Shown here piece by piece: positions 1 through 64,000 of a stretch of 64,000 nucleotides of DNA. This stretch comes from Paenibacillus sp. FSL H7-0357 (GTDB taxonomy: Bacteria > Bacillota > Bacilli > Paenibacillales > Paenibacillaceae), in contig NZ_CP009241.1 in NCBI RefSeq assembly GCF_000758525.1, positions 1,054,001 to 1,118,000 of the forward strand. Reading direction: 5' to 3'. Positions within the stretch are counted from its first letter, which is position 1, and each line of letters begins with the position of its first letter. The translations under genes were made by a program, and so were the position numbers. The notes beneath the pieces are model-generated. The model was not told the origin of the DNA, ran no database searches, and saw nothing but the letters and a program-made list of their open reading frames with translations.

Positions 1-29
1 GATCACAAAATTCTGAGGGGGATGAAGCG

Positions 30-818
30 ATGAAGGCCAAGATTGAAATTTCAGGGGTAAGCAAGTGGTTCCGCCGTGACGGCAAAGAGATTATCGCCAT
101 GCAGGAAACGAATCTATCCATTGAAGAAGGAAGATTTGTCAGTATTATCGGTCCCAGCGGCTGCGGCAAATCTACTCTGTTCAACATTATTGCCGGACTG
201 ATGCCTCCATCAACCGGCCGTGTCCTGGCAGACGGTGAAGATATTATCGGGAAGACCGGACATGTCGGCTACATGCTGCAGAAGGATATGCTGCTGCCCT
301 GGAGGACCATTCTGGACAACATTATTCTCGGGATGGAAATCCGCGGAGTGCCGCGCAAAGAGGCGGTAGCCAGAGCCCAACCTTTGATGGACCGTTACGG
401 GCTGAAAGGCTTCGGCAGCCATCATCCTGCAGAGCTGTCGGGAGGCATGCGGCAGCGGGCAGCGCTGCTCCGCACGCTTCTGTATGACAGGGACATTATT
501 TTACTGGACGAGCCTTTCGGCGCGCTGGATGCCCAGACCAGGCTGACGATGCAGAACTGGCTGCTGGAAATTTGGGAGGACTTCAGAAAGACGGTATTAT
601 TCGTCACTCATGATATTGACGAGGCGATCTACCTGTCCGACGACATCTATGTATTCTCCGGCCGCCCGGGCAGAATTATTTCCAAGATTTCTGTGGACAT
701 GCCGCGTCCGAGACATAAAGAGGATACCGTATCGGCTTCTTTTATGGAGCTTAAAGCTCATCTGCTGGACCTGCTGTCCGGCGGCGGAAGCGAAGAGCCG
801 GCTGCACATATCTCGTAA
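30..818 (+). CDS. ABC transporter ATP-binding protein (TauB/SsuB-like)
   Basis: Cytoplasmic ATPase of an importer of the nitrate/sulfonate/taurine/hydroxymethylpyrimidine class. Visible are Walker A GPSGCGKST at residues 41-49, the signature LSGGMRQR, Walker B ILLLDEPFGALD and the H-loop VTHDIDEA. The length of 262 aa is normal for the family. The start is set by GAGGGGG about 8 nt upstream. It is followed by the permease and substrate-binding protein of the same importer. The substrate cannot be read from the ATPase; the downstream cysteine hydrolase suggests an amide, ureido or imide compound (inference). Confidence 0.93.
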   Translation: MKAKIEISGVSKWFRRDGKEIIAMQETNLSIEEGRFVSIIGPSGCGKSTLFNIIAGLMPPSTGRVLADGEDIIGKTGHVGYMLQKDMLLPWRTILDNIILGMEIRGVPRKEAVARAQPLMDRYGLKGFGSHHPAELSGGMRQRAALLRTLLYDRDIILLDEPFGALDAQTRLTMQNWLLEIWEDFRKTVLFVTHDIDEAIYLSDDIYVFSGRPGRIISKISVDMPRPRHKEDTVSASFMELKAHLLDLLSGGGSEEPAAHIS

Positions 819-825
819 GTATGCT

Positions 826-956
826 GCTTCCGAAGCGAGTTTTGTACAAAGAATACCAAGGAAGACTAACCTCACAAAACTTAAAGCATATGCTTCCGAA
901 GTGAGTTTTGTACGAAGAATATCGATGAAGACTAACCACACAAAACTTTTAGGGGG
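826..956 (+). repeat. Tandem 66-bp hairpin repeat carrying a ribosome binding site
   Basis: Two imperfect copies start with GCTTCCGAAG at 826 and 892, so the period is 66 bp. Each contains the inverted pair AGTTTTGT (838-845 and 904-911) and ACAAAACT (874-881 and 940-947), with 36 bp between arm starts in both copies. The second copy ends in AGGGGG (951-956), the ribosome site of the permease. A third, more diverged copy lies at 27262-27311, also just upstream of a gene. Confidence 0.75.
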
Positions 957-963
957 AAACAGG

Positions 964-1851
964 ATGGAAAGTGTGCAGAAGAAAGGGTATGTCATTCACA
1001 AGCTGGAGGCGTCCGGGAACAGCGCGGTGAAGCCGGACAAAAGGCAGGCGGAGCCGTTCATTCAGGACGAGGAGGCGGTGAAGCGCCGGACCGGCAGGAT
1101 TATCAGCATCGGGCGTCTCTCGGTAGCGCTGCTGGTTGTACTCTGCTGGGAGCTATTTACACGGATCGGCTGGATGGATTCCTACTATTGGAGCAGCCCG
1201 CTCCGCATCCTTAGCACGACCTGGACACAGATTACGGAGGGCACTTTGCTTGAGGATATTGCCTACACCTCAAGTTCCACCATTCTGGGGTTTATCGGTG
1301 GAACCCTGCTGGGCTCGCTGCTCGGTCTTTCCTTCTGGTGGTCGAAGAGGTTTGCCGGGATCAGCGAACCGTTCCTCATTCTGCTGAACGCAATGCCGAA
1401 GCTGGCGCTGGCCCCTGTGCTGGTGATTCTGCTGGGCATCGGGTTTTTCTCCAAGGTAGCGCTGGCTTTTGCCATGACGGTGGTGGTTGCGGCCTTGTCG
1501 GCACACAGCGGGGTGCAGAGTGTGGACAAGGATATGGAGAAGCTGATGTACTCGCTGGGCGCGAAACGCCATCAGGTCTTTACAAAAGTGGTCATTCCCT
1601 GGGCGATGCCCTGGATGATCAGCAGTCTGCGGATTAATATTGCACTTTCGCTGGCTGGAGCCATTGTAGGCGAATTTATTGCTTCCAGTCACGGGATTGG
1701 CCGGATGGTCATTTATGCCGGGACGATTCTTGATATCAACCTTGTTTGGGTGGGGGTAGTGGTCTTGTCGGTGTTGTCGATGGTCATGTATGCAGGAGTG
1801 GTGCTGCTGGAGAAGTGGCTGTCCAAAGGGTACGGAATGAAGAAGGCGTAA
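964..1851 (+). CDS. ABC transporter permease (SsuC/TauC-like)
   Basis: Membrane permease of the importer, about 295 aa. The ATG at 964 is chosen because AGGGGG lies 7 nt upstream and because the upstream in-frame open stretch is translated repeat sequence. A hydrophilic N-terminal arm precedes about six membrane helices. The EAA-type loop that contacts the ATPase is visible around SLGAKRHQVFTKVVIPWAMP. It lies between ATPase and binding-protein genes in the same orientation. Confidence 0.93.
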   Translation: MESVQKKGYVIHKLEASGNSAVKPDKRQAEPFIQDEEAVKRRTGRIISIGRLSVALLVVLCWELFTRIGWMDSYYWSSPLRILSTTWTQITEGTLLEDIAYTSSSTILGFIGGTLLGSLLGLSFWWSKRFAGISEPFLILLNAMPKLALAPVLVILLGIGFFSKVALAFAMTVVVAALSAHSGVQSVDKDMEKLMYSLGAKRHQVFTKVVIPWAMPWMISSLRINIALSLAGAIVGEFIASSHGIGRMVIYAGTILDINLVWVGVVVLSVLSMVMYAGVVLLEKWLSKGYGMKKA

Positions 1852-1894
1852 GGCGGATTGTTCTATTTCATAAGATAAAGGGGAGAAACAAATC

Positions 1895-2932
1895 ATGAAG
1901 TTGAAAAAAGTAAAGCTGTCCGCCGTCCTGCTGCTGGTCTCTTCCATAATTCTGCTTGCGGGCTGTAGTAATAAGGAAAGCGCCGAAGCCGCAGCCGGCA
2001 AGGAAGGTCTAAAGAAGCTTGTGATTGCCGAACCTCTGCATTATACAGGTTATCTGCCGCTGTATGTGGCGCAGCGCGAAGGGTATTTTGCGGAAGAAGG
2101 GCTTGAGGTTGAAATGCTGCAGGCTACCGGCGGCACGCATGTGACTTCGGTGGTCAGCGGGGATGCCTGGGGCGTTATCGGCGGTCCGGAATCCAATGCG
2201 CTGGCGAATACCGGCAATTCGGACCCGATTATTTCGGTAAGCAATGTCGTCAACCGTGCCAATGTGTATTTGATGGCGAAGAAAGGGACGGCTCCGGCAG
2301 GAAGCTCCGATGAAGAGCTAAAGGCCTTTCTTCAGGACAAAAAAATCAACGCCGGACGGCATGGCGGAACGCCGAACCTGCTGACCCAGTATTTGCTGCT
2401 GGAGCTGGGGCTTGATCCGCAGAAGGATGTACGTCTGCTGGAACCGGCGGACGGCTCAACCGTTGTGGCTATGGTTCAGCAGGGTGCGGCGGACATTGCG
2501 AACGGTGCCGAGCCGCAGATCAGCGACGGAATGGATAAAGGCGTGTGGGACGAGCCATTTTATAAATTCCATGATATGGGCGATTATGCGTATTCCGTAT
2601 TGAGCGTGAAGAAATCTACCCTTGAGAAGGACCCGGAAACGGTGCAGAAGGCGGTGAACGCCGTGGTCAAAGCCTTAAAGGCTATCCAGGAGGACAAGAC
2701 GATGGCGATGAAAGTGCTGAAGGCCGAATTCCCGACCCTTTCGGATACGGCGGCGCAGGCGGCACTTGACCGCGCTTATGAAGACCAGCTCTGGAGTCCG
2801 GACGGAATCATCTCGGAGGAAGCGCTGGACAAGGATATGAATGTAATGATCAAGACCGGGATTTATAAAGGCGAATATACGTATGACGGGCTTGTCGATA
2901 TGCAGTTTGTAAAGAAGTCCGCAGAGAAGTAA
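1895..2932 (+). CDS. ABC transporter substrate-binding lipoprotein (NMT1/THI5-like)
   Basis: Extracytoplasmic solute receptor tethered by lipid. The lipobox LLAGC places the modified cysteine at residue 24. The mature protein has the NMT1/TauA-type opening LHYTGYLPLYVAQREGYFAEEGL and continues as a type-2 periplasmic-binding fold. The start ATG follows AAGGGGAG. The family binds thiamine precursors, sulfonates, nitrate or other small organics; the sequence alone does not decide which. It is the third gene of the importer operon, 29 nt before the hydrolase. Confidence 0.92.
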   Translation: MKLKKVKLSAVLLLVSSIILLAGCSNKESAEAAAGKEGLKKLVIAEPLHYTGYLPLYVAQREGYFAEEGLEVEMLQATGGTHVTSVVSGDAWGVIGGPESNALANTGNSDPIISVSNVVNRANVYLMAKKGTAPAGSSDEELKAFLQDKKINAGRHGGTPNLLTQYLLLELGLDPQKDVRLLEPADGSTVVAMVQQGAADIANGAEPQISDGMDKGVWDEPFYKFHDMGDYAYSVLSVKKSTLEKDPETVQKAVNAVVKALKAIQEDKTMAMKVLKAEFPTLSDTAAQAALDRAYEDQLWSPDGIISEEALDKDMNVMIKTGIYKGEYTYDGLVDMQFVKKSAEK

Positions 2933-2967
2933 GCGCCGCATGGCCTTCAAAAACTAAAGAGGTGACG

Positions 2968-3609
2968 ATGATGGAGTTGACAGCAGATTTGATTATGCCG
3001 GATCGGACGGCTTTGGTCATAGTAGATGTGCAGAATGATTACTGCCACCCGGATGGTGCGCTTGTCGCAGGCGGAAACGATGTGGCTGGTGTAAAGGCGA
3101 TGATGCCGCGGCTGCATTCGCTGATTGATGCGGCCAGAGCGCACGGGGTTCCCGTTATTTTTATCCAGACCTTTCATGAAAAAGCGACCGACTCTCCTGT
3201 GTGGGTTTCGCGTTCCGGGCGGGGTTCGCTCGGAGTCTGCCGCAAGGGGAGCTGGGGGGCCGGGTTTTATGAGGTGGCTCCGCTCCCTGAGGAGATTGTG
3301 GTCAACAAACACCGGTACAGCGCGTTTATTAATACCCGACTCGATTCTGTGCTGCGCTCGCTGCGGATCGAGACGCTTATCATGACAGGGGTAAGCACCA
3401 ATGTATGCGTGGAATCGACGGCACGGGACGGTTTTATGCTGGATTATCATATCGTGCTGGCGGAGGACGCCTGTGCCTCCTATTCCCGGGCGGCGCATGA
3501 GATGACGCTGGAGAACATGAAGGGCTATTTCGGGGTAGTCGCTTCAGTCGCGGAAGTCGAGGAGAACTGGAACATCTGGCATCAATCTGCGCTGCAAAAC
3601 GCGCTATGA
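2968..3609 (+). CDS. Isochorismatase-family cysteine hydrolase (RutB-like)
   Basis: Cytoplasmic cysteine hydrolase with the D-K-C triad visible as VDVQND, VVNKHRYSAF and STNVCVESTARDG. The stretch around the catalytic cysteine resembles ureidoacrylate amidohydrolase RutB and related carbamoyl or biuret hydrolases more than true isochorismatases. A GTG at 2962 overlaps the ribosome site AGAGG, so ATG 2968 or 2971 is the probable start. Position between an organic-solute importer and an MFS transporter suggests that it hydrolyses the imported compound (inference). Confidence 0.85.
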   Translation: MMELTADLIMPDRTALVIVDVQNDYCHPDGALVAGGNDVAGVKAMMPRLHSLIDAARAHGVPVIFIQTFHEKATDSPVWVSRSGRGSLGVCRKGSWGAGFYEVAPLPEEIVVNKHRYSAFINTRLDSVLRSLRIETLIMTGVSTNVCVESTARDGFMLDYHIVLAEDACASYSRAAHEMTLENMKGYFGVVASVAEVEENWNIWHQSALQNAL

Positions 3610-5063
3610 GTTTCTCAGCCACGACTTCTAAGCGGGTTGTAAACCCTTCAGCTGTTAAGATTGTCATCTGTCTCGGGGCGTTCCTGTCCAATCTTTCCGC
3701 CGGGATGTTCAATATCGCCCTGGTCGACATTTCGGCGGATCTGCGGATACCGGTAGCCTCTGCCCAGTGGGTGGTCAGTATTTATCTGCTGGTCATCTCC
3801 GTCCTGCTGCCCGTGATGGGCCGGCTGGGAGATAGGCTTGGCCGGCGGAAGGTGCATAACTTCGGTCTGTTCGCTTTTGCGGCGGGCGCACTGGGCTGCG
3901 CACTCGCTCCGAATGCGATAATGCTGCTGGGCTTCAGGGTGATTCAAGGCGTGGGTGCTTCCATGTACCAGGCAACAAATATGGCACTTATTGTCTCTGT
4001 ATTTCCCGCAGAGCAGCGGGGCCGGGCACTTGGGCTAATGAGTACCTTTGTGGCCGCAGGCTCCATGGCCGGGCCGGGGCTGGGAGGTTTCCTGATCCAG
4101 TGGTTCTCCTGGGAGAGCAACTTCTGGCTGCTTGCTGCAGTGGCAGGGGGTGTAGGGCTGCTTGCTGAGCGGCTGATCCCGCAGGATACCGAAACGGCTG
4201 GAGGGCGGCTCGATCTTGGCGGAGCCGTATGGTTTGCGGCCTGCCTATCCTCGCTGATGATTGCCCTCGATCTCGGCGGCCGCTCGTCCTTCCTGTCTCT
4301 GCCGGTGCTGCTGCTGTTCGCAGCTTCAGCCGTTACGGCCGCAGGCTTTGCGGCACATGCGCGCTCCTCCCGCAAGGGGAACACAGATGAAGCCGCGGCG
4401 ACTACTCAATCCCGCCGGTCTGCTGATAGCGGCTTTGGACTATTCGCTGACCGGAACTTTGCCGCCGGAATTGTCATTACGGTCATCACATACATGGCGG
4501 CATTCGCCGCACAGCTGGCTTTGCCTTCGCTGCTGCGGCTGTCCGGTGCAGAGCCTGCGCTGGTCGGCTTAATCATGATCGGGTACCCTCTCGCGCTTGT
4601 GGTGACAGCTCCTATAAGCGGGGGCTTCGCGGACCGCAAAGGTCCGCTCGGCATCCTCACGGCCGGGCTGCTGCTCATGAGCGTGACGCTGCTGGCGCTT
4701 GGTTTCGCTGCCCCTGCGCTTGGAGCCGGGGCGATGATTCTGCCGGTGGTACTGCTCGGCTGTTCGATGGGAATGGTGACTTCGCCCAATACCAGCATCG
4801 TCATGGGGCTGGCGAAGAAATCCCAGCTTGGCCGGGTCAGCAGCGTGCTGGCGCTGTCACGCAATATCGGAATGATGTTCGGAACAGCAGCGGGCGGTCT
4901 GGTTATTGGCGGCGGCACTTCCGGATCGGGAGGAGGAATGTACATGGCTGTGTTTCTGGTCTGTGCAGCGGGAGTGGGTATTTCCTGTATCTGGCTGCTA
5001 TATTCCCTTCGCCGCAGCAATAAGGACAAGGGAGTGGAGCAGCTGCCTTGGTCGCCGCGCTGA
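3606..5063 (+). CDS. MFS transporter (EmrB/QacA-like)
   Basis: Polytopic membrane transporter of 485 aa with MFS motif A (GRLGDRLGRRKVHNFG) after the second helix and a motif-C-like GPGLGGFLIQ. The ATG overlaps the hydrolase stop codon (ATGA), which indicates translational coupling; no strong separate ribosome site is seen. It closes the importer/hydrolase operon, so it may export a product or be an alternative carrier for the same compound. Drug export cannot be claimed from sequence. Confidence 0.88.
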   Translation: MSFSATTSKRVVNPSAVKIVICLGAFLSNLSAGMFNIALVDISADLRIPVASAQWVVSIYLLVISVLLPVMGRLGDRLGRRKVHNFGLFAFAAGALGCALAPNAIMLLGFRVIQGVGASMYQATNMALIVSVFPAEQRGRALGLMSTFVAAGSMAGPGLGGFLIQWFSWESNFWLLAAVAGGVGLLAERLIPQDTETAGGRLDLGGAVWFAACLSSLMIALDLGGRSSFLSLPVLLLFAASAVTAAGFAAHARSSRKGNTDEAAATTQSRRSADSGFGLFADRNFAAGIVITVITYMAAFAAQLALPSLLRLSGAEPALVGLIMIGYPLALVVTAPISGGFADRKGPLGILTAGLLLMSVTLLALGFAAPALGAGAMILPVVLLGCSMGMVTSPNTSIVMGLAKKSQLGRVSSVLALSRNIGMMFGTAAGGLVIGGGTSGSGGGMYMAVFLVCAAGVGISCIWLLYSLRRSNKDKGVEQLPWSPR

Positions 5064-5141
5064 AACCTGCCGTGTCTCCAAATATAATTGCCGGCTTAGC
5101 CTATCCGCTCAAAATCAGCCGGTTATGCCTTAACCCATGAA

Positions 5142-5168
5142 CCTTCGCCTTGGCAGGCGGAGGTTTTT
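5142..5168 (+). terminator. Intrinsic terminator of the importer/hydrolase/MFS operon
   Basis: CCTTCGCC (5142-5149) pairs with GGCGGAGG (5156-5163), one G-T wobble, followed by TTTTT. It lies about 80 nt after the MFS stop. Confidence 0.8.
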
Positions 5169-5310
5169 GGCCTGGAATCAGCGCAGCCAAGCTCAGTTCT
5201 ATTCCGCTCCGGATCATTCCATGCATTGCCAGGGAGTGGACTGTATGTTAGAATTAAATTACCAAGATTATGAAAAAGGTTCCTATAATCAAATGAAAAG
5301 GTGAAATGCT

Positions 5311-5544
5311 ATGAGCGATAATGCGATCAAAATTGGTGTCTCCAACAAAGACGGTCAACTCGGTTTCTTGTCTGGAAGAGGCGGTCTCCGGGAGGGAGCA
5401 GGCAGGAAAGGTATCGGGTGCACCAAAAAGGTATCCCTGACATTGCCGGAGGAGCTGTGGAACAAGCTTGAAGCAGATTGTACAGCTACAGCATTATCCC
5501 GCTCGGAAATGATCCGGAATATCATTACTGCTTATTATTCATAA
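5311..5544 (+). CDS. Small ribbon-helix-helix DNA-binding protein
   Basis: A 77-aa protein. The N-terminal part carries GGLREGAGRKG, a Gly/Arg-rich arm of the kind seen in phage and plasmid small proteins. The C-terminal half, KKVSLTLPEELWNKLEADC followed by SRSEMIRNIITAYY, fits a CopG/Arc-type strand-helix-helix. The start follows AAAAGGTGAAATGCT. It ends 29 nt before the DnaN paralogue and is probably co-transcribed; autoregulation of the pair would be typical of the fold but is not shown. Confidence 0.75.
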   Translation: MSDNAIKIGVSNKDGQLGFLSGRGGLREGAGRKGIGCTKKVSLTLPEELWNKLEADCTATALSRSEMIRNIITAYYS

Positions 5545-5573
5545 TCATTCACTACAAGGGACAGGTGAGGGCA

Positions 5574-6710
5574 ATGCTGGTCAATGTGACAAAGGAATCA
5601 CTGCTTCATGCTCTGCAGCATGTCCTTAAGGCTGTTGTTGCGAATAGCCCAAATCCAATTCTGTCAGGAATACATATTCAGGCTTATGAGAAGGCTCTGG
5701 TGTTCACGGCAAGCAATACAAGTATGACCATCCAGTACAGGGTTCCCGAGGATAAGGACTCGATGAATGTGCAAAGAACCGGCGGAATTGTGGTGCCGGC
5801 CCGTTATTTAAGTGAGATCATCCGCAGGCTTCATGCCGGGTGGATAGCTTTTGAGAGCGAAGAACCTTTTATCCTAAGCATCACTTCAGGCGATTCGCAT
5901 GTCCGGTTATGCGGTTTGGACCCTGCGGAATTCCCGCCTGTACACTCCCCTTCCACTGATGCTGAGCCTGCCTGCAAGTTTCAAATCCAAAATGACGTAT
6001 TGCGATCGGCGATAAGACAGGTGTGCGTGGCTGCCTCCACATCCGATTCCAGACCGGTACTGACGGGAGTTTCTTTTGAATTTACCGGGGAAAATCTCAG
6101 CCTGATGGCAACGGACGGAATCCGTTTTGCTTCCCGCACGCTGCATACCGGGTATAACATAAACAACGGAACGAATGTTATTGTGCCTGCTAAAAATATA
6201 AATGAAATCGTAAAGATGCTTAGCGACGACAAAGCCGCAACGGAAATTGCAGTGAGCCGACATCAAATCAGCTTCACGGCAAATGAGCTGCATGTACAGT
6301 CCGTCCTCATTGAGGGGGTCTTCCCCTCAGCCGTAAAAAATGTGATTCCACAATCCTGCAAATCTGAACTGCTCATTGGCCCCTATGGTTTCCTGCAAGC
6401 AGTTGAAAGGGTGTCCGTACTGGCAGGCGGAAACATCATTCGGCTTACAGCGGCTTCCGGCAAGCTGGTTTTATTATCCGGTACGTCGGACATAGGAGAG
6501 GTCCGGGACGAAATTAACCTGGAAGCCATGGAGGGGGATGACTTCACCATCGCGCTGAACGGCAGATTTTTGCTGGATATCCTGCGCTGCCTGGATAGCG
6601 GGTCCCTCAGAGTAAGATACACAGGGAAGGAAAGCCCGGTGGTCATCCTGACTACAGACCCGCTTTCGCCCGCGCTATTCCTGATCACTCCTGTAAGGAC
6701 CCATGATTGA
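5574..6710 (+). CDS. dnaN: DNA polymerase III beta subunit paralogue (second sliding clamp)
   Basis: A 378-aa clamp aligning over its whole length with Bacillus DnaN: NPILSGIHIQA, LTGVSFEF, ATDGIRFA in place of ATDSHRLA, VIVPAKNINEIVKML, and the C-terminal ALFLITPVRTHD corresponding to QLILPVRTY, which forms part of the client-binding pocket. The ATG at 5574 follows a weak AGGTGAGG site. The main dnaN normally sits beside dnaA at the origin. None of that context is here, and the partner is a ribbon-helix-helix gene, so this is an accessory clamp, possibly acquired. Confidence 0.88.
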   Translation: MLVNVTKESLLHALQHVLKAVVANSPNPILSGIHIQAYEKALVFTASNTSMTIQYRVPEDKDSMNVQRTGGIVVPARYLSEIIRRLHAGWIAFESEEPFILSITSGDSHVRLCGLDPAEFPPVHSPSTDAEPACKFQIQNDVLRSAIRQVCVAASTSDSRPVLTGVSFEFTGENLSLMATDGIRFASRTLHTGYNINNGTNVIVPAKNINEIVKMLSDDKAATEIAVSRHQISFTANELHVQSVLIEGVFPSAVKNVIPQSCKSELLIGPYGFLQAVERVSVLAGGNIIRLTAASGKLVLLSGTSDIGEVRDEINLEAMEGDDFTIALNGRFLLDILRCLDSGSLRVRYTGKESPVVILTTDPLSPALFLITPVRTHD

Positions 6711-6742
6711 GCCGCGTGCATAAACTTCATATCGCTGGCACC

Positions 6743-6774
6743 TTGACCTTGAAGTATACTTCAGGGTTTATGCT
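6743..6774 (+). promoter_or_regulatory. MerR-type promoter with long spacer and central dyad
   Basis: A TTGACC -35 (6743-6748) and TTATGC/TATGCT -10 (6768-6774) are separated by 19-20 bp, the spacing characteristic of MerR-activated promoters. The spacer contains the near-perfect dyad ACCTTGAAG-TATA-CTTCAGGGT. A MerR-family regulator is encoded downstream at 7676. Confidence 0.75.
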
Positions 6775-6804
6775 TTATCCGCAATCATTGCTGTTCTTCA
6801 GCTT

Positions 6805-7638
6805 ATGGTGAATGTCTGGTATCCGGTGGACCCGGAAGAGGCTGAGGGGAAGGTGAAGGAGCATTATCCTTCCGAGCTCGGAGAAGCTATCAGTCTGGTA
6901 TTTGGCCTGCCCAAGCAGCTGTTCAGTCATGTGACCGAAATTCCTACACATGTCGTCGATGGAGCGAAGCTGTCCGCAGCCGAGGCGAGCTATCCGGTTT
7001 TACTGTTCTCGCCGGGCATTCGTTCCACCCGGTTTCAGAGCATGACGGCCATCGAGGAACTGGTCAGCCACGGCTATATTGTAGTAGGGATGGATCATCC
7101 CTATACATCGGCTAAGGTCACATTCCCGGATGGACATTCGGTCTTCTATGAACCTGATCCCGAGTTTGATACCTCTGCAGAGCTTTATGAGTATAATGTC
7201 ACAGGAGTAGGTATTCGCGCAGCCGATGCCAGCTTTGTACTCGACACGCTTACGGAATGGAATGCGCAGGATCCGAACGGTTTGTTTCAGGGCAGACTGG
7301 ATCTGGACCGGACCGGAATATTCGGCCATTCCTATGGCGGGGCGACAACTGCGGAGGCGCTGGCACAGGACAAGCGGTTCAAGGCAGGCGTAAGTCTGGA
7401 AGGCGGATTCTGGGGGGAGGTTGCCTATACCGGATTGCAGCAGCCGTTTATGTACATGATGTCCGGAGGCACCGCTCAAAGTCTCGATCCGGTGCAAAAT
7501 ATTGATATTACGAGATCTTATGTGAGAGCCTTCTTCGATCAATATTTAAACAACAAACCGCAATCTCTTCTGGACGGGCCATCAGCCGATTCCCCCGAAG
7601 TGAAGTTTGATCAAGAGTATACCCGCAAGAGAATGTAA
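6805..7638 (+). pseudogene. PAF-acetylhydrolase-like alpha/beta hydrolase, damaged
   Basis: The open frame (277 aa) matches the catalytic part of platelet-activating-factor acetylhydrolase/dienelactone-type hydrolases: NVWYPVDP, LLFSPG, VVGMDHPY, and the nucleophile elbow GHSYGGAT. Full-length relatives are much longer, with N-terminal membrane segments and sequence before NVWYP; here the frame begins almost at that motif, without a ribosome site. The catalytic acid position reads SLEGGF rather than the usual LDG. The segment that normally holds the catalytic His (HxSFTD region) is missing between MMSGGTAQSLDP and the last helix. It is probably inactive and sits directly behind the MerR-type promoter. 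Confidence 0.6.
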
Positions 7639-7675
7639 TCAGCAGATAAAACTGAGAAGGCAGGGGGGAGCAGTC

Positions 7676-8071
7676 ATGGAGGGCATGACACGCGGAGAGC
7701 TGGCGAAATTATCCGGGGTAAGCATGGCAACCATTCGCTATTACGAGGATAGTGGCATCCTGCCTGTCCCCGGGCGGGTAGCAAATGGTTACCGGATTTA
7801 TACGGAGGATTATCTGGTGAAGATCAAGTTCATCAGGGATGCCAAATCCCTGGGGTATTCGCTGAAAGAAATCCGTGAAGTGCTGGGAATGCTCGGTCAA
7901 AAGATGGATGCCGAGACGCTGAAGGGACGGGTCCGCAATAAAATACTGGAAATCGATGAAAGAATTGCTGCAATGCGCTCCATTCAAAGCATGCTTGCAG
8001 GCCTGCTTGAGACGCCTCAGGAGGATATCCACAATTATTTGCAGTCGTTCCGCATTCACGATAAGGAATAG
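7676..8071 (+). CDS. MerR-family transcriptional regulator
   Basis: A 131-aa regulator starting at an ATG preceded by AGGGGGGAG. The N-terminal winged helix-turn-helix reads TRGELAKLSGVSMATIRYYE, then the wing NGYRIYTEDYLVKIKFIRDAKSLGYSLKEIREVL, then a dimerisation coiled coil. No cysteine cluster for metal binding is apparent. The MerR-type promoter at 6743 is the likely target, giving autoregulation through the damaged hydrolase gene. Its stop codon directly abuts the convergent thyX stop. Confidence 0.9.
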   Translation: MEGMTRGELAKLSGVSMATIRYYEDSGILPVPGRVANGYRIYTEDYLVKIKFIRDAKSLGYSLKEIREVLGMLGQKMDAETLKGRVRNKILEIDERIAAMRSIQSMLAGLLETPQEDIHNYLQSFRIHDKE

Positions 8072-8773
8072 TTATTTGGACAGCAGCTCGTCAATCGTCA
8101 CCGGGAACAATGCTTTCACAATCTCAAGTACGGCTTTGGCATAGTCCTGTATTTCCTTCTGGGCGTCATGCTCCAGCCGCTGATTCAGGAAATGCGCTAC
8201 GGATTGCAGCGAAGCCGTCCAATACCAGCGGACATAGAGTCCATAGGCAGGCAGAAACAGCCTTGCCTGTTCCGCGCAGATTCCGTCTGCCAGCGCAGCC
8301 TCATATTTCTGAATCCCCAAATCCACATAGTTCATGAGCTCCCGGGTATATTTCTCTCCAAGCTCCCAGGCTACGATATCGCCGCTGCCTTGTTTGGAGT
8401 TCGCGGGTGCGCTTCGCCATTGCCCGGCGGCAGGGGTATAAAAAGCGGGTTCTTCCGTAATATACCTGCGGCTTGATTCATTCCAGGCCTCCAGGCTGTC
8501 ACCGGTTCCTTCATAATGGGCCGAGCCGATGACGTATTTCCACCACTGTCTGGCGACCATAAGCGGAGCATAGATTTCATATTGGATCACGGCATGGCGG
8601 AAGGGGGAAGTATGTCCTTCTCTGGCCAGAAATTGAATGAGCCGCAGATCTTTTTCTGTGAGTGCATCCGACTGTTTGGCATAGGATACCCGCGCCGCAT
8701 TAACAACGGTGAGATCGGAACCCATATGATTCACCAGCCGGACATAACCTTTATCGAGAACATCAATATTCAA
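8072..8773 (-). CDS. thyX: FAD-dependent thymidylate synthase ThyX (variant motif)
   Basis: Makes dTMP from dUMP with reduced flavin. Family features are visible: NAARVSYAKQSD, HTSPFRHAVIQYEI, AWNESSRRYITEEP and EQARLFLPAYGLYVRWYWT. The usual ThyX signature RHRxxSxNExSxRY is altered: RQWWKYVIGS is followed by about a dozen extra residues before WNESSRRY. A TTG at 8773 is preferred as start because GGAGG lies 9 nt upstream; the alternative TTG at 8779 is only 3 nt away. No thymidylate synthase A gene is seen in this window. Confidence 0.88.
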   Translation of the reverse strand: MNIDVLDKGYVRLVNHMGSDLTVVNAARVSYAKQSDALTEKDLRLIQFLAREGHTSPFRHAVIQYEIYAPLMVARQWWKYVIGSAHYEGTGDSLEAWNESSRRYITEEPAFYTPAAGQWRSAPANSKQGSGDIVAWELGEKYTRELMNYVDLGIQKYEAALADGICAEQARLFLPAYGLYVRWYWTASLQSVAHFLNQRLEHDAQKEIQDYAKAVLEIVKALFPVTIDELLSK

Positions 8774-8841
8774 GAGCAATTACCTCCAATTTTTTTCTCT
8801 TATTCTTATTCCTCTGTGCAGGTGGCATTTCCTGCAAACAA

Positions 8842-8862
8842 GGCACCCTTAGGGTGTCTTTT
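8842..8862 (+). terminator. Possible rightward terminator beyond thyX
   Basis: GGCACCC (8842-8848) and GGGTGTC (8852-8858) form a 7-bp stem with loop TTA, followed by TTTT. It is oriented to stop transcripts running rightward from merR through thyX, since no hairpin separates those abutting genes. Confidence 0.35.
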
Positions 8863-9021
8863 GTGTTGCGTTCGTCCGTTACCACTTAATCTGAAATCAC
8901 TAAAGATACATTCTCCATTGATTTGAAGTCCAAGTTGCTGGTATGGTGAGAATGAGTATGTAAATATTTGGAGTGCGAGGATACTCTTCATAGCGCATGA
9001 ATCAGGGAGTGGTTCTGGAGG

Positions 9022-9798
9022 ATGTACAAAATAGTGTTTTTTGACGTGGATGGCACGCTCTTAAGTGAAGTTGACGGATGTATGCCGTCCAGCACCAAAG
9101 AAGCGCTTGGAACGCTGGCTGCGAAAGGAATAAAGGTCGTGGTCGCTACAGGAAGGCCGTACAGTCTGTGCGAAGAGTTCAGAGGGCTTGGTGTGGATAC
9201 CATTATTTCCGCGAACGGAGCACTTGTCCAAAGCAATGGGGAAGTGATTCATAAGTCGCTGCTGAAGAGTGAGACGGTCCGCGAGCTCTCGGTATTTGCC
9301 GGAAATAATGGACATGGCTTATCTTATTTCACCGATTTGCTCACGATGAACGGCCTCGGGTTCGAAGATGACCGGATGAAGAGGGCGCTCCAGGAGACTT
9401 TAAGTCTTACGGAATATCCTGAAACTATGGGTTCGTTGTCCGAAGAAATATATTGCATGTGCCTATATGCGGATGAACATGAAGCCCAAAAATACATAGA
9501 GCAGTTCCCGAGGCTCCGGTTTGTCCGGTTCCACGGTTATGTGATGAATGTGTTGGAAGAAACAGAGGTCTCCAAATCAACGGCGATCCGCAAGGTGTTG
9601 GAGCACTTCGGGTTATCTCCTGCCGAGGCTGTCGCCTTTGGAGACGGGGGAAACGATATCGATATGCTGGAATATGTAGGCTTAGGAATTGCCATGGGCA
9701 ATGGAGGAGAGCAGCTCAAGCAGAAAGCAGACTTCGTCACTAAAAAGGCGAGTGAAGGAGGGATTGCTTACGCTCTGCAAAAGTATGGTGTCATTTAA
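9022..9798 (+). CDS. HAD-superfamily Cof-type phosphatase
   Basis: A 258-aa cytoplasmic phosphatase of the Cof/IIB class. Catalytic motif I is FFDVDGTLL at residues 6-14, the motif II region is VVVATGRPY, and motif IV is AFGDGGNDIDMLEYVGLGIAMGNG. Between them is the IIB cap domain. GGAGG touches the ATG directly, so the working ribosome site may be AGGGAG about 12 nt upstream. Natural substrates of this group are sugar phosphates, flavin or vitamin phosphates; none can be assigned here. Confidence 0.9.
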   Translation: MYKIVFFDVDGTLLSEVDGCMPSSTKEALGTLAAKGIKVVVATGRPYSLCEEFRGLGVDTIISANGALVQSNGEVIHKSLLKSETVRELSVFAGNNGHGLSYFTDLLTMNGLGFEDDRMKRALQETLSLTEYPETMGSLSEEIYCMCLYADEHEAQKYIEQFPRLRFVRFHGYVMNVLEETEVSKSTAIRKVLEHFGLSPAEAVAFGDGGNDIDMLEYVGLGIAMGNGGEQLKQKADFVTKKASEGGIAYALQKYGVI

Positions 9799-9820
9799 AT
9801 AGGGTCCATTTAGGGGAGAG

Positions 9821-10127
9821 ATGATGGTGCGGATTAGACCAATGGCAGTAGCTTTCTTATTTAATGATAAACAGGAGGTGCTGCTTCTGCAAAAGCGGTC
9901 TGGCAGATAGCACCTTAATTGAAAGTGAAGAAGGCCGGCTCTTGTGGGTGGATCGCAGTGCAATTGCCGATCAGCATGTAACCGCCTCAACGCAAGAAGT
10001 GATGCGGCATTACCTGGAGACAGGGATTCATAACAACCATGTTTATGTAGGCTCGTTGCACTCCTTCCATGGAGAACCTGCGATGGGCTGGAATGTGCTG
10101 GAGGACTGGGAGGGAAATAATTTATGA
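9821..10127 (+). pseudogene. Nudix hydrolase pseudogene lacking its Nudix box
   Basis: A normal Nudix start (MVRIRPMAVAFLFNDKQ, then EVLLLQKRSGR) runs into a stop at about 9910. The following DNA, in another frame, encodes a typical Nudix C-terminus: STLIESEEGRLLWVDRS, VMRHYLETG, VYVGSLHS and NVLEDWEG. The central part with the catalytic box GX5EX7REUXEEXGU is absent, so an internal deletion of roughly 240 bp with a frame change has occurred. The remnant keeps a ribosome site (AGGGGAG) and overlaps the next gene's start. Confidence 0.75.
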
Positions 10128-10873
10128 ATGATATCGTTTCGATTCTAGGTGTTCCATTTTCCAAGCTGACGCTTGAGGAAACTACGCTTCGGTTAGCCGA
10201 GCAAGTTCAGAATAAACAGGACAGGCTCTTTCATCTAATAACGGCCAATCCGGAGATTACGTTAGCCAGTCAGACCGATGAACTGCTTCAGGAAATCATC
10301 AGCTCGGCGGACTTAATCGTGCCTGACGGGATCGGCATCGTACTGGCTGCCAGAAGAAAAGGCGAGCCGATCCCCGAGCGGGTAACAGGCTATGACCTGC
10401 TGCTCAGGATGCTGGAGAAGGGCAATGAGCTGGGCTGGAGCTTTTATTTCCTGGGAACCGATGAAATCACCAGCAGACAGGCCGTAGAGAAGATTAACGC
10501 CTCCTATCCGCAGGTGAAGATTGCCGGCAGGCATCATGGATTTTTTAATGCAGCAGAGGAGCAGGGGATACTTGCAGACATTCAGCGCAGCAAGCCGGAT
10601 GTTCTCATTCTTGCCATGGGCGCACCGTATTCGGATAAATGGCTGTATAAGCATAAGCAGGAGCTGACTGGCGTTAAGCTTGTTTTTGGAGTTGGCGGCA
10701 GCCTGGACGTAATCTCGGGAAAAGTGAAGCCGGCACCGGTGATCTGGAAGAAGCTTAACCTGGAATGGGCGCACCGGTTGTTGTTCGCTCCCGTTGCCAA
10801 AGGACAGAAATCCCGCTGGCGCAGGCAGTCCGCGTTGCCCAAATTTGTGTACCGGACAATGCTCAGAAAGTGA
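10124..10873 (+). CDS. tagA: WecG/TagA/CpsF-family glycosyltransferase
   Basis: A 249-aa transferase of the family that adds N-acetylmannosaminyl residues to undecaprenyl-PP-GlcNAc in wall teichoic acid linkage-unit synthesis. Visible blocks are HLITANPEITLASQ, ADLIVPDGIGIVLAARR, GHHGFF-like RHHGFFN, and the conserved GVGGSLDVISGKVKPAP with WAHRLL near the C-terminus. The start overlaps the Nudix remnant stop (ATGA) and has GGGAGGG upstream. A TagO-type enzyme that makes its lipid acceptor is encoded at 61154. Confidence 0.85.
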   Translation: MNDIVSILGVPFSKLTLEETTLRLAEQVQNKQDRLFHLITANPEITLASQTDELLQEIISSADLIVPDGIGIVLAARRKGEPIPERVTGYDLLLRMLEKGNELGWSFYFLGTDEITSRQAVEKINASYPQVKIAGRHHGFFNAAEEQGILADIQRSKPDVLILAMGAPYSDKWLYKHKQELTGVKLVFGVGGSLDVISGKVKPAPVIWKKLNLEWAHRLLFAPVAKGQKSRWRRQSALPKFVYRTMLRK

Positions 10874-10915
10874 CGGGGATTCGTAACGATAACAGATTGT
10901 GAGGGCGGAAGGAAG

Positions 10916-11755
10916 ATGGATGAGACGGAATTTAATAAGATCCTGCAACTGATTTCAATGATTTCGTCGGGAGCGGAAGGTTATGTTAGGGCTGCTTTTG
11001 CCGATGGGGCTGTGTCGGTTATGTACTATGGGGAATCAGGTCCCAATCAAGGTGTCTTCTGTCTGGTGGAGGGAGCGGATTGCGTCATTGCCTATGCAGT
11101 TTTCAGGCAGTGCGGCCAGCCCGATGTATTATTGGAGGTGATGGAGAGCGAGATTAACCCCTATTTACAGGCAAGCGAAGAGAGGGAGATCTGCTTTAAT
11201 GTATACGGGAGAAATACGGAGATCGTTCAGTTCGTGAGAGGGCTGGGGTTTTCATCAGACATCGAAGGTTATCAGCTGAGGTATGCCGGGAACCATCCGG
11301 TTGAAGCGGAGCCCGCTGCTTTATTGCAGGAAGGGGGATTTACGCCGGAGATGCTGGAGTCCTTCATTGCCTTGTTTGATGGGGCGTATGAGCAGTTGAA
11401 TAGAGATAACGGTTGGGACACGGACCAGTACCGGCGGGAGCCGGAACCCTTTTTGGCGACACTTGCCGCTTACGAAGCGGAGTCCCGGGTCCGTTCATTT
11501 TGGATACGAGGCTCTTTAGTGGGTGCTTATATTACGGAAGGGGAATATATCTGCGATATTGTTGTAGCGCCGGAGTACCAGAACCGCGGGTATGGCGGAA
11601 TTATTCTGAAGCACTGCATCAACCGTATGAGAGAGCAGGGTGACGGGAATATTTTTTTGCGGGTGGCCGGAAGCAATGCCGGAGCCAAGAGACTCTATGA
11701 GCGAAATCACTTCGTTGAAACCGCCTGTTTTGCCGAGCATACCTACCGCCGCTAG
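10916..11755 (+). CDS. GNAT-family N-acetyltransferase, two-domain
   Basis: A 279-aa protein. The C-terminal half is a GNAT domain with the acetyl-CoA loop VVAPEYQNRGYGGIILK and the closing LRVAGSNAGAKRLYERNHF. The N-terminal 130 residues look like a degenerate first GNAT-like domain. A ribosome site GGAAGGAAG precedes the ATG. The substrate is unknown; the context (TagA upstream, APH-like kinase downstream) does not point to one. Confidence 0.85.
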   Translation: MDETEFNKILQLISMISSGAEGYVRAAFADGAVSVMYYGESGPNQGVFCLVEGADCVIAYAVFRQCGQPDVLLEVMESEINPYLQASEEREICFNVYGRNTEIVQFVRGLGFSSDIEGYQLRYAGNHPVEAEPAALLQEGGFTPEMLESFIALFDGAYEQLNRDNGWDTDQYRREPEPFLATLAAYEAESRVRSFWIRGSLVGAYITEGEYICDIVVAPEYQNRGYGGIILKHCINRMREQGDGNIFLRVAGSNAGAKRLYERNHFVETACFAEHTYRR

Positions 11756-11774
11756 AAAGAGCTTTTGTTCAAAT

Positions 11775-11868
11775 ATAAGAATTTATATGTTTCACGCTAT
11801 AAATTATCCTTCTATTTCTCGCTGAAACGGATACCGTCCTTTGAGGACGGCGAAGCCGTTTCCACTTG
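11775..11868 (+). repeat. Interspersed two-hairpin repeat, long form, copy 1
   Basis: About 94 bp nearly identical to 24579-24673. Hairpin one is AATTTATA, a 10-nt loop, TATAAATT. Hairpin two is GAAACGG with an inner ACCGTCC/GGACGG pair and closing CCGTTTC, ending CACTTG. Shorter relatives lie at 15351-15405 and 32537-32601. It lies between the GNAT gene and the kinase-like gene. Confidence 0.85.
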
Positions 11869-11909
11869 ATGATTATCGCTATTGTATTCGTTGCAAAGGA
11901 AGATGACCT

Positions 11910-12914
11910 ATGAGTATAGATAACAGTAAATTGACCGAACTGATAAAAGATACAATATACTGCTTCATTTCCCCGGATATTCAAGTACTGGGTATTGAGA
12001 ATATTCCTGTAGGCGCGGGATCACAGGCAGTTGGATTGTCGCGGCATAAAATAAATTGGAAAATGACAGCTGAAAATGAAACCGGTCCCACCGGAACAGC
12101 AACAACTATCTCTCTTGAGGTACCGGGCATCTACCTGTATTCCAAGCAAGCCACCTTTATTGAGCGGTCGGCACTGTCCAGATTATATTCACAGGCAGCG
12201 AATGTGCCGTACAGCTTATCGAACCATCCGCTGAACGAGGGCCGCAGTTTGCTGGTTATTCAGGACGTGGACGTTGATACGGATTACGCCAAGCTGGATA
12301 TTGCACCCATTCAGGACAGAGAAATGTTGGCGCTGGCCTATATTCATCGGGCCAATATGGGATGCAGGGAAGATTTGCCGTGGCTGCCTATGGTTGATGA
12401 GGCCTATATTGCAGAAATAATCAATGAGAAATGGAGATATTCGTGGAATTTCGCTAAGGACAATCCGGCATTTGAGAGGACGTTTGGGCTGAATGTCATC
12501 TCCGGAATAGAGGAAGCCGCCGATGGCATCGTTGAGGAGATGTCTGCTGTGATCAATGATGCAAGTACTCATACGATGATCCACAATGATCTTAATCCCG
12601 GCAACGTATTGGTGCATAACAATGAGAACGTGTATTTTATTGACTGGGAGGAAGCCCGCTACGGCTCACTGTTTATGGACATTCCGATGCGGTGCGGCAG
12701 CCTGCAGCAGGCCAGTGCTTACCGGACCTATCTGGGCAATTTCGGCTTAGACATTCCAGAGCCACGTTATGCAAAGCTGTTCTCCATAGCTTCCCGATAC
12801 TTGGGGCTCCGTTTTATGTGCTGGAACCTTGGGGTGTGGGAGCATAATGAGCAAGCGAAAGCGGATTTGCTAAAATACATGAAGATGGTGACCCAGCCTT
12901 TATTCAGTTCATAA
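11910..12914 (+). CDS. Aminoglycoside phosphotransferase (APH)-like kinase
   Basis: A 334-aa protein kinase-fold enzyme. The catalytic loop is MIHNDLNPGNVLV (HxDxxxxN) and the metal-binding motif is FIDWEEARYG, a DWE form often seen in APH/choline kinase relatives. The N-terminal lobe lacks an obvious glycine-rich loop, as in many APH proteins. A ribosome site AAAGGAAG precedes the ATG. Antibiotic modification is only one possibility; small-molecule or sugar kinases share these motifs. Confidence 0.8.
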   Translation: MSIDNSKLTELIKDTIYCFISPDIQVLGIENIPVGAGSQAVGLSRHKINWKMTAENETGPTGTATTISLEVPGIYLYSKQATFIERSALSRLYSQAANVPYSLSNHPLNEGRSLLVIQDVDVDTDYAKLDIAPIQDREMLALAYIHRANMGCREDLPWLPMVDEAYIAEIINEKWRYSWNFAKDNPAFERTFGLNVISGIEEAADGIVEEMSAVINDASTHTMIHNDLNPGNVLVHNNENVYFIDWEEARYGSLFMDIPMRCGSLQQASAYRTYLGNFGLDIPEPRYAKLFSIASRYLGLRFMCWNLGVWEHNEQAKADLLKYMKMVTQPLFSS

Positions 12915-13097
12915 GCAGCAGACGGTGAATCCTCCTTAACCGTTCTGGGTAAGTATTAGTGTATAGATTGAGCTTGAGAATTACATTTAGGAAAGAGTGG
13001 CGGCCGGAAGTCCAAATATTCTCTGGAGTCACGGACAATCCTAAAATAGAAGAATTATAAGTTCAATTTATATAGAGGGAAATTAGGAGGGATACGT

Positions 13098-13457
13098 TTG
13101 GGTAATCCGCTGAAAGAACTTAAGAAAAGTATCGACGGCTTGAAGCAGTCGCTGGATGGTGTTAAACATTCGGTAGACGGCTTAAAGGAGCCGGTGGATG
13201 AGATCAAGGCCAATATTCAGGAGACTAAGGATGAGGTGAAAATGCGGTCGGATAGTGTGAAATCCGAGGTGCAGCGGATGAAGGCATTCGTAGAGGAGAC
13301 CAAAGAGGTGCTCGGTGAGGTTAAGGAAACGATTACGTCGGCCGCCGATGTTCTGTATACGCAGAAGCGTTATAAACGTCTGCTGAACCGGAAAAGAAAA
13401 GTAGGAAGCGGGAGCGCAGCACGCCGTAAGAAGGCTGCAGCTGTTTGGCGATCATAG
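13098..13457 (+). CDS. Small coiled-coil protein with basic tail
   Basis: A 119-aa protein starting at TTG, with AGGAGG 7 nt upstream. Residues 5-50 are consecutive heptad-like units (LKKSIDG, LKQSLDG, VKHSVDG, LKEPVDE, IKANIQE), continuing as charged helix to about residue 85. The tail is strongly basic (RYKRLLNRKRK, ARRKKAA). No membrane segment or known domain was recognised. It is separated from the tubulin-type locus only by a shared bidirectional terminator; a link to that system is speculative. Confidence 0.75.
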   Translation: MGNPLKELKKSIDGLKQSLDGVKHSVDGLKEPVDEIKANIQETKDEVKMRSDSVKSEVQRMKAFVEETKEVLGEVKETITSAADVLYTQKRYKRLLNRKRKVGSGSAARRKKAAAVWRS

Positions 13458-13483
13458 ATTTTTTTGGACAATCCCCGAAAAAG

Positions 13484-13533
13484 AAGACGTAAGAGACTAA
13501 CGGCAATCCTCCGTTACTTTCTTACGTCTTTTT
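13484..13533. terminator. Bidirectional terminator between convergent genes
   Basis: AAGACGTAAGA (13484-13494) pairs perfectly with TCTTACGTCTT (13520-13530), with an inner AACGG/CCGTT hairpin. It is followed by Ts on + and, read from the other side, by the T-run opposite AAAAAG. Confidence 0.88.
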
Positions 13534-13554
13534 AATAGAAGTATTATTGGCAGC

Positions 13555-15336
13555 TTAAGGGAGTACTACACTCATGCTTTCCAAGGAGTCTGCCACGAAC
13601 ACGGGCAAGCCTGTATCTGTCTCTACGTATTCGAAACTGTTCAAGAACTGACCGCTCACCAGGGCTAACCCCGTAACCGATCCGGTATTTCCCTGAAGGA
13701 CAATAAGACGTCCATCGGAGCTTGCAACGGATCTGCCCGAAGAATCAATATATATATCGCAGTGAAGGGTAACCTTCTCAAAGGGATGAAGCTCCAGCTC
13801 GATAGCGGAAATCTGTGGATATTCCTGTTCCTGATGAATCTCGGAGAACTGGTAGACGCCCTCTGTTAATCGGTATACCGCGGTCAGGCCGTCTCCACCA
13901 TTGTCTACAATTGCATTTTCAACGTAAATAGCATGATCATCCGGCTGCAGCGTATAGCTGTTTCCGGCAAACGAGAAGAGCTGGGAGATTCCCTCCGGCT
14001 TAATCTGATAGGCAGTAAAAGAGGTGCGCCCATCCTCACGGCTGCTCTCGGCGACGACCACAGGCACTTCGGAGAGGGCTGACAGCTTATCATCAAAAGC
14101 AAGACTGCGGAGATTCTCGAAGCCCGCAATGACTTCACCGGTCCTTGTCGAGACAATCCCGTCCTCGCTCATATCCGCAAAGTAGAGGACTCCGCTGCTG
14201 TCTGTTCCGGCTACGGCCACCTTGGCTCCGTATCTTCCGGTGACGGAGACAACATGGGCATATTTGCCCTGCTCCTCACCGCCCGGTAGCAGGCGGACAG
14301 GCTCCGCAGCATTCCAGGCGATCCTGGCGGCGGCAATGTCTTCTGCAGTGTCCTGAAGTCCGGTGAGGTCGCTGTACAGCTGGATCGCTTCAGCATATTG
14401 GCCGCCGCGGACCAAACGTGCGGCGCTCTTCATCAGCTTCGCTAAGCTGCTGTCTATTAACGTAAGCACCTTGGATGAATCAATGCCGGCAGAGGCAGCA
14501 TATTTGCGGTAGCTTACGGCATGCCCGGTAAAGGCGGCATAGGAATCACTGTCCAGATCGCCGCTGAGCATCTTCTTTGCGCTGGCCTCAGTTTGCTCCT
14601 GTACCCATGAGGCATTATAGGTGTGGCTGTTGTAGGCATCCATCATGGACAAGGCGGAATTCAGCAGAGCATCGAAGCTTCCAGCCGCCGCCAGCTCCTT
14701 GAGCTTAACCGTATCATGAGCTTGGAAGGACCCGGCCAGCAGCTTCTCCTTGGCTGGGCTCCCTCCATAAAAGGCATCGGGAATCCGCAGCAGATTCCAC
14801 TTGAAGCTGTCCCCGCTGTCTTCATTGCCGCTGCCGCTTTGACTGGCCCCCAGTTCGGTAAGAAACTGGCTCTTGAACTGCTGGAACCCGGCTGAGAACT
14901 GGCCGGAAAGGCCTGAATCCGCCGACAACTGGCGATAATAGGATTCATAAGACCCTCCCGGCTGCATATACTCAGTTTTCAGGCTAAGCAAAGCAGCATA
15001 ACTCTCCATGAACCCGGTAAAATCCTTTGTATCCAGCTGCTGGGACACTTTTAATACCAGTGTCTTGAGCCCGCTGCGGATCGCTGTTATTGGAGCCAGC
15101 TCCTTGAGCTTCGCTGCAACCTCGTCTTCCTTATAGAGGATGGAAGGGTTCGCCGCTGCCAGGCGGTACTGGTTCTCTGCGGCAATCAGATCGCCGGCGG
15201 CATACAGCCGGTCGCCTTCATGCACGGCCTTAATCTTGTCTTCGATTCTAAATGCCTTCTGTCCAAGCAGAATAAGGATGAATGTACACAAAATGATCAA
15301 TATATTCCGCAGGGATATGGCTTGTTTAAACGTCAT
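13555..15336 (-). CDS. Bitopic membrane protein with helical-repeat and beta C-terminal regions
   Basis: A 593-aa protein with one N-terminal membrane segment (about residues 9-28, NILIILCTFILILLG). An alpha-helical region follows, starting with a TPR-like stretch (GDRLYAAGDLIAAENQYRLAAAN) and another near residue 320 (RGGQYAEAIQLYSDLTGL). The last 230 residues look like beta-rich, possibly propeller-like repeats. The bulk probably lies outside the membrane. It is the distal gene of the leftward arm of the tubulin/VWA/GTPase locus. No named family was recognised. Confidence 0.8.
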   Translation of the reverse strand: MTFKQAISLRNILIILCTFILILLGQKAFRIEDKIKAVHEGDRLYAAGDLIAAENQYRLAAANPSILYKEDEVAAKLKELAPITAIRSGLKTLVLKVSQQLDTKDFTGFMESYAALLSLKTEYMQPGGSYESYYRQLSADSGLSGQFSAGFQQFKSQFLTELGASQSGSGNEDSGDSFKWNLLRIPDAFYGGSPAKEKLLAGSFQAHDTVKLKELAAAGSFDALLNSALSMMDAYNSHTYNASWVQEQTEASAKKMLSGDLDSDSYAAFTGHAVSYRKYAASAGIDSSKVLTLIDSSLAKLMKSAARLVRGGQYAEAIQLYSDLTGLQDTAEDIAAARIAWNAAEPVRLLPGGEEQGKYAHVVSVTGRYGAKVAVAGTDSSGVLYFADMSEDGIVSTRTGEVIAGFENLRSLAFDDKLSALSEVPVVVAESSREDGRTSFTAYQIKPEGISQLFSFAGNSYTLQPDDHAIYVENAIVDNGGDGLTAVYRLTEGVYQFSEIHQEQEYPQISAIELELHPFEKVTLHCDIYIDSSGRSVASSDGRLIVLQGNTGSVTGLALVSGQFLNSFEYVETDTGLPVFVADSLESMSVVLP

Positions 15337-15350
15337 ATTATAGTAGCCCC

Positions 15351-15405
15351 TTTCTCGCGGAGCCGGTACCGTCCTGACTTTGGACGGTGCAGCCGCTTCT
15401 TCTTG
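15351..15405 (+). repeat. Interspersed hairpin repeat, short form, copy 2
   Basis: Matches the second half of the 11775 element: TTCTCGC start, ACCGTCC and GGACGGT inner arms, AGCCGCTTC and a closing CTTG. It lies between two leftward genes of the tubulin-type locus but is oriented as on the + strand. Confidence 0.7.
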
Positions 15406-15438
15406 TTTAAAGTACTATTAAATATTGCAGTACTTTAC

Positions 15439-16380
15439 TCAAGATTCAGGGTCCCACCGGTATTTGGCTTCACGGACTTCCGCCACCTTAAGATCCAGGC
15501 CGTTCCAGGCTTCATAGGGGCTGGCGGAGATCAGCCTGGATAAGCGCAGGAAACGGTCCTTGGGCAGATCCTGTATGTATCTTCCGATCATTCCGGAGTA
15601 GAGCAGCGCGTAACGCTTCAGGCGTACAGCCGCTCCGGCGACACCGACCAGGATGGCCGCACCTTTATCCATTTCAAGAATCTGAGCTTCATAATTCTTC
15701 ACATAGCGCAGCGTACGGTCTTTGATAAGGTCAGGGCGGACCTTGGCGATTTCGCCGATATATTCTGCGAGCAGTGGCTCGAAATCCTTCAGCAACAGCT
15801 GTTCAAGCTCCAGGTACATATCTTTACGCAGCTGGAAACCGTGCAGAAGGGCAATACGCTGGCGGGCAATCCGGTCGCCGCGCAGCAGGATGGAAATTTC
15901 GCGCAGCTTCTCGTAGGCCAGCACATCATTCTCGCGCAGTACGGATACAGCCTCCTGACGGTTGATTTCCAGGCCCTCCTTGATGTTAATGATATTTCGT
16001 CCCAGCAGTTCATTGAGGGCATAAAGATTCTGGTTCTGCCTTACCTTCCGCTGCGTATAGAATAGAAGTCCGGCTAGAACGACTCCTCCGGCAGCGCACA
16101 GCACCATCTGCTGCAAGCTCTCGCCGAAATAGACCGAGACCAGGGTGAGCAGCAGGATGAGCAGCAGGCGGGTGTGCATTTTGCGTCCTGCGATGGAGGT
16201 GGCCTGCTTCTCCACCGGAGTCAGGGCGGCACGTCCGCATTTGCCGCAGCGCTCTTCGCCTAGTGCGGTATAACGGCCGCAATGGCGGCAGACGCGCAGG
16301 TTATCATGCGCATAACGCGGAGCCTTGAAAGGCCGGAAAGTTACGGGTTTCTTCTTATTCACGGGCAGGATCGCCTCCAT
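15439..16380 (-). CDS. Zinc-ribbon membrane protein of the tubulin-type locus
   Basis: A 313-aa protein. An N-terminal zinc ribbon is visible as CRHC (31-34) and CGKC (45-48). Two adjacent membrane segments follow at about residues 68-112 (LLLILLLTLVSVYFG, VLCAAGGVVLAGLLFY). The remaining 200 residues are predicted cytoplasmic helices rich in Arg/Leu/Glu. The start overlaps the 50-aa gene upstream by 26 nt, so the two are probably translated together. The DO-GTPase-like protein at 27319 carries a similar split zinc ribbon. Confidence 0.82.
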   Translation of the reverse strand: MEAILPVNKKKPVTFRPFKAPRYAHDNLRVCRHCGRYTALGEERCGKCGRAALTPVEKQATSIAGRKMHTRLLLILLLTLVSVYFGESLQQMVLCAAGGVVLAGLLFYTQRKVRQNQNLYALNELLGRNIINIKEGLEINRQEAVSVLRENDVLAYEKLREISILLRGDRIARQRIALLHGFQLRKDMYLELEQLLLKDFEPLLAEYIGEIAKVRPDLIKDRTLRYVKNYEAQILEMDKGAAILVGVAGAAVRLKRYALLYSGMIGRYIQDLPKDRFLRLSRLISASPYEAWNGLDLKVAEVREAKYRWDPES

Positions 16381-16507
16381 TCAGTGCGGCGAGCAGCCTC
16401 TCGTCAATGTCGTCACGGGTAAGCGGCTTGCGCTGGCGTGAAGCATACAAGGAGATCTGAATTACGGCATATAGAAACGTAATCCCGAGAATGACGTATG
16501 AAATCAT
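16355..16507 (-). CDS. 50-residue single-span membrane protein
   Basis: Small gene leading the leftward arm. The ATG at 16507 is preceded by AAAGGAAGAG at good spacing. The product starts MISYVILGITFLYAVIQISL, one membrane helix, then a basic stretch (YASRQRKPLTR) and an acidic amphipathic tail (DDIDERLLAALNGGDPARE). It overlaps the zinc-ribbon gene by 26 nt. It is likely a small subunit or adaptor in the membrane complex; no family was recognised. Confidence 0.7.
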   Translation of the reverse strand: MISYVILGITFLYAVIQISLYASRQRKPLTRDDIDERLLAALNGGDPARE

Positions 16508-16711
16508 GGAACTCTTCCTTTCTTCTTGGAAGTACAGCGGTCTGGAGGGGCTGATAGAATGACGATTCTATGCACCCGGTTGCCGGTCCTGCGGTCCTAA
16601 AGTTGAAGTTTACAAGGTTTAATTATATCATAATGGCATACTATTTACAGATTTTAGCTATACCGTTACCCTGCCGCATAACCCGAATATAACACAAGAG
16701 GAGCCATCTTT

Positions 16712-18547
16712 ATGCTTCGTACACATTTACACCTAAGAAGAACAAGTCCAACGATGCTGCAGCGTGTTGTACCTTTACTGCTGCTGATTCTGTTCATGGC
16801 CGCTGCGCCCTTTGCGACATTGCAGGCCAGCGCTGCAACATCTGCCGCGCCATCTCATATTGACGCCGTACTGCTGATTGATGTCAGCAACTCCATGAAT
16901 AAGAGTGACAAGAACAAGATCGCGAACGAAGCGATGAAAATGTTTATAGATATGCTGTCTGCCCAAGGCGACAAGGTCGGTATCGTAGCCTACACCGATA
17001 AGGTGCAGCGGGAGAAGGCGCTGCTGCAAATCAGCTCTGCCAGTGATAAGCAGGACCTCAAGGATTTCATCGACGGTTTAAGCCGCGGGGCGTATACGGA
17101 TATCGCCGTAGGGATGGAAGAGGCCGTCAAGGTGCTGGAGAATGGCAGTGACCCGGGTCATGAGCCAATGATCGTCATGCTGGCTGACGGCAACAATGAT
17201 TTGGATGAATCAAGCGGCCGGACCCAGAGCCAGTCGGATCAGGAACTGGATGCTGCCATAGAAACAGCCAAGCAGAAAGGATACCCGGTTTATACTATAG
17301 GGCTCAATGCTGATGGCAAGCTGAATAAAGAAATTCTGGCAGGCCTGTCTGACAAGACAGGCGGCAAGGCATTCACAACGGATTCGGCCGATGATCTGCC
17401 GCAGATCCTAAGTGAAATTTTTGCCAGCCATTTGAAGCTGAAGGTCGTGCCTGTACAGTCGATTACGGCGAACGGAAGCTATCAGGAGGTTACGGTCAAT
17501 GTTCCTAACAGCAGTGTGCTGGAAGCGAATATATCCATTATGTCCTCCCAGCCGGTTACCGCGAAGCTGACGGATCCTTCGGGAAAATCTATAGCTATCC
17601 CGTCGGACGATGTCCTGCTGTCCAAATCGAGCAGCTATAGCCTGATCAAGCTGATCTCGCCGGAGCAGGGGGACTGGAAGCTCCAGGTGAAGGGTGTGCC
17701 GAAGGATAAGATCGATATCAATCTCGTATTCAACTATGATCTGGAGCTTAAGATCGATGCGCTGCCTTCCGCCGCAACTTACAAGAAGGGCGATAAAGTT
17801 GAGATTTCCTCGCACCTGTTCAGCAATGGTGCTCAGGTAACGCTCAGTAATTTGTATCAAGATATGAAGGCGGTACTGCTCGCCACGGATCTGGATACAG
17901 GCGATGTGCAGGAGATTCCGCTGGATAACTCCGCAGCGGTCTTCAAAGGCACCTTTGAACTCAAGGACAGCCATGAGTATGAGCTGAAGGTCCGGGCGGA
18001 GGAGAGCAGCTTCTACCGTGAGAGTGACGTGCTCAAGATCAACGCCAAGACGGGGACGGTTGCTACAAGCCCACCGGCAGCGGGAACAAAGCCGGGTGGT
18101 GAAGAACCTGCTCTGGAGAAGTCTTCCTCAAAGACGCCATATTTTATCATTGGGGGCATCGTGCTGCTGCTCGCTGCGGCTGTTGCGTTCTGGCTGTTGC
18201 GCAAGAATTCGACCCGAGGTTTTGTAGGGCAGATGGTGGTGGAGGTACTCGACGGGAATACCGGAGAGAAGACCTATCCACAGTACAAGAAGCTTTCGGC
18301 GTTCCGGGGGAAATTCACCCTTCACCAATTGCTGCAGCTGGCACCGGAGCTGAAGGAGAGCGAGAAGCTCGTCTTCACACCGGGCAAGAATGACCGCCTG
18401 CTGCTGCGCGGCGGGGAAGGTATATCCGTGGAAAGATCGGGCCGTGTGGCCGATACCTCGCGCGGACTAGAATTGAAGAGCGGCGACCGTATTTCCGTGG
18501 CGCTGCAGACGGTAGATAAGACGATTTTGCTGGAGTATTTAATATAA
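16712..18547 (+). CDS. Membrane-anchored von Willebrand factor A protein
   Basis: A 611-aa protein with an N-terminal signal or anchor (about residues 18-40). The VWA domain has MIDAS residues DVSNS (57-61), T129 in GAYTDI and D159 in MLADGNND. Two beta-sandwich-like regions follow. A membrane helix lies at about 472-494 (YFIIGGIVLLLAAAVAFWLL), and a cytoplasmic tail of about 115 residues closes the protein. The VWA part would be outside and the tail inside, suitable for linking an external ligand to the cytoplasmic GTPases. First gene of the rightward arm; ribosome site GAGGAG. Confidence 0.85.
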   Translation: MLRTHLHLRRTSPTMLQRVVPLLLLILFMAAAPFATLQASAATSAAPSHIDAVLLIDVSNSMNKSDKNKIANEAMKMFIDMLSAQGDKVGIVAYTDKVQREKALLQISSASDKQDLKDFIDGLSRGAYTDIAVGMEEAVKVLENGSDPGHEPMIVMLADGNNDLDESSGRTQSQSDQELDAAIETAKQKGYPVYTIGLNADGKLNKEILAGLSDKTGGKAFTTDSADDLPQILSEIFASHLKLKVVPVQSITANGSYQEVTVNVPNSSVLEANISIMSSQPVTAKLTDPSGKSIAIPSDDVLLSKSSSYSLIKLISPEQGDWKLQVKGVPKDKIDINLVFNYDLELKIDALPSAATYKKGDKVEISSHLFSNGAQVTLSNLYQDMKAVLLATDLDTGDVQEIPLDNSAAVFKGTFELKDSHEYELKVRAEESSFYRESDVLKINAKTGTVATSPPAAGTKPGGEEPALEKSSSKTPYFIIGGIVLLLAAAVAFWLLRKNSTRGFVGQMVVEVLDGNTGEKTYPQYKKLSAFRGKFTLHQLLQLAPELKESEKLVFTPGKNDRLLLRGGEGISVERSGRVADTSRGLELKSGDRISVALQTVDKTILLEYLI

Positions 18548-18616
18548 GGCTGAGAAGTTAGTGGTATGGGGAGTTCCTGTAACTGGAATTTTTCAAATTG
18601 ACTAGGGGGAAAACCT

Positions 18617-21600
18617 ATGAAACCGGTAGTGAGAGAGCATATTCAGCAATTGGATGTATCGCTTGGCGGAGGGATCGTCAGCGACAAAATCAGAGTAGAC
18701 ACGATCGATAATCCGATCCTGATCATCGGCCTCGGCGGCACGGGCATTGATGCCCTGCTGCGCTTGAAATACCAGATCAACCGCCGCTTCAAGCTGCCGG
18801 AAGATCCGCTCTCCAAGAAGAAACGCGACAAGCCGGACAATGTGGAATTTTTGGCATTTGAGACCAATGAGCAGGACCGCGGTAAAAAATACAAAGGCAT
18901 CGGCCTCGATCCGCAGAATGAATTTGTGCTGCTGGCCAATGCCGAGATCGGCGGACTGCTGCAGAACCGCAGCATTCTCGACCCGTATATTACAGAATGG
19001 CTGTCACCTGAGCTGAGCATTACCGACGGAATGAACGGTGCCGCAGGGGTACGCCAGGCTGGACGGCTGCTGCTGTTTACGAAGATCAACCAGGTTGTGG
19101 GCGCCATCGACAAGAAGATCAAGACGCTGTCCGTCGGCACCAGCAAGAAGCTGATGGTATTCCTGCTCACCGGTCTGTCCGGGGGAACAGGAAGCGGCTC
19201 GTTCCTTGATATTGCTTATATCGTGCGCGGGATTATAGAACGCGACTACGGCGCGGCCGGTGTTGACCGGGTGAACACACTGGGATATCTGTTCACGCCG
19301 GACGTGAACCTGGCAAACAAGAGCCTCAGCGAGCATACGCGCGAATATATCCGCAAGAACGGGTATGCGGCGCTCAAAGAGCTGGATTACTGGATGAATG
19401 TGGACAGCCGGGGTGAACGGTTCCGCCAGCAATACGGCAATATACTGACGGTTAATTCGCCGCTGCCTCCGTTCAATCTGTGCCATCTGATCTCGGCGAC
19501 CAATACCGAAGGCAAGCTGCTGGAGAACGCCTATGATTATTGCATGAATGTAACTGCGGAGAATATCACGAACTTTATGGCCAGCGAGGAAAAGCAGTCG
19601 GGTGAGGAATTTGCGATCCACGACTATATCAGCAACATCCGCACGAACATTGCGCAGATGAACAAGACCTATCCGGCCAACTATGAATACAACATTATCG
19701 GGGCCTCTTCCGCAGTTCTGCCGATAGAGGAAATGACCACCTATCTGGCTTTCCGCCTGTTCGACAAGATGGACAAGATGTTCCAGCAGGCACCGGGGCA
19801 GGAGGATGTGGAGAAGCTGGCCCGCAAGCTGGGCATCGACCTCGACACCATGATCAAAACCTTTGAATCCCGTGTGCCGGAGCCGCTGCCCGGCTACCAG
19901 AACAGTGAACGTCTGGGCCATGCCAATGTGATCAAGAACCAGGTCGTCGACATGGATACGGAGCTGGAGCAGAACTTCCTGTCCCGGGCGCGTGAAGAAT
20001 ATATCAAGGCCAAGAAGCAGCTGCCGGGCGAAATCACCGGACGTTTCGGTGAGGAACTGGAGCGAATCTTCCTTCATCCTGAGCAGGGACCGTTTTATGT
20101 CTCTCGCCTGCTTTATACCGAGAAGGGCTTCTGTATTCTGAAGCTGATCCAGTCCTATATCGAAGCGCTGCGTGAGAGCCTGCTGAGACTTCCGCGCGAT
20201 ATCGAGACGGCGCAGGAGAGTGCGGAGGAGAAGCTGGGCGATGCGCGGAGCGCTTTTGTCTCCAAGGAAAAGAAGAAAAACGCCTATATCGAAGCCAAAA
20301 TCAACGAGTACTGGCTGCATGCTGATGTGGAGCGCACGGAGCAGATGATCGAATTCTACGAGGACCTGTTTGAGCTTCTGAATGAAGAAAACAACCGGAT
20401 TTATGGTGTGTTTACGGAGATTCTCAGTGCGCTCAGCACGATCTTTGAGAAGAACGGCGATATTTTGATTAACGGTGAAGAGCAGGCCGACCATAAAGGC
20501 AACAAAACCTACTACTGGAATATCGTCAATGTGCCGGATATTTCGGCGACGATCTCGAAGGTAATGGACCAGAAGGACGGTGATGACCTGATCCGTGACT
20601 TCACGCGGGAAATGCTGAAGCATTCCGGCCGCTGGGTCAAAGAACAGGAGATCGACATTGTGCGTTCCATCTCCGAATTCCTGAGCGATAAGTTCGGCGA
20701 TCTCATTACCCGTTCGATGGAGGATTTCCTGGTCATGAAATACGGCCGCGAGGAGCCGCTGGATAAGTTCGTGGAGCGGATTATCGCCGGACGCCTGGAT
20801 GAGGACGCCGTGCCGATTTTCCATCTCAGCAACAGCTCCGGCAGCCTGCACTTCCCGTCGTGGGGATTCGTATCTGTGCCGGTTAAGGCACCGGGCATCC
20901 TGAAGGGGATCCGCAATTATCAGAATAATGCGCTGGGCAAATCGCAGTTTACGATCAAGGAAAGCCAGGTGAAGAACCGGATTTTCTGGCTGAATACGCG
21001 CAATGGGGTACCGCTGTTTGTGTATACGCCGCTGCGGGTGTTCGAGGAGAACTATGAGCGGACCATCCTCGACAAGGAAGGCATTGGCCGCCATCTGGTG
21101 ATGACTGACAAGAACAACTGGACCTACCTGCCGTCCCCGATTCCGGAAAAATCATGGGGCGATACCTACGTCAACGCCCGTGTGCGTGATTACAACGCCA
21201 GAGTTCGCGCCGATTTCGCGAAAGCACTGGAGAGCGGGGTTATTATCGAAAAAGGGCTGGATGAAAATACGAGCAGCCGGTTCTCGGTCGTGTTCACCAA
21301 GCCGTTCGACTTGGCTAAATTCCTGAGCGGCTATGATCTGCAGCTTGACTCCTCGCGTCCGAATCTTGGTGAAGTGAAGAAGGCAACCGACGAGCTGAAG
21401 GCGCTGCGCCAGAATGGGCTGGAGCGCGAAGGGATCAAGGATATCTTTGGCAGCATTAATAAGGAACTGGCCCAGGAGAATCTGATCCGTTCCCCGCAGC
21501 TGATTACCCGTGTGCGTGAAGAGCTGGCGAAGTACGAGGCGCTGACCGCGAAGGCGGCTGAGCTTGAGGCACTGCTGCATCAATATATCGACGAAGACAA

Positions 21601-22006
21601 ATGGCTGGATCAGTTCATCGAAGCCTTGTACACCGATACGATCACCAAAAAAGGCGCGCTTTACGTCTATGACCGTGACGAGGACGAAGATGCCTGGGAA
21701 CCCTTTGCCAACTTAATGAAGGAACGCAGCTATGTGGAGTATGCGGTATACCGCCATTTCCGCTCGCTGGATGAGAAGAGCCGCAGTCTGCTGCTGCGCA
21801 AGGCGGCCCGCCGCGCCGGTGAAATGACCGCTGCGGAGGATGTCACCCCGCTGCTCTACAAGCTGGAAGGCATGTATGTCTCCTTCCTGGAGGCGCGTGA
21901 CAGTCTGGAATATGAGCGGGTGGAGCATGCGGACGGCGATGAAATGTACAGCTTCTACAAGAGCCTGACCGGCAAGCTTGGCAGCATCCGCAGAAAGCTG
22001 AAGTAA
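18617..22006 (+). CDS. Tubulin/FtsZ-superfamily GTPase (Tubulin_2/FtsZl type)
   Basis: A 1129-aa protein, far longer than FtsZ. The N-terminal GTPase has the glycine-rich loop GLGGTG (38-43) within NPILIIGLGGTGIDALLRLK, and the tubulin signature GGTGSGS (189-195) within LLTGLSGGTGSGSFLDIAYI. NGYAALKELD (248-257) and FNLCHLISATNTEGK (286-300) correspond to the region after the nucleotide domain. The remaining 700 residues are mostly helical and unrecognised. Families of this type occur with VWA proteins and a distinct GTPase and were proposed to act in membrane remodelling. Start ATG follows AGGGGG. Its partner begins 5 nt downstream. Confidence 0.88.
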   Translation: MKPVVREHIQQLDVSLGGGIVSDKIRVDTIDNPILIIGLGGTGIDALLRLKYQINRRFKLPEDPLSKKKRDKPDNVEFLAFETNEQDRGKKYKGIGLDPQNEFVLLANAEIGGLLQNRSILDPYITEWLSPELSITDGMNGAAGVRQAGRLLLFTKINQVVGAIDKKIKTLSVGTSKKLMVFLLTGLSGGTGSGSFLDIAYIVRGIIERDYGAAGVDRVNTLGYLFTPDVNLANKSLSEHTREYIRKNGYAALKELDYWMNVDSRGERFRQQYGNILTVNSPLPPFNLCHLISATNTEGKLLENAYDYCMNVTAENITNFMASEEKQSGEEFAIHDYISNIRTNIAQMNKTYPANYEYNIIGASSAVLPIEEMTTYLAFRLFDKMDKMFQQAPGQEDVEKLARKLGIDLDTMIKTFESRVPEPLPGYQNSERLGHANVIKNQVVDMDTELEQNFLSRAREEYIKAKKQLPGEITGRFGEELERIFLHPEQGPFYVSRLLYTEKGFCILKLIQSYIEALRESLLRLPRDIETAQESAEEKLGDARSAFVSKEKKKNAYIEAKINEYWLHADVERTEQMIEFYEDLFELLNEENNRIYGVFTEILSALSTIFEKNGDILINGEEQADHKGNKTYYWNIVNVPDISATISKVMDQKDGDDLIRDFTREMLKHSGRWVKEQEIDIVRSISEFLSDKFGDLITRSMEDFLVMKYGREEPLDKFVERIIAGRLDEDAVPIFHLSNSSGSLHFPSWGFVSVPVKAPGILKGIRNYQNNALGKSQFTIKESQVKNRIFWLNTRNGVPLFVYTPLRVFEENYERTILDKEGIGRHLVMTDKNNWTYLPSPIPEKSWGDTYVNARVRDYNARVRADFAKALESGVIIEKGLDENTSSRFSVVFTKPFDLAKFLSGYDLQLDSSRPNLGEVKKATDELKALRQNGLEREGIKDIFGSINKELAQENLIRSPQLITRVREELAKYEALTAKAAELEALLHQYIDEDKWLDQFIEALYTDTITKKGALYVYDRDEDEDAWEPFANLMKERSYVEYAVYRHFRSLDEKSRSLLLRKAARRAGEMTAAEDVTPLLYKLEGMYVSFLEARDSLEYERVEHADGDEMYSFYKSLTGKLGSIRRKLK

Positions 22007-22010
22007 GCCT

Positions 22011-24416
22011 ATGATTAAAGCACAAGCATTAAGTTATGCCCAGCAATATGCGGCACAGGAAGAGGCGCAGCGCAGCAAAGGGGATGGACGCAGCAGCATC
22101 CATTACCCGGCCTTGTTTCTGTTCCTGGGCGACAAGGTATCACCGGCCATTGGACCGGTGCTGGACAGCTGCGAACGGAAATGGGATAATGCCGGCGGCG
22201 TGATGGCACTGCATGCAGCGCCTGCAGGCGGCAAGGAACAGGGCCACAGTCAGGTGCAGGGCGGTGAAGGCGGAAGGGAGCGGGTGATGAGCATGGCCCT
22301 GCCGGAAACGGCGGGGCGCGATCCCCGCACGGTCCGCCATGACATCTACCGCGAATTTCACGAAGACAGCCGTTATTTGGCTGGGATGAACCGGACCCTC
22401 CGGCAGCTCGGCAACAGCATAGCGGATTATGGGCGGCTGTATTCTTCCTTTGACGTCATCCATTTGTCCATCATTACGCGGGTCGATGACCCGCTTAATG
22501 TGCTGCTGCCGGAAGTTGCCCTGCTGGCCCGAGCAGTGCTCGGGCAGTCGTTCAAGTCGGTGCAGACCGACCTTTACGCCCTGATCAACGAGCGGGAGCA
22601 GGGGGAGAATTTCGGGTATTCCAGTTCGGTAGGGCTGGCTTTTCTGCGTGAGCTGGACGGGATGCAGCTTACGGACTATACGTTCAAAGCGCCGCTGCTT
22701 GTAACCGAAGAAGGGCTGTCTATTCCGGTCGCCCATGGCCCCTCCGCCTTGTTCGATCTCGTCTATCTGCTCTCTGATAAGAACGAGCGGGGGATGATGT
22801 CCCCGCATGGCATGGACGATAATTATGAGATTATCGCCCATATCAGCCTGCTGAAGAACCGTGTGCGGCCTTCCACGGACCACGCAACTGGACATGGCGG
22901 CTATAACAATATGACCTTTAAGAGCGGCATCAGGGGCAGTACGGGAAGGCAGGGGTATGCATCCGCCGGCTTTTCCGCCGTTCGCAGACCCAATAAGCAG
23001 ATTGCGCTGACGGTGCTGTACCACGCTTTCCGCTATCTTGCGGAAGAACTGCGCGGAGGCAGCGCTGCATGGAGTCTGCGTGAGCGGCAGTCGCTGCTTG
23101 GGCTAAACCCGGAGGCCTTGCGTGAACGTGCGGCGGCATTGCTGCCGGATGAAGCCGGAATTGCGGAAATGACCGGGCTGATGAGCCACGGACGACCGTC
23201 CTTCAGCGAACTGAAGCAGCTGTCGCTGCGCGAAGCGGAGGACCTGCTCTTCGGTGACGGCGGGCAGGCTTATTTCCGCCGCAACTTTGCGGAGGTATCC
23301 GCCGGACGCACAGCAGCCGTAAATCCTGCCCGTGAATGGGACGCTGTTCTGGCGGCCCAGGAGACGGCGGTTCCGCCAGTGACGTTCTATCAGCTGGCGG
23401 AGTGGACCGCCGGGCAGGGCGAAGCCGGCGGCAGTGTGCTGCATGCGCTGCGCCAGCATATGAACGGCCTGCGCTCAGCGTTATCCTCCGCACAGGAGGA
23501 GCTGGAGCGGCTCTACGCGGAAAGCGTGGAGCGCCAGCCGTTCCAGCGGGTGCCGCTGCTGGATAAACGGACGGTGCGCAATTTCATTCATTATTTATTT
23601 GAACGGGTCTATGGCGGAAAGTACGAGATTCTGCGTCTTGAGAGCGAGCTTGCGCTCTGCCTCCGATATGATGCCGCACTGGAACAGCTGCACCTGGAGA
23701 GCAAGGCTAAGGTGCAGACGATGGAGGCGCTGGAGGAAGAGCTGCGCAGTCTTGCACTGAATAGCATCGGCCGCAGCAACGAGACGGTGGACCGGAACAT
23801 TATGGAGTATTACCGTACCGTCACGGAAGAGGTCATGAAGGACATGGAAGCGCGCCGTGGTGCCGGCATCTTCTTCAGCGAGCGCTTTATGGGCAGCCTC
23901 TCGGAACTGCTCAAGCAAGGCGGAGCGGCAGTCGCGGAACGGCTGATTGAGATCTGCCGGAGGGAACTGCTGGCGGCAGAGCCGTTCGCGCTGCCTTTTG
24001 AGGAAGAGCTGCTGCGGCGGGCCAATGTCGCGGCGGCTTATGAGAACCGCGAGATCGTGTCCAAGGAGGAGCTGTTCAAGCGGCTGTACCGGAGCCTGGA
24101 AGAGGAGGCGAACATCAATGTCCGCCTGTTCGAATACACGCAGGAGCACCGGCATGAGGAGAAATATTTCTTCGGCGACAGTGCATCCGAGTTCCTGCGC
24201 TACGCCTTCGGTGCAGACGAGACGACCCGCATCTACCGGCTCGGCTTCGTGCATGAGCAGCGCCGGAGCGGAGTCGAGAAGCTGAACCTGATGGGCGGTT
24301 TCCATCTGGAGGACCTGCTCTATTACCGCAACGGCAAGGTCTACTATGAGACCTACGCCACAAGCGGCTACCGGCTCCACGGCGTTGAAGCTGAGCAGCT
24401 CCCGGAGTTGCGTTAA
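22011..24416 (+). CDS. Predicted tubulin-like partner lacking GTP-binding motifs
   Basis: An 801-aa protein with no annotated domain that I recognise. Comparison with the upstream tubulin-like GTPase shows collinear blocks: YPALFLFLGDKVSPAI (32-47) against NPILIIGLGGTGIDAL, IHLSIITRVDDPLN (150-163) against VFLLTGLSGGTGSG, GLAFLRELD (208-216) against YAALKELD, and FDLVYLLSDKNERG (248-261) against FNLCHLISATNTEG. Both nucleotide motifs are replaced, so it would be a non-hydrolysing paralogue. The C-terminal half is helical. It starts 5 nt after the GTPase stop with no clear ribosome site, indicating coupled translation. Confidence 0.72.
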   Translation: MIKAQALSYAQQYAAQEEAQRSKGDGRSSIHYPALFLFLGDKVSPAIGPVLDSCERKWDNAGGVMALHAAPAGGKEQGHSQVQGGEGGRERVMSMALPETAGRDPRTVRHDIYREFHEDSRYLAGMNRTLRQLGNSIADYGRLYSSFDVIHLSIITRVDDPLNVLLPEVALLARAVLGQSFKSVQTDLYALINEREQGENFGYSSSVGLAFLRELDGMQLTDYTFKAPLLVTEEGLSIPVAHGPSALFDLVYLLSDKNERGMMSPHGMDDNYEIIAHISLLKNRVRPSTDHATGHGGYNNMTFKSGIRGSTGRQGYASAGFSAVRRPNKQIALTVLYHAFRYLAEELRGGSAAWSLRERQSLLGLNPEALRERAAALLPDEAGIAEMTGLMSHGRPSFSELKQLSLREAEDLLFGDGGQAYFRRNFAEVSAGRTAAVNPAREWDAVLAAQETAVPPVTFYQLAEWTAGQGEAGGSVLHALRQHMNGLRSALSSAQEELERLYAESVERQPFQRVPLLDKRTVRNFIHYLFERVYGGKYEILRLESELALCLRYDAALEQLHLESKAKVQTMEALEEELRSLALNSIGRSNETVDRNIMEYYRTVTEEVMKDMEARRGAGIFFSERFMGSLSELLKQGGAAVAERLIEICRRELLAAEPFALPFEEELLRRANVAAAYENREIVSKEELFKRLYRSLEEEANINVRLFEYTQEHRHEEKYFFGDSASEFLRYAFGADETTRIYRLGFVHEQRRSGVEKLNLMGGFHLEDLLYYRNGKVYYETYATSGYRLHGVEAEQLPELR

Positions 24417-24546
24417 GCCACAGGCACAGAATGGACGGCTGTGTGTGCTTCTCTTCTCAGATGAGCGAGCGTTTCTATTGTAAAAAGTGCAGCAGAACCG
24501 CTTGTGTCATCCCCTTACTGTATCAATCCAAGAAGAGACCGTTAGG

Positions 24547-24572
24547 AGTATGCTCCAGAGTATACTTTTTTT
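24547..24572 (+). terminator. Probable terminator after the tubulin-like partner gene
   Basis: AGTATGCT (24547-24554) and AGTATACT (24559-24566) form an 8-bp stem with one G-T wobble, followed by TTTTTTT. Confidence 0.55.
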
Positions 24573-24578
24573 AAAAAG

Positions 24579-24673
24579 ATAAGAATTTATATGCTTCACG
24601 CTATAAATTATCCTTCTATTTCTCGCTGAAACGGTTACCGTCCTTTTGAGGACAGCGAAGCCATTTCCACTTG
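24579..24673 (+). repeat. Interspersed two-hairpin repeat, long form, copy 3
   Basis: Nearly identical to 11775-11868 over about 95 bp, with the same AATTTATA/TATAAATT hairpin followed by the GAAACGG-type hairpin with GTCCTTTTGAGGAC inside and the CACTTG end. Confidence 0.85.
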
Positions 24674-24843
24674 CTAATACTGTAATTTCATAGCCAGGCT
24701 CATTGAGTAACATTACAATAAACAAAGGGAGTTCCTTCGCCGCCGTTTTTGCCATGGACTAGAATGCCAACAGCATGACCGGCTGGCTGCTCCGGTAATT
24801 ATAAATATCAAATTTTAGTTGTTCCCGGAAAGGATGAATAACG

Positions 24844-26121
24844 ATGCAGCGAAAAATCAATCTGCTCCTGTTCTTCTTCAGCCTGCTGGGCGGTGGAGTG
24901 GCCTTTGTTCTCGGTGAGCTGCTGCTTAGCCGCAGGCCCTATGACCTGCCGTCGATTGTGCTTGTCGGAATCTATTTTGCCATTGTGGCACTTGGGGTTG
25001 GGCTTGGCTGTCTGATTGCGGAGATGATCTCTCCAAGGCTGAACGGCTTGTCCTGGAAGCAGCGTTATCTGGGCTTGTCCTGGAAGCTGCTCCCGCTGAC
25101 GCTCGTTCTGATGCTTGGAGTAGGCGTTTTAACAGAGTTTGTGTACGAGCTGAACTTCGGCGGAATCAAGCCGATCAAAAATGTCGTAATGGTCATTGAT
25201 GACTCCGGCAGTATGATGCAGAGTGATCCTGACAACAGCCGCTATGCGGCTGCGGATGCGCTGGTGCGGCAAATGGACGAAGATAATCAGGTGGCTGTAG
25301 TAACTTTCAGCGACGAGTCTTCGGTTGTTCAGCCGTTGATTTCACTCTCCAGTTCGGCGAACCGCGAGAAAGTATCGGCTGTAATCAGCAGTTTGCAGAC
25401 GACGGAGGGCGGGACGAATATCAGCGGTGCACTCACAGAAGCTATGAACGTTATTAACAGTGACGACAAAGCCAGCCGCGGAGCAATGGTAATCCTGCTG
25501 TCCGACGGGTTCAGTCAGTTCAATACCGCTACGGAACTCAACGAGTACGTGGAGCGCGGCATCGCGGTTAATACTATTGGACTGGCGCTGGACGATACAT
25601 CAGGCTCCAATTTGCTGCTAGACATCGCTTCCGTCACCGGCGGGCAATACTATGATGTTACAGATGCGAACCGGCTGGGTGATGTGTTCCAGCAAATTTA
25701 TGACCGCTTGGGAGACCGGACCTTGCTCACTGAGCGCAGTGATGCGACCGCCGACAGTCCGTATTATGCAGTAGTTCGTATTTTGGCGCTTATGCTGATC
25801 GGCATAACTCTGGGCGTTGGCCTTGGTATTGTGTTCGATAACCGCCACCTCGCTAAAAGCTTCGGAGTAGGCGGCGCAGTGTCCGGTCTATTCGCCGGAC
25901 TGATCCTTGAATTCGGCCTCAGCGGGCATTCTTACTGGGATGCAATCATCCGTCTGATCGCCCTGCTTGTTCTGGCTGCGATTCTCTCCTTGTTCACCTT
26001 TGTTGTGCCGGTTGGGGAGGGACGATTATCCCGCAGAGGTGAAAGAAATGCTGCAGCCTCAGCACCGTCATCGGAGGGCTTCCACTCACCGCGCAGAAAC
26101 AGGGGCAGCAAGGGATTCTAA
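24844..26121 (+). CDS. Polytopic membrane protein with central VWA domain
   Basis: A 425-aa protein. Three hydrophobic helices (about 5-25, 37-60, 80-100) precede a VWA domain with MIDAS motif MVIDDSGSMMQSD starting near residue 116, TEGGTNI for the MIDAS threonine, and ILLSDGF for the distal aspartate. Three more helices follow after residue 300, and the short tail is basic. Unlike the 16712 VWA protein, this VWA sits between two membrane bundles. It is the first gene of the second rightward transcription unit of the tubulin-type locus. Confidence 0.83.
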   Translation: MQRKINLLLFFFSLLGGGVAFVLGELLLSRRPYDLPSIVLVGIYFAIVALGVGLGCLIAEMISPRLNGLSWKQRYLGLSWKLLPLTLVLMLGVGVLTEFVYELNFGGIKPIKNVVMVIDDSGSMMQSDPDNSRYAAADALVRQMDEDNQVAVVTFSDESSVVQPLISLSSSANREKVSAVISSLQTTEGGTNISGALTEAMNVINSDDKASRGAMVILLSDGFSQFNTATELNEYVERGIAVNTIGLALDDTSGSNLLLDIASVTGGQYYDVTDANRLGDVFQQIYDRLGDRTLLTERSDATADSPYYAVVRILALMLIGITLGVGLGIVFDNRHLAKSFGVGGAVSGLFAGLILEFGLSGHSYWDAIIRLIALLVLAAILSLFTFVVPVGEGRLSRRGERNAAASAPSSEGFHSPRRNRGSKGF

Positions 26122-26183
26122 AAGTATGGACAGCAGATAGGGAACATGCAAAACGATAGGGATAGTGAAAGGAGTTTACAGTC

Positions 26184-26819
26184 ATGAGGTACGCCGAGGC
26201 TCATTCCTCCACGCCGGTTATTGCGGATGTGGTCTCCCGGGTGGAGGACCGGTTCTGTACGCTGCGATGGCGCTGGCCGGATGGCGTGCAGGCGGTCTGT
26301 ATTCACAAGGCCTCTACAGAAGCGCCGGATAGCGGAGAGCTTCCGCCCTCCGGCATGAAGCTGTATACGCGCGAGGAGTACAAAGCGAATAATGGATACC
26401 GCGACAGGCTGGATGATATCGGCCAGGTGGTCTATACCATATTTGTCCGGCTCACCGAGAACGGAGAGACCCTGCTGGTGCGCCAGCCGGATGGCGAGAA
26501 CCGTGCCTTGGTCAGTGCAGGCAAGGCGCGGATTTATTATTCCATCCAGCAGAAAAAAGCACTGTTCGGCAAGCTGAAAACAGTACATATGACGATTTCC
26601 GCCGAAGTGCCGGTGCCGAAGGATGTACTGTGCTACGTCAAGAAACGGGGCGGGCATCCGGCTTCTAAAGAGGACGGCATCCTTTTTCCATTTGTGCAGG
26701 ATTTCCCCGCCGGGAGAAGCGTCCTTCCGCCGATTGAAATCGGCAAGGAGGATTTTGTACGCATCTTTTTCACGGATGGCCGTAAGTACGGATTGTATTA
26801 TGAGCTGGTGCCGGAGTAA
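26184..26819 (+). CDS. Unknown protein, predicted beta-sandwich pair
   Basis: A 211-aa soluble protein with no signal or membrane segment. Two halves look like fibronectin-type or Ig-like beta sandwiches: SRVEDRFCTLRWRWPDGVQAV with GQVVYTIFVRLTENGETLLV, then GKARIYYSIQQKKALFG with KTVHMTISAEVPVP. It has a good ribosome site (AAAGGAG) and lies between the second VWA gene and the P-loop GTPase gene. It may be a cytoplasmic adaptor of the complex (inference from position). No family was recognised. Confidence 0.72.
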   Translation: MRYAEAHSSTPVIADVVSRVEDRFCTLRWRWPDGVQAVCIHKASTEAPDSGELPPSGMKLYTREEYKANNGYRDRLDDIGQVVYTIFVRLTENGETLLVRQPDGENRALVSAGKARIYYSIQQKKALFGKLKTVHMTISAEVPVPKDVLCYVKKRGGHPASKEDGILFPFVQDFPAGRSVLPPIEIGKEDFVRIFFTDGRKYGLYYELVPE

Positions 26820-26966
26820 TCCGGTGTTGAGCTTGTAATTATGAGTCCGCAGCTTGCTTGGGTCGTAAGTATCTTGAGGTGTAAGCTTCGTACGTCTGTG
26901 GTGCGCGCGTTTGCGGGAATGTAAGTAAGTCTGAATGGCCTGCTTTTTGGAGTCTGAAGTGGCTGG

Positions 26967-27150
26967 AATTGCATTTCGTGCAACTAAAACGATCGATTTC
27001 TTCTACTAAGCAGGTTTAATTGTATTTTGTACATCTATATTTCGGGAAAGCCGATAAAGTATGCCATTTGCTCTTCTATAATTGCACAAAGTGCAGGTAA
27101 AAGTGGAGCGGTGGGCCTGAGCGTTGATATAGCTGTACAAAGTGCAGTTA
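26967..27150. repeat. Four-palindrome array A (51/62/51 spacing)
   Basis: Four 20-nt imperfect palindromes start at 26967, 27018, 27080 and 27131. Core pairs are TTGCA/TGCAA, TGTA/TACA, TTGCAC/GTGCAG and CTGTAC/GTGCAG. Units 1-2 have TTTC-type loops and units 3-4 have AAAG-type loops, so the second pair is inverted relative to the first. An array of the same 184-bp length and spacing is at 58609-58792, while the sequence between palindromes is not conserved. Confidence 0.8.
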
Positions 27151-27261
27151 TCATTAAGCTACATGCGGACGCAGAGCGAGGCAGAGAAGAGTAAAGTAAA
27201 GCGAAGCAGTTACAGTAGATTAGACTACAGCAGGTCATAGTAGATCAAATTGTTGGAACTT

Positions 27262-27311
27262 AGTTTTGTAGGCACTTACTAACAAGTTATGCAGACAGAA
27301 CTTTTAGGAGG
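27262..27311 (+). repeat. Hairpin ribosome-site element, third copy
   Basis: AGTTTTGT (27262-27269) and ACAGAACT (27295-27302) flank a variable centre and are followed by TTTAGGAGG, the ribosome site of the GTPase gene. It matches the layout of the two copies at 826-956. Confidence 0.6.
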
Positions 27312-27318
27312 ATGAGAG

Positions 27319-28581
27319 ATGTCTTTTTTCAGCCGATTTAAGAAGAAAAATCAGCCGCAGGCGCGGCCGCTTTTTTATGATATTGTCTGTCCGTACTGCT
27401 TCACCAAGTTTTCGCCGGAGGACGTTGTTTTTCGGGCCATGCACAGCCGTGAGGATGATGAGAACTATGCGCTCGGCGAAGATGATGCACTGAATAAATA
27501 CCGTGAGCGTTTCGGCCTCGATACTGTCGATGATATGGAGGCTGTGCTTAATCCGGCTGATATTCCCGAGGAATATCACCACTATACTGATCATGTGCTG
27601 ACCGGTCTCACCGACCGCTATGGTGTGCTTACGCGCAGACGGCTGTGCCCGTCCTGCCATAATGAGCTCCCTGTGACCGCAGGCAAGGTTCCGAGCAACA
27701 TTATCTCGATCATCGGCGCTTCCCAGGTCGGGAAGTCGGTGTACATGACCTCGCTGATCCATACGCTGCAGCATACGACGGCTGGGCATTTCGACGCGGC
27801 CTGCATGCCATTGAATGCTGAAATCAGCCGCAAGTTCCGCACCCTGTACGAAGAACCGCTGTTTGAGCGCGGTGATTTGCTGGCCTCAACACAGAAGGAG
27901 AAGATGCAGGAGCCGTTTATTTTTCAATTTGTGTTCAAGGATGAAGAGAAGCCGCCGCTGACACTGGTGTTCTTCGATGTTGCCGGTGAAGGCATGGTCG
28001 ATCAGGATTACCTTGGGCTGCACGGCCAGCATATCAAGAACTCCGCGGGAATCCTGTTCATGGTCGATCCGCTGCAGATCCGCTCTATCCGGGAGAAGAT
28101 CAAGATTAATTACGGCGACCGTCCCGGGGAATGGGTCTCGCAGTATGATGAGCCGCGTGATGTGGTGCTGACGATGTTCGGCGATTTCATCGCCTACCAG
28201 GAGAAGAGCAAGACCGATATCCCGACGGCCGTCGTGCTTGCCAAAAGCGACATGCTGCATTCGCTGAAGGATGAAGATGGCGACTACATCAAGTCCAACA
28301 GCAATGTATTCAACAACTATGTGCACCGCAACACGCTGAACCTGGATGAATTCCAGAACATCGACGGTGAAATCCGCCGCTTTATCGGCAAGGTAGACCG
28401 TCCGTTCAAAGATACGATGGATGTGTATTTTGCCAATACGGGGTATTTTGCCGTCTCCGCGCTGGGCAGCAATCCGGTCAACCAAAAGATAGAGGGTGTC
28501 GTCAGCCCGATCCGTGTGGACGAGCCTTTTATCTGGTTGCTGCATAAGCTGAACTATATTGAGGGGAGCGACGGGCCGTGA
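27319..28581 (+). CDS. Zinc-ribbon P-loop GTPase (DO-GTPase-like)
   Basis: A 420-aa cytoplasmic protein. A split zinc ribbon is formed by CPYC (24-27) and CPSC (110-113). The GTPase domain has Walker A GASQVGKS (133-140), switch II/Walker B VFFDVAGEG (218-225) and the base-recognition motif AKSD (308-311). This composition fits the DO-GTPase families found beside GAP1 proteins and VWA proteins in multicomponent systems. The ATG follows TTAGGAGG in a hairpin element. The gene overlaps the GAP1-like gene by 4 nt (GTGA), so equimolar expression is likely. Confidence 0.83.
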   Translation: MSFFSRFKKKNQPQARPLFYDIVCPYCFTKFSPEDVVFRAMHSREDDENYALGEDDALNKYRERFGLDTVDDMEAVLNPADIPEEYHHYTDHVLTGLTDRYGVLTRRRLCPSCHNELPVTAGKVPSNIISIIGASQVGKSVYMTSLIHTLQHTTAGHFDAACMPLNAEISRKFRTLYEEPLFERGDLLASTQKEKMQEPFIFQFVFKDEEKPPLTLVFFDVAGEGMVDQDYLGLHGQHIKNSAGILFMVDPLQIRSIREKIKINYGDRPGEWVSQYDEPRDVVLTMFGDFIAYQEKSKTDIPTAVVLAKSDMLHSLKDEDGDYIKSNSNVFNNYVHRNTLNLDEFQNIDGEIRRFIGKVDRPFKDTMDVYFANTGYFAVSALGSNPVNQKIEGVVSPIRVDEPFIWLLHKLNYIEGSDGP

Positions 28582-31500
28582 ACAGATTCTCAGGGTCCAG
28601 GATCACCCAGCAAATGTATACCCGCGAGCGGCGGGGCGTATACCGGGCAACCGAAGGATTCGATACTGTAGCGAAGTCGGAGAGCCTGGACAATAATTTT
28701 GTCAAAAAAATCATTCATCCTTTCTGCCTTTATGATGCCCCGGCTGAGCTGGCGGCGCGCGGCGAAAAAAATGAGAAGCTGTATCCGCCCGCGCTGCATT
28801 TATTCCATACGGAAACAAACGACACGGTGATCGGGCAAAGCCGCTATCAGGCGACTGATTTTACCGGGCAGCGGAGTGCTTTTTTTGCCCATAACTTTGT
28901 AGTGCCTCCGACACGCGCCGAGGAAATTATTCAGAGCTATGGGGATTGGCTGCATGCCGATTTTGCCGGGAGTTATGAAGGAGAGCTTGGAGGAACCTTG
29001 CCGGAGCTGGCCGATATTCCGGCCCTACAGCGTGAAGTACAGGCTGATCCGCTAACGGTGCTGCGCAGTCTCGGGTTCAGCGAAGCATTGTTCAAGGCGC
29101 TGCTGCAGGCGGTCATGATCTCTGTGGCAAGCAAGAAAAAAAGTTATGTTGCCCTCGATGTTCCCATCGCAGAGCTGTCGCAGCGGGCGCTGGAGCTTAC
29201 GGAGATTATTTACGGGGCTTTGCCGTATGATTTCCGCCGCAGGCTAGGGGTACTCACCTATGCAAACGAGCCAAAAAGCCGCAAATATATCGATCTTACC
29301 TTTGTAGAAAAAGGCTCGCTCCGCCCCGGAGACCGCAGTATCGAGAAGGATTTCATCTTTGATCTGGCTTCAGGCCGGACCCTGAATGCCGATTTCGGCG
29401 ACTCGCAGCAGCCTTATGCCGATCTGGTATGGAAAACGCTGAAGAACAAGGGCAGTTTAGATGACTTTGCCCGGTTTGCCGATTCGCTGCTGCTAGGCGA
29501 GAATGTGGACCGCAAGCTGCAGTTGGCGCTCTATAATGAGCTGGCGGTTTTTTATGAGATTGAGCAGGGCAATGAAAGCTTGTACACGGAGAACAAAAAT
29601 GCTGTGCTCAGCGGCCTGCTGTCCTACCTCAAGCCAGAGGGGGCGCTGGAGTCCCGGGTACGGCTGAACGATATGTTCCTGGAGCGCTTCGACCGTGAGT
29701 ATGACCTGATCCGCCAAAAGGGGATTCCACAGCCGGAGATTATGGAGCGTTTTATGGAGTATTTTGTGCTGAAGGGCCATAATTACCGGGTCAAAGTGGT
29801 CGAGTATTTCATCAACGGCATGCTGAATGCCCGGTCTGCGAGCCGGGAGGATACATTGGCTGCGGCTTACACTATCATTGAGAGCAATGACGAGCTGAGT
29901 GCAGCCTTTTTCAAAAGAGTGCTGGCCCAGCCTATTTTCCGCAAGGCACTGCTGGAACCGTATATGGAATCCCGGTTGGCTGCTGCAGCCCAATCGTCTG
30001 ACATTTTACGGTTTGTCGCCCACTGGGGCCGGTTTCTTCCGGAGGCGCTGCAGCAGTCGTTTGTCCGTGATACAATCAGCGATTATTTGCTGGAGAAGCT
30101 GCAGCGTGACAAAGATCCGGTTTCGGCGGTGGCCTCGATTCACGACTCTGTAGAGAAGGCGGAAAAAGAGCGCCGCAGAGGCAGCGGGTTCAACCCTGAG
30201 GCGCTTTCGCTGCTGAAGGAGCTGATGGCGGCAGCGGACCGCTTCCTGCTGAACCGTGTATCGCTCAGTGAGCTGACACAGGAGCAGCTGCTGGAGATTT
30301 CGTTCCTGCGCTACCGGGATACGGCGGACTGGCAGCCGCCGCTTGATTCCATCAGCAGGCAAAAATCCAATGCGCTGCGCGCTGCCTACCGCTGGTTCGG
30401 GGAGGAGAATCCGGATGAGGAACTTTTTGCCGGATTGTCACCAAAGGAGCTGGATGATGTACAGCTGCTCGGACGGCGCTGGCTGAAGGAATCGCGAAGT
30501 GTAGAGCCGTTCGAGCGCTTGCCGCTCGCTTTCTATCACAATAGTGACCGCGAGAGCGGCCCGCTGGATTATGACGCGCTGCTGGATCTCGTGAAGCGCA
30601 AAGCGGACGGCGACAAAGAAACGATATACCGTTTCTTGGCCTGGTCACAGAACAACCGGCTGTTCACGGTGTCGAAGAAGAAGCTGTACCCGGGCTACCG
30701 CCGGGCGATTCTAAAGTATTTCCTGAACAGCGACCGTGAAGCCTTCAAAAGCAGGGACTTCCGCAAAAGCTATGTCTCCGCTGCCGGGCCTGCTCTGCAA
30801 AATGTATATAACGAAGCCCGCTCCCAGCTGGCTTCGCCGCTGGCGCGGTGGGTTAGCCGCAGCCGATTTCAACTCCTGATCTCCGGCTCCATTCTGGGGA
30901 TCGTACTGATTGGCGTCATTATCGCCATCAGCCTGCTGCGGCCGGACAGCCCGGACACGGCTCTGCCGGAGGGCAGCCCAGCACCGGACGGCGGCCAGCC
31001 GCCTGCTGCCGTGTATCTTAGCGGCAGCGGAGAAGGCACGGGCAGCAGGCTGGTGTTCACCTTTGCTGACGCTGAAGAATGCACCGCCTTTACTCCGGCG
31101 GAGATCAGTGTAGCAGCCTCCGGTGGGGATCCGGAGGTTTACAAGGTCACGGCGACGTCGAGCCGATGCCTCGCTCCGTCGCCGGATGCGGGAGCCGCCG
31201 GCTTGAACGGCGGCAGTGGAACGGCAACGCCGGATGCGTCAGCCGGAGCAGAAGCCGGCGCGACAGGGAACGCGGATGCCGGAACGGAAGTCGACGCGAC
31301 GGGGACCGCGAACGCCGGAACAGAAGTCGGCGCGACAGGGAACGCGAACGCTGGAGCAGAAGCCGGCGCGACGGGTAACGCGAACGCCGGAACAGAAGTC
31401 GACGCGACGGGTAACGCGAACGCCGGAACAGAAGTCGGCGCGACAGGGAACGCGGACACCGGAACGGAAGCCGGTGCGTCCCCGGCTGTGTCATCCGCGC

Positions 31501-31724
31501 CTTCGCCGGGCGTGACCGGGGGGGCTTCGTACCAAGTCACTGTGGATCTGGAACCGGGGGCTAAGCTGGCCGAGGGCAACATGATCATCGCGGGCGATTA
31601 CAAGCTGACTCTGCAGTCGGATCCAGCACTTACGGCAGCCCCTACACCGAGTGCCCAGCCTACTGCAACTGCGACTGCAACGCCTTCGGATGATGGCGGA
31701 ACAGCAACCGATGCTGCTGAGTAA
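28578..31724 (+). CDS. GTPase-associated protein 1 (GAP1)-like membrane protein
   Basis: A 1048-aa protein starting at GTG inside the GTPase gene's stop, with GAGGGGAG upstream. The N-terminus (ITQQMYTRERRGVYRATEGF, FDTVAKS, HPFCLYDAP, ALHLFHT, TDFTGQRSAFFAHNFVV) looks like the GAP1-N2 type. A long helical middle follows, then a membrane helix at about 767-789. The tail of about 260 residues is predicted to be outside and includes six 12-residue repeats (889-960). This would tie the GTPase at 27319 to the membrane and to an external tail. Confidence 0.8.
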   Translation: MNRFSGSRITQQMYTRERRGVYRATEGFDTVAKSESLDNNFVKKIIHPFCLYDAPAELAARGEKNEKLYPPALHLFHTETNDTVIGQSRYQATDFTGQRSAFFAHNFVVPPTRAEEIIQSYGDWLHADFAGSYEGELGGTLPELADIPALQREVQADPLTVLRSLGFSEALFKALLQAVMISVASKKKSYVALDVPIAELSQRALELTEIIYGALPYDFRRRLGVLTYANEPKSRKYIDLTFVEKGSLRPGDRSIEKDFIFDLASGRTLNADFGDSQQPYADLVWKTLKNKGSLDDFARFADSLLLGENVDRKLQLALYNELAVFYEIEQGNESLYTENKNAVLSGLLSYLKPEGALESRVRLNDMFLERFDREYDLIRQKGIPQPEIMERFMEYFVLKGHNYRVKVVEYFINGMLNARSASREDTLAAAYTIIESNDELSAAFFKRVLAQPIFRKALLEPYMESRLAAAAQSSDILRFVAHWGRFLPEALQQSFVRDTISDYLLEKLQRDKDPVSAVASIHDSVEKAEKERRRGSGFNPEALSLLKELMAAADRFLLNRVSLSELTQEQLLEISFLRYRDTADWQPPLDSISRQKSNALRAAYRWFGEENPDEELFAGLSPKELDDVQLLGRRWLKESRSVEPFERLPLAFYHNSDRESGPLDYDALLDLVKRKADGDKETIYRFLAWSQNNRLFTVSKKKLYPGYRRAILKYFLNSDREAFKSRDFRKSYVSAAGPALQNVYNEARSQLASPLARWVSRSRFQLLISGSILGIVLIGVIIAISLLRPDSPDTALPEGSPAPDGGQPPAAVYLSGSGEGTGSRLVFTFADAEECTAFTPAEISVAASGGDPEVYKVTATSSRCLAPSPDAGAAGLNGGSGTATPDASAGAEAGATGNADAGTEVDATGTANAGTEVGATGNANAGAEAGATGNANAGTEVDATGNANAGTEVGATGNADTGTEAGASPAVSSAPSPGVTGGASYQVTVDLEPGAKLAEGNMIIAGDYKLTLQSDPALTAAPTPSAQPTATATATPSDDGGTATDAAE
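31242..31457 (+). repeat. In-frame 36-bp tandem repeat (six units)
   Basis: Six full 36-bp units plus a partial one encode variants of AGTEVGATGNAN near the C-terminus of the GAP1-like protein. High identity between units makes this a likely length-variable locus. Confidence 0.85.
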
Positions 31725-31742
31725 AGCGATATAAATAGACAA

Positions 31743-31806
31743 AAATCCTGAACCGCATGTTTTGCCCGGAAAGAGCAGGGTAGATGCGCATTCAGGATTT
31801 TTTTCT
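31743..31806 (+). terminator. Terminator after the GAP1-like gene
   Basis: AAATCCTGAA (31743-31752) pairs with TTCAGGATTT (31791-31800), with an inner GCAT/ATGC pair, followed by a T-run. It closes the tubulin-type locus 18 nt after the last stop. Confidence 0.85.
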
Positions 31807-32195
31807 TTACACTGAGCCCCGGTGTTGGTTATTGCGGATCATACCCAGTAAAGGGGAAATTTCCCTCTAATGTGGACTATAGATTGAGAATAAGTTGTAT
31901 AAGACGAAATATTACCGCTAAATTATCCGGTTGAGCCAGATGAGGCGTTTTGCGAAATAATAGCGGGTGTAAATCCGCCTAATCCTTATTAATGTGGGAG
32001 TAGCTAAAACTTAGCGGGCATTTTTTCCGCTACTAATGATGAACTGCGTGCAGACAGGTTGGGAGCAACGAAGAGTGTGTTTGATGCTTACGAAAAGGGA
32101 TCAGCCGACAACGGGCGGCATTGGACAGCTTTTCTATAGACATACAAGGAAATAGTGGATATGATTATGAATATTAAAATTTGATAGTCTAGTGA
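31807..32195. other. Non-coding stretch with hairpins ahead of the riboswitch
   Basis: Contains GGGAAATTTCCC (31854-31865), ACCG/CGGT (31914-31931) and two 21-nt hairpins of the TAGCGGG/CCGCTA type at 31961-31981 and 32012-32032, exactly 51 nt apart. No gene was recognised; the leftward open frame over this region is antisense to the riboswitch. Confidence 0.5.
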
Positions 32196-32370
32196 AAAGG
32201 GTGCAGATTCTATCCATAGAATTTGCTTAAAAGGGAAGGCCGGTGCAAGTCCGGCGCGGTCCCGCCACTGTAAATGCGGAGCGACTCTTAAGGGTGCCAC
32301 TGTCCTGTGAAGCAAGGACGGGAAGGCGGAGGGAAGCGGTGAAGCATAAGCCAGGAGACCTGCCTTTTTC
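32196..32370 (+). ncRNA. Cobalamin (AdoCbl-type) riboswitch
   Basis: Conserved core blocks are present in order: AAGGGAAG, GCCGGTGCAAGTCCGGC hairpin, GCGGTCCCGCCACTGTAA, CACTGTCC, GACGGGAAGGCGG and the B12 box AGCCAGGAGACCTGCC at 32349-32364. A terminator follows at 32473, so control is probably by premature termination when cobalamin binds. It precedes the B12-capture and ECF transporter genes. Confidence 0.95.
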
Positions 32371-32472
32371 TTGAACGTTTCTATTCTTCGTGGGGTAAGA
32401 ATGCGGAACATTACAAATGGATGTGGTGGCGGAGCTTGAGCACCGCCGTGCTTCATTTGTATTCTTCCGAGG

Positions 32473-32498
32473 CCGCCCTTAACAGGGGCGGTTTTTTT
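32473..32498 (+). terminator. Riboswitch-controlled terminator
   Basis: CCGCCC (32473-32478) pairs with GGGCGG (32486-32491), followed by seven Ts. It lies between the riboswitch aptamer and the first controlled gene. Confidence 0.85.
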
Positions 32499-32536
32499 GA
32501 GGGATGAGGATGAGGAATAAGCCGGTTGCTGTACGT

Positions 32537-32601
32537 GTTCCTTCTCTCTCGCAGAAACGGCCCCGTCCTTTTGAAAGGGACAGCACAGCCGTTTCTTCTT
32601 G
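32537..32601 (+). repeat. Interspersed hairpin repeat, short form, copy 4
   Basis: CTCGCAGAAACGG, inner GTCCTTTTGAAAGGGAC and AGCCGTTTC ending TTCTTG match the second half of the 11775 element. It lies in the leader between the riboswitch terminator and the surface-protein gene. Confidence 0.75.
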
Positions 32602-32645
32602 TTGTCCGCTGCTTCAACTATTTTATTCACGGAAAGAGGTTAACG

Positions 32646-35600
32646 ATGAAGACTCTTCTCTCTGCCAAGTCCTTTATGCTTGGCCTGGCTTTATTGCTGG
32701 TTATTTCGATTCTGGGCACAGCGCTTGTTCCTTCAGGACAAGTGTTTGCCGGGGCGGTCTCCGCTACCGCGTCCGGGGGAACGGAAAGTGTTACGGCTGC
32801 TGTATATGCAGCAGACGAATCTGGCGCAGAGCCGGCTGCGGCTGCATTAACAGCGAAGCAGCAGATTACCGTTGCCGGAGCGACCTATGCGGCTGCCGAG
32901 TATATGCTCAGCAGCGGTGTGACGTCAGAATGGCAGGCGGTTGGCCTCGCACAGGCGGGCTACAAAGTACCGGAAAGTTATGTCCGGCTGCTGGAGCAAA
33001 AAGTTCGGACGGCCAGCGGCAGCTTTGCCGCAGTCACTGATTATGCACGGATTGTGCTCGCGGTACAAGCCGTGGGGGCTGATCCGGCGAACTTTGCCGG
33101 AAACGGCTCTGAACCGGGTTTTAATCTGGTTGAGCGTATCTATAACAGTGACAAAATGAGCGGCCAGACGCTGAACAATCCGGTCTATGCGCTGCTGGCA
33201 CTGGATTCCGGCAATTATACCATTGGGGCGGATGCCAAATGGAGCAAAGCGGCGCTGCTGAGCGAGATCCTGTCCAAGCAAAATGCGGACGGCGGGTTCG
33301 CCTTGACTTCCGGGGCGAGCGAGCCGGATATGACGGCGATGGCTTTGACGGCTCTTGCTGCGCATAAGAGTGATCCTCTGGTTGCAACTGCCGGGCAAAA
33401 AGCAGTAGCCTGGCTGTCCGCTGCGCAGGACAGCAACGGCGGCTTTGGAGGCAGCAGCGAAAGCGCGGCACAGGTCATTATCGGCCTTGCCTCCTTCGGG
33501 GTAGACCCGGAAGGAGCAGAATTTACCAAGGGTGAAGCAGACCTGATAAGCAGACTGCTCAGCTTCAGCGTAGAGGGCGGCGGGTTTGCCCATAATCAGG
33601 GCGGAAATGTAAATGCATTTGCTACAGAGCAGGGGCTGCAGGCGCTGGTGGCCTACACCCTGTACAGCGGGGGCGGAAACGGCAAGCTGTATGACTTCAC
33701 TAAGCCTGCGGTTCCGAATCCGTTAGTGTATGTGCCCCTTGTAATTGAAGGGCCGCAGAACACGCTGGGAGAAGGGATGGCATACGCAGGCAATGTCCTC
33801 GAGGTGCTGGAGAAAGTGGCAGCCCAGAAGGGCCTTCCGATTAAGAATGAATCGGGCAGCTATGTAACGGGAATCGGCGGTATCCAAGCCGGAATCTACG
33901 GCGGCTGGGATGGCTGGAAATACGCTGTATCCCGGGATGGGGCATGGATTGATCCCGATGTAGGAATGAAGGACTTTAAACTTAAGGAAGCTGACAGGGT
34001 CCTCGTTTATTATGCGGGCAATGATACGCAGCTGGTGAATTCGCTGACGCTGTCCGCGTCGCAGCCAGGTGAGGAGGAGCCTTTCTCAGTTACGGTTACC
34101 CAGATAAAATGGGTATGGGACAACGCCACAAATATTTCGAGTCCTGTAACCTCAAGTGCATCTGGTGTGGAGGTGGCGGTCGGAGACCGGAAGGCAACAA
34201 CCGGTGAAGACGGCAAAGCGGTCTTTGCCGAAGGTGTTCCGGCAGGAGACTATACGCTAACCGTAACCGGCTATGTTACGGACAATGCACCAACTATCGC
34301 TAAATATTCGCAAGCTGTAAAGGTAATCTCCAAGAATGTACCAGTCCACCTGTCGGTTGAAGGACCTGAGGGGCCGGTCGCTGAGGGAGCGCTGCAAGCA
34401 TCCAACGCGCTGGCGGCATTGAAGAAGCTTACGGCATCCGGAAATATTCCGCTGGAGATTACGGAGTCCTCCTATGGCAGCTATGTGTCGGGCATTAATG
34501 GGATTAAGAACGGAACCCATGACGGCTATTGGAACTTCCTGGTGTCGCGCGGCGGGAAATGGATCTACCCAAGCGAAGGCATGGGTGATTTCAAACTGCA
34601 GGCGCAGGACAAGGTGCTTGTCTATTTTGCCGGTGCCAACACGAAGGTAGTAAATTCCGTTGCAGTATCTCCACCGCAGCCAAAACCGGGAGAAACGTTT
34701 AAAGTGACCGTTACCGGGGTGGAGTGGGTATGGAATAACACGACATTTGCTTCCGAACCGGTTGTTTCACCGGCAGCCGGAGTGAAGGTAACCATTGGCG
34801 GTAAAACAGTCACTACGGACAGCCAAGGCGTTGCAGTTTTTGAAGGAGGCTTGTCCGGCAAAATATACACGCTGGCCGTAACCGGTTATGTTGCGGAAGC
34901 CACACCAAATATTGCTCGCTATACGGATTCGCTGAAGGTAGCTCCGGGCAATGTAACCTCCTATCTGTCCATTGAAGGGCCACAGGGTCCGGTAGCCGAG
35001 GGCACGCTGGAAGCATACAACGCGTTTGATGCGCTGCAGCAGCTGGCAGATGCGAACAACATTCCGCTAAAGGTTACGGAATCTTCCTTCGGCATCTTTG
35101 TAGGGGGCATTAATGGAATCGAGAACGGAGCCTATAACAATCAGGGTTACTGGGCCTTTGCCGTATTGCGCGGCGGGGCGTGGATTTATCCGGATGTGGG
35201 CTTAAATGATTATATTCTGCAGACTTCCGACAAAGTGCTTGTCTACTATGCCGGAGAAAATACGCAGGTAGTAGATTCGGTACAGATTTCGCCTGCGCAG
35301 CCGAAGCAGGGTGAGGCATTCACCGCTAAGGTTACGCAGAAGAAATGGGTCTGGAATAATGACACGTATACTTCTGATCCGGTGACTTCACCGGCTGCGG
35401 GAGTGCAGGTCACTGTTGGCGATAAAACCATCACTGCTAATGAGCAAGGGCTCGCAACCTTTGAGGGAGGCCTGCCTGCCAAAACATACACGCTGGCCGT
35501 GAGCGGTTATGTCGAAGGCGGGACGCCTAAGATTGCCCGCTACACGCAGCCGCTGACCGTTACAGCTTCCGTAGAAGTGCCTGAGACTGCATCGGCCACG

Positions 35601-37892
35601 CTCACAGTCATTGGAGACACTACTAAGGGAACCATTCTGGCTGGTACCAAGATGACGCTGAACGAGGGGGAGACCGCATACAGCCTGCTGATCCGCCAGC
35701 TTGGAAGCAAGGTTGTCAGCGGCGGAAGCGGAGACAGTGTATACATTAAAGCGATTGATGGCTTGGCAGAAAGAGACCGCGGTGAGAAAAGCGGCTGGAT
35801 GTACTCCGTAAACGGTGTCTACCCGGATTACAGCTCCGGAAGTTATAAGCTGAGCAGCGGTGATGCCGTAGCCTGGCGTTATACGCTTAATGGCGGAGAT
35901 GATCTGAAGGGATCGGCTGGAGGTTCCTCCGGCACTGGAGGTGCAGCAGCAGGTACGGGCGGCAGCACGGTGAATGTGGACATCACCCCGGATAATACCC
36001 TTCCGCTGAATCAAGTAGGACAGACAACAGCTGTTTCGAACCTGAGCACTAAAATGACTCCAGCAGCAGCGGCTGCCCTTAGGCAGAAGCTGGCGGCAAA
36101 CGTGGCTGTCTTCGAGCAGGAGGTCACTCCGGGTGCGGCGGCAACCTTGCAGGACAGCGGCGGTGAAGTGAAGCTGCAGCTGCCAGCCGGTTCCGTGTCC
36201 GGCAATGTGAAGATCAGCGTACGCGAGACTAATTCAGAACGCGCTGAGCTGGTATCGGGACTTTATGATTTCAAACCGGATGGTACGAAATTTGTGAAGC
36301 CGGCAGATCTCTCGATTACAGTTCCGGTTACGGCGGTAAACCCTGCCAATCTGGCTTTGGCATGGCTTGACGAAAGCACCGGCCGCTGGATTCCGGTTCC
36401 CGCTGCGCTGGATGCGCAAAGTGGGGTGATCACCGGAAAGGTCAGTCACTTCACGGCCTTTGCCGTAGTGGACCGCAGTAAATGGGAGCCGCAGCCGCAG
36501 CAGCTGAAGAGCGATATTGCAGCTACTGCCAAGGCAATCACGGCAGCCGAAGAGATCAGCGATTGGCAGGCGATTGGACTCGCCCGTTCCGGCCACACAG
36601 TACCGGCCGCTTATTTGAACGGAGTGAAGGAGCAGCTTGCCGCGAATAAAGGGGAGTTCCGCAAGGTTACGGATTATGAACGTTTGGCGCTGGCTGTTGC
36701 CGCTGCCGGCGGTGATCCGCAGAATATTGGCGGGTATAATCTGATTGAGAAAATTTATAACAATGACCATATGGTAAGCCAGGGCAGCAACGGCCTCATT
36801 TTTGCCCTGATTGCGCTGGACAGCGGTTCTTATACTGTACCTGCGAATGCGCAGTGGACTAAGGAACGGCTGATCAAGTCCATCCTGGAACTGCAAAGCA
36901 AAGACGGCGGATTCCCGCTGACAGCTGGCAGCACCGATGATGTGGACATTACCGCTATGGCGGTTACTGCACTCTCATCCCATAATGACCAGGCGGAAGT
37001 AAAAGCGGCTGCGGATAAAGCGATCGGCTGGCTGTCACAGCAGCAGCTTGAAGGCGGCGGCTTCAAGCTCTCGGGAGCAGAAAACAGCGAGAGCACGTCA
37101 CAGGTCATCATTGCCCTGAGTGCTGCCGGAGTTGGTCCTAATGACTCCAGATTTATTAAAGCTAAGGGCGGACTTCTCAGCCATCTGGCTTCGTTCAGAC
37201 AAAGCACTGGCGGCTATGCTCATTCGGCTGGGCAGCCTGAGAACAGCCTGGCTACCGAACAGGCATTACTGGCACTGGCTGCGTACAACCGGTTCCTGGC
37301 CGGAGAGGCGAAGCTGTTCAGCATCTCGCCAGCCGATTCCGGCAGTGTGTCCTTTGCCGATGAGGGCAAAATTTCAGCCTGGGCGCTGGACTCCGTTCAC
37401 AAGGCCTATGAGCAAAAGCTGATGGAAGGCGTCAGCGGATCAAGCCTGATTTTTGCACCGAAGCAGAATATTACCCGTGCTGAATTCGCTGCGCTGCTGC
37501 TGAGACTGACAGATCAGACACCTGCTGCAGCTTCGGCTGCACCAGTATTCAGCGACGTAAAAGCCGGCACATGGTATTATGGAGCTGTGCTTAAAGCGAA
37601 AGAGCTCGGATGGGTAGGCGGAGTTACGGATACAACCTTTAATCCGAATGGCTGGATTACCCGCGAGGATATGGCTGTGATGATTTCCAGAGCGTTCAAG
37701 CTGGAGAACGGTTCTGCGGCTTCGGCGAAGACTGCGAAGTTCACAGACGAGCGCCGGATCAGCAGCTATGCGCTGTCAGCGGTCCATACGGTAACGGAGT
37801 CCGGTTATATGACCGGCTTCAATGGAGGATTTGACCCGTCAAGTGCCGTAACCAGAGAAATGGCGGCGGTCGTAGCCGTAAGATTGCCTTAA
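32646..37892 (+). CDS. Surface-anchored intrinsic-factor-like cobalamin-binding protein (DUF4430, SLH)
   Basis: A 1748-aa secreted protein; ATG 32646 follows AAAGAGG and opens a signal peptide (to about residue 37). In order: an alpha/alpha toroid of prenyltransferase-like repeats (about 68-348); DUF4430-type beta domains at about 365-458, 570-665, 775-870 and 982-1090, three of them joined by similar beta linkers (WVWNN-type start); a ZU5-like region (about 1165-1280); a second toroid (about 1285-1550); three SLH domains (about 1572-1748). Toroid plus DUF4430 is the architecture of intrinsic factor and transcobalamin. The upstream cobalamin riboswitch and downstream ECF genes support capture of B12 at the cell wall. 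Confidence 0.88.
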   Translation: MKTLLSAKSFMLGLALLLVISILGTALVPSGQVFAGAVSATASGGTESVTAAVYAADESGAEPAAAALTAKQQITVAGATYAAAEYMLSSGVTSEWQAVGLAQAGYKVPESYVRLLEQKVRTASGSFAAVTDYARIVLAVQAVGADPANFAGNGSEPGFNLVERIYNSDKMSGQTLNNPVYALLALDSGNYTIGADAKWSKAALLSEILSKQNADGGFALTSGASEPDMTAMALTALAAHKSDPLVATAGQKAVAWLSAAQDSNGGFGGSSESAAQVIIGLASFGVDPEGAEFTKGEADLISRLLSFSVEGGGFAHNQGGNVNAFATEQGLQALVAYTLYSGGGNGKLYDFTKPAVPNPLVYVPLVIEGPQNTLGEGMAYAGNVLEVLEKVAAQKGLPIKNESGSYVTGIGGIQAGIYGGWDGWKYAVSRDGAWIDPDVGMKDFKLKEADRVLVYYAGNDTQLVNSLTLSASQPGEEEPFSVTVTQIKWVWDNATNISSPVTSSASGVEVAVGDRKATTGEDGKAVFAEGVPAGDYTLTVTGYVTDNAPTIAKYSQAVKVISKNVPVHLSVEGPEGPVAEGALQASNALAALKKLTASGNIPLEITESSYGSYVSGINGIKNGTHDGYWNFLVSRGGKWIYPSEGMGDFKLQAQDKVLVYFAGANTKVVNSVAVSPPQPKPGETFKVTVTGVEWVWNNTTFASEPVVSPAAGVKVTIGGKTVTTDSQGVAVFEGGLSGKIYTLAVTGYVAEATPNIARYTDSLKVAPGNVTSYLSIEGPQGPVAEGTLEAYNAFDALQQLADANNIPLKVTESSFGIFVGGINGIENGAYNNQGYWAFAVLRGGAWIYPDVGLNDYILQTSDKVLVYYAGENTQVVDSVQISPAQPKQGEAFTAKVTQKKWVWNNDTYTSDPVTSPAAGVQVTVGDKTITANEQGLATFEGGLPAKTYTLAVSGYVEGGTPKIARYTQPLTVTASVEVPETASATLTVIGDTTKGTILAGTKMTLNEGETAYSLLIRQLGSKVVSGGSGDSVYIKAIDGLAERDRGEKSGWMYSVNGVYPDYSSGSYKLSSGDAVAWRYTLNGGDDLKGSAGGSSGTGGAAAGTGGSTVNVDITPDNTLPLNQVGQTTAVSNLSTKMTPAAAAALRQKLAANVAVFEQEVTPGAAATLQDSGGEVKLQLPAGSVSGNVKISVRETNSERAELVSGLYDFKPDGTKFVKPADLSITVPVTAVNPANLALAWLDESTGRWIPVPAALDAQSGVITGKVSHFTAFAVVDRSKWEPQPQQLKSDIAATAKAITAAEEISDWQAIGLARSGHTVPAAYLNGVKEQLAANKGEFRKVTDYERLALAVAAAGGDPQNIGGYNLIEKIYNNDHMVSQGSNGLIFALIALDSGSYTVPANAQWTKERLIKSILELQSKDGGFPLTAGSTDDVDITAMAVTALSSHNDQAEVKAAADKAIGWLSQQQLEGGGFKLSGAENSESTSQVIIALSAAGVGPNDSRFIKAKGGLLSHLASFRQSTGGYAHSAGQPENSLATEQALLALAAYNRFLAGEAKLFSISPADSGSVSFADEGKISAWALDSVHKAYEQKLMEGVSGSSLIFAPKQNITRAEFAALLLRLTDQTPAAASAAPVFSDVKAGTWYYGAVLKAKELGWVGGVTDTTFNPNGWITREDMAVMISRAFKLENGSAASAKTAKFTDERRISSYALSAVHTVTESGYMTGFNGGFDPSSAVTREMAAVVAVRLP

Positions 37893-37973
37893 GTGTAATC
37901 CATCTTTAAGAAGGCGATTGAGCGGAGTAACAGGTTCATCGGACTGAAGCTTCAAAAGAAAACATAGAGTATA

Positions 37974-38024
37974 GGAACGGAACGGGGGAGCAGCAGGACA
38001 GCCTCCGTTCCTTTCCCTTTTTTC
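37974..38024 (+). terminator. Possible attenuating terminator inside the B12 operon
   Basis: GGAACGGA (37974-37981) and TCCGTTCC (38004-38011) form a perfect stem with a 22-nt loop, followed by a pyrimidine run with six Ts. It may lower transcription of the lipoprotein and ECF genes relative to the surface protein. Confidence 0.45.
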
Positions 38025-38040
38025 GGAGGTGTGAAAATTA

Positions 38041-38997
38041 ATGTCCAAGCAATCCAAACGATGGTTGTTTTATCCCTTGCTTCTTCTCTTGGCGGCGTTG
38101 CTACTGGCCGGCTGTTCTTCCGGCGAGCGGCAGTCTGCCGGTTCTGATCTGAACAGTGCAGCAAATACCACCGCTACACAAAGCCCCGCCCCTGATAACG
38201 CCGCGTCTCCGCAAACCGGAGACGCAGCGAACACGGCCCCGCCGTCAGAACCGGCGGGCAGCACCGCTTCGCCTTCCGCGGAGGCGTCGGCGGCTCTTGA
38301 AGGAGCGGCGACGTCTGCGCCGCCTGACACCGCTGCAGGCACGGTGACAAGTCCCGTGCCTGCAGGAACTACGGCGCCGGCTGCGCATAGCCCGGCAGCC
38401 GGCACCGCCGGAGCAGCCGCCGCGAAGGCGTCGGCGGCACCCGGCGCAGCAGGCGGCGCCAGTGCGGGCCCGGCAGAGTCCTCTGCCAAGCCCGCAGCCA
38501 CCGCGCGTCCATCTGCCGGCGCGAATAAGCCGGCAGCCACCGCACGTCCGTCTGCCGGCGCGAATAAGCCGGCAGCCACCGCGCGTCCAGCGGCTGCCGT
38601 TACGCAGCCGCCGTCCGAAGCGGCAGCGCCTGCGAAGCCCGCCGCTGCGGAGAGCACAGCTACCGTCTCCATCACAGGGGATGAGGAGTACGGCGTGATT
38701 TTGGCTCCGGCAGCCTTTGAAATTGAGAAGGGCGAAAGTGCGCTGGAGCTGTTGAAACGGATTACCCGCAAGAACAAAATACAGATGGAATACCAGGGCT
38801 CCAAGGGTTTCGCCTATGTGGAAGGAATAGACAATCTGTATGAATTCGACCATGGGGCAGAGAGCGGCTGGATGTACAAGGTGAACGGGGAGTTTCCGGG
38901 CAAAGGTGCCGGAAGCTATACTGTACAGCCCGGGGATGCTATTGAGTGGCTGTACACCCTGGATCTGGGCAAAGATCTGGGAGCCAAAGCGCCATGA
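38041..38997 (+). CDS. DUF4430-domain lipoprotein
   Basis: A 318-aa lipoprotein: signal with lipobox LLLAGC, then about 180 residues of Ala/Pro/Ser/Thr-rich spacer including a 13-residue tandem repeat (KPAATARPSAGAN), then one DUF4430 domain (ATVSITGDEEYGVILAP to the end, with SGWMYKVNGEFPGKGAGSY). The domain matches the beta domain of transcobalamin-type proteins. Anchoring at the membrane makes it a candidate to pass cobalamin from the SLH protein to the ECF transporter. GGAGG precedes the ATG; the stop overlaps the ecfT start. Confidence 0.85.
   Translation: MSKQSKRWLFYPLLLLLAALLLAGCSSGERQSAGSDLNSAANTTATQSPAPDNAASPQTGDAANTAPPSEPAGSTASPSAEASAALEGAATSAPPDTAAGTVTSPVPAGTTAPAAHSPAAGTAGAAAAKASAAPGAAGGASAGPAESSAKPAATARPSAGANKPAATARPSAGANKPAATARPAAAVTQPPSEAAAPAKPAAAESTATVSITGDEEYGVILAPAAFEIEKGESALELLKRITRKNKIQMEYQGSKGFAYVEGIDNLYEFDHGAESGWMYKVNGEFPGKGAGSYTVQPGDAIEWLYTLDLGKDLGAKAP
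38488..38600 (+). repeat. 39-bp in-frame tandem repeat in the lipoprotein spacer
   Basis: About 2.7 near-identical units encode KPAATARPSAGAN in the disordered linker between lipid anchor and DUF4430 domain. Confidence 0.75.
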
Positions 38998-39938
38998 ACA
39001 GCGGCTTTCGCTCCATGCATCCTTCGGTAGCCCTGCTATACTATGCAGGGCTGCTGCTGTTCGCTGCCCTGCTGTTTCATCCGCTGTTTCTGGTAACGGA
39101 AATTGCCGGTTTACTTGGCCTTCTGCTGCTGCAGGGACAGGGACGGAAGCTGCTGCGGGGGCTGCCTTTTTACCTGTTGATGGCCGGCTCCGTGGCCGTG
39201 ATTAATCCATTGTTCTCGCACCGGGGCTCGCACATCCTGTTTTATTTTATGGATCAGCCGATTACGTTGGAAGCGGTGTTCTACGGACTGATGATGATGA
39301 CCGTGCTGCTGACGATTTTTATATTGTTCATTTCTTATAACTACACGGTAACGGCGGATAAATTCATGTACCTGTTCGCCGGGGCAGCGCCTAAGACGGC
39401 CCTGCTGACGTTGATGACGATCCGCTTTGTGCCTTTGTTTCAGCGGCGGCTGCGGCAAATTTCCCTGATTCAGCAGATCAGAGGCATTGATGTAAGCAAG
39501 GGAAAGCTGCGCAAAAGAATGAGGGACGGCATGACCCTGCTCAAGGTGCTTCTGACCTGGTCGCTGGAGGAGGCGCTGCAGACGGCCGATTCGATGAAAG
39601 CACGCGGCTACGGCATCCGCAAACGCAGTGTGTACGGGATTTACAGGCTTGACCGGCAGGACAAGACCGTCTTGGCTCTGCTCTCGCTCAGCGGTATAAT
39701 TCCGCTGTTTGGCTGGCTGCAGGGGTACGGCATCTTTGAGATATATCCGCGGATGAAACCTATGGCCTGGGGCTCAGGCGAGGCGGTCATGTATGCCGGC
39801 TTCTGCCTGTTCGTAGGAATCCCCCTCTGGCTGGAAGGAAAGGAGAAATGGTTATGGCGATCATCGCGGCGGAAGGATTTTCCTTCCGGTATCCCGATGC
39901 AGAGAGAGACACGCTCCATGAGCTCTCATTTACGATAG
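38994..39938 (+). CDS. ecfT: ECF transporter transmembrane component (EcfT/CbiQ)
   Basis: A 314-aa membrane protein with the CbiQ-type hydrophobic segments and the cytoplasmic coupling helices, including the Ala-Arg-Gly motif in DSMKARGYGIRKRSVYG. ATG 38994 is chosen because it overlaps the lipoprotein stop (ATGA); the earlier in-frame start lies deep in that gene. It couples the fused ATPase to the S component in vitamin import. Confidence 0.88.
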   Translation: MNSGFRSMHPSVALLYYAGLLLFAALLFHPLFLVTEIAGLLGLLLLQGQGRKLLRGLPFYLLMAGSVAVINPLFSHRGSHILFYFMDQPITLEAVFYGLMMMTVLLTIFILFISYNYTVTADKFMYLFAGAAPKTALLTLMTIRFVPLFQRRLRQISLIQQIRGIDVSKGKLRKRMRDGMTLLKVLLTWSLEEALQTADSMKARGYGIRKRSVYGIYRLDRQDKTVLALLSLSGIIPLFGWLQGYGIFEIYPRMKPMAWGSGEAVMYAGFCLFVGIPLWLEGKEKWLWRSSRRKDFPSGIPMQRETRSMSSHLR

Positions 39939-41599
39939 AGGAGGGCGAGTTCGTTGTGCTTCTCGGCCCTTCAGGCTGCGGCAAAACAACACTTCTGCGC
40001 CATCTGAAACGGGAGCTTGCTCCGGTGGGATTGAACAGCGGTTCCATCAGCTATCAAGGGAAGCCGCTGGCGGAATTGCCTGCGGAGACAGCAGCCGGGG
40101 ATATCGGGATCGTATTTCAGAATCCGGATGCGCAGATTGTGATGGATACCGTATGGCATGAGCTGGCTTTTGCGATGGAAAATATGGGCTACCCGCCATC
40201 GGTCATGCGCAGCAGGCTGGCGGAAATCGCCGGGCTGTTCGGGCTGGAGCCGCTACTGTACAAATCGGTGCATGAGCTCTCAGGTGGACAAAAGCAGCTG
40301 CTGAATCTGGCCTCCGTGCTGCTGCTTCAGCCCAAGCTGCTGCTGCTGGACGAGCCGACCTCACAGCTTGATCCTGTCGCTGCCCGCGAGTTTATCCAGA
40401 CCTTGCAGCGGCTGAATGAGGAACTGTCGATGACGGTCATCATCAGCGAGCACAGGCTGGAGGAGGTGCTGCCGCTGGCCGACCGGGTGCTGATGCTGGA
40501 GGATGGTGTTCTGCAGGCCCAGGACACTCCCCGCGGATTCGTGCGGGGAGCCGGGCAGGGCCTGAACGCGAGTCATCAGGCCTACCTGCCGACAGCGTCG
40601 CGGTTATTCCTCGCCCTGTCACCGGAGGCCTCATCCGTTCCGCTGGAATCCATTCCGCTGACGGTGCGTGAGGGCAAACGCTGGCTGCATTCACACGCAG
40701 CAGCAGCGCCTGCTGGAGCTACGGCTACCAGCGGCTCACACTCCGCTGCGGGCGTCCTTTCGCCTGTGACCGCAGGCCGTGCAACAGCATCACAAGACGG
40801 TGCAGCTTCACGCTTCACCGGCGAAGCCAATGCCGCAGCACCCCTGCTCAGCTGCCGGGAAGTCACCTTCCGTTATGAGAAGGACGGCCCGGAGGTGCTG
40901 CGCAAGCTGACGTTGTCCCTTCACCGGGGAGAGCTGCTGGCTATCATGGGCGGGAATGGTGCGGGGAAATCGACCCTGCTGCATGTACTGGGCGGGCTGG
41001 CGAAGCCGCAGCGCGGCAAGGTCGAGTCTGCCAAAGGGCTGAAGTCCGGTCTTCTGGCCCAGAACCCGCTGCTCTATTTCAGCTATGACACGGTAGCGGA
41101 GGAACTGCGGCATATGGCCCAGTATGCAGGCAAGTCTCCTGAGGAGGAGAAACGGGAGATAGAAGCCCTGCTGGATGTATTTCAGCTTCATCAAGTGCTG
41201 GACAGCCATCCGCATGATATCAGCGGCGGCCAGCAGCAGAAGCTGGCGCTGGCCATGATAATGCTGCTGAAGCCCGGCGTTCTGCTGCTGGATGAGCCGA
41301 CCAAGGGGCTGGACCCCGGGGCGAAGGAAAGATTGGCAGCCTTGCTAAGGCAGCTTTTGGAGCAAGGCATAAGCATTATTATCGTGACGCATGATGTGGA
41401 GTTTGCTGCAAAATACGCAACCCGCTGCGCGATGCTGTTTGACGGAAGCATTACAGCAGAGGGAGCTCCGGCGGAGTTTTTCAGCAGCAACTATTTCTAT
41501 ACAACGGTGGTAAACCGCATGGTGCGGGATTTGCTGCCGCAAGCATTGACTTTTGAGGATGTGATCAGAACATGGCAAGATTCCGGCTTCCGCTGTTAA
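39854..41599 (+). CDS. ECF transporter ATPase, two ABC domains fused (EcfA-EcfA')
   Basis: About 581 aa. The first ABC domain has Walker A GPSGCGKTT, Q-loop region VFQNPDAQI, signature LSGGQKQ and Walker B LLLLDEPTSQLDP. The second has GGNGAGKST, LLAQNPLLYF, ISGGQQQK and VLLLDEPTKGLDP. An Ala/Ser/Gly-rich linker joins them. ATG 39854 has AGGAG 8 nt upstream; ATG 39848 is too close. It overlaps both neighbours, so the ECF genes form one tightly coupled unit. Confidence 0.9.
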   Translation: MAIIAAEGFSFRYPDAERDTLHELSFTIEEGEFVVLLGPSGCGKTTLLRHLKRELAPVGLNSGSISYQGKPLAELPAETAAGDIGIVFQNPDAQIVMDTVWHELAFAMENMGYPPSVMRSRLAEIAGLFGLEPLLYKSVHELSGGQKQLLNLASVLLLQPKLLLLDEPTSQLDPVAAREFIQTLQRLNEELSMTVIISEHRLEEVLPLADRVLMLEDGVLQAQDTPRGFVRGAGQGLNASHQAYLPTASRLFLALSPEASSVPLESIPLTVREGKRWLHSHAAAAPAGATATSGSHSAAGVLSPVTAGRATASQDGAASRFTGEANAAAPLLSCREVTFRYEKDGPEVLRKLTLSLHRGELLAIMGGNGAGKSTLLHVLGGLAKPQRGKVESAKGLKSGLLAQNPLLYFSYDTVAEELRHMAQYAGKSPEEEKREIEALLDVFQLHQVLDSHPHDISGGQQQKLALAMIMLLKPGVLLLDEPTKGLDPGAKERLAALLRQLLEQGISIIIVTHDVEFAAKYATRCAMLFDGSITAEGAPAEFFSSNYFYTTVVNRMVRDLLPQALTFEDVIRTWQDSGFRC

Positions 41600-42258
41600 T
41601 TGCTTTAGGTGTATTTCTGGCCGGTCTGGCACTTACGTCAGCGCTGAAGGACCGTCATTATATGCTGCTCAGCCTCGTGCTGCTTGCAGCGGCATTGCTG
41701 CCGCTGTTTATCCGGCTGGAGCGGCGTCCGCTGGAATCGCGGGAGCTGGTGCTGCTGGCCGTGCTGTCGGCAATCGCTGCAGTCAGCCGGGTTCCTTTTG
41801 CCGCGTTGCCGAGTGTGAAGCCAGTGTCTGCTATTGTCATTTTATCCGCTTATGTCTTTGGGGCTGAGGCTGGCTTTATCATCGGGGCAGTAGCCGCGCT
41901 TGTATCCAATATTTATTTCGGGCAAGGTCCATGGACGCCCTGGCAGATGTTTGCCTGGGGGATGGCGGGCCTGACGGCGGGCTGGCTGAGGAATACCTGG
42001 TGGATGAAGAAACGAGGCGGCCTGCTTCTCTTCGGCTTCATCTGGGGTTTTTTGTTCGGCTGGATTATGAATATCTGGTACATTATCAGCCTGCCGGATG
42101 CATTTAGCTGGGGGCTTGTGTTATCCGCATACGTCTCGAGCTTTTATTTCGATCTGGCCCATGCCCTGTCCAATGTATTTTTCCTGGCAATTCTGGCCGG
42201 TGGCTGGACCAAGGTGCTGGAGCGGTTCCGCAAGAAATACGGGCTGCTGCAGGAATGA
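41572..42258 (+). CDS. ECF transporter S component, probable cobalamin specificity
   Basis: A 228-aa protein with about six membrane segments. The LSAIAAVSRVPFAALPSVKP segment and Gly/Ala-rich AYVFGAEAGFIIGAVAALVSN are typical of S components. It starts 28 nt inside the ATPase gene with AGGATG upstream. Cobalamin is inferred from the riboswitch and DUF4430 proteins; sequence alone does not exclude another vitamin or precursor. Confidence 0.8.
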   Translation: MARFRLPLLIALGVFLAGLALTSALKDRHYMLLSLVLLAAALLPLFIRLERRPLESRELVLLAVLSAIAAVSRVPFAALPSVKPVSAIVILSAYVFGAEAGFIIGAVAALVSNIYFGQGPWTPWQMFAWGMAGLTAGWLRNTWWMKKRGGLLLFGFIWGFLFGWIMNIWYIISLPDAFSWGLVLSAYVSSFYFDLAHALSNVFFLAILAGGWTKVLERFRKKYGLLQE

Positions 42259-42289
42259 TTAGGCCGCTGATCTCATGGATTCTGTTGCG

Positions 42290-42315
42290 TGAAATTACAT
42301 TGGAATGTTATTTCA
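42290..42315. repeat. 26-bp dyad after the ECF genes
   Basis: TGAAAT-T-ACATT-GG-AATGT-T-ATTTCA is symmetrical except for one T-T position. No T-run follows, so it looks more like a DNA-binding site than a terminator. Confidence 0.35.
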
Positions 42316-42364
42316 GTCATTAAGAGGTCTGAGTGTTCTTAAATTAGGATATTTTTCTGTTTAT

Positions 42365-42416
42365 TTCGACATTTTTCGTGATTAATCATCATTATTTCGA
42401 CCTTTTTCGCCGATGA
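42365..42416 (+). promoter_or_regulatory. Possible regulatory region of the chemoreceptor gene
   Basis: Two direct copies of ATTTCGAC(A/C)TTTTTCG lie 30 bp apart. The first contains TTCGACA, the complement of the Spo0A box TGTCGAA. GCCGATGA at 42409-42416 resembles a sigma-D -10 element, but its -35 is poor. Function is uncertain. Confidence 0.3.
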
Positions 42417-42456
42417 ATAAGATAACACAGCAAGAACAAAAAGGCGGGAAAAGGAC

Positions 42457-44166
42457 ATGAGACATTTGAAAGTGAAATATAAAATGGCACTGCTTGTGGT
42501 AATTGTCGTTGCTATACTGATCGGTTTAGGACTAACGGGCATTACCTCCACCCAAAAAATGGCCAAGCGATCCCAAGAGACCTATAGCGGGAATTTGCAG
42601 CCGATTTACCTGGTTACGGAGCTGCGGGCCAACAACCGGTCGATTGAGTCTTTTTTGCTGGAAGCTTTGCTTACCAAGGAAACCGTCAAGAGCAAAGAGC
42701 TGACCGAGGGGATTAAGCAAAACATTGCAAAAAACAATGAGCTGCTGGAGCAATTGAAATTAATTGCCTTCAAGGATACTGAAATCAGCAATAAAATCAA
42801 CGAGTATATGTCGTTGCTGCCGGATTACCGGACACAGCGCGATAATATCATTCAGCTTGCCAATAAGAATCTTAATAGTGAAGGCTATCAAATTTTCTCG
42901 GGTGTGTCCTTTAGCGAGTCCAGGAAGCTGATGGTCGGTCTGCTGGATGACACAGCCCGGTTGCTTTTAGAGGATGCTTCTGAGCATAATGTGCTTACTT
43001 TAGCCGACGCTAAGACTTCCTCAACTGTGAGCACGATTCTGATTACTGCCGCCTTGATTCTCTGTATTCTGATCAGTATTATAATCACCCGGCTGATTAC
43101 GAAGCCGCTCAAAGAATTGCAGGGATTGATGAAGCGGGCTGAAGAGGGGGATTTGACCGTAGCTGCATCCTATACAGCCAAGGATGAAATCGGCCAGATC
43201 AACCTTTCCTTCAATTCGATGCTGGATAGTCTGAAAGTGATGATGCAAGGGGTCTCGGAAAGTGCGGAGATGCTGTCGGCCTCGTCGGAGGAAATGAGTG
43301 CCAGTGCAGAACAGACCGCACGCGCTTCGCAGATGATCGCCGAAACCTCGAATGAAATAGCCGTGGGATTTGATGTCCAGGTCGAGAACATCAGCCGCAC
43401 GACAGCATCCGTGCAGAACATGACGGAGGATATTGCCGCCGTCGAGCGCAGCGGCAATGAGATGGCTGAACTGATGGCCGGGGCTGCTGTCTCGACAGAC
43501 CGCGGCGCAGAAGCTGTTGAGCGGATCCTTGCACAGATGAAGGAAATTGACTCTAGTGTTGCATCGAGTCAGAGAATAGTCAGCAATCTGGGCAATCTGT
43601 CCGGGGAGATCAGTACGATTATCACAACCATTAATGCAGTCGCCACCCAGACGAATCTGCTTTCGCTGAATGCGTCAATCGAAGCGGCCAGAGCCGGAGA
43701 GCATGGCCGGGGCTTCGCTGTTGTTGCCGGAGAGATCCGCAAGCTGGCGGAGGCCACAGGAAGCAGCTCGCTGCAGATTACCGGAATCATAACTGACATT
43801 CAGCAGCAAACCGCCAGTGCGGTAGATTCAATGGCACTGGGAACACAACTGGTATCAGAGGGTCTTGCGCAGAGTGAAGTGGTCTCGCAGGCGTTTGAGG
43901 AAATACAGCATTCAATTAATGATGCCGTCCGGCAGACGGAAGGCATCAGAGAGGCTGTCGGGCATGTCTCAAAGGAATCGCAGGCCGTATCACAGGCCAT
44001 GGAACACGCCAATGAGATTTCCCGCAAAGGCGCGGGGGAAGTGCAGGATACAAGTGCTGCCAGTGAGGAACAATTGTCTGCGATGGGGGAAATGTCACTT
44101 TCTGCCCAGTATCTTGCCACACTTGCCGAGGACCTGCAGAAGGAACTGGCCAAGTTCAAACTCTAA
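42457..44166 (+). CDS. Methyl-accepting chemotaxis protein
   Basis: A 569-aa receptor: first membrane helix at about 9-28, an external four-helix-bundle-type sensor (about 30-190), second helix at about 192-213, HAMP domain, then the long cytoplasmic coiled coil. The conserved hairpin tip [40 protein letters not shown] region lies near residues 395-430 (quoted in part). The ligand is unknown. It has its own strong terminator and is transcribed convergently with qox. Confidence 0.93.
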
Positions 44167-44201
44167 ATACAGAGCAGCAGCAGCAGATATAGGCTACATA
44201 A

Positions 44202-44246
44202 GGAGAGACCACCGGAACTTTCACGTTCCGGTGGCCTCTCCTTTTT
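44202..44246 (+). terminator. Terminator of the chemoreceptor gene
   Basis: GGAGAG-CCACCGGAAC pairs with GTTCCGGTGG-CTCTCC around a TTTCAC loop, with a single bulge, followed by TTTTT. Confidence 0.92.
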
Positions 44247-44347
44247 ATATATGGCCGAATGTTCATTTCATCGCCGGAATCACTCACCAACGCTAACTAA
44301 TAGACATCTGAGACTGCGATTTATGTTTTTTATGAACATCCTGCAAA

Positions 44348-44389
44348 ACAAAAAAAAGGCCCGCCCCGATCGGATGACCGGAGTGGACC
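44348..44389 (-). terminator. Terminator of the qox operon
   Basis: On the minus strand GGTCCACTCCG pairs with CGGGGCGGGCC (one mismatch, two wobbles) and is followed by eight or more Ts. It lies just after qoxD. Confidence 0.8.
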
Positions 44390-44417
44390 TGAATGTGTTG
44401 TCCAGCTTATCTTGTTC

Positions 44418-44711
44418 TTAAGCGTACCAGCCCCATACGAAGATGAACAGGGTTCCGAAGATGGTAACCAATCCGACGAACAAAGCGTAAGCGATATTGA
44501 TATAAAGCTCTTTCTTGGTATCTGCGGATTCCCCGATATGCATGAATACGAAGAGCTGCAGGGAAGCCTGGATAAGGGCTGTAATCAGCAGAACCGCCAT
44601 ATTTGCCCCATCGGACAGATCACCATAGATGACAACCAGCGCAGCGGCAGAAAGGACCAGAGAGGCCAGATAACCCATCACATGGCGAATTGGGAACAGT
44701 TGCTTCATCAT
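44418..44711 (-). CDS. qoxD: Quinol oxidase subunit IV
   Basis: A 97-aa membrane protein with three hydrophobic helices (HVMGYLASLVLSAAALVVIYG, MAVLLITALIQASLQLFVF, IAYALFVGLVTIFGTLFIF) and the HIGES motif typical of CyoD/QoxD. It is the last gene of qoxABCD, 1 nt after qoxC. Either of two adjacent ATGs may serve as start; AAAGGA lies upstream. Confidence 0.92.
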   Translation of the reverse strand: MMKQLFPIRHVMGYLASLVLSAAALVVIYGDLSDGANMAVLLITALIQASLQLFVFMHIGESADTKKELYINIAYALFVGLVTIFGTLFIFVWGWYA

Positions 44712-44712
44712 G

Positions 44713-45309
44713 TCACATCAGTCCTTTCAGGTAGACGAAGCTGAAGATAAAGATCCAGACAACGTCCAGGAAATGCCAGAACAGCGAGAAGATAAAGGCT
44801 TTATTGGCGGTAGCCGGATTAATGCCCTGACGCCAGATCTGGATCATAATCGCTGCGCCCCACAGGAAGCCGAAGCTGACGTGGGCACCGTGCGTGCCGA
44901 GCAATACGAAGAGACTGGATAGGAATCCACTGGTTTGCAGTGTAGCCCCTTCATGAACATAGGTGAAGAATTCATCAATTTCTATGCCGATAAAGCCGAG
45001 GCCCATCAGCAGTGTGATTGCCATAAAGACCATCATGGCCTTCTTGTAGCCGAGACGCATAGCATGGATCGCAAGCCCGATCGTGAACGAACTCGACAGG
45101 AGCAGGAAGGTTTCAATCAGCACCGGGCCGATTTCAAACAGCTCGCTTCCGCTTGGTCCGCTGGCGAAACGGTCGACCATTACTAAATAAACGGTGAATA
45201 AAGTGGCGAAGAGCGGAATCTCAGCTCCGAGAAATACCCAGAAACCGAAAATCTTGTTGCTGTTCTCCTCTGTTGAATATTCCAGCGGCTTGGACGCATC
45301 TATTTTCAT
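44713..45309 (-). CDS. qoxC: Quinol oxidase subunit III
   Basis: A 198-aa protein with five membrane helices of the heme-copper subunit III fold (KIFGFWVFLGAEIPLFATLF, ETFLLLSSSFTIGLAIHAM, GTHGAHVSFGFLWG, HFLDVVWIFIFSFVYL). The start overlaps the qoxB stop, implying coupled translation. Confidence 0.95.
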   Translation of the reverse strand: MKIDASKPLEYSTEENSNKIFGFWVFLGAEIPLFATLFTVYLVMVDRFASGPSGSELFEIGPVLIETFLLLSSSFTIGLAIHAMRLGYKKAMMVFMAITLLMGLGFIGIEIDEFFTYVHEGATLQTSGFLSSLFVLLGTHGAHVSFGFLWGAAIMIQIWRQGINPATANKAFIFSLFWHFLDVVWIFIFSFVYLKGLM

Positions 45310-47249
45310 ACAGTCTCACCCCGCAGTTTCTTTTCAGTAGCAATAACTTCTTCAGCTGAAACGTAGAAGCCGTGATCCCGGTCAAAGGACATGGCAGCCA
45401 GCATGATGATGATGCCTATTCCGGCCACGATGGCAGGAATCCACATGCTGAATACTAGGAAGAAGCCCAGGAAGAAGAAGATGACACCCAGGATAAATGG
45501 CTTCCCGGTATTGTTTGGTAAATGGATTTTAGTAATTTTATCTTCAAAGAGCGGAATATTATCCTGCTTCGCGGACCAGAAGGCATCACGCGTCTGAACT
45601 TTTGGCACAATTGCAAAGTTATAAGCAGGAATCGGACTTGGTGTAGCCCATTCCAGTGTACGGCCATCCCATGGATCGCTTGTTGTGTCTCTTGGCATGT
45701 AGCGTGTGCTCCAGTAGATGTTGTAGACCAGAATAACAAATCCGATCGCCAGGCCGACAGCACCGGCGAAGGAGAGCATATTCAGCGGACCAAAGCCGGT
45801 CTCTTCTGAGTAGGTATACATCCGACGGGTCATACCCATAAGTCCCAGGAAGAACAGTGGGAAGAAGGTGACATTGAAGGATATTATAATCCACCAGAAG
45901 GCATGCTTGCCCAGACGTTCATTCAGGCGGAAGCCGAATACTTTAGGGAACCAGTAATGGAACCCGGCGATAACGGCGAACACGGCGCCCGGAATCAGCA
46001 CGTAGTGGAAATGCGCAACCAGGAACATCGTATTATGATACTGGTAATCGGCACTGGCCATCGCCAGCATAACGCCGGTAACCCCGCCGATGGTGAAGAT
46101 CGGGATAAAAGCCAATGTGTACAGCATCGGGGTCGTAAAGGTTATTCGCCCTTTTCGGAGGGTGAACAGCCAGTTGAATATCTTAACCCCGGTAGGCACA
46201 GCTATCGCCATAGTTGTTATGGAGAAGAAGCTGTTGACCATAACCCCTTGGCCCATGGTATAGAAATGGTGAGCCCATACCAGGAAGGACAGCAGGGAGA
46301 TAAGCAGCATACTGACGACCATGGAAGTGTAGCCGTACAGATTCTTTTTGGAGAAGGTGGCGATAATTTCGCTGTAAATACCGAATGCCGGCAAAATAAC
46401 GATATATACCTCCGGATGTCCCCACACCCAGAACAGGTTGGCCCAGAGCATATCCATCCCGCCGTTAGCCATCGTGAAGAATTGAGAGCCAAACAGCCGG
46501 TCGAACATCATCAGGGCAAGTGCCACAGTCAGCACAGGGAAGGCAAATACGATAATAATGTTCGTAATCAGTACGGACCAGGTGAACATTGGCATCTTCA
46601 TCAGCGTCATGCCTGGTGCACGCATTTTAAGAATCGTCACGATGAAGTTAACGCCTGTGATCAGTGTCCCGATACCGGAAATCTGCAGCGCCAGGGAGTA
46701 ATAGTTATTACCGACCGTAGGGCTGAATTCCAGACTCGCTAGCGGGAAGTAAGCCGACCATCCGGCATCCGGCGAGCCGCCGATTACGAACGAAATGTTA
46801 AGCAGCATAGCTCCCATGAAGAAGAGCCAGAAGCTGACCGCGTTCAGCCGCGGAAAGGCCACATCTCGTGCGCCGATCTGCAGTGGGATAATCACGTTCA
46901 TTAAACCGATGATAAACGGCATGGCCATGAACAGAATCATGATCAGACCATGGGTGGTAAAGACCTCGTTATAATGCTGGGCATCGAGGAATTTCATTTC
47001 CGGCGCTGCCGTTTGCAGACGCATCATCATGGCGTCAACACCGCCGCGGAACAGCATAAGCAGTGCGGCCAGGATATACATAACCCCGATCTTCTTATGG
47101 TCTACAGTTGTAAGCCATTCGCGCCAGAGGTATCCCCATTTCTTGAAATAGGTAAGCCCAACGAGAATCCCGATGGTCGCAAGAGCGATACTGATCATTG
47201 CTCCGTATATCAGGGGTTCGCCGTGAACCTTAAATTTGTCTAAATCCAT
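45306..47249 (-). CDS. qoxB: Quinol oxidase subunit I (heme-copper)
   Basis: A 647-aa catalytic subunit that reduces oxygen and pumps protons. Visible are the low-spin heme region TTHGLIMILFMAMP, the CuB and Tyr cross-link region WVWGHPEVYIVILPAFG, the HH pair in VWAHHFYTMG and the heme ligands in VAHFHYVLIPG. The ribosome site AAAGGAG precedes the ATG. The Qox class uses menaquinol; this is the main oxidase subunit of the window. Confidence 0.97.
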   Translation of the reverse strand: MDLDKFKVHGEPLIYGAMISIALATIGILVGLTYFKKWGYLWREWLTTVDHKKIGVMYILAALLMLFRGGVDAMMMRLQTAAPEMKFLDAQHYNEVFTTHGLIMILFMAMPFIIGLMNVIIPLQIGARDVAFPRLNAVSFWLFFMGAMLLNISFVIGGSPDAGWSAYFPLASLEFSPTVGNNYYSLALQISGIGTLITGVNFIVTILKMRAPGMTLMKMPMFTWSVLITNIIIVFAFPVLTVALALMMFDRLFGSQFFTMANGGMDMLWANLFWVWGHPEVYIVILPAFGIYSEIIATFSKKNLYGYTSMVVSMLLISLLSFLVWAHHFYTMGQGVMVNSFFSITTMAIAVPTGVKIFNWLFTLRKGRITFTTPMLYTLAFIPIFTIGGVTGVMLAMASADYQYHNTMFLVAHFHYVLIPGAVFAVIAGFHYWFPKVFGFRLNERLGKHAFWWIIISFNVTFFPLFFLGLMGMTRRMYTYSEETGFGPLNMLSFAGAVGLAIGFVILVYNIYWSTRYMPRDTTSDPWDGRTLEWATPSPIPAYNFAIVPKVQTRDAFWSAKQDNIPLFEDKITKIHLPNNTGKPFILGVIFFFLGFFLVFSMWIPAIVAGIGIIIMLAAMSFDRDHGFYVSAEEVIATEKKLRGETV

Positions 47250-47292
47250 TAGGGTAGCTCCTTTCAGGTTGTTACATTAAACTGTGAACGAG

Positions 47293-48309
47293 TTAGTGGC
47301 CCTCGTGTGTGTGTTCTTCTACAGGTGAGCTTGGAAGCGGCTCATTCACCTCAGGGTTGGGCTCGCTGTCAAATTCGGTCTGGCTGGATGGTTCAGGAGA
47401 AGGGTGGATGTCCTTGTTATCCTGATGATCCATATTTCCGTTATCTATATCCATTTCCGTACCATCGCCGCTCATATGCTCGCTATGGTCTCCCGGCGGC
47501 GGGCTGAACTCCAAATGGGTGGAGGAATAGGTTTTGCGTCCAAGATGTTCGGCAGCCAGCAGGCCTTTGAATTCATCCTCCGTAAGCTTAGGCGCGGTAT
47601 CCTTAACCTCTTTGACCCATTCGGCATATTCCTTGTCGCTCATCACAAGCGCCTCGAATTCCATGTGGGCGAAGCCTTTACCGCTGAAGTTCGAGTTCTT
47701 GCCGATAAATGAACCTGCGGTGTCGGCGGAGAGATTAAGTTTTGTAAGCATGTCGCTCATCGCATACTTCTGTCCGGCAAGCTGTGGAATCCAGAAGCTG
47801 GTGATGGTGCCGAAAGAGTACAGTCTGAACTCTACCGCACGGTGAATCGGGAAATTGACGTAGTTTACGGTTTCAATTCCCTCCTCAGGATAGCTGAAAT
47901 GCCATTTCCAGTTGGAAGAAGAGGCGTAAATAACCAAAGGCTTCTGGTCCTTGTATTCCTTCGCGACATTCTCAACCGCATGGGTTGATTTTACAGTCAC
48001 TACTGACAAAAAGGTTACGATGATAATCGGGATAATAATCCAGATGGCTTCGAGAACCTTGTTGCCCTCCTCATGTTCTGGAATGTAACCTTCGTTGCTT
48101 TTCTTCGCCCGGTATTTCACCAGTACGAATATATATAAGATGTAGACAACTGCCAGGACCCCGATCATCACCAGAATGGACAGGATGATGGTGTCAGATA
48201 AAGTGCGTGCGGCCGGACCCTTCGGATTCAGAACGGTGAGCGAACTGCATCCCGGCAGAAGAAGGATTAGGCTGAGGAACAAAGCGTATAACGGACCCTT
48301 TTTTTTCAT
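47293..48309 (-). CDS. qoxA: Quinol oxidase subunit II
   Basis: A 338-aa lipoprotein (lipobox LLPGC) with two membrane helices and a cupredoxin-like external domain (WKWHFSYPEEGIETVNYVNFPI, FRLYSFGTITSFWIPQLAGQ, in part). The CuA cysteines of cytochrome c oxidases are absent, consistent with a quinol oxidase. The C-terminal 60 residues are rich in Asp, His, Glu and Pro. First gene of the leftward operon. Confidence 0.94.
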   Translation of the reverse strand: MKKKGPLYALFLSLILLLPGCSSLTVLNPKGPAARTLSDTIILSILVMIGVLAVVYILYIFVLVKYRAKKSNEGYIPEHEEGNKVLEAIWIIIPIIIVTFLSVVTVKSTHAVENVAKEYKDQKPLVIYASSSNWKWHFSYPEEGIETVNYVNFPIHRAVEFRLYSFGTITSFWIPQLAGQKYAMSDMLTKLNLSADTAGSFIGKNSNFSGKGFAHMEFEALVMSDKEYAEWVKEVKDTAPKLTEDEFKGLLAAEHLGRKTYSSTHLEFSPPPGDHSEHMSGDGTEMDIDNGNMDHQDNKDIHPSPEPSSQTEFDSEPNPEVNEPLPSSPVEEHTHEGH

Positions 48310-48808
48310 ATAGAACTCCTTCCTTCAATACTTCTTTTCATTGCCGTTCATTAGCCAATAAACATTAACCTGTATCTATAGTAAGAACTACTTACCCATA
48401 ATGCAAAATACATATTTTAACAATAAAGACACATAAGACCTTAATAATGGCGAACAAGTTAAATATGTGTGATCGAATTGTTACAAATGTCGTAAGGTAT
48501 GACAAAGATCACTGTAGTGGTGCGGTTTAAGGTAATTTTAAGGTTGTTCAAATTTTGTTCACTTTTTCACAAATGTTACTAATTTCGTCACAATTAATTT
48601 TAGCAATAAAGCCTGATTTTAACCGCTTTTTGCGGCCGCGACAGCTTTCGACGATTATTGCGATTTTTTGATAAATATTAAGAATATGTCTTTTGTCACT
48701 GTGAAAAAGTAACAAGATATTCTTTGGGCGGTTACAATCTCTCAAATTCAAATCTATCTATGTGTGATAAAGTATAGATAAATATACATAGATAGGAGAT
48801 TACTGCTT
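48310..48808. other. AT-rich divergent promoter region, qoxA/deacetylase
   Basis: A 499-bp AT-rich region between divergent genes. It holds several TCACAAA/TTTGTCA-like motifs and the inverted repeat at 48754-48795. No gene was supported; a 67-residue leftward frame has AT-rich random composition and no ribosome site. Confidence 0.5.
48754..48795 (+). promoter_or_regulatory. Inverted repeat overlapping the deacetylase ribosome site
   Basis: CTATCTATGT (48754-48763) pairs perfectly with ACATAGATAG (48786-48795), separated by 22 nt. The right arm runs into AGGAG (48794-48798), the ribosome site of the next gene. It could be an operator or an RNA hairpin hindering initiation. Confidence 0.5.
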
Positions 48809-49945
48809 GTGCGAATGAAAAAAACAATGCTGTTATTCATGTCTTTATTCTTATGTTTCGGTATTCTACAGAACACGGCAATCGCAGCCGGAACGAATGC
48901 CTCATTACGTCTTGGTGTGAACGACACACTGACAGAAATAGAAGCTGTTTCTGTAAAAGGTAACTATTATGTTCCAGTACGCGCTTTGGCGCAGAAGCTG
49001 AAGTGGAACATTTCCATGCTTCAGGACGGGGTTCAGATCGCCGGAGGCGGTAAATCCCTTTTACTGCTCAAAAATGACGGAGGCGCCAAACTCCAGAATG
49101 ATACCATTGTTCCAATAAGTACCTTTGTGCAGAATGGATCGCTGATGGTTCCACTGCGGATAAGTACTTATCTTGGGTATATGATAACCTTTGAGCCGGA
49201 TAAATATTTACTAAGAGTGCGGGATACATCGGCGGCTTTGGATGATGCGGCGTTCGTAAGCCAATTCAAGAGCGAATTAAAGCCGATTGTCAGCGCAAAG
49301 CCGGCTCCGGAGACAACCCCGGTCAAGCAAGGGAGGATAGTGTATCTTACCTTTGACGACGGACCGTCGGCAACGACTTCGCAACTGCTGGATATTCTGG
49401 GCAAAAATGAGGTAAAGGCGACCTTTTTTATGCTTGGACCCAATATGAACCGGTATCCGTCGGCAGTGAAACGAATTGAAGAGGAAAGCCACGGACTCGC
49501 ACTCCACGGCATGACTCACCGCAAAGAGAAGTTTTATGCTTCTCCGGGTGCAGCACTTGCCGAAATGTCAGCTGATAATGCAGTACTGAAGAAGATCACC
49601 GGCTCCAGCACAACACTGATCCGTCCGCCGTACGGAAGTAAACCGTATTTCACCAAATCCTTCAGGGACAGAGTGCTGAGCCAGGGTTTCCATCTGTGGG
49701 ATTGGAATGTGGACTCAAACGACTGGAAATACAAGGAGAACAGCGCCAGGATCTATAATACGGTTATGGAACAGGTCCATAAACTGCAAAAGTCCAACAG
49801 CAATCCTGTTATCCTGATGCATGACCAGAAAGCTACACTGAAAGTGCTGCCGGACGTACTCAAAACACTGAAGAAGGAAGGCTATACCTTTGAGATTATT
49901 ACGAAGGATATGGAGCCGCTGAATTTCTGGAAGGATAAGCGCTGA
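48809..49945 (+). CDS. Polysaccharide deacetylase with stalk-type N-terminal domain
   Basis: A 378-aa secreted enzyme. The signal peptide is followed by a copper-amine-oxidase-like stalk domain (NDTLTEIEAVSVKGNYYVPV, VRALAQKLKW). The NodB domain then shows LTFDDGPSAT, HGMTHRKE (HxxxH metal site), RPPYGSK, WDWNVDSNDW and ILMHD. It likely de-N-acetylates peptidoglycan or a related glycan in the wall. GTG 48809 has AGGAG 10 nt upstream; the ATG two codons later is possible. Confidence 0.9.
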   Translation: MRMKKTMLLFMSLFLCFGILQNTAIAAGTNASLRLGVNDTLTEIEAVSVKGNYYVPVRALAQKLKWNISMLQDGVQIAGGGKSLLLLKNDGGAKLQNDTIVPISTFVQNGSLMVPLRISTYLGYMITFEPDKYLLRVRDTSAALDDAAFVSQFKSELKPIVSAKPAPETTPVKQGRIVYLTFDDGPSATTSQLLDILGKNEVKATFFMLGPNMNRYPSAVKRIEEESHGLALHGMTHRKEKFYASPGAALAEMSADNAVLKKITGSSTTLIRPPYGSKPYFTKSFRDRVLSQGFHLWDWNVDSNDWKYKENSARIYNTVMEQVHKLQKSNSNPVILMHDQKATLKVLPDVLKTLKKEGYTFEIITKDMEPLNFWKDKR

Positions 49946-49983
49946 TCGTCAGCGTTTACGGCAAGATGTAGAAAGAGTGTAAA

Positions 49984-50025
49984 AAGCGGCTTAAGCAGAT
50001 TGTTTTCTGCTTAAGCCGCTTTTTT
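49984..50025 (+). terminator. Terminator of the deacetylase gene
   Basis: AAGCGGCTTAAGCAG pairs perfectly with CTGCTTAAGCCGCTT around ATTGTTTT, followed by TTTT. Confidence 0.93.
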
Positions 50026-50080
50026 GTGCTGCGCGGTGGTTTCAGGGGTCTGTATTTGGAGGCCCGACAGCATAGCCTTG

Positions 50081-50698
50081 TCATATGTACAAATACCCTA
50101 CGAGCATACTGACAAGCTCGGACTTTATTCTGTCCGTTCCAATACGATGGGAGGAAAAGGCGATGACATCCACTATGGCACTGATGGATTCGAATACAAG
50201 GAAGGCAGCGGCTTCCAAATCTGTGATCTTAAGCTCATCCTTACCCATTTGCAGATACTGGAGCGTTAGGACACGTCCGACTTCATACTGTGCGTCCATC
50301 AGCTCTTTGATACCCCCGTCGCTGAGATACATAATAGACAGTTCCTTGTGGAATCCGGTATAGACCTCGTGCGAGAGGATGAGGCTGTCTACCAGATGGC
50401 TCAGCAGTGCATACTTGTCAGGGCTCTGAATGTTAATCTCGGACATGTAGGCTTCTATCCTTGCCAGCAGCGCTTCACTGTAATTCTTAAGCACATCGAT
50501 AAATACAGCCCGTTTATCTATGAAATAGGAATAGAAGCTGCCGGTGGATACACCCGCTGCTGCAGCAATCTGCTTCGTATTGGTCTGATGGTAGCCCTTC
50601 TCCGAGAAAAGCCTCATGGCGGCTTGAACGATGGCTTCCTTGGTCTTGATGCTGCGGTCCTGCCGCGGTGTTCTTGTCTTGTCTTCCATTTCACTCAT
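50081..50698 (-). CDS. TetR-family repressor of the adjacent efflux gene
   Basis: A 205-aa regulator. The N-terminal helix-turn-helix reads IAAAAGVSTGSFYSYFIDKRAVF; the C-terminal ligand domain is typical in length. It is divergent from an MFS exporter with three TGAACTNNAGTTCA palindromes between them, so it is expected to repress both. Its ribosome site is a run of nine Gs 7-8 nt before the ATG (50707-50715 on the + strand as Cs), which is unusual. Confidence 0.9.
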   Translation of the reverse strand: MSEMEDKTRTPRQDRSIKTKEAIVQAAMRLFSEKGYHQTNTKQIAAAAGVSTGSFYSYFIDKRAVFIDVLKNYSEALLARIEAYMSEINIQSPDKYALLSHLVDSLILSHEVYTGFHKELSIMYLSDGGIKELMDAQYEVGRVLTLQYLQMGKDELKITDLEAAAFLVFESISAIVDVIAFSSHRIGTDRIKSELVSMLVGYLYI

Positions 50699-50723
50699 GG
50701 TTAAAGCCCCCCCCCTTATAACC

Positions 50724-50752
50724 GATTGTAGAGGAGCAGTATTTGACTGTCA
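50724..50752 (-). promoter_or_regulatory. Promoter of the tetR gene
   Basis: On the minus strand: TTGACA, a 17-bp spacer, TACAAT. The -10 lies about 25 nt before the tetR start. Confidence 0.75.
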
Positions 50753-50760
50753 ATAAAAGT

Positions 50761-50774
50761 TGAACTACAGTTCA
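50761..50774. promoter_or_regulatory. TetR operator 1
   Basis: TGAACTACAGTTCA, a 14-bp palindrome between the two divergent promoters, 9 bp upstream of the tetR -35. Confidence 0.8.
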
Positions 50775-50783
50775 AATTTGTTA

Positions 50784-50813
50784 TTGACAAACATGAACTG
50801 TAGTTCATATAAT
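50784..50813 (+). promoter_or_regulatory. MFS promoter with operator 2 inside the spacer
   Basis: TTGACA (50784-50789), an 18-bp spacer and TATAAT (50808-50813). The palindrome TGAACTGTAGTTCA (50794-50807) fills the spacer up to the -10, so repressor binding would block RNA polymerase. Confidence 0.85.
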
Positions 50814-50820
50814 TCAAACA

Positions 50821-50834
50821 TGAACTAAAGTTCA
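50821..50834. promoter_or_regulatory. TetR operator 3
   Basis: TGAACTAAAGTTCA, third copy of the palindrome, at the expected transcription start of the MFS gene. Confidence 0.8.
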
Positions 50835-50847
50835 CATATGGGGAGAG

Positions 50848-52530
50848 ATGAAATTGAGCATCAGAATGCGTAAGGCTTTTTCTTTTACGGCAATTGTTTT
50901 GGGTTTCTTCATGGCGCTGCTGGATACGACGATTATAAATATTGCCTTGCCTGAAATGACGAGGCAATTTGGCGGCAGCGTATCGCAAATTTCGTGGGTG
51001 ATTAATGGTTATAATCTGGCGTTTGCTGTATTCATTCTCACGGCTTCAAGACTGGCCGACCAATTCGGACGGAAGAAAATATTTATCATCGGCGTGGTGC
51101 TGTTTACTGTGACCTCGCTGCTCGCGGGCTTTGCTTCTTCACTTGGGATGCTCATTGGATTAAGAGTCCTTCAGGGCCTTGCGGGGGCCATCATTGTTCC
51201 GGTTACCATTCCGCTGACAACCACAACCTTTCCAAAGGAGATGCACGGCTTGATCATCGGCATATGGGGGGCCGTTTCAGGCGTTGCGGCTGCGAGCGGG
51301 CCAGCACTTGGCGGGATTATTACGCAAAATCTGAACTGGCAATGGATCTTTTTTGTCAATGTGCCGCTGGGGGTGCTGAGTGTGGTGCTTACTTGTCTGT
51401 TTATACAGGAATCCAGAGATGACACTGCAGGCCGATCCATTGATTATGGCGGAACATTGGGAATAACCGGGGCGATGTTTTTTATTACCTATGCACTGAT
51501 TAAAGTTCAGGACTATGGCTGGAACTCCCGGATGACGCTGCTACTGCTGGCTGCAGGGGTTCTGTTTCTCGTCTTTTTTTTCCTCACACAGTGGAAAGGG
51601 AAGGAGCCGATGCTCCCGTTGTCGCTGCTGAGAATTCCCCCGTTCAACGGTGCAACGTTAACTATGCTTTTTGTTGGTGCGGGGCTGATGAATATCTCTC
51701 TGCTGACCTCTTTCTTCCTGACCCGGATGATGGGGATGACCGAACTGCGGGCCGGACTTGTACTTTCCATGATCGCGGTGGGCTCGATCGTCAGCTCAGC
51801 CCTTTCCGGGCCATTGTCCAATAAATACGGCAGCCAGCTGTTTGGGGCGGTTGGAATGATTATGATGGCCGGAGCGATGTATTCATTAAGCGGACTGCAT
51901 GCAGACTCAACGATTCCGGAAGTATTGATCCGTCTGGTTGTGGCCGGTATCGGCACCGGGTTCACCATGGCACCGGTGATGTCTTCAGCCGTACGCAACG
52001 TGCCAGAGGAGAAGGTAGGCATCTCATCGGGGATTACGAATATGGCAAAGTCACTGGGGGGTGTGATCGGGGTGGCTATTATCGTTACTGTGCTGCAGCA
52101 AAATACCAGCGACGGGCTGCATGCGGCTTCCGTCCGCGCGGTGAAAGCAGTGGAGAAGGATGCTGTGCTCCAGCCCTTTCTCAAAACAGTGATTGCTGAT
52201 GCGGCGGGTTCATTGGCAAATGTGGAAAGCTCACCGGCTGAAACCTCCGAGAAGGTATTGAAGGAGGCCGAACTTGCTGCTGCCCGGCTTGCCCCTTCGG
52301 ATCAGCAGGCATTTGCCGCTGACCGGAGCCGGCAAACCCGGGAGATGGAGCTCGTCCTGTCACGTGCAGGAGAAGACATGAAGCATGAAGCTGAACAGGC
52401 ATACAGCAGAACTTACGTTTTAGCCAGCCTTATTATGCTTCCGGGTGCTGTATTCGCACTGTTCAGCGACAAACGTCGGAAACGGAAGGGGGCCGGGGTT
52501 CCTGGGGAACTTACTTTGCCGCAGCAATAG
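50848..52530 (+). CDS. MFS exporter, DHA2 (EmrB/QacA) 14-helix type
   Basis: A 560-aa transporter with the DHA2 opening ALLDTTIINIALPEMTRQF, motif A SRLADQFGRRKIFIIG and the motif-C region GPALGGIITQNLNWQWIFFVNVPLG. A long charged external loop (about residues 420-530) precedes the last helix. It is controlled by the divergent TetR repressor through three operators, the usual arrangement for inducible drug or toxicant export. The substrate is unknown. Confidence 0.9.
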   Translation: MKLSIRMRKAFSFTAIVLGFFMALLDTTIINIALPEMTRQFGGSVSQISWVINGYNLAFAVFILTASRLADQFGRKKIFIIGVVLFTVTSLLAGFASSLGMLIGLRVLQGLAGAIIVPVTIPLTTTTFPKEMHGLIIGIWGAVSGVAAASGPALGGIITQNLNWQWIFFVNVPLGVLSVVLTCLFIQESRDDTAGRSIDYGGTLGITGAMFFITYALIKVQDYGWNSRMTLLLLAAGVLFLVFFFLTQWKGKEPMLPLSLLRIPPFNGATLTMLFVGAGLMNISLLTSFFLTRMMGMTELRAGLVLSMIAVGSIVSSALSGPLSNKYGSQLFGAVGMIMMAGAMYSLSGLHADSTIPEVLIRLVVAGIGTGFTMAPVMSSAVRNVPEEKVGISSGITNMAKSLGGVIGVAIIVTVLQQNTSDGLHAASVRAVKAVEKDAVLQPFLKTVIADAAGSLANVESSPAETSEKVLKEAELAAARLAPSDQQAFAADRSRQTREMELVLSRAGEDMKHEAEQAYSRTYVLASLIMLPGAVFALFSDKRRKRKGAGVPGELTLPQQ

Positions 52531-52635
52531 TGTTCTCCATGTATATCGTGCATATATAGAAGAAAGACCCTTGGGGCTTTATAAGATTAGGTCAGCCGGT
52601 AATTTCTGGTTGGCCTAATTTAATTTGGTTTGAGG

Positions 52636-52677
52636 TTGACATGTATATCTAACTGTACTAATAATAGTAGTACAGTT
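52636..52677 (+). promoter_or_regulatory. Promoter and dyad operator of the GntR/ABC operon
   Basis: TTGACA (52636-52641) with TAATAAT near 52659. The perfect inverted repeat AACTGTACT (52651-52659) and AGTACAGTT (52669-52677) overlaps and follows the -10. It is the likely binding site of the GntR protein encoded next. Confidence 0.75.
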
Positions 52678-52726
52678 AATACACCTAGACACAGTTTGTG
52701 ATACAACATCAGAAAGGAGAACTGTC

Positions 52727-53113
52727 ATGTTCGAATTGGATGTCCGCAGCCGCAAGCCGATTTACGAGCAGCTGACCGGCAAGATCAAAGAAATGATTAT
52801 GCATGGTATTTTGCGGGCAGATGAACAGCTTCCCTCGGTGAGGATCTTATCCTCGCAGCTCACCATAAATCCGAATACGATTCAGAAAGCCTACCGGGAG
52901 CTGGAGCGGGAAGGCTACATCTATTCCTTGCAGGGTAAGGGGAGTTTCGTGGCTCCGCTTCAACAGGGTCTGAACGAGAGCAAGAGGGCGGAAGTGCGGA
53001 ATGAGCTGCTGCGCCTGATGGTCGAAGCCGTCTACCTCGGATTTACCGAAAGCGAGATAGGTGCGCTGTACCGCCAGGTGCTGGATCAGAGAGAGGGGGA
53101 GAAACATGATTGA
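52727..53113 (+). CDS. GntR-family regulator, YtrA subfamily
   Basis: A 128-aa regulator: a winged helix-turn-helix (PIYEQLTGKIKEMIMHGIL, QLPSVRILSSQLTINPNTIQ) followed by a short helical dimerisation tail, the size of YtrA proteins. It overlaps the ABC ATPase gene by 8 nt and is preceded by AAAGGAG. YtrA-type operons respond to wall-active compounds in Bacillus; the dyad at 52651 is the expected operator. Confidence 0.9.
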   Translation: MFELDVRSRKPIYEQLTGKIKEMIMHGILRADEQLPSVRILSSQLTINPNTIQKAYRELEREGYIYSLQGKGSFVAPLQQGLNESKRAEVRNELLRLMVEAVYLGFTESEIGALYRQVLDQREGEKHD

Positions 53114-54008
53114 AATTCGCGGCGTCAGCAAAATTTTTCAGGGAGAAAAAGCGGTTGACGGCATTTCGCTGACTGTACATAAAGGAGCAATTTACGGACT
53201 GCTCGGATCGAACGGTGCGGGTAAAACAACACTGCTGAAGACGCTCGCCGGTATTTACCGGCCGGAAGAGGGCACGGTTAAGTTTGAAGGGAAGCCGGTC
53301 TTTGAAAACCCCGAGGTGAAGCAAAGGATCATTTTCATGCCGGACAGTCCTTATTTCTTCCCGCAGGCATCAATCAAGAGCATGGCCGCCTTTTACCGCT
53401 CTATTTATCCGGGGTGGAATGAGGCGCACTTTCAGGAGCTTGGGAAAATGTTCCGGCTCGATACAGGCCGCAAGCTCAGCCGGTTCTCTAAGGGTATGCA
53501 GCGCCAGGCGTCCTTCTGGCTCGCCCTAAGCTGCTCCCCGGATGTGCTTATCATGGATGAGCCGATCGACGGGCTTGACCCGGTCATGCGGCGGCAGATC
53601 AAGAATCTGCTGTTCCAGGAGGTGGCCGAACGGGGGATGACCGTCATCATCTCCTCACATAACCTGCGGGAAATTGAAGATCTATGCGATCATGTCGGCA
53701 TTATGCACGGCGGCAAAATGCTGGTGGAGAAGGATCTGGACGATCTCAAAGCGGACACGCATAAAGTGCAGGTGGCGTTCCGGGATGAGCGGCATGCATC
53801 GGTACTGACAGCCAAGCTGCAGATTCTTCATCAGGAACAGCGTGGCAGCGTTAATCTCTATATTGTAAAAGGGGACCGCGAGCGGATCGGGCAGGCTTTT
53901 CGGGTGTACGATCCATATGTACTGGATCTATTGCCGCTGACACTTGAGGAAATCTTTATATATGAAATGGGGGATGCCGGTTATGACGCGCAGCCGATTC
54001 TTCTTTAA
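53106..54008 (+). CDS. ABC transporter ATP-binding protein (YtrB-like)
   Basis: A 300-aa ATPase. Walker A is GLLGSNGAGKTT, the signature is the divergent FSKGMQRQ seen in YtrB-type proteins, and Walker B is VLIMDEPIDGLDP. ATG 53106 has GGGGGAG upstream; the longer frame runs back into gntR. It pairs with the large permease that overlaps its end. Confidence 0.9.
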   Translation: MIEIRGVSKIFQGEKAVDGISLTVHKGAIYGLLGSNGAGKTTLLKTLAGIYRPEEGTVKFEGKPVFENPEVKQRIIFMPDSPYFFPQASIKSMAAFYRSIYPGWNEAHFQELGKMFRLDTGRKLSRFSKGMQRQASFWLALSCSPDVLIMDEPIDGLDPVMRRQIKNLLFQEVAERGMTVIISSHNLREIEDLCDHVGIMHGGKMLVEKDLDDLKADTHKVQVAFRDERHASVLTAKLQILHQEQRGSVNLYIVKGDRERIGQAFRVYDPYVLDLLPLTLEEIFIYEMGDAGYDAQPILL

Positions 54009-56007
54009 CAGCAGCGTAATCCGCCAAAACTTGCGCCAGCATGGCTGGATCGGAATTATATACACGCTAGGTCTGATGTTCTTTCTTCCGCTCCAGATGT
54101 TCTTGAGCGGCAATCCGAATGCGGAGCCTGAGAAAGTCGAGAGTTTGTTCGGTATCGGCGGTGATATGCAAGTGTTCTTTATCGCTACGCTTCCAGTGGT
54201 AGCCGGTCTATTCCTTTTCCGGTTTCTGCAGTCTAAACCTTCATCGGATCTGTGGCACAGCCTGCCGCTGCGCCGGGAGCATTTACTTGCTGCCCATGCA
54301 TGGAGCGGCCTGATTCTTCTGCTTCTTCCGGTATGGCTAACTGCCGCAGTTACAGCAATCGTGGCACCACTGGACGGCAATAGGTACATTTACCAAGGAG
54401 CGGAAGTCTGGGAGTGGTGCCTGACGGTTACCATCCTCACCTTGTTCCTGTTCGTTTTCACTGCCTTCGTTGGAATATGTACAGGTCAAACTATTCTCCA
54501 GGGGGTTGTTGTTTATATCCTGCTCGTTCTTCCCTCCGCGCTGTTAATGCTGACCGGCATGCATCTTAATAGGTATTTGTACGGGTATTCAGGCGGTTAT
54601 AATGATGAGTATAGAATGGTCAATTGGTCGCCGGTTCTGCAGATTGTGAGACTCAGCAATGCATACGATAAGGTCAGTACAGGAGAGAAATGGATATATT
54701 TCGTGATCACTCTCTTAGTAATTATGCTATCCTTTGTGCTTTACCGCAAACGGCATAGCGAAAAGGCTGGGCAGGCGATTGCCTTCACCTATTTCAATCC
54801 GTTGTTCAAAGCAGGGGTGATGTTCTGCACCATGCTGGTTTCCGTGTCTTATTTCGGCAATGTGAAGCCGCAGCAGACAGGCTGGCTTATTGGCGGCTGT
54901 ATTGCCGGAGCACTCATCGGCTATGTTGTAGCTGAAATGATCATTCGCAAGACATGGCAGATCATGACCCGCAGGGTATTCGCTGACTTCGCCGCCTATA
55001 CTATCCTGCTAGGACTCCTGCTCTATGTTCCGGTCACTGGGATTACCGGCTATGAGAGCAGGGTACCGGCAGCGGACAAAGTCACGGCGGCTTATGCCGG
55101 GAGCAATTTCTGGATGTTGACCGAACCAGGGCAAGGCCCGATGGAAGTTCAGAACCGTCCCTATGAAGAGAAGGAAGTCTTCAATGAAGACAAAAGCTAT
55201 ATTGAGGCTGTACGCAAGCTGCATCAGGCACTTGTCACTGTGCGGCCTGGCGAGGAAGAACGTTCTCTGGGCAATTCTATCGGCAACAGGCAGTTCAGCA
55301 TTGCGTACCAGTTGAAGAATGGGCGGCAGATGCTGCGGTCTTACTGGATTCCATCAGCCGGCTTCGAACCGGAGCTGAAGGCGATCATGGAGAACAAGGA
55401 GTTCAAGCGCAACGAATATATGCTGTCCCGGCTTGGCGATAATGTGGAGAGTCTGAGAATCAGCAACATAAGTAAAGCGGTTTCGATCTCCGATCCTCAA
55501 GAGGTTAAAGAATTCAAGGAAATTCTGAAACGGGAGATATTGAACATGTCCTATGAAGATCAGCTGGACAACCGGGTTTCCAAGGCTTCTATCCAAACGA
55601 TAGGCAAGCCGGATGAAAAGGGCTACCAGCTCTATTATGGCTATGAGTGGAAACCCTCCTATCATGAGCTTGAGGGCTGGCTGGCCGAAAAGGGATACGC
55701 GGATAAAATTCGTACCCAGGCACAGGATGTGGAATCCGCTGAAATTATAAAGGATGGGTATATTGATAAGCTTGACGCGGCAAGCAGGAATAATATTGAG
55801 CGGCATTTTGATCTGGCGCGCAGCGAAGGTCTTGCGGCGGTCACCAAGGATAAGAAGATTATCGGCGATATTCTGGGAAAAGAACGCTATTATAGCGGAA
55901 AAACCGGCGAATATGTAGTAAAGATGAAGTATAAGTACGGAGAAGTGACTTATATATCGCTGAGGAAACAAGACCTTACGCCTGCTATAAAATCACTGCT
56001 TCCTTAA
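53983..56007 (+). CDS. ABC transporter permease with large external domain
   Basis: A 674-aa membrane protein. Several helices in the first 270 residues (LMFFLPLQMFL, IATLPVVAGLFLFRFL, LILLLLPVWLTAAVTAIV) and three more to about residue 380 are followed by a C-terminal region of about 300 residues without membrane segments, probably outside. ATG 53983 has GGGGG 9 nt upstream. It overlaps the ATPase gene by 26 nt. It resembles permeases of YtrA-controlled operons; export or sensing of a wall-active agent is inference. Confidence 0.82.
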   Translation: MTRSRFFFNSSVIRQNLRQHGWIGIIYTLGLMFFLPLQMFLSGNPNAEPEKVESLFGIGGDMQVFFIATLPVVAGLFLFRFLQSKPSSDLWHSLPLRREHLLAAHAWSGLILLLLPVWLTAAVTAIVAPLDGNRYIYQGAEVWEWCLTVTILTLFLFVFTAFVGICTGQTILQGVVVYILLVLPSALLMLTGMHLNRYLYGYSGGYNDEYRMVNWSPVLQIVRLSNAYDKVSTGEKWIYFVITLLVIMLSFVLYRKRHSEKAGQAIAFTYFNPLFKAGVMFCTMLVSVSYFGNVKPQQTGWLIGGCIAGALIGYVVAEMIIRKTWQIMTRRVFADFAAYTILLGLLLYVPVTGITGYESRVPAADKVTAAYAGSNFWMLTEPGQGPMEVQNRPYEEKEVFNEDKSYIEAVRKLHQALVTVRPGEEERSLGNSIGNRQFSIAYQLKNGRQMLRSYWIPSAGFEPELKAIMENKEFKRNEYMLSRLGDNVESLRISNISKAVSISDPQEVKEFKEILKREILNMSYEDQLDNRVSKASIQTIGKPDEKGYQLYYGYEWKPSYHELEGWLAEKGYADKIRTQAQDVESAEIIKDGYIDKLDAASRNNIERHFDLARSEGLAAVTKDKKIIGDILGKERYYSGKTGEYVVKMKYKYGEVTYISLRKQDLTPAIKSLLP

Positions 56008-56097
56008 GATTCTGGTTTTAGCTTCAGCGGGTTGACAAAAACTGGATGAGTGGATTATGCTTTTGGGAAATACAAGAACGGCAGGAGGTCTGGACAG

Positions 56098-56187
56098 ATG
56101 ATTGAACAAGGGGATAATCTACACTCGCATAATGCTATTATCTATCTTCCATTCATCTGTCCGCCTTGGGTTACTGTTCAGCGTTAG
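56098..56187 (+). CDS. Possible 29-residue leader peptide
   Basis: ATG 56098 has AGGAGG 9 nt upstream. The product, starting MIEQGDNLHSHNAIIYLPF and ending WVTVQR, has no recognised domain. It sits between a good promoter and an intrinsic terminator, as leader peptides do. No run of one regulatory codon is evident, so the sensed signal is unknown. Confidence 0.4.
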   Translation: MIEQGDNLHSHNAIIYLPFICPPWVTVQR

Positions 56188-56271
56188 CAGCGTTTAGTTA
56201 TTTCCGGTCAGCAGCCTGTAAGGCGGTTGCCGGAATACTCTAACTGTAGTTCTGCTATAAGATGGTGCCCG

Positions 56272-56302
56272 GCCATGGACGAGTGGAGTCCATGGCTTTT
56301 TT
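56272..56302 (+). terminator. Terminator in the RlaP leader
   Basis: GCCATGGAC (56272-56280) pairs perfectly with GTCCATGGC (56288-56296), followed by six Ts. It lies upstream of, not after, the nucleotidyltransferase gene. Confidence 0.85.
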
Positions 56303-56335
56303 GTATTTCGGCAGAGTCCGAAAGGAGAATGAAGC

Positions 56336-57160
56336 ATGTCTGAAATTCATCAATCGATCCTCCGCGAGCTGCGTGGCATTGAGGCGGAGGAGAATGTACG
56401 CATTCTGTATGCCTGTGAGTCGGGCAGCCGAGCTTGGGGGTTTCCGTCCAAGGACAGTGATTATGACGTCCGCTTTCTGTATTTGCGCCGCCCCGAGGCA
56501 TATCTCTCGATTTTTGAGCAGCGGGATGTGATTGAACGGCCGATCAGCGAGTTGCTTGATATTAACGGCTGGGATCTGAAGAAAGGGCTGACCCTCTTCC
56601 GCAAATCCAATCCGCCGCTGCTGGAATGGCTGCAATCCCCCATCCGGTATGAGCAAAATTACACGGGGGCGGACAGTATCCGCAAGCTATCACCGCTCAG
56701 CTTCTCGCCCAAATCCTGTATCTATCATTATCTGAACATGGCCCGGGGGAATTACCGGACCTATCTGCAAGGCAGCGAGGTCAAGATTAAGAAATATTTC
56801 TACGTTCTCCGTCCGCTGCTCGCATGTGCCTGGATCGAGAAATACCAGGTACCGCCACTGGATTTCAATGTGCTGGCCCTGGATCTGATTCCGGAAGGAA
56901 CCGAGCTTAGAGAGGCTGTACTGGAGCTTCTACGCCGTAAAATGTCCGGCGAAGAGCTGGATCTGGAGCCGCGTCTGGAAGTCATTAACGTTTATCTGGA
57001 GCAGCAGATCGCGCATTTCGAGCTTGCGGCTTCGCAATTTGGAAGCGGGGGCGGTGTAGCGGATGCAGCCCTGGATGAACTGTTCCGGGCCGCGCTGCTG
57101 GAAGTATGGGGAGAAGACAGCCGCTGGACTTCTAGCGGGGGAAATCAAAGCGAAACCTAA
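56336..57160 (+). CDS. RlaP-like nucleotidyltransferase (DNA polymerase beta fold)
   Basis: A 274-aa protein with the minimal nucleotidyltransferase motif ACESGSRAWGFPSKDSDYDVRF (quoted in part: GSRAWG, SDYDVR), where DxD binds metal. The family (PF10127, RlaP) is associated with RNA repair gene clusters. KptA, which removes 2'-phosphates left by RNA repair, is encoded 220 nt downstream and supports that role. AAAGGAG precedes the ATG. Confidence 0.82.
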   Translation: MSEIHQSILRELRGIEAEENVRILYACESGSRAWGFPSKDSDYDVRFLYLRRPEAYLSIFEQRDVIERPISELLDINGWDLKKGLTLFRKSNPPLLEWLQSPIRYEQNYTGADSIRKLSPLSFSPKSCIYHYLNMARGNYRTYLQGSEVKIKKYFYVLRPLLACAWIEKYQVPPLDFNVLALDLIPEGTELREAVLELLRRKMSGEELDLEPRLEVINVYLEQQIAHFELAASQFGSGGGVADAALDELFRAALLEVWGEDSRWTSSGGNQSET

Positions 57161-57175
57161 GGAGAGATCAACCTT

Positions 57176-57325
57176 ATGCATTTAATCATCAAGGCGACAG
57201 GAACAGGAGCAGGAATGCTCTCTCATCTGCTCGCTAAAAAGAGCCGCTGGAGCGGATTCATGAATGTGTGCTTGCTGCTTTGGCACTGGAATCTGAGCCG
57301 GTGGATCCGCGGTTGTAAGCTATAG
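57176..57325 (+). pseudogene. Degenerate gene fragment between RlaP and KptA
   Basis: A 49-codon frame with a ribosome site (GGAGAG) begins MHLIIKATGTGAGMLSHLLA. Its C-terminal part reads as unlikely protein, whereas another frame over the same DNA (about 57237-57317) reads KEPLERIHECVLAALALE and ends in SEPVDPRL before a stop, a far more natural ending. An internal deletion and frameshift of a longer gene is the simplest reading. In this RNA-repair setting a ligase such as RtcB is conceivable but not shown. Confidence 0.45.
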
Positions 57326-57381
57326 GGACGGAGTCCCATACGAAATTGATTATACGAAAGTGATTATAAGAGGTGCAATTT

Positions 57382-57945
57382 ATGTTAAACCACAGCGCTG
57401 AGGTTTCGCTCAGCAAATTTATGACCAAGCTGCTTCGGCATACTCCGCAGCAGTATGGGCTGATACTTGATCCGGAGGATGGTTCCTGTCTGCTGGAGGA
57501 ACTGCTCGCAGTGATAAACGCAGCCCCGAAGTGGTCTCATATTACAGAAGAAGATATCCGCCAAACGGTCACGAACAGTGAGAAGCAGCGGTTCGCCATT
57601 GAGGGGGAGCGGATCAAAGCGAGATACGGACACAGCCACACCAAAGTTGCCTATGAACCGGGAACACCGCCGTCCGTACTCTATCATGGCACTCACCAGA
57701 ATGCGCTGCCGGCGATTGTAAAAGAGGGGCTGCAGCCGATGGGCAGGCAATACGTGCATTTATCGGAGGGGCTGCATTTCGCAACTCTGGCCGGAAGCCG
57801 CAGGGGAAAGCTTGTTTTACTCTCCGTGGATACGGTTAAGGCTGTAGAGTCTGGTGTAACCTTCTATTATGCCGGAAATGAGGTATGGCTGGCTGAGCCG
57901 GTTCCGCCTGCCTGCATAGCGCCATTAAGTGCACCGGAAGAATAA
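57382..57945 (+). CDS. kptA: RNA 2'-phosphotransferase KptA/Tpt1
   Basis: A 187-aa enzyme that transfers a 2'-phosphate from RNA to NAD, giving ADP-ribose cyclic phosphate. Family motifs are in order: SKFMTKLLRHTPQQYGL, RIKARYGHSHT, VLYHGTH, MGRQYVHLSEG, with the Arg-His-Arg-Arg set apparent. ATG 57382 is chosen; the upstream GTG falls within the AGAGGTG ribosome site. It groups with the RlaP-like gene as an RNA repair unit. Confidence 0.92.
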   Translation: MLNHSAEVSLSKFMTKLLRHTPQQYGLILDPEDGSCLLEELLAVINAAPKWSHITEEDIRQTVTNSEKQRFAIEGERIKARYGHSHTKVAYEPGTPPSVLYHGTHQNALPAIVKEGLQPMGRQYVHLSEGLHFATLAGSRRGKLVLLSVDTVKAVESGVTFYYAGNEVWLAEPVPPACIAPLSAPEE

Positions 57946-57979
57946 TAGCACCAAATCTCCAGTACAGGAGGAATGTGAT

Positions 57980-58498
57980 ATGGAAGAGGTGACGGATCAC
58001 CTGGATCACGGATTGCAGATCGTCTTCATTGGATTCAATCCAAGTCTCCGCTCGGGCGAGCTGGGGCATCATTATGCGAATCCGCGCAATAATTTCTGGC
58101 GGATTCTTGAGCAGTCAGGGCTGACGCCGCGCCTCTATGATGCCTCGGAGGACGGTGAACTGCTGAAGCTCGGCTACGGCTTTACGAATATTGTAGCCCG
58201 CCCGACCCGCGGGGCCGAGGATATTACCCGCGAGGAGTATACCGAGGGGCGGGAATTGCTTCGTGCCAAGCTGAAGCTCTACCGGCCGGAGGTAGCCTGC
58301 TTTGTAGGCAAGGGCGTGTACACTGAATTCAGCCGTAAACCAAAAGCAGATTGGGGATTTCAGGAGCATATAGAACCGGTAGTGGATGGCGTGCGCGAGT
58401 TCGTCGCCCCGTCGTCGAGCGGACTCGTCCGGATGCCGATGCCGGAGATTGTGGCTATTTACCGGAGACTATATGATTTCACCCATAAGGATGACTGA
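57980..58498 (+). CDS. mug: G/U mismatch-specific DNA glycosylase (Mug/TDG family)
   Basis: A 172-aa base-excision enzyme. The active-site block is IVFIGFNPSLRSGELGHHYANPRNNFWRIL, shown here in part (GFNPSLRSGELGHHYANP); the second motif is VAPSSSGLVRMP. ATG 57980 has AGGAGG 8 nt upstream. It removes uracil or thymine opposite G. It follows kptA at 34 nt and may share its transcript. Confidence 0.9.
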   Translation: MEEVTDHLDHGLQIVFIGFNPSLRSGELGHHYANPRNNFWRILEQSGLTPRLYDASEDGELLKLGYGFTNIVARPTRGAEDITREEYTEGRELLRAKLKLYRPEVACFVGKGVYTEFSRKPKADWGFQEHIEPVVDGVREFVAPSSSGLVRMPMPEIVAIYRRLYDFTHKDD

Positions 58499-58608
58499 AT
58501 TAGAGTTTGTCTGACAGCACACGGGGAGTGAGGATGGATGGAATCGGAGGGTGGACGGTAGGAAGGATGATAGGTGGCGATATATCCCAAAAGTAAGTGT
58601 TTTAGGAT

Positions 58609-58792
58609 AACTGTATTCTATACAACTAAAAAAGAGGATTTTGGCATGCTGTAGGCGTTAACTGTATTCCGTACAGCTATAAATGAGGATATGCGTCTAT
58701 AACGGCCTTTCTTGCGATTATAATTGCAGGAAGTGCAACTAAACCGTGACAAGAGATGATTTCTGCCTATTTAGTTGTACGAAGTACAATTA
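58609..58792. repeat. Four-palindrome array B (51/62/51 spacing)
   Basis: Palindromes start at 58609, 58660, 58722 and 58773, with arms TGTAT/ATACA, CTGTA/TACAG, TTGCA/TGCAA and TTGTAC/GTACAA. Total length (184 bp) and spacings equal those of array A at 26967, although the sequence between palindromes differs. Confidence 0.8.
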
Positions 58793-58910
58793 TGGGTCCA
58801 GAGTCTAAGCTGAACCCCGTGAGCAGCAGTCAGCACCAACCCGGAAAGCAGCCGCAGTAATCAGTGCCAACTGGCCCGCCGCCGCGGGGGCAACGCAGCG
58901 CAATAAAAAA

Positions 58911-58990
58911 ACACCCTGTAGGTTAAGGGTGTTTCAGACTGTAGACGAATAGGGTTTTGAAACGAATTATTTCTGTTTCAAAACCCTATT
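58911..58990 (+). repeat. Left inverted repeat framing the MarR/MFS pair
   Basis: Two hairpins (ACACCCT/AGGGTGT, and ATAGGGTTTTGAAAC/GTTTCAAAACCCTAT) joined by TTCAGACTGTAGAC. The reverse complement of 61022-61100 matches it, including an identical core GGGTGTTTCAGACTGTAGAC, with paired changes in the second stem. Confidence 0.85.
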
Positions 58991-59072
58991 TTCTTTGTCA
59001 AATTTGTTGTGAATCTGTTTTAAAATCACACTACATTCCCTCCATTCGTGTATTGGTTATTTAATCAATTAT

Positions 59073-59102
59073 TTTGACAATGTTGAAATAGAAACAAAAA
59101 AT
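59073..59102 (+). promoter_or_regulatory. marR promoter region with operator-like repeat
   Basis: TTGACA near 59073 is followed by TGTTGAAATAGAAACAAAAA (59081-59100), similar to the two repeats before the MFS gene. TATATTATATTG downstream may supply the -10. Confidence 0.5.
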
Positions 59103-59147
59103 ACTATATTATATTGTTAATGCACTGAGCGGGTAGGAGGACAGACC

Positions 59148-59621
59148 GTGAACAAAGAAGAACAGGTCATAATGGGCTTCAGGGACGTATATAACAAGAT
59201 GGTTTGGCTTAATAAGGATAAGATGGAGGACAGTCTTAAGGGTTACAAGTCTTCTGAAGTACATTGCATCGAATACATTGAAAAAAACGTAGATTCCAAC
59301 GTAACAAAACTTGCGGAGTCCTTTTATATGACCCGCGGTGCCATAAGTAAAATGACTAAGAAGCTCATAAAAAAAGGCCTTATCGAAAGCTACCAGAAGC
59401 AGGATAACAAGAAGGAAATCTATTTTAGGCTTACTGAGCAAGGGAAAGTAATTTATAAAATCCATGAGGACCTGCACAAAGAGTTTCAAGAGCGGGATAA
59501 AGCCGTATTTGAGCAGGTAACCGAGGAACAATTCGACAGCATGCTTAGCTTCGTGGAAAAGTATAGTAGGCATTTGGATGCAGAAATAAAAAAACTGGGT
59601 ATAGATTTTAAGTCGGAATAA
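59148..59621 (+). CDS. MarR-family regulator
   Basis: A 157-aa winged-helix regulator starting at GTG with TAGGAGG upstream. The recognition region reads VTKLAESFYMTRGAISKMTKKLIKKGLIESYQKQ (in part: VTKLAESFYMTRGAISK) and the wing DNKKEIYFRLTEQGK. It lies directly before an MFS exporter, with operator-like repeats ahead of both genes, so it probably represses both. The gene is visibly AT-richer than its neighbours outside the inverted repeats. Confidence 0.9.
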   Translation: MNKEEQVIMGFRDVYNKMVWLNKDKMEDSLKGYKSSEVHCIEYIEKNVDSNVTKLAESFYMTRGAISKMTKKLIKKGLIESYQKQDNKKEIYFRLTEQGKVIYKIHEDLHKEFQERDKAVFEQVTEEQFDSMLSFVEKYSRHLDAEIKKLGIDFKSE

Positions 59622-59646
59622 CTTTGAATAATGAAAATGAAACCAC

Positions 59647-59685
59647 AGGCAGCCGGGCTCTATTGAGAAAGGGCTGCCTTTTTTT
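59647..59685 (+). terminator. Terminator between marR and the MFS gene
   Basis: AGGCAGCC (59647-59654) pairs with GGCTGCCT (59672-59679), followed by a T-run. The MFS gene therefore has its own promoter. Confidence 0.88.
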
Positions 59686-59694
59686 GCCGTTTAA

Positions 59695-59749
59695 TTTGTT
59701 GACAAGGAAACAAAATGGAGATATTATTTTGTTGACAAGGAAACGAAAT
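59695..59749 (+). promoter_or_regulatory. Paired operator-like repeats before the MFS gene
   Basis: TTTGTTGACAAGGAAACAAA (59695-59714) and a near-identical copy with one change (59728-59749) lie 33 bp apart. Each also contains a TTGACA-like -35. A related sequence precedes marR, suggesting MarR binding sites. Confidence 0.65.
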
Positions 59750-59774
59750 AACAGCTTTTGAGGAGAGAATTTAA

Positions 59775-61010
59775 ATGTCCATATTTAGATCACACAATGA
59801 ACAGAACACAGAACAAACCGTAGATAAACACGCTTTAATATTCGGTCTTATCTCTGTGTTTCTTTGCGGAATAGGCTTCAGTATCATAATGCCTGTCGTC
59901 CCATTCTTAGTGCAGCCTTATACAAGCAATCCGGGAGAGCAAGCTATAGTTGTTACGCTGCTGACCTCTGTTTATGCCCTCTGCGTGTTTTTTGCGGCCC
60001 CCGTACTTGGGGCTTTGAGCGACAAATATGGCCGTCGTCCATTGCTCTTAGTATGCCTTTTGGGTTCCGCAATCGGGTACTTAATTTTTGGCATAGGCGG
60101 AGCTCTATGGGTACTATTTGCCGGGCGCATAATAGAAGGTATAACAGGCGGGAGCATAAGCACGATCTTCGCATATTTTGCAGACATCATTCCTCCAGAG
60201 CAGAGAACCAAATACTTTGGATGGGTGAGTGCGGTTGTAGGCGTAGGCACTGTTATTGGCCCAACTCTAGGCGGATTACTTGCCAAGTTTGGTTATGCTG
60301 TACCCATGTATTTTGGAGCAATAATAACTTTATTGAATGTTGTTTATGGATTCTTTTTTATGCCTGAGAGCCTTGGCAAGAATAATAGACTGAAAGAGAT
60401 TACCTTTGTTAGACTGAATCCATTTACACAGCTTGCTAACCTGCTTTCCACAAAAACCTTAAAAAGGCTACTTGTCTCGGCGTTTTTACTTTGGATACCC
60501 AACGGATCTTTACAGGCGGTTTTATCCCAATTTACAATGGATACTTTCAGTTGGAAGCCTGCACTAATCGGTCTTGTGTTTTCAATTATGGGCGCCCAAG
60601 ACATCATTTCACAAGGTTTCATAATGCCAAAGCTTTTGACAAAACTTAGTGATAAACAGATAGCAGTTCTTGGAATGATTTCAGAGATTATAGGCTACAG
60701 TCTTATTGCGCTATCTGCTTTGTTCTCATTCTATCCTCTTTTTATCGCTGGCATGTTTATATTTGGTTTTGGTGATTCGATCTTTGGGCCTTCATTTAAT
60801 GGGATGCTCTCCAAGTCTGCCGATTCTAGTGAACAAGGAAGGATTCAAGGGGGGAGCCAATCTATTCAGGCTTTAGCAAGAATGATTGGGCCTGTCATTG
60901 GAGGTCAAATCTATGTATCACTTGGGTCTGCCGCACCCGCTTTTATGGGTATGATCCTTATAGCAGTGGCAATACCAGTTTTATATAAGAGAACGCAGGT
61001 AAGTATGTAA
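59775..61010 (+). CDS. MFS exporter, 12-helix TetA-like type
   Basis: A 411-aa transporter. Motif A reads LGALSDKYGRRPLLLVCLLGSAIGYLIFG (in part: GALSDKYGRRPLLLVCLLG), close to TetA/bicyclomycin exporters; motif C is GVGTVIGPTLGGLLAKFG. It has 12 predicted helices and a ribosome site GAGGAGA. The MarR partner and own promoter suggest inducible export. Tetracycline cannot be assumed as substrate. AT-rich codon use and the framing repeats suggest transfer. Confidence 0.88.
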   Translation: MSIFRSHNEQNTEQTVDKHALIFGLISVFLCGIGFSIIMPVVPFLVQPYTSNPGEQAIVVTLLTSVYALCVFFAAPVLGALSDKYGRRPLLLVCLLGSAIGYLIFGIGGALWVLFAGRIIEGITGGSISTIFAYFADIIPPEQRTKYFGWVSAVVGVGTVIGPTLGGLLAKFGYAVPMYFGAIITLLNVVYGFFFMPESLGKNNRLKEITFVRLNPFTQLANLLSTKTLKRLLVSAFLLWIPNGSLQAVLSQFTMDTFSWKPALIGLVFSIMGAQDIISQGFIMPKLLTKLSDKQIAVLGMISEIIGYSLIALSALFSFYPLFIAGMFIFGFGDSIFGPSFNGMLSKSADSSEQGRIQGGSQSIQALARMIGPVIGGQIYVSLGSAAPAFMGMILIAVAIPVLYKRTQVSM

Positions 61011-61021
61011 AAACATATAGT

Positions 61022-61100
61022 AATAGGGTTTCAGAACTCAGGGACAAGTTCTGAAACCCTATTGGTCTACAGTCTGAAACACCCTGCATGTTAAGGGTGG
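61022..61100 (-). repeat. Right inverted repeat framing the MarR/MFS pair
   Basis: Reverse complement aligns with 58911-58990 over 79-80 positions. Its hairpins are AATAGGGTTTCAGAAC/GTTCTGAAACCCTATT and CCACCCT/AGGGTG. It may also serve as terminator after the MFS gene. Confidence 0.85.
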
Positions 61101-61153
61101 TTTTCTTATTTCTGCGCTCGTACAAGCCCGGCAGTTTGAGTATACGCCGTCTG

Positions 61154-62125
61154 TTAAGTCTCGATCAGCAACAGGATGATCGAGGACAGCGACAGGCACA
61201 CGCTGACCAGATAAAGCACGGCAACAACCTGCTTCTGGTTAAGACCGGCCTTGAGCAGGCGGTAATGCACCTGGGTGGCGTCGGCCTGATAGATCGATTT
61301 GCCTTGGATGAAGCGTTTGACGACGACAAAGATATTATCGAAAATCGGCACGCCAAGCGCTAATATCGGGATGAATAACGACAGCACCGTTGCCTGCTTG
61401 AACGCGCCGTCCAGTGCGATCACGGCCAGAATGAAGCCGAGGAAGGTGGCGCCTGCGTCACCCATGAAGATTTTGGCTGGTGCCTTGTTGTAGCGCAGAT
61501 AGGCAAGTGTAACTCCGACGAGAGCAATAGCCATAATTGCGGAAGTAGATTGCCCCTTGGTCACAGCGACAATAAACAGGGTGACTGCCGAAATGGCCGT
61601 GAGTCCCCCGGCTAATCCGTCCATGCCGTCAGAGAAGTTAATGACAGTAGTTACGCCGAAGATCCAGATGATCGTCAGCACGAACTGCAGAATAACCGGC
61701 AGGGAGATGTAATCCCCGGAGAACGGATTAATGAACCCGGTAAAGGCATTACCGGAGAGAAAAACAAGGATTGCCGCTGCAATCTGTACGATAAACTTGG
61801 GCAGTGCCGGGAAGTCCTTGCCCTTGGTTTTGTACCAGTCATCAATGGTGCCTATAGTCAGCAGCAGCACACCGCCGATGAACAGGGCTAGTGTCTCCAG
61901 TGAGAAGTCACGGGCAAACAGCAGATATGTAATGAAAAATCCGATAAATATGGCATAGCTGGCTGTCAGAGGGATGGGCTCCCTATGTATTTTGCGTTCG
62001 ACATCCTGACGGGGCTTGTCCACAAAATCAAGCCGGAAAGCCAGTTTGCTAAGCGGAGGAATCAGCCAATAGACGATGAAAAATGACACCAGAAACGATA
62101 AAACGTATAAAATGACAATCACCAC
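61154..62125 (-). CDS. tagO: Undecaprenyl-phosphate GlcNAc-1-phosphate transferase (MraY/WecA family)
   Basis: A 323-aa polytopic enzyme that starts teichoic-acid-type polymers by loading GlcNAc-1-P on undecaprenyl phosphate. Family motifs: LLTIGTIDDWY, TTVINFSDGMDGLAGG, AKIFMGDAGATFLGF and the cytoplasmic ATQVHYRLLKAGL. It has about ten membrane helices. It acts just upstream of the TagA-type enzyme encoded at 10124. MraY is less likely given the WecA-type NFSDGMDGLAGG context. Confidence 0.88.
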   Translation of the reverse strand: MVIVILYVLSFLVSFFIVYWLIPPLSKLAFRLDFVDKPRQDVERKIHREPIPLTASYAIFIGFFITYLLFARDFSLETLALFIGGVLLLTIGTIDDWYKTKGKDFPALPKFIVQIAAAILVFLSGNAFTGFINPFSGDYISLPVILQFVLTIIWIFGVTTVINFSDGMDGLAGGLTAISAVTLFIVAVTKGQSTSAIMAIALVGVTLAYLRYNKAPAKIFMGDAGATFLGFILAVIALDGAFKQATVLSLFIPILALGVPIFDNIFVVVKRFIQGKSIYQADATQVHYRLLKAGLNQKQVVAVLYLVSVCLSLSSIILLLIET

Positions 62126-62209
62126 CGTTGATTTTTTTAAGCAGGTCTGTCTAAATTATATCGCAGAAGCAGAACGTTTGTCGACGAAACATAAAACTGG
62201 AGGAGAATT

Positions 62210-62893
62210 ATGAAATACGAGGTTATTTTATTTGATGCCGATGATACGCTGTTTGACTATGGAATGGCGGAAGGACAGGCTTTTCTAAATGTGTTTGCCC
62301 ATTTCGGGCTGCCGACGGGGGCGGAGGAATATGCGGCCAGCTACCGCGAGATCAATCAGGCGCTGTGGAAGGATCTGGAGCAGGGGCGGATTACCTCGGC
62401 GGCGCTCAGGGTGGAACGGTTCAACCGGTTGTTTGCGCGCCACAAGCTCGAATACAGTCCGGAGGCCTTCAGCGAAGTCTACTTGCGCTTTTTGGGTGAG
62501 GGGACCTATTTGATTCAGGGGGCGGTGGAACTGTGCGGCGGGCTCACCGGCTGCAGGCTTGCGATTATCACGAATGGAATCAAAGATGTGCAGTTGTCCA
62601 GAATTCAAGGCTCGCCACTCTGCAATACGTTTGAGCAGATTATTATTTCCGAGGAGGCAGGCTCGCAGAAGCCGGAGCCCGGGATTTTCGATTATGCTTT
62701 TGCCAAGCTTGGGATTACGGATAAGGGAAAAGTATTGATTGTGGGCGATTCTTTGACATCGGATATTCAGGGCGGGATGAATTACGGGATCGACACCTGC
62801 TGGTTCAATCCGTTGGAAAAAGCCAATGAAGCGGGGATTAAGCCTACATATGAAATCCGGGATCTGTCCGAGCTTCTTGGAATTATCGCCTGA
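62210..62893 (+). CDS. HAD hydrolase, YjjG-type nucleotidase
   Basis: A 227-aa phosphatase. Motif I is ILFDADDTLFDYGMAE, where DADDT replaces the common DxDGT as in YjjG; motif II is LAIITNGIKDVQLSRI; K in GSQKPEPGIFDYA; motif IV is VLIVGDSLTSDIQGGMNYGIDTCWFNP (in part: GDSLTSDIQGG). YjjG-type enzymes dephosphorylate non-canonical pyrimidine nucleotides. GGAGGAG precedes the ATG. Confidence 0.9.
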   Translation: MKYEVILFDADDTLFDYGMAEGQAFLNVFAHFGLPTGAEEYAASYREINQALWKDLEQGRITSAALRVERFNRLFARHKLEYSPEAFSEVYLRFLGEGTYLIQGAVELCGGLTGCRLAIITNGIKDVQLSRIQGSPLCNTFEQIIISEEAGSQKPEPGIFDYAFAKLGITDKGKVLIVGDSLTSDIQGGMNYGIDTCWFNPLEKANEAGIKPTYEIRDLSELLGIIA

Positions 62894-62993
62894 AGTTGGA
62901 GGGTTAACAGGTTGAAAAGCTCTCCCGGTGTTAAATAGTATTAAGGCGCAAAATTCAATTCCACATCATTCTAATATACGGGAGAGGTTTGCT

Positions 62994-63698
62994 ATGAATA
63001 AAAAATGGCTGATTGCCACAATTGTAGCCGGCTTGGCCGTAACCGGTTCTGCTGGCGTATACGCAGGAAGTAAATTGCAGCAGATCAAGGCTTACTTGAA
63101 TCATGGACTCGGTATTGTTGTAGACGGAACTCCCTACTGGCTGAAGGATGCCAACGGCAAAACCTTGGCTCCGATCACCTATGAGGGGACGACGTATTTG
63201 CCGATCCGCTCCATCGCAGATGCCCTGGACGTGCCAGTTGCCTATGATGCGGTTAATTCCAAAGTGAGAATCGGCAGCGGGGCCGAAACTGGAGCAGCGT
63301 CAGGAAGCTCTGGAAGCACCGGAGGTACTGCGGGTTCCGGGAACTACGGCAGCGGCACAAGTACTCCGGCGGCGGGTGTGAAGCGGCCTGCTAATCTGCC
63401 GAAGGATTTTCCGATTCCGGCAGATGCCGTGGTTGCAACAACTTTGGATACGGATTCGGGCGGAGTCATGAAGGCCTCCTTTACTTATATGACCCAGGAG
63501 ACATTGGGTACGATGGGGTTCGTGTATAGTGAATATGCCCGGATTAAACGGTCGGAGAATACATCAGAGACGGTAACTGCAACAACTGTGAAGATTACCG
63601 GCAAACTGGGCGGAATCAGCCCGGTCTCCATCTCAGGCCGAGCTTCGACAGCACAGCCCGGCTATAACGTTTTCACCGTTACCTGGTCGGAAATTTAA
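62994..63698 (+). CDS. Secreted stalk-domain protein (copper amine oxidase N-like)
   Basis: A 234-aa exported protein. ATG 62994 has GGGAGAGG upstream and opens a signal sequence (about 1-24). A stalk/copper-amine-oxidase-like domain (VVDGTPYWLKDANG, TTYLPIRSIADALDVPVAYD) is followed by a Gly/Ser-rich linker and a beta-rich domain of about 100 residues. The stalk domain also occurs in the deacetylase at 48809. Function unknown. Confidence 0.82.
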   Translation: MNKKWLIATIVAGLAVTGSAGVYAGSKLQQIKAYLNHGLGIVVDGTPYWLKDANGKTLAPITYEGTTYLPIRSIADALDVPVAYDAVNSKVRIGSGAETGAASGSSGSTGGTAGSGNYGSGTSTPAAGVKRPANLPKDFPIPADAVVATTLDTDSGGVMKASFTYMTQETLGTMGFVYSEYARIKRSENTSETVTATTVKITGKLGGISPVSISGRASTAQPGYNVFTVTWSEI

Positions 63699-63726
63699 AT
63701 ATCGTGCTGTAGAATTCAGTATTATG

Positions 63727-63761
63727 AACAAAGCCGCATTCACAGAGAATGCGGCTTTGTT
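63727..63761. terminator. Bidirectional terminator at the end of the stalk-domain gene
   Basis: AACAAAGCCGCATTC (63727-63741) pairs perfectly with GAATGCGGCTTTGTT (63747-63761). It separates the stalk-domain gene from the convergent dioxygenase. Confidence 0.85.
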
Positions 63762-63807
63762 ATATAAGAGGCGTGCCTCAGTATTTAAAAACTAACAGAC
63801 AGCCGGA

Positions 63808-64000
63808 TTAAGACTGCTGGCGGGTATCAAGCGGCTTCAGATGAGCTTCAATCTGTGCGCGCTTCGATTCCAGAAACGGCGGCAGGGCAAGCGATTCTCC
63901 CAGGTGCTCAAGCGGTTCGTCCGTGGCAAAGCCCGGACCGTCCGTAGCCAGCTCGAACAATATGCCATTAGGCTCGCGGAAGTAGAGGGAGCGGAAGTAG
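63808..64000 (-). CDS. Ring-cleaving dioxygenase, VOC family (C-terminal part)
   Basis: The window ends inside this leftward gene; 64 codons are visible. [20 protein letters not shown] contains the metal-binding glutamate and closing strands of a vicinal-oxygen-chelate domain, followed by [20 protein letters not shown] and a tail ending LDTRQQS. It matches the end of MhqO-type hydroquinone/catechol dioxygenases. Confidence 0.8.

Follow-up and report, generated by a model that had tools for sequence, protein, structure and literature searches.

Within a 64,000-nt stretch of the Paenibacillus sp. FSL H7-0357 genome (GCF_000758525.1, NZ_CP009241.1, positions 1,054,001-1,118,000; hereafter the window), a ten-gene cluster at 13555..31724 encodes two tubulin relatives, two VWA proteins, a GTPase, a GAP1 protein and further membrane proteins. 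It is a GAP1-N2/FtsZl1-type tubulin system, of a kind already described and not new, and we found that it is near-core in Paenibacillus. We modestly favour the view that, in Paenibacillus and its relatives, this system is a near-core cell machine passed on by inheritance, and not a variable defence module. A preliminary description of this DNA had proposed that tubulin, VWA, GTPase and GAP1 proteins, along with several membrane proteins, make up a single multicomponent system. This was borne out by strict gene co-occurrence, and open reading frames, Pfam searches and alignments recovered each listed element in its place.

Relation to described tubulin systems

The closest description is that given by Kaur et al. 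2020 (PMC7159879) of a 'GAP1-N2/tubulin' locus in Firmicutes, while FtsZl1 of Makarova and Koonin (PMC2875224) is an earlier and wider one. The preliminary description had placed the cluster with FtsZl1, which does apply, but it had not cited the closer match. As set out in the locus description of Kaur et al. (PMC7159879), the Firmicutes locus has two tubulins, two vWA proteins, a zinc-ribbon GTPase and a polar-tailed GAP1, and its further parts are a tubulin C-terminal coiled coil, a YtkA-fused vWA and an FNIII-repeat protein. In common with it, the Paenibacillus cluster has the tubulin pair, a multi-TM vWA protein whose vWA may lie outside and a second vWA protein, a zinc-ribbon DO-GTPase, and a GAP1 with GAP1-N2 and M domains and a polar C-terminal extension. 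In contrast, FNIII and YtkA were unrecognisable in the Paenibacillus locus among the Pfam matches listed for g8 and g3, and three of its genes, gS, g2 and the accessory g1, are not named in that description of the locus.

With FtsZl1, as presented in the relevant part of Makarova and Koonin (PMC2875224), the cluster shares an FtsZ-like N domain with a glycine signature, a long C-terminal part, a MIDAS vWA and a diverged GTPase; unlike those loci, it has GAP1 and a second, loop-less tubulin. A further difference concerns OmpA, which the same part of that paper reports in several genomes only and which such loci need not have: Pfam scans of ten locus-region proteins, ten flanking ones and gS gave no OmpA family. 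The idea that the bitopic and zinc-ribbon proteins replace OmpA parts was not upheld, as we found nothing linking them to OmpA. Following Makarova and Koonin (PMC2875224), the cluster could be a machine that remodels membranes or makes vesicles, its VWA proteins serving for adhesion or anchorage, and the FtsZl1 features, the vWA/GTPase context and the several TM proteins would agree with this. However, the same authors, where they treat FtsZl1, call its filament formation uncertain; we consider such a machine distinctly improbable.

Components of the locus

The first tubulin, g4 (18617..22006, plus strand, 1129 aa), is a Tubulin_2/FtsZl1 protein matching PF13809 at E 8.7e-76. As first noted, it carries both nucleotide motifs, GLGGTG (residue 38) and GGTGSG (residue 189), and both loops were present in 120/120 loci; the length from the first loop to the end was 1092 residues in 115 of them. 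Profile comparison with 30 FtsZ sequences gave a probability of 74 and P 2.7e-5. The tubulin identity of the frame starting at 18617 thus stood by Pfam and FtsZ profile match, but not by fold: the predicted structure was discarded, since its pLDDT was 41.6 and the input alignment, at a mean column identity of 88%, offered too little variation. Among solved structures, g4 had no close sequence relative; a PDB sequence search returned no credible one, the photosystem and globulin rows looking like chance. Its length of 1129 aa also sets it apart from TubZ, PhuZ, CetZ, FtsZ and eukaryotic tubulin. Comparing the g4 and g5 profiles gave no significant match (probability 0.5), for which the shallowness of the g4 profile may be the reason.

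The adjacent g5 (22011..24416, plus strand, 801 aa) combines a predicted tubulin fold in its N-terminal part with a long helical part. In the window, its PF13809 match (E 0.012) was below the cut-off. When its model was aligned with VIA-align, the fold was shared with TubZ, PhuZ, CetZ, FtsZ and eukaryotic tubulin, from all of which g5 differs in having no nucleotide loops; VIA-align re-aligns the candidates of Foldseek, and the best g5 rows included low-confidence stretches. The fold call leans on VIA-align because Foldseek alone, while placing TubZ on top (probability 0.98), gave E 0.05, a low TM-score and unrelated folds intermixed. The model also showed long helices, H518-586 among them. 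Scoring 7999 candidates out of a larger number gave at least 338 g5 homologues, of which 120 were listed and 63 aligned together with the window sequence. A motif-less tubulin partner had been claimed, and indeed the glycine signature occurred in 0/64 aligned g5 sequences; the motif pattern matched 2/118 g5 frames, both times outside the loop. Precomputed assignments gave PF13809 to two g5 homologues (P0065 and P0078), and frames adjoining g4 exceeded the PF13809 cut-off in G060, G096 and G061, and in G005 together with neighbours. The locus thus encodes two tubulin-domain proteins, g4 by Pfam and g5 by model and homologues. A 47-aa ORF follows at 24431..24574.

Two VWA membrane proteins with intact MIDAS residues had been noted, and both were verified. 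The DxSxS residues D, S and S, together with a T and a D farther along that we take to be MIDAS residues as well, were invariant in 25 aligned g3 and 18 aligned g7 sequences. By hydropathy and conservation, g3 (16712..18547, plus strand; PF00092, 5.3e-18) consists of a signal-like N-terminus, the VWA domain, a beta region, one TM helix and a conserved 109-aa part, which is likely cytoplasmic. PF23560 was found in 25/25 g3 members and PF01835 in 14/25, with no YtkA among the families listed (the first 25 of 29, for 25 members). In g7 (24844..26121, plus strand; PF00092, 1e-19), the VWA domain is flanked by two sets of three TM helices each, that is, six hydrophobic segments by hydropathy, a layout suggesting that it possibly sits outside the membrane. 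VWA-based sensing on the outside and signalling to a filament, as suggested initially, is a plausible inference. Next to g7, the gene for the presumed beta-sandwich protein was present (g8, 26184..26819, plus strand). Its 211-aa product has no TM helix and no Pfam family, and was encoded in 40/40 and 77/80 loci of our two sets. It might correspond to the FNIII-type part in the outline that Kaur et al. (PMC7159879) give of their locus; 27 members gave no fn3 match, and there was no PDB sequence match at E up to 1.

The DO-GTPase g9 (27319..28581, plus strand) has N-terminal zinc ribbon cysteines and scored 27.7 bits with PF19993 and 27.1 bits with PF19975, barely above the 27-bit cut-off of both. 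Its description as a zinc-ribbon P-loop GTPase was confirmed by C24, C27, C110, C113, Walker A, DxxG and KxD, all invariant in 18 aligned sequences. The GAP1-like membrane protein g10 (28578..31724, plus strand), whose gene does overlap that of the GTPase by 4 nt, comprises GAP1-N2, GAP1-M and a further part (PF20013, 7e-40; PF20014, 7.8e-21). One TM helix at 766-784 is followed by a repeat-rich, Ala/Gly/Thr-rich low-complexity tail, coded by 36-nt tandem repeats and likely outside the membrane. The outer half and tail were poorly conserved, as expected of a variable sensor, which counts against the cell-machine reading.

On the minus strand, the zinc-ribbon membrane protein g2 (15439..16380) has two TM helices and a further C-terminal part; its Cys 31, 34, 45 and 48, invariant in 22 aligned sequences, bear out the zinc ribbon. 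The 50-residue membrane protein was likewise found, as gS (16355..16507, minus strand), a single-TM protein whose gene overlaps the start of g2. Both are core parts of the system. The g2 gene was present in 40/40 and 78/80 loci, and gS matched in 118/120 with a profile built from the hits of these same loci, the two missing cases being short contigs. In 116 of the 118, gS was the immediate same-strand upstream neighbour of g2; it was slightly farther away in L082 and formed one ORF with g2 in L157.

The bitopic protein g1 (13555..15336, minus strand, 593 aa) was present in the window, with one N-terminal TM helix by hydropathy and a long part after it that is likely outside the membrane. It did not prove a constant component, however, since its profile matched in only 65/120 loci. 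In 52 of the 55 unmatched loci, the sequence extended 1500 nt or more past g2, and in L088 g1 escaped the profile, yet was visible by tblastn. The gene occurred in 7/10 sister-family loci. Some homologues were TPR-like (TPR_2 in 5/15 members, best E 0.0014), and a PDB sequence search of g1 gave nothing at E up to 1. We conclude that g1 is an accessory gene, varying by presence.

Between the divergent gene sets lies a conserved non-coding block (16602..16653). In 16 aligned sequences, 40/52 of its columns were invariant, against 1, 5 and 7 of 52 in three left-hand stretches (12 to 15 rows). Judged by eye, it carries promoter-like, sigma-A-like sequences on both strands. Across the 40 loci, the block was recovered at 0 to 3 mismatches in 15 and at 6 to 9 of 29 in 9, and not at all in 16. 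Its 32-base pattern, allowing up to 3 mismatches, had a single site in the genome, and the idea of a regulon was dropped, as no co-regulated genes were found.

Distribution, gene order and selection

The tubulin was detected in 94/100 Paenibacillus genomes (93 above the cut-off and one weak) and had no match in the other 6. GAP1-N2 was found in 92/100, every one of them tubulin-positive above the cut-off, so that the two are lost together across the genus. Within the family, the locus was missing from 125/295 genomes. Eight genes kept one fixed order in 40/40 loci of a first set and in 76/80 of a second (80 of 292 relatives, 14 to 31 of which entered single-gene profile alignments); the four loci lacking the full order were on short contigs ending inside the locus. 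The same order was seen again in the sister family. Homologues, whose scattering without co-occurrence would have refuted the preliminary description by its own terms, were not scattered within the order sampled, and the recurrence of one gene order makes the cluster more than a chance assembly.

All eight genes tested are under purifying selection, with dN/dS no higher than 0.26 and medians of 0.038 for g4 and 0.034 for g9, as compared with 0.015 for rpoB. These values came from the 40 pairs closest in rpoB; those with dS <1.5 were retained, which left 18 to 27 pairs per locus gene and 40 for rpoB. For both the tubulin and the GTPase, the rate of evolution is about 3 to 4 times that of RpoB. 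One could argue that the genes are chance neighbours or decaying relics, given that a few genomes, G053 and G065 for example, have broken g4 frames and that L214 and L215 have split frames. With the order kept across two families and dN/dS this low, we find that hardly credible.

Trees, like dN/dS, were based on 28 of the 40 loci plus the window, because rpoB had been obtained for 30 genomes, those of the window and of G065 among them; G065, with its broken g4 frame (locus L074), was excluded from trees. The g4 tree had 9/26 splits in common with rpoB, the maximum in 500 permutations being 2. Per gene, agreement ranged from 5 to 12 of 26 splits, with only 5 for g9, the null distribution having been obtained for g4 alone. 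This agreement is partial, and some transfer is therefore possible; overall, the distribution fits mostly vertical descent. Upstream neighbours varied, with a WecG/TagA-type gene in 4/80 second-set loci. Incomplete presence, partial agreement with rpoB, the variability of g1 and these unconserved upstream neighbours weigh against the cell-machine reading, as do the discarded g4 model and the non-significant comparison of g4 with g5.

Genomes without the locus were smaller, with a median of 4.8 Mb (n = 7, G010 being counted here) as compared with 6.8 Mb (n = 93) for those with it, which may be a clade effect only. Motility was rejected as a co-lost trait, flagellin being encoded in 36/36 genomes (21 lacking the locus, 15 carrying it); absence of the locus was thus linked to no trait, a further point against the cell-machine reading.

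A conserved machine or a conflict system

In their treatment of GAP1-N2 systems, Kaur et al. (PMC7159879) link them to multicellular organisms, propose a conflict role and stress variable effectors. Applied here, an invader would be sensed, the DO-GTPase/GAP1 pair would fire, and the tubulin would trap the invader or kill the cell. The anatomy is that of their tubulin loci, the loss of the entire module by some species would suit a dispensable system, and the GAP1 tail is variable. Yet the effector variability stressed in that account (PMC7159879) contrasts with a near-core locus whose eight main genes are constant and under purifying selection, showed no swapping between species in either set of loci, and were not highly variable as components, though g1 presence and the GAP1 outer half do vary. 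In addition, g4 had no match to plasmids or phages at E 1e-3, PADLOC matched neither the ten locus-region proteins nor ten nearby ones, and Pfam recognised no effector domain in the ten locus-region proteins scanned. Core immune systems do exist, which is why these points only lower the conflict reading, and we hold it to be unlikely.

For the cell machine that we favour, the mechanism that we infer, from orientation and ligand to GTP switch, polymer and output, would run as follows. The VWA domains of g3 and g7 would lie outside, where a metal-dependent ligand on the cell surface or in the wall would bind to them. By way of TM helices and of the conserved domain on the inner side of g3, binding would be relayed to a layer in the cytoplasm, itself anchored to the membrane by g2, gS and the TM helix of GAP1. 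There, g9 and GAP1 could act as a switch governing how a tubulin polymer assembles; in this polymer, g4 would bind GTP and g5 would be a partner, cap or spacer. Envelope remodelling, a scaffold or a signal are candidate outputs. A more specific proposal, possible if doubtful, is an ancestral non-defence, envelope-sensing cytoskeleton in which an active g4 and a loop-less g5 divide the work, with a dedicated GTPase switch and transmembrane VWA receptors. We know of no studied counterpart to a tubulin-based transmembrane machine of such design, and a search of the open-access PMC literature found no experimental study of such tubulin systems.

What we add to the earlier accounts is the near-core status, the constant order, the purifying selection, the core roles of gS and g2, the predicted g5 fold and the promoter-like block. 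In gS and the zinc-ribbon protein, there are now handles absent from those accounts as far as their descriptions of the loci go (PMC7159879, PMC2875224). Paenibacillus can be cultured in the laboratory, and in this genus the locus is near-core, constant and, for the most part, present as a single copy. Should it prove to be core, the class filed as 'conflict systems' would have to be split, and these bacteria would possess a further tubulin apparatus besides FtsZ, which is also encoded in the same genome.

Parts and layout of the locus

In the host genome, a single contig of 7.69 Mb with its nearest named relatives in Paenibacillus, the locus is made up of ten genes plus an intergenic block that is conserved. 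Three genes read leftward, namely gS (16355-16507, a 50-aa single-TM protein), g2 (15439-16380, a zinc-ribbon membrane protein) and g1 (13555-15336, bitopic). Seven others read rightward from 16712 to 31724, in the order g3 (VWA), g4 (Tubulin_2/FtsZl1), g5 (loop-less tubulin fold), g7 (VWA), g8 (211 aa), g9 (DO-GTPase) and g10 (GAP1, of the GAP1-N2 type). The preliminary description had listed the parts of a tubulin/VWA/GTPase/GAP1 locus, and gene calls, a Pfam scan and a motif and hydropathy check bore all of them out. The tubulin fold of g5 was demonstrated in a predicted model. Among the matches listed, many homologues of g5 (22011-24416) are named "transcription initiation factor TFIID" in NCBI records; this label on a tubulin-fold protein appears to be an annotation error that is spreading.

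Topology was assigned from hydropathy alone for all locus proteins. TM helices were found in g2, gS and g1, and g7 carries three on each side of its VWA domain. g3 comprises a signal-like segment, the VWA domain, a beta region, one TM helix and then a 109-aa part. Invariant columns made up 35% of this last part and 39% of the VWA domain, as against 0% of both linker and TM helix; because of this nearly VWA-level conservation, we propose that the 109-aa part may be a natural transmitter. g10 has a TM helix near residue 775 and a weakly conserved repeat tail, with tandem repeats spaced 36 nt (12 residues) at 31206-31529.

Both flanks look unremarkable in content. One holds a HAD hydrolase, a WecG/TagA-type transferase, and GNAT and APH-like proteins; the other has a surface protein with SLH and DUF4430 domains together with an ECF-type transporter. 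This surface protein (32526-37892, 1788 aa) combines SLH repeats, toroid-type domains and three DUF4430 stretches; after it come another DUF4430 protein and then the transporter, and together they look like a surface nutrient-uptake cluster.

Gene order, distribution and co-loss

In all 40 loci of a set drawn equally from the genus and from the family's other genera (20 each), g2, g3, g4, g5, g7, g8, g9 and g10 kept one order and orientation. This eight-gene order was intact in 76 of the 80 named loci (the best 80 of 292 relatives), and in the four exceptions (L140, L149, L150, L152) contigs stop within the locus. Ten sister-family loci, including an incomplete one (L223) and two with split frames (L214, L215), all had g4, g5, g7, g8, g9 and g10; nine also had g3, eight g2, eight gS and seven g1. 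The easily overlooked gS was matched by profile in 118/120 loci, immediately upstream of g2 in 116 of these 118. A single frame spans both in L157 (6615-7742), which may be a genuine gene fusion or may result from a misassigned start site. g1, found by profile in 65/120 loci, is an accessory part; in some loci its place is taken by unrelated genes, such as one for a histidine kinase (L062:1491-3068) or a catalase (L089:1297-2751). In L067, an integrase-core transposase gene, which we take to be IS3-like, lies between g5 and g7 (13339-14220), and this gap therefore tolerates insertion.

Tubulin_2 was present in 94/100 genus genomes (93 above cut-off) and in 170/295 family genomes, covering 12/19 genera. 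GAP1-N2 was present in 92/100 genus genomes, every one of which had tubulin above cut-off. The sole tubulin-positive genome without GAP1, G089, is a 71% complete assembly; G010 showed a weak tubulin match only and no GAP1. The tubulin/GAP1 module thus seems to be retained or lost as one unit. In the order-wide sample, GAP1-N2 occurred in 171/296 genomes; eleven genera of another family were among the carriers. In the phylum-wide sample, Tubulin_2 was found in 14/398 genomes, and seven of these belong to the family of the window; such a count agrees with the distribution that PMC9871819 calls "sparse". Neighbour genes at three distant Bacillota loci differed from those of the window locus.

Sequence evolution and the intergenic block

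With the window as reference against 28 genomes, median identities (genus; other genera) were 98.1 and 90.7 for the reference gene rpoB, 93.2 and 82.4 for g9, 92.6 and 78.7 for g4, 78.2 and 58.5 for g3, 76.2 and 48.7 for g5, 75.8 and 52.3 for g8, 73.9 and 42.7 for g2, 71.7 and 50.1 for g7, and 64.4 and 35.8 for g10. By tree distance in this set, g4, g9 and g10 evolved 3.1x, 3.7x and 17.6x as fast as rpoB. Median dN/dS of locus genes was 0.03 to 0.16 (maximum 0.26; rpoB median 0.015). The g4 and rpoB trees had 9/26 splits in common, against a permuted maximum of 2. The other components had 5 (g9) to 12 (g10) splits in common with rpoB, the permutation null applying to g4 only, and 12 to 17 with g4. 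Such partial agreement makes mostly vertical descent likely, short of proof. Both g4 nucleotide loops were kept in 120/120 loci, and the distance from first loop to end was 1092 residues in 115/120. In three genus genomes (G053, G044 and G065, the last being L074) g4 is broken or split across frames, which could be sequencing errors or decay.

The non-coding block (16602-16653) lies where the divergent gene sets meet. Across 16 sequences, 40 of its 52 columns were invariant, whereas three stretches to its left had 1, 5 and 7 invariant columns of 52. Promoter-like sequences were seen by eye on both strands, rightward TTGAAG-17-TATCAT (+) and a leftward -10 TATAAT (-), with overlapping -10 boxes. 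The conservation seems to exceed what promoters alone would need. The block pattern occurs once in the genome; among 40 loci, its 29-nt core was found with 0 to 3 mismatches in 15 and 6 to 9 in nine, and was absent by this mismatch test in 16.

Likely function

Firmicutes loci of the same kind are described in the same terms by Kaur et al. 2020 (PMC7159879), where Paenibacillus is not mentioned in the main text; the older frame is that of Makarova and Koonin 2010 (PMC2875224). The kind is already known; what is new is the added core parts and the distribution. By anatomy, the window locus belongs with the GAP1-N2 tubulin loci of Kaur et al., who predict conflict functions and stress variable effectors. 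In contrast to that account, components did not vary in this way between species, and the locus is therefore not classed as a conflict system. PADLOC gave 0 matches in ten locus-region proteins (the set without gS) and in ten nearby ones.

A conserved transmembrane tubulin machine is the most likely reading, and a variable defence (conflict) system is less favoured, because the gene set is constant, selection is purifying, g4 had no match at E 1e-3 in searches of plasmid (72,556) and phage (50,697) records, and a Pfam scan of ten locus-region proteins recognised no effector domain. Against the tubulin machine count the absence of the locus from some species, the partial tree agreement, one variable GAP1 half and the irregular presence of g1. 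Parts, order, co-loss and selection are demonstrated steps; beyond them, the machine would sense the outside, switch through its GTPase, form a mixed polymer and deliver some output. The distribution of the locus alters its likely function.
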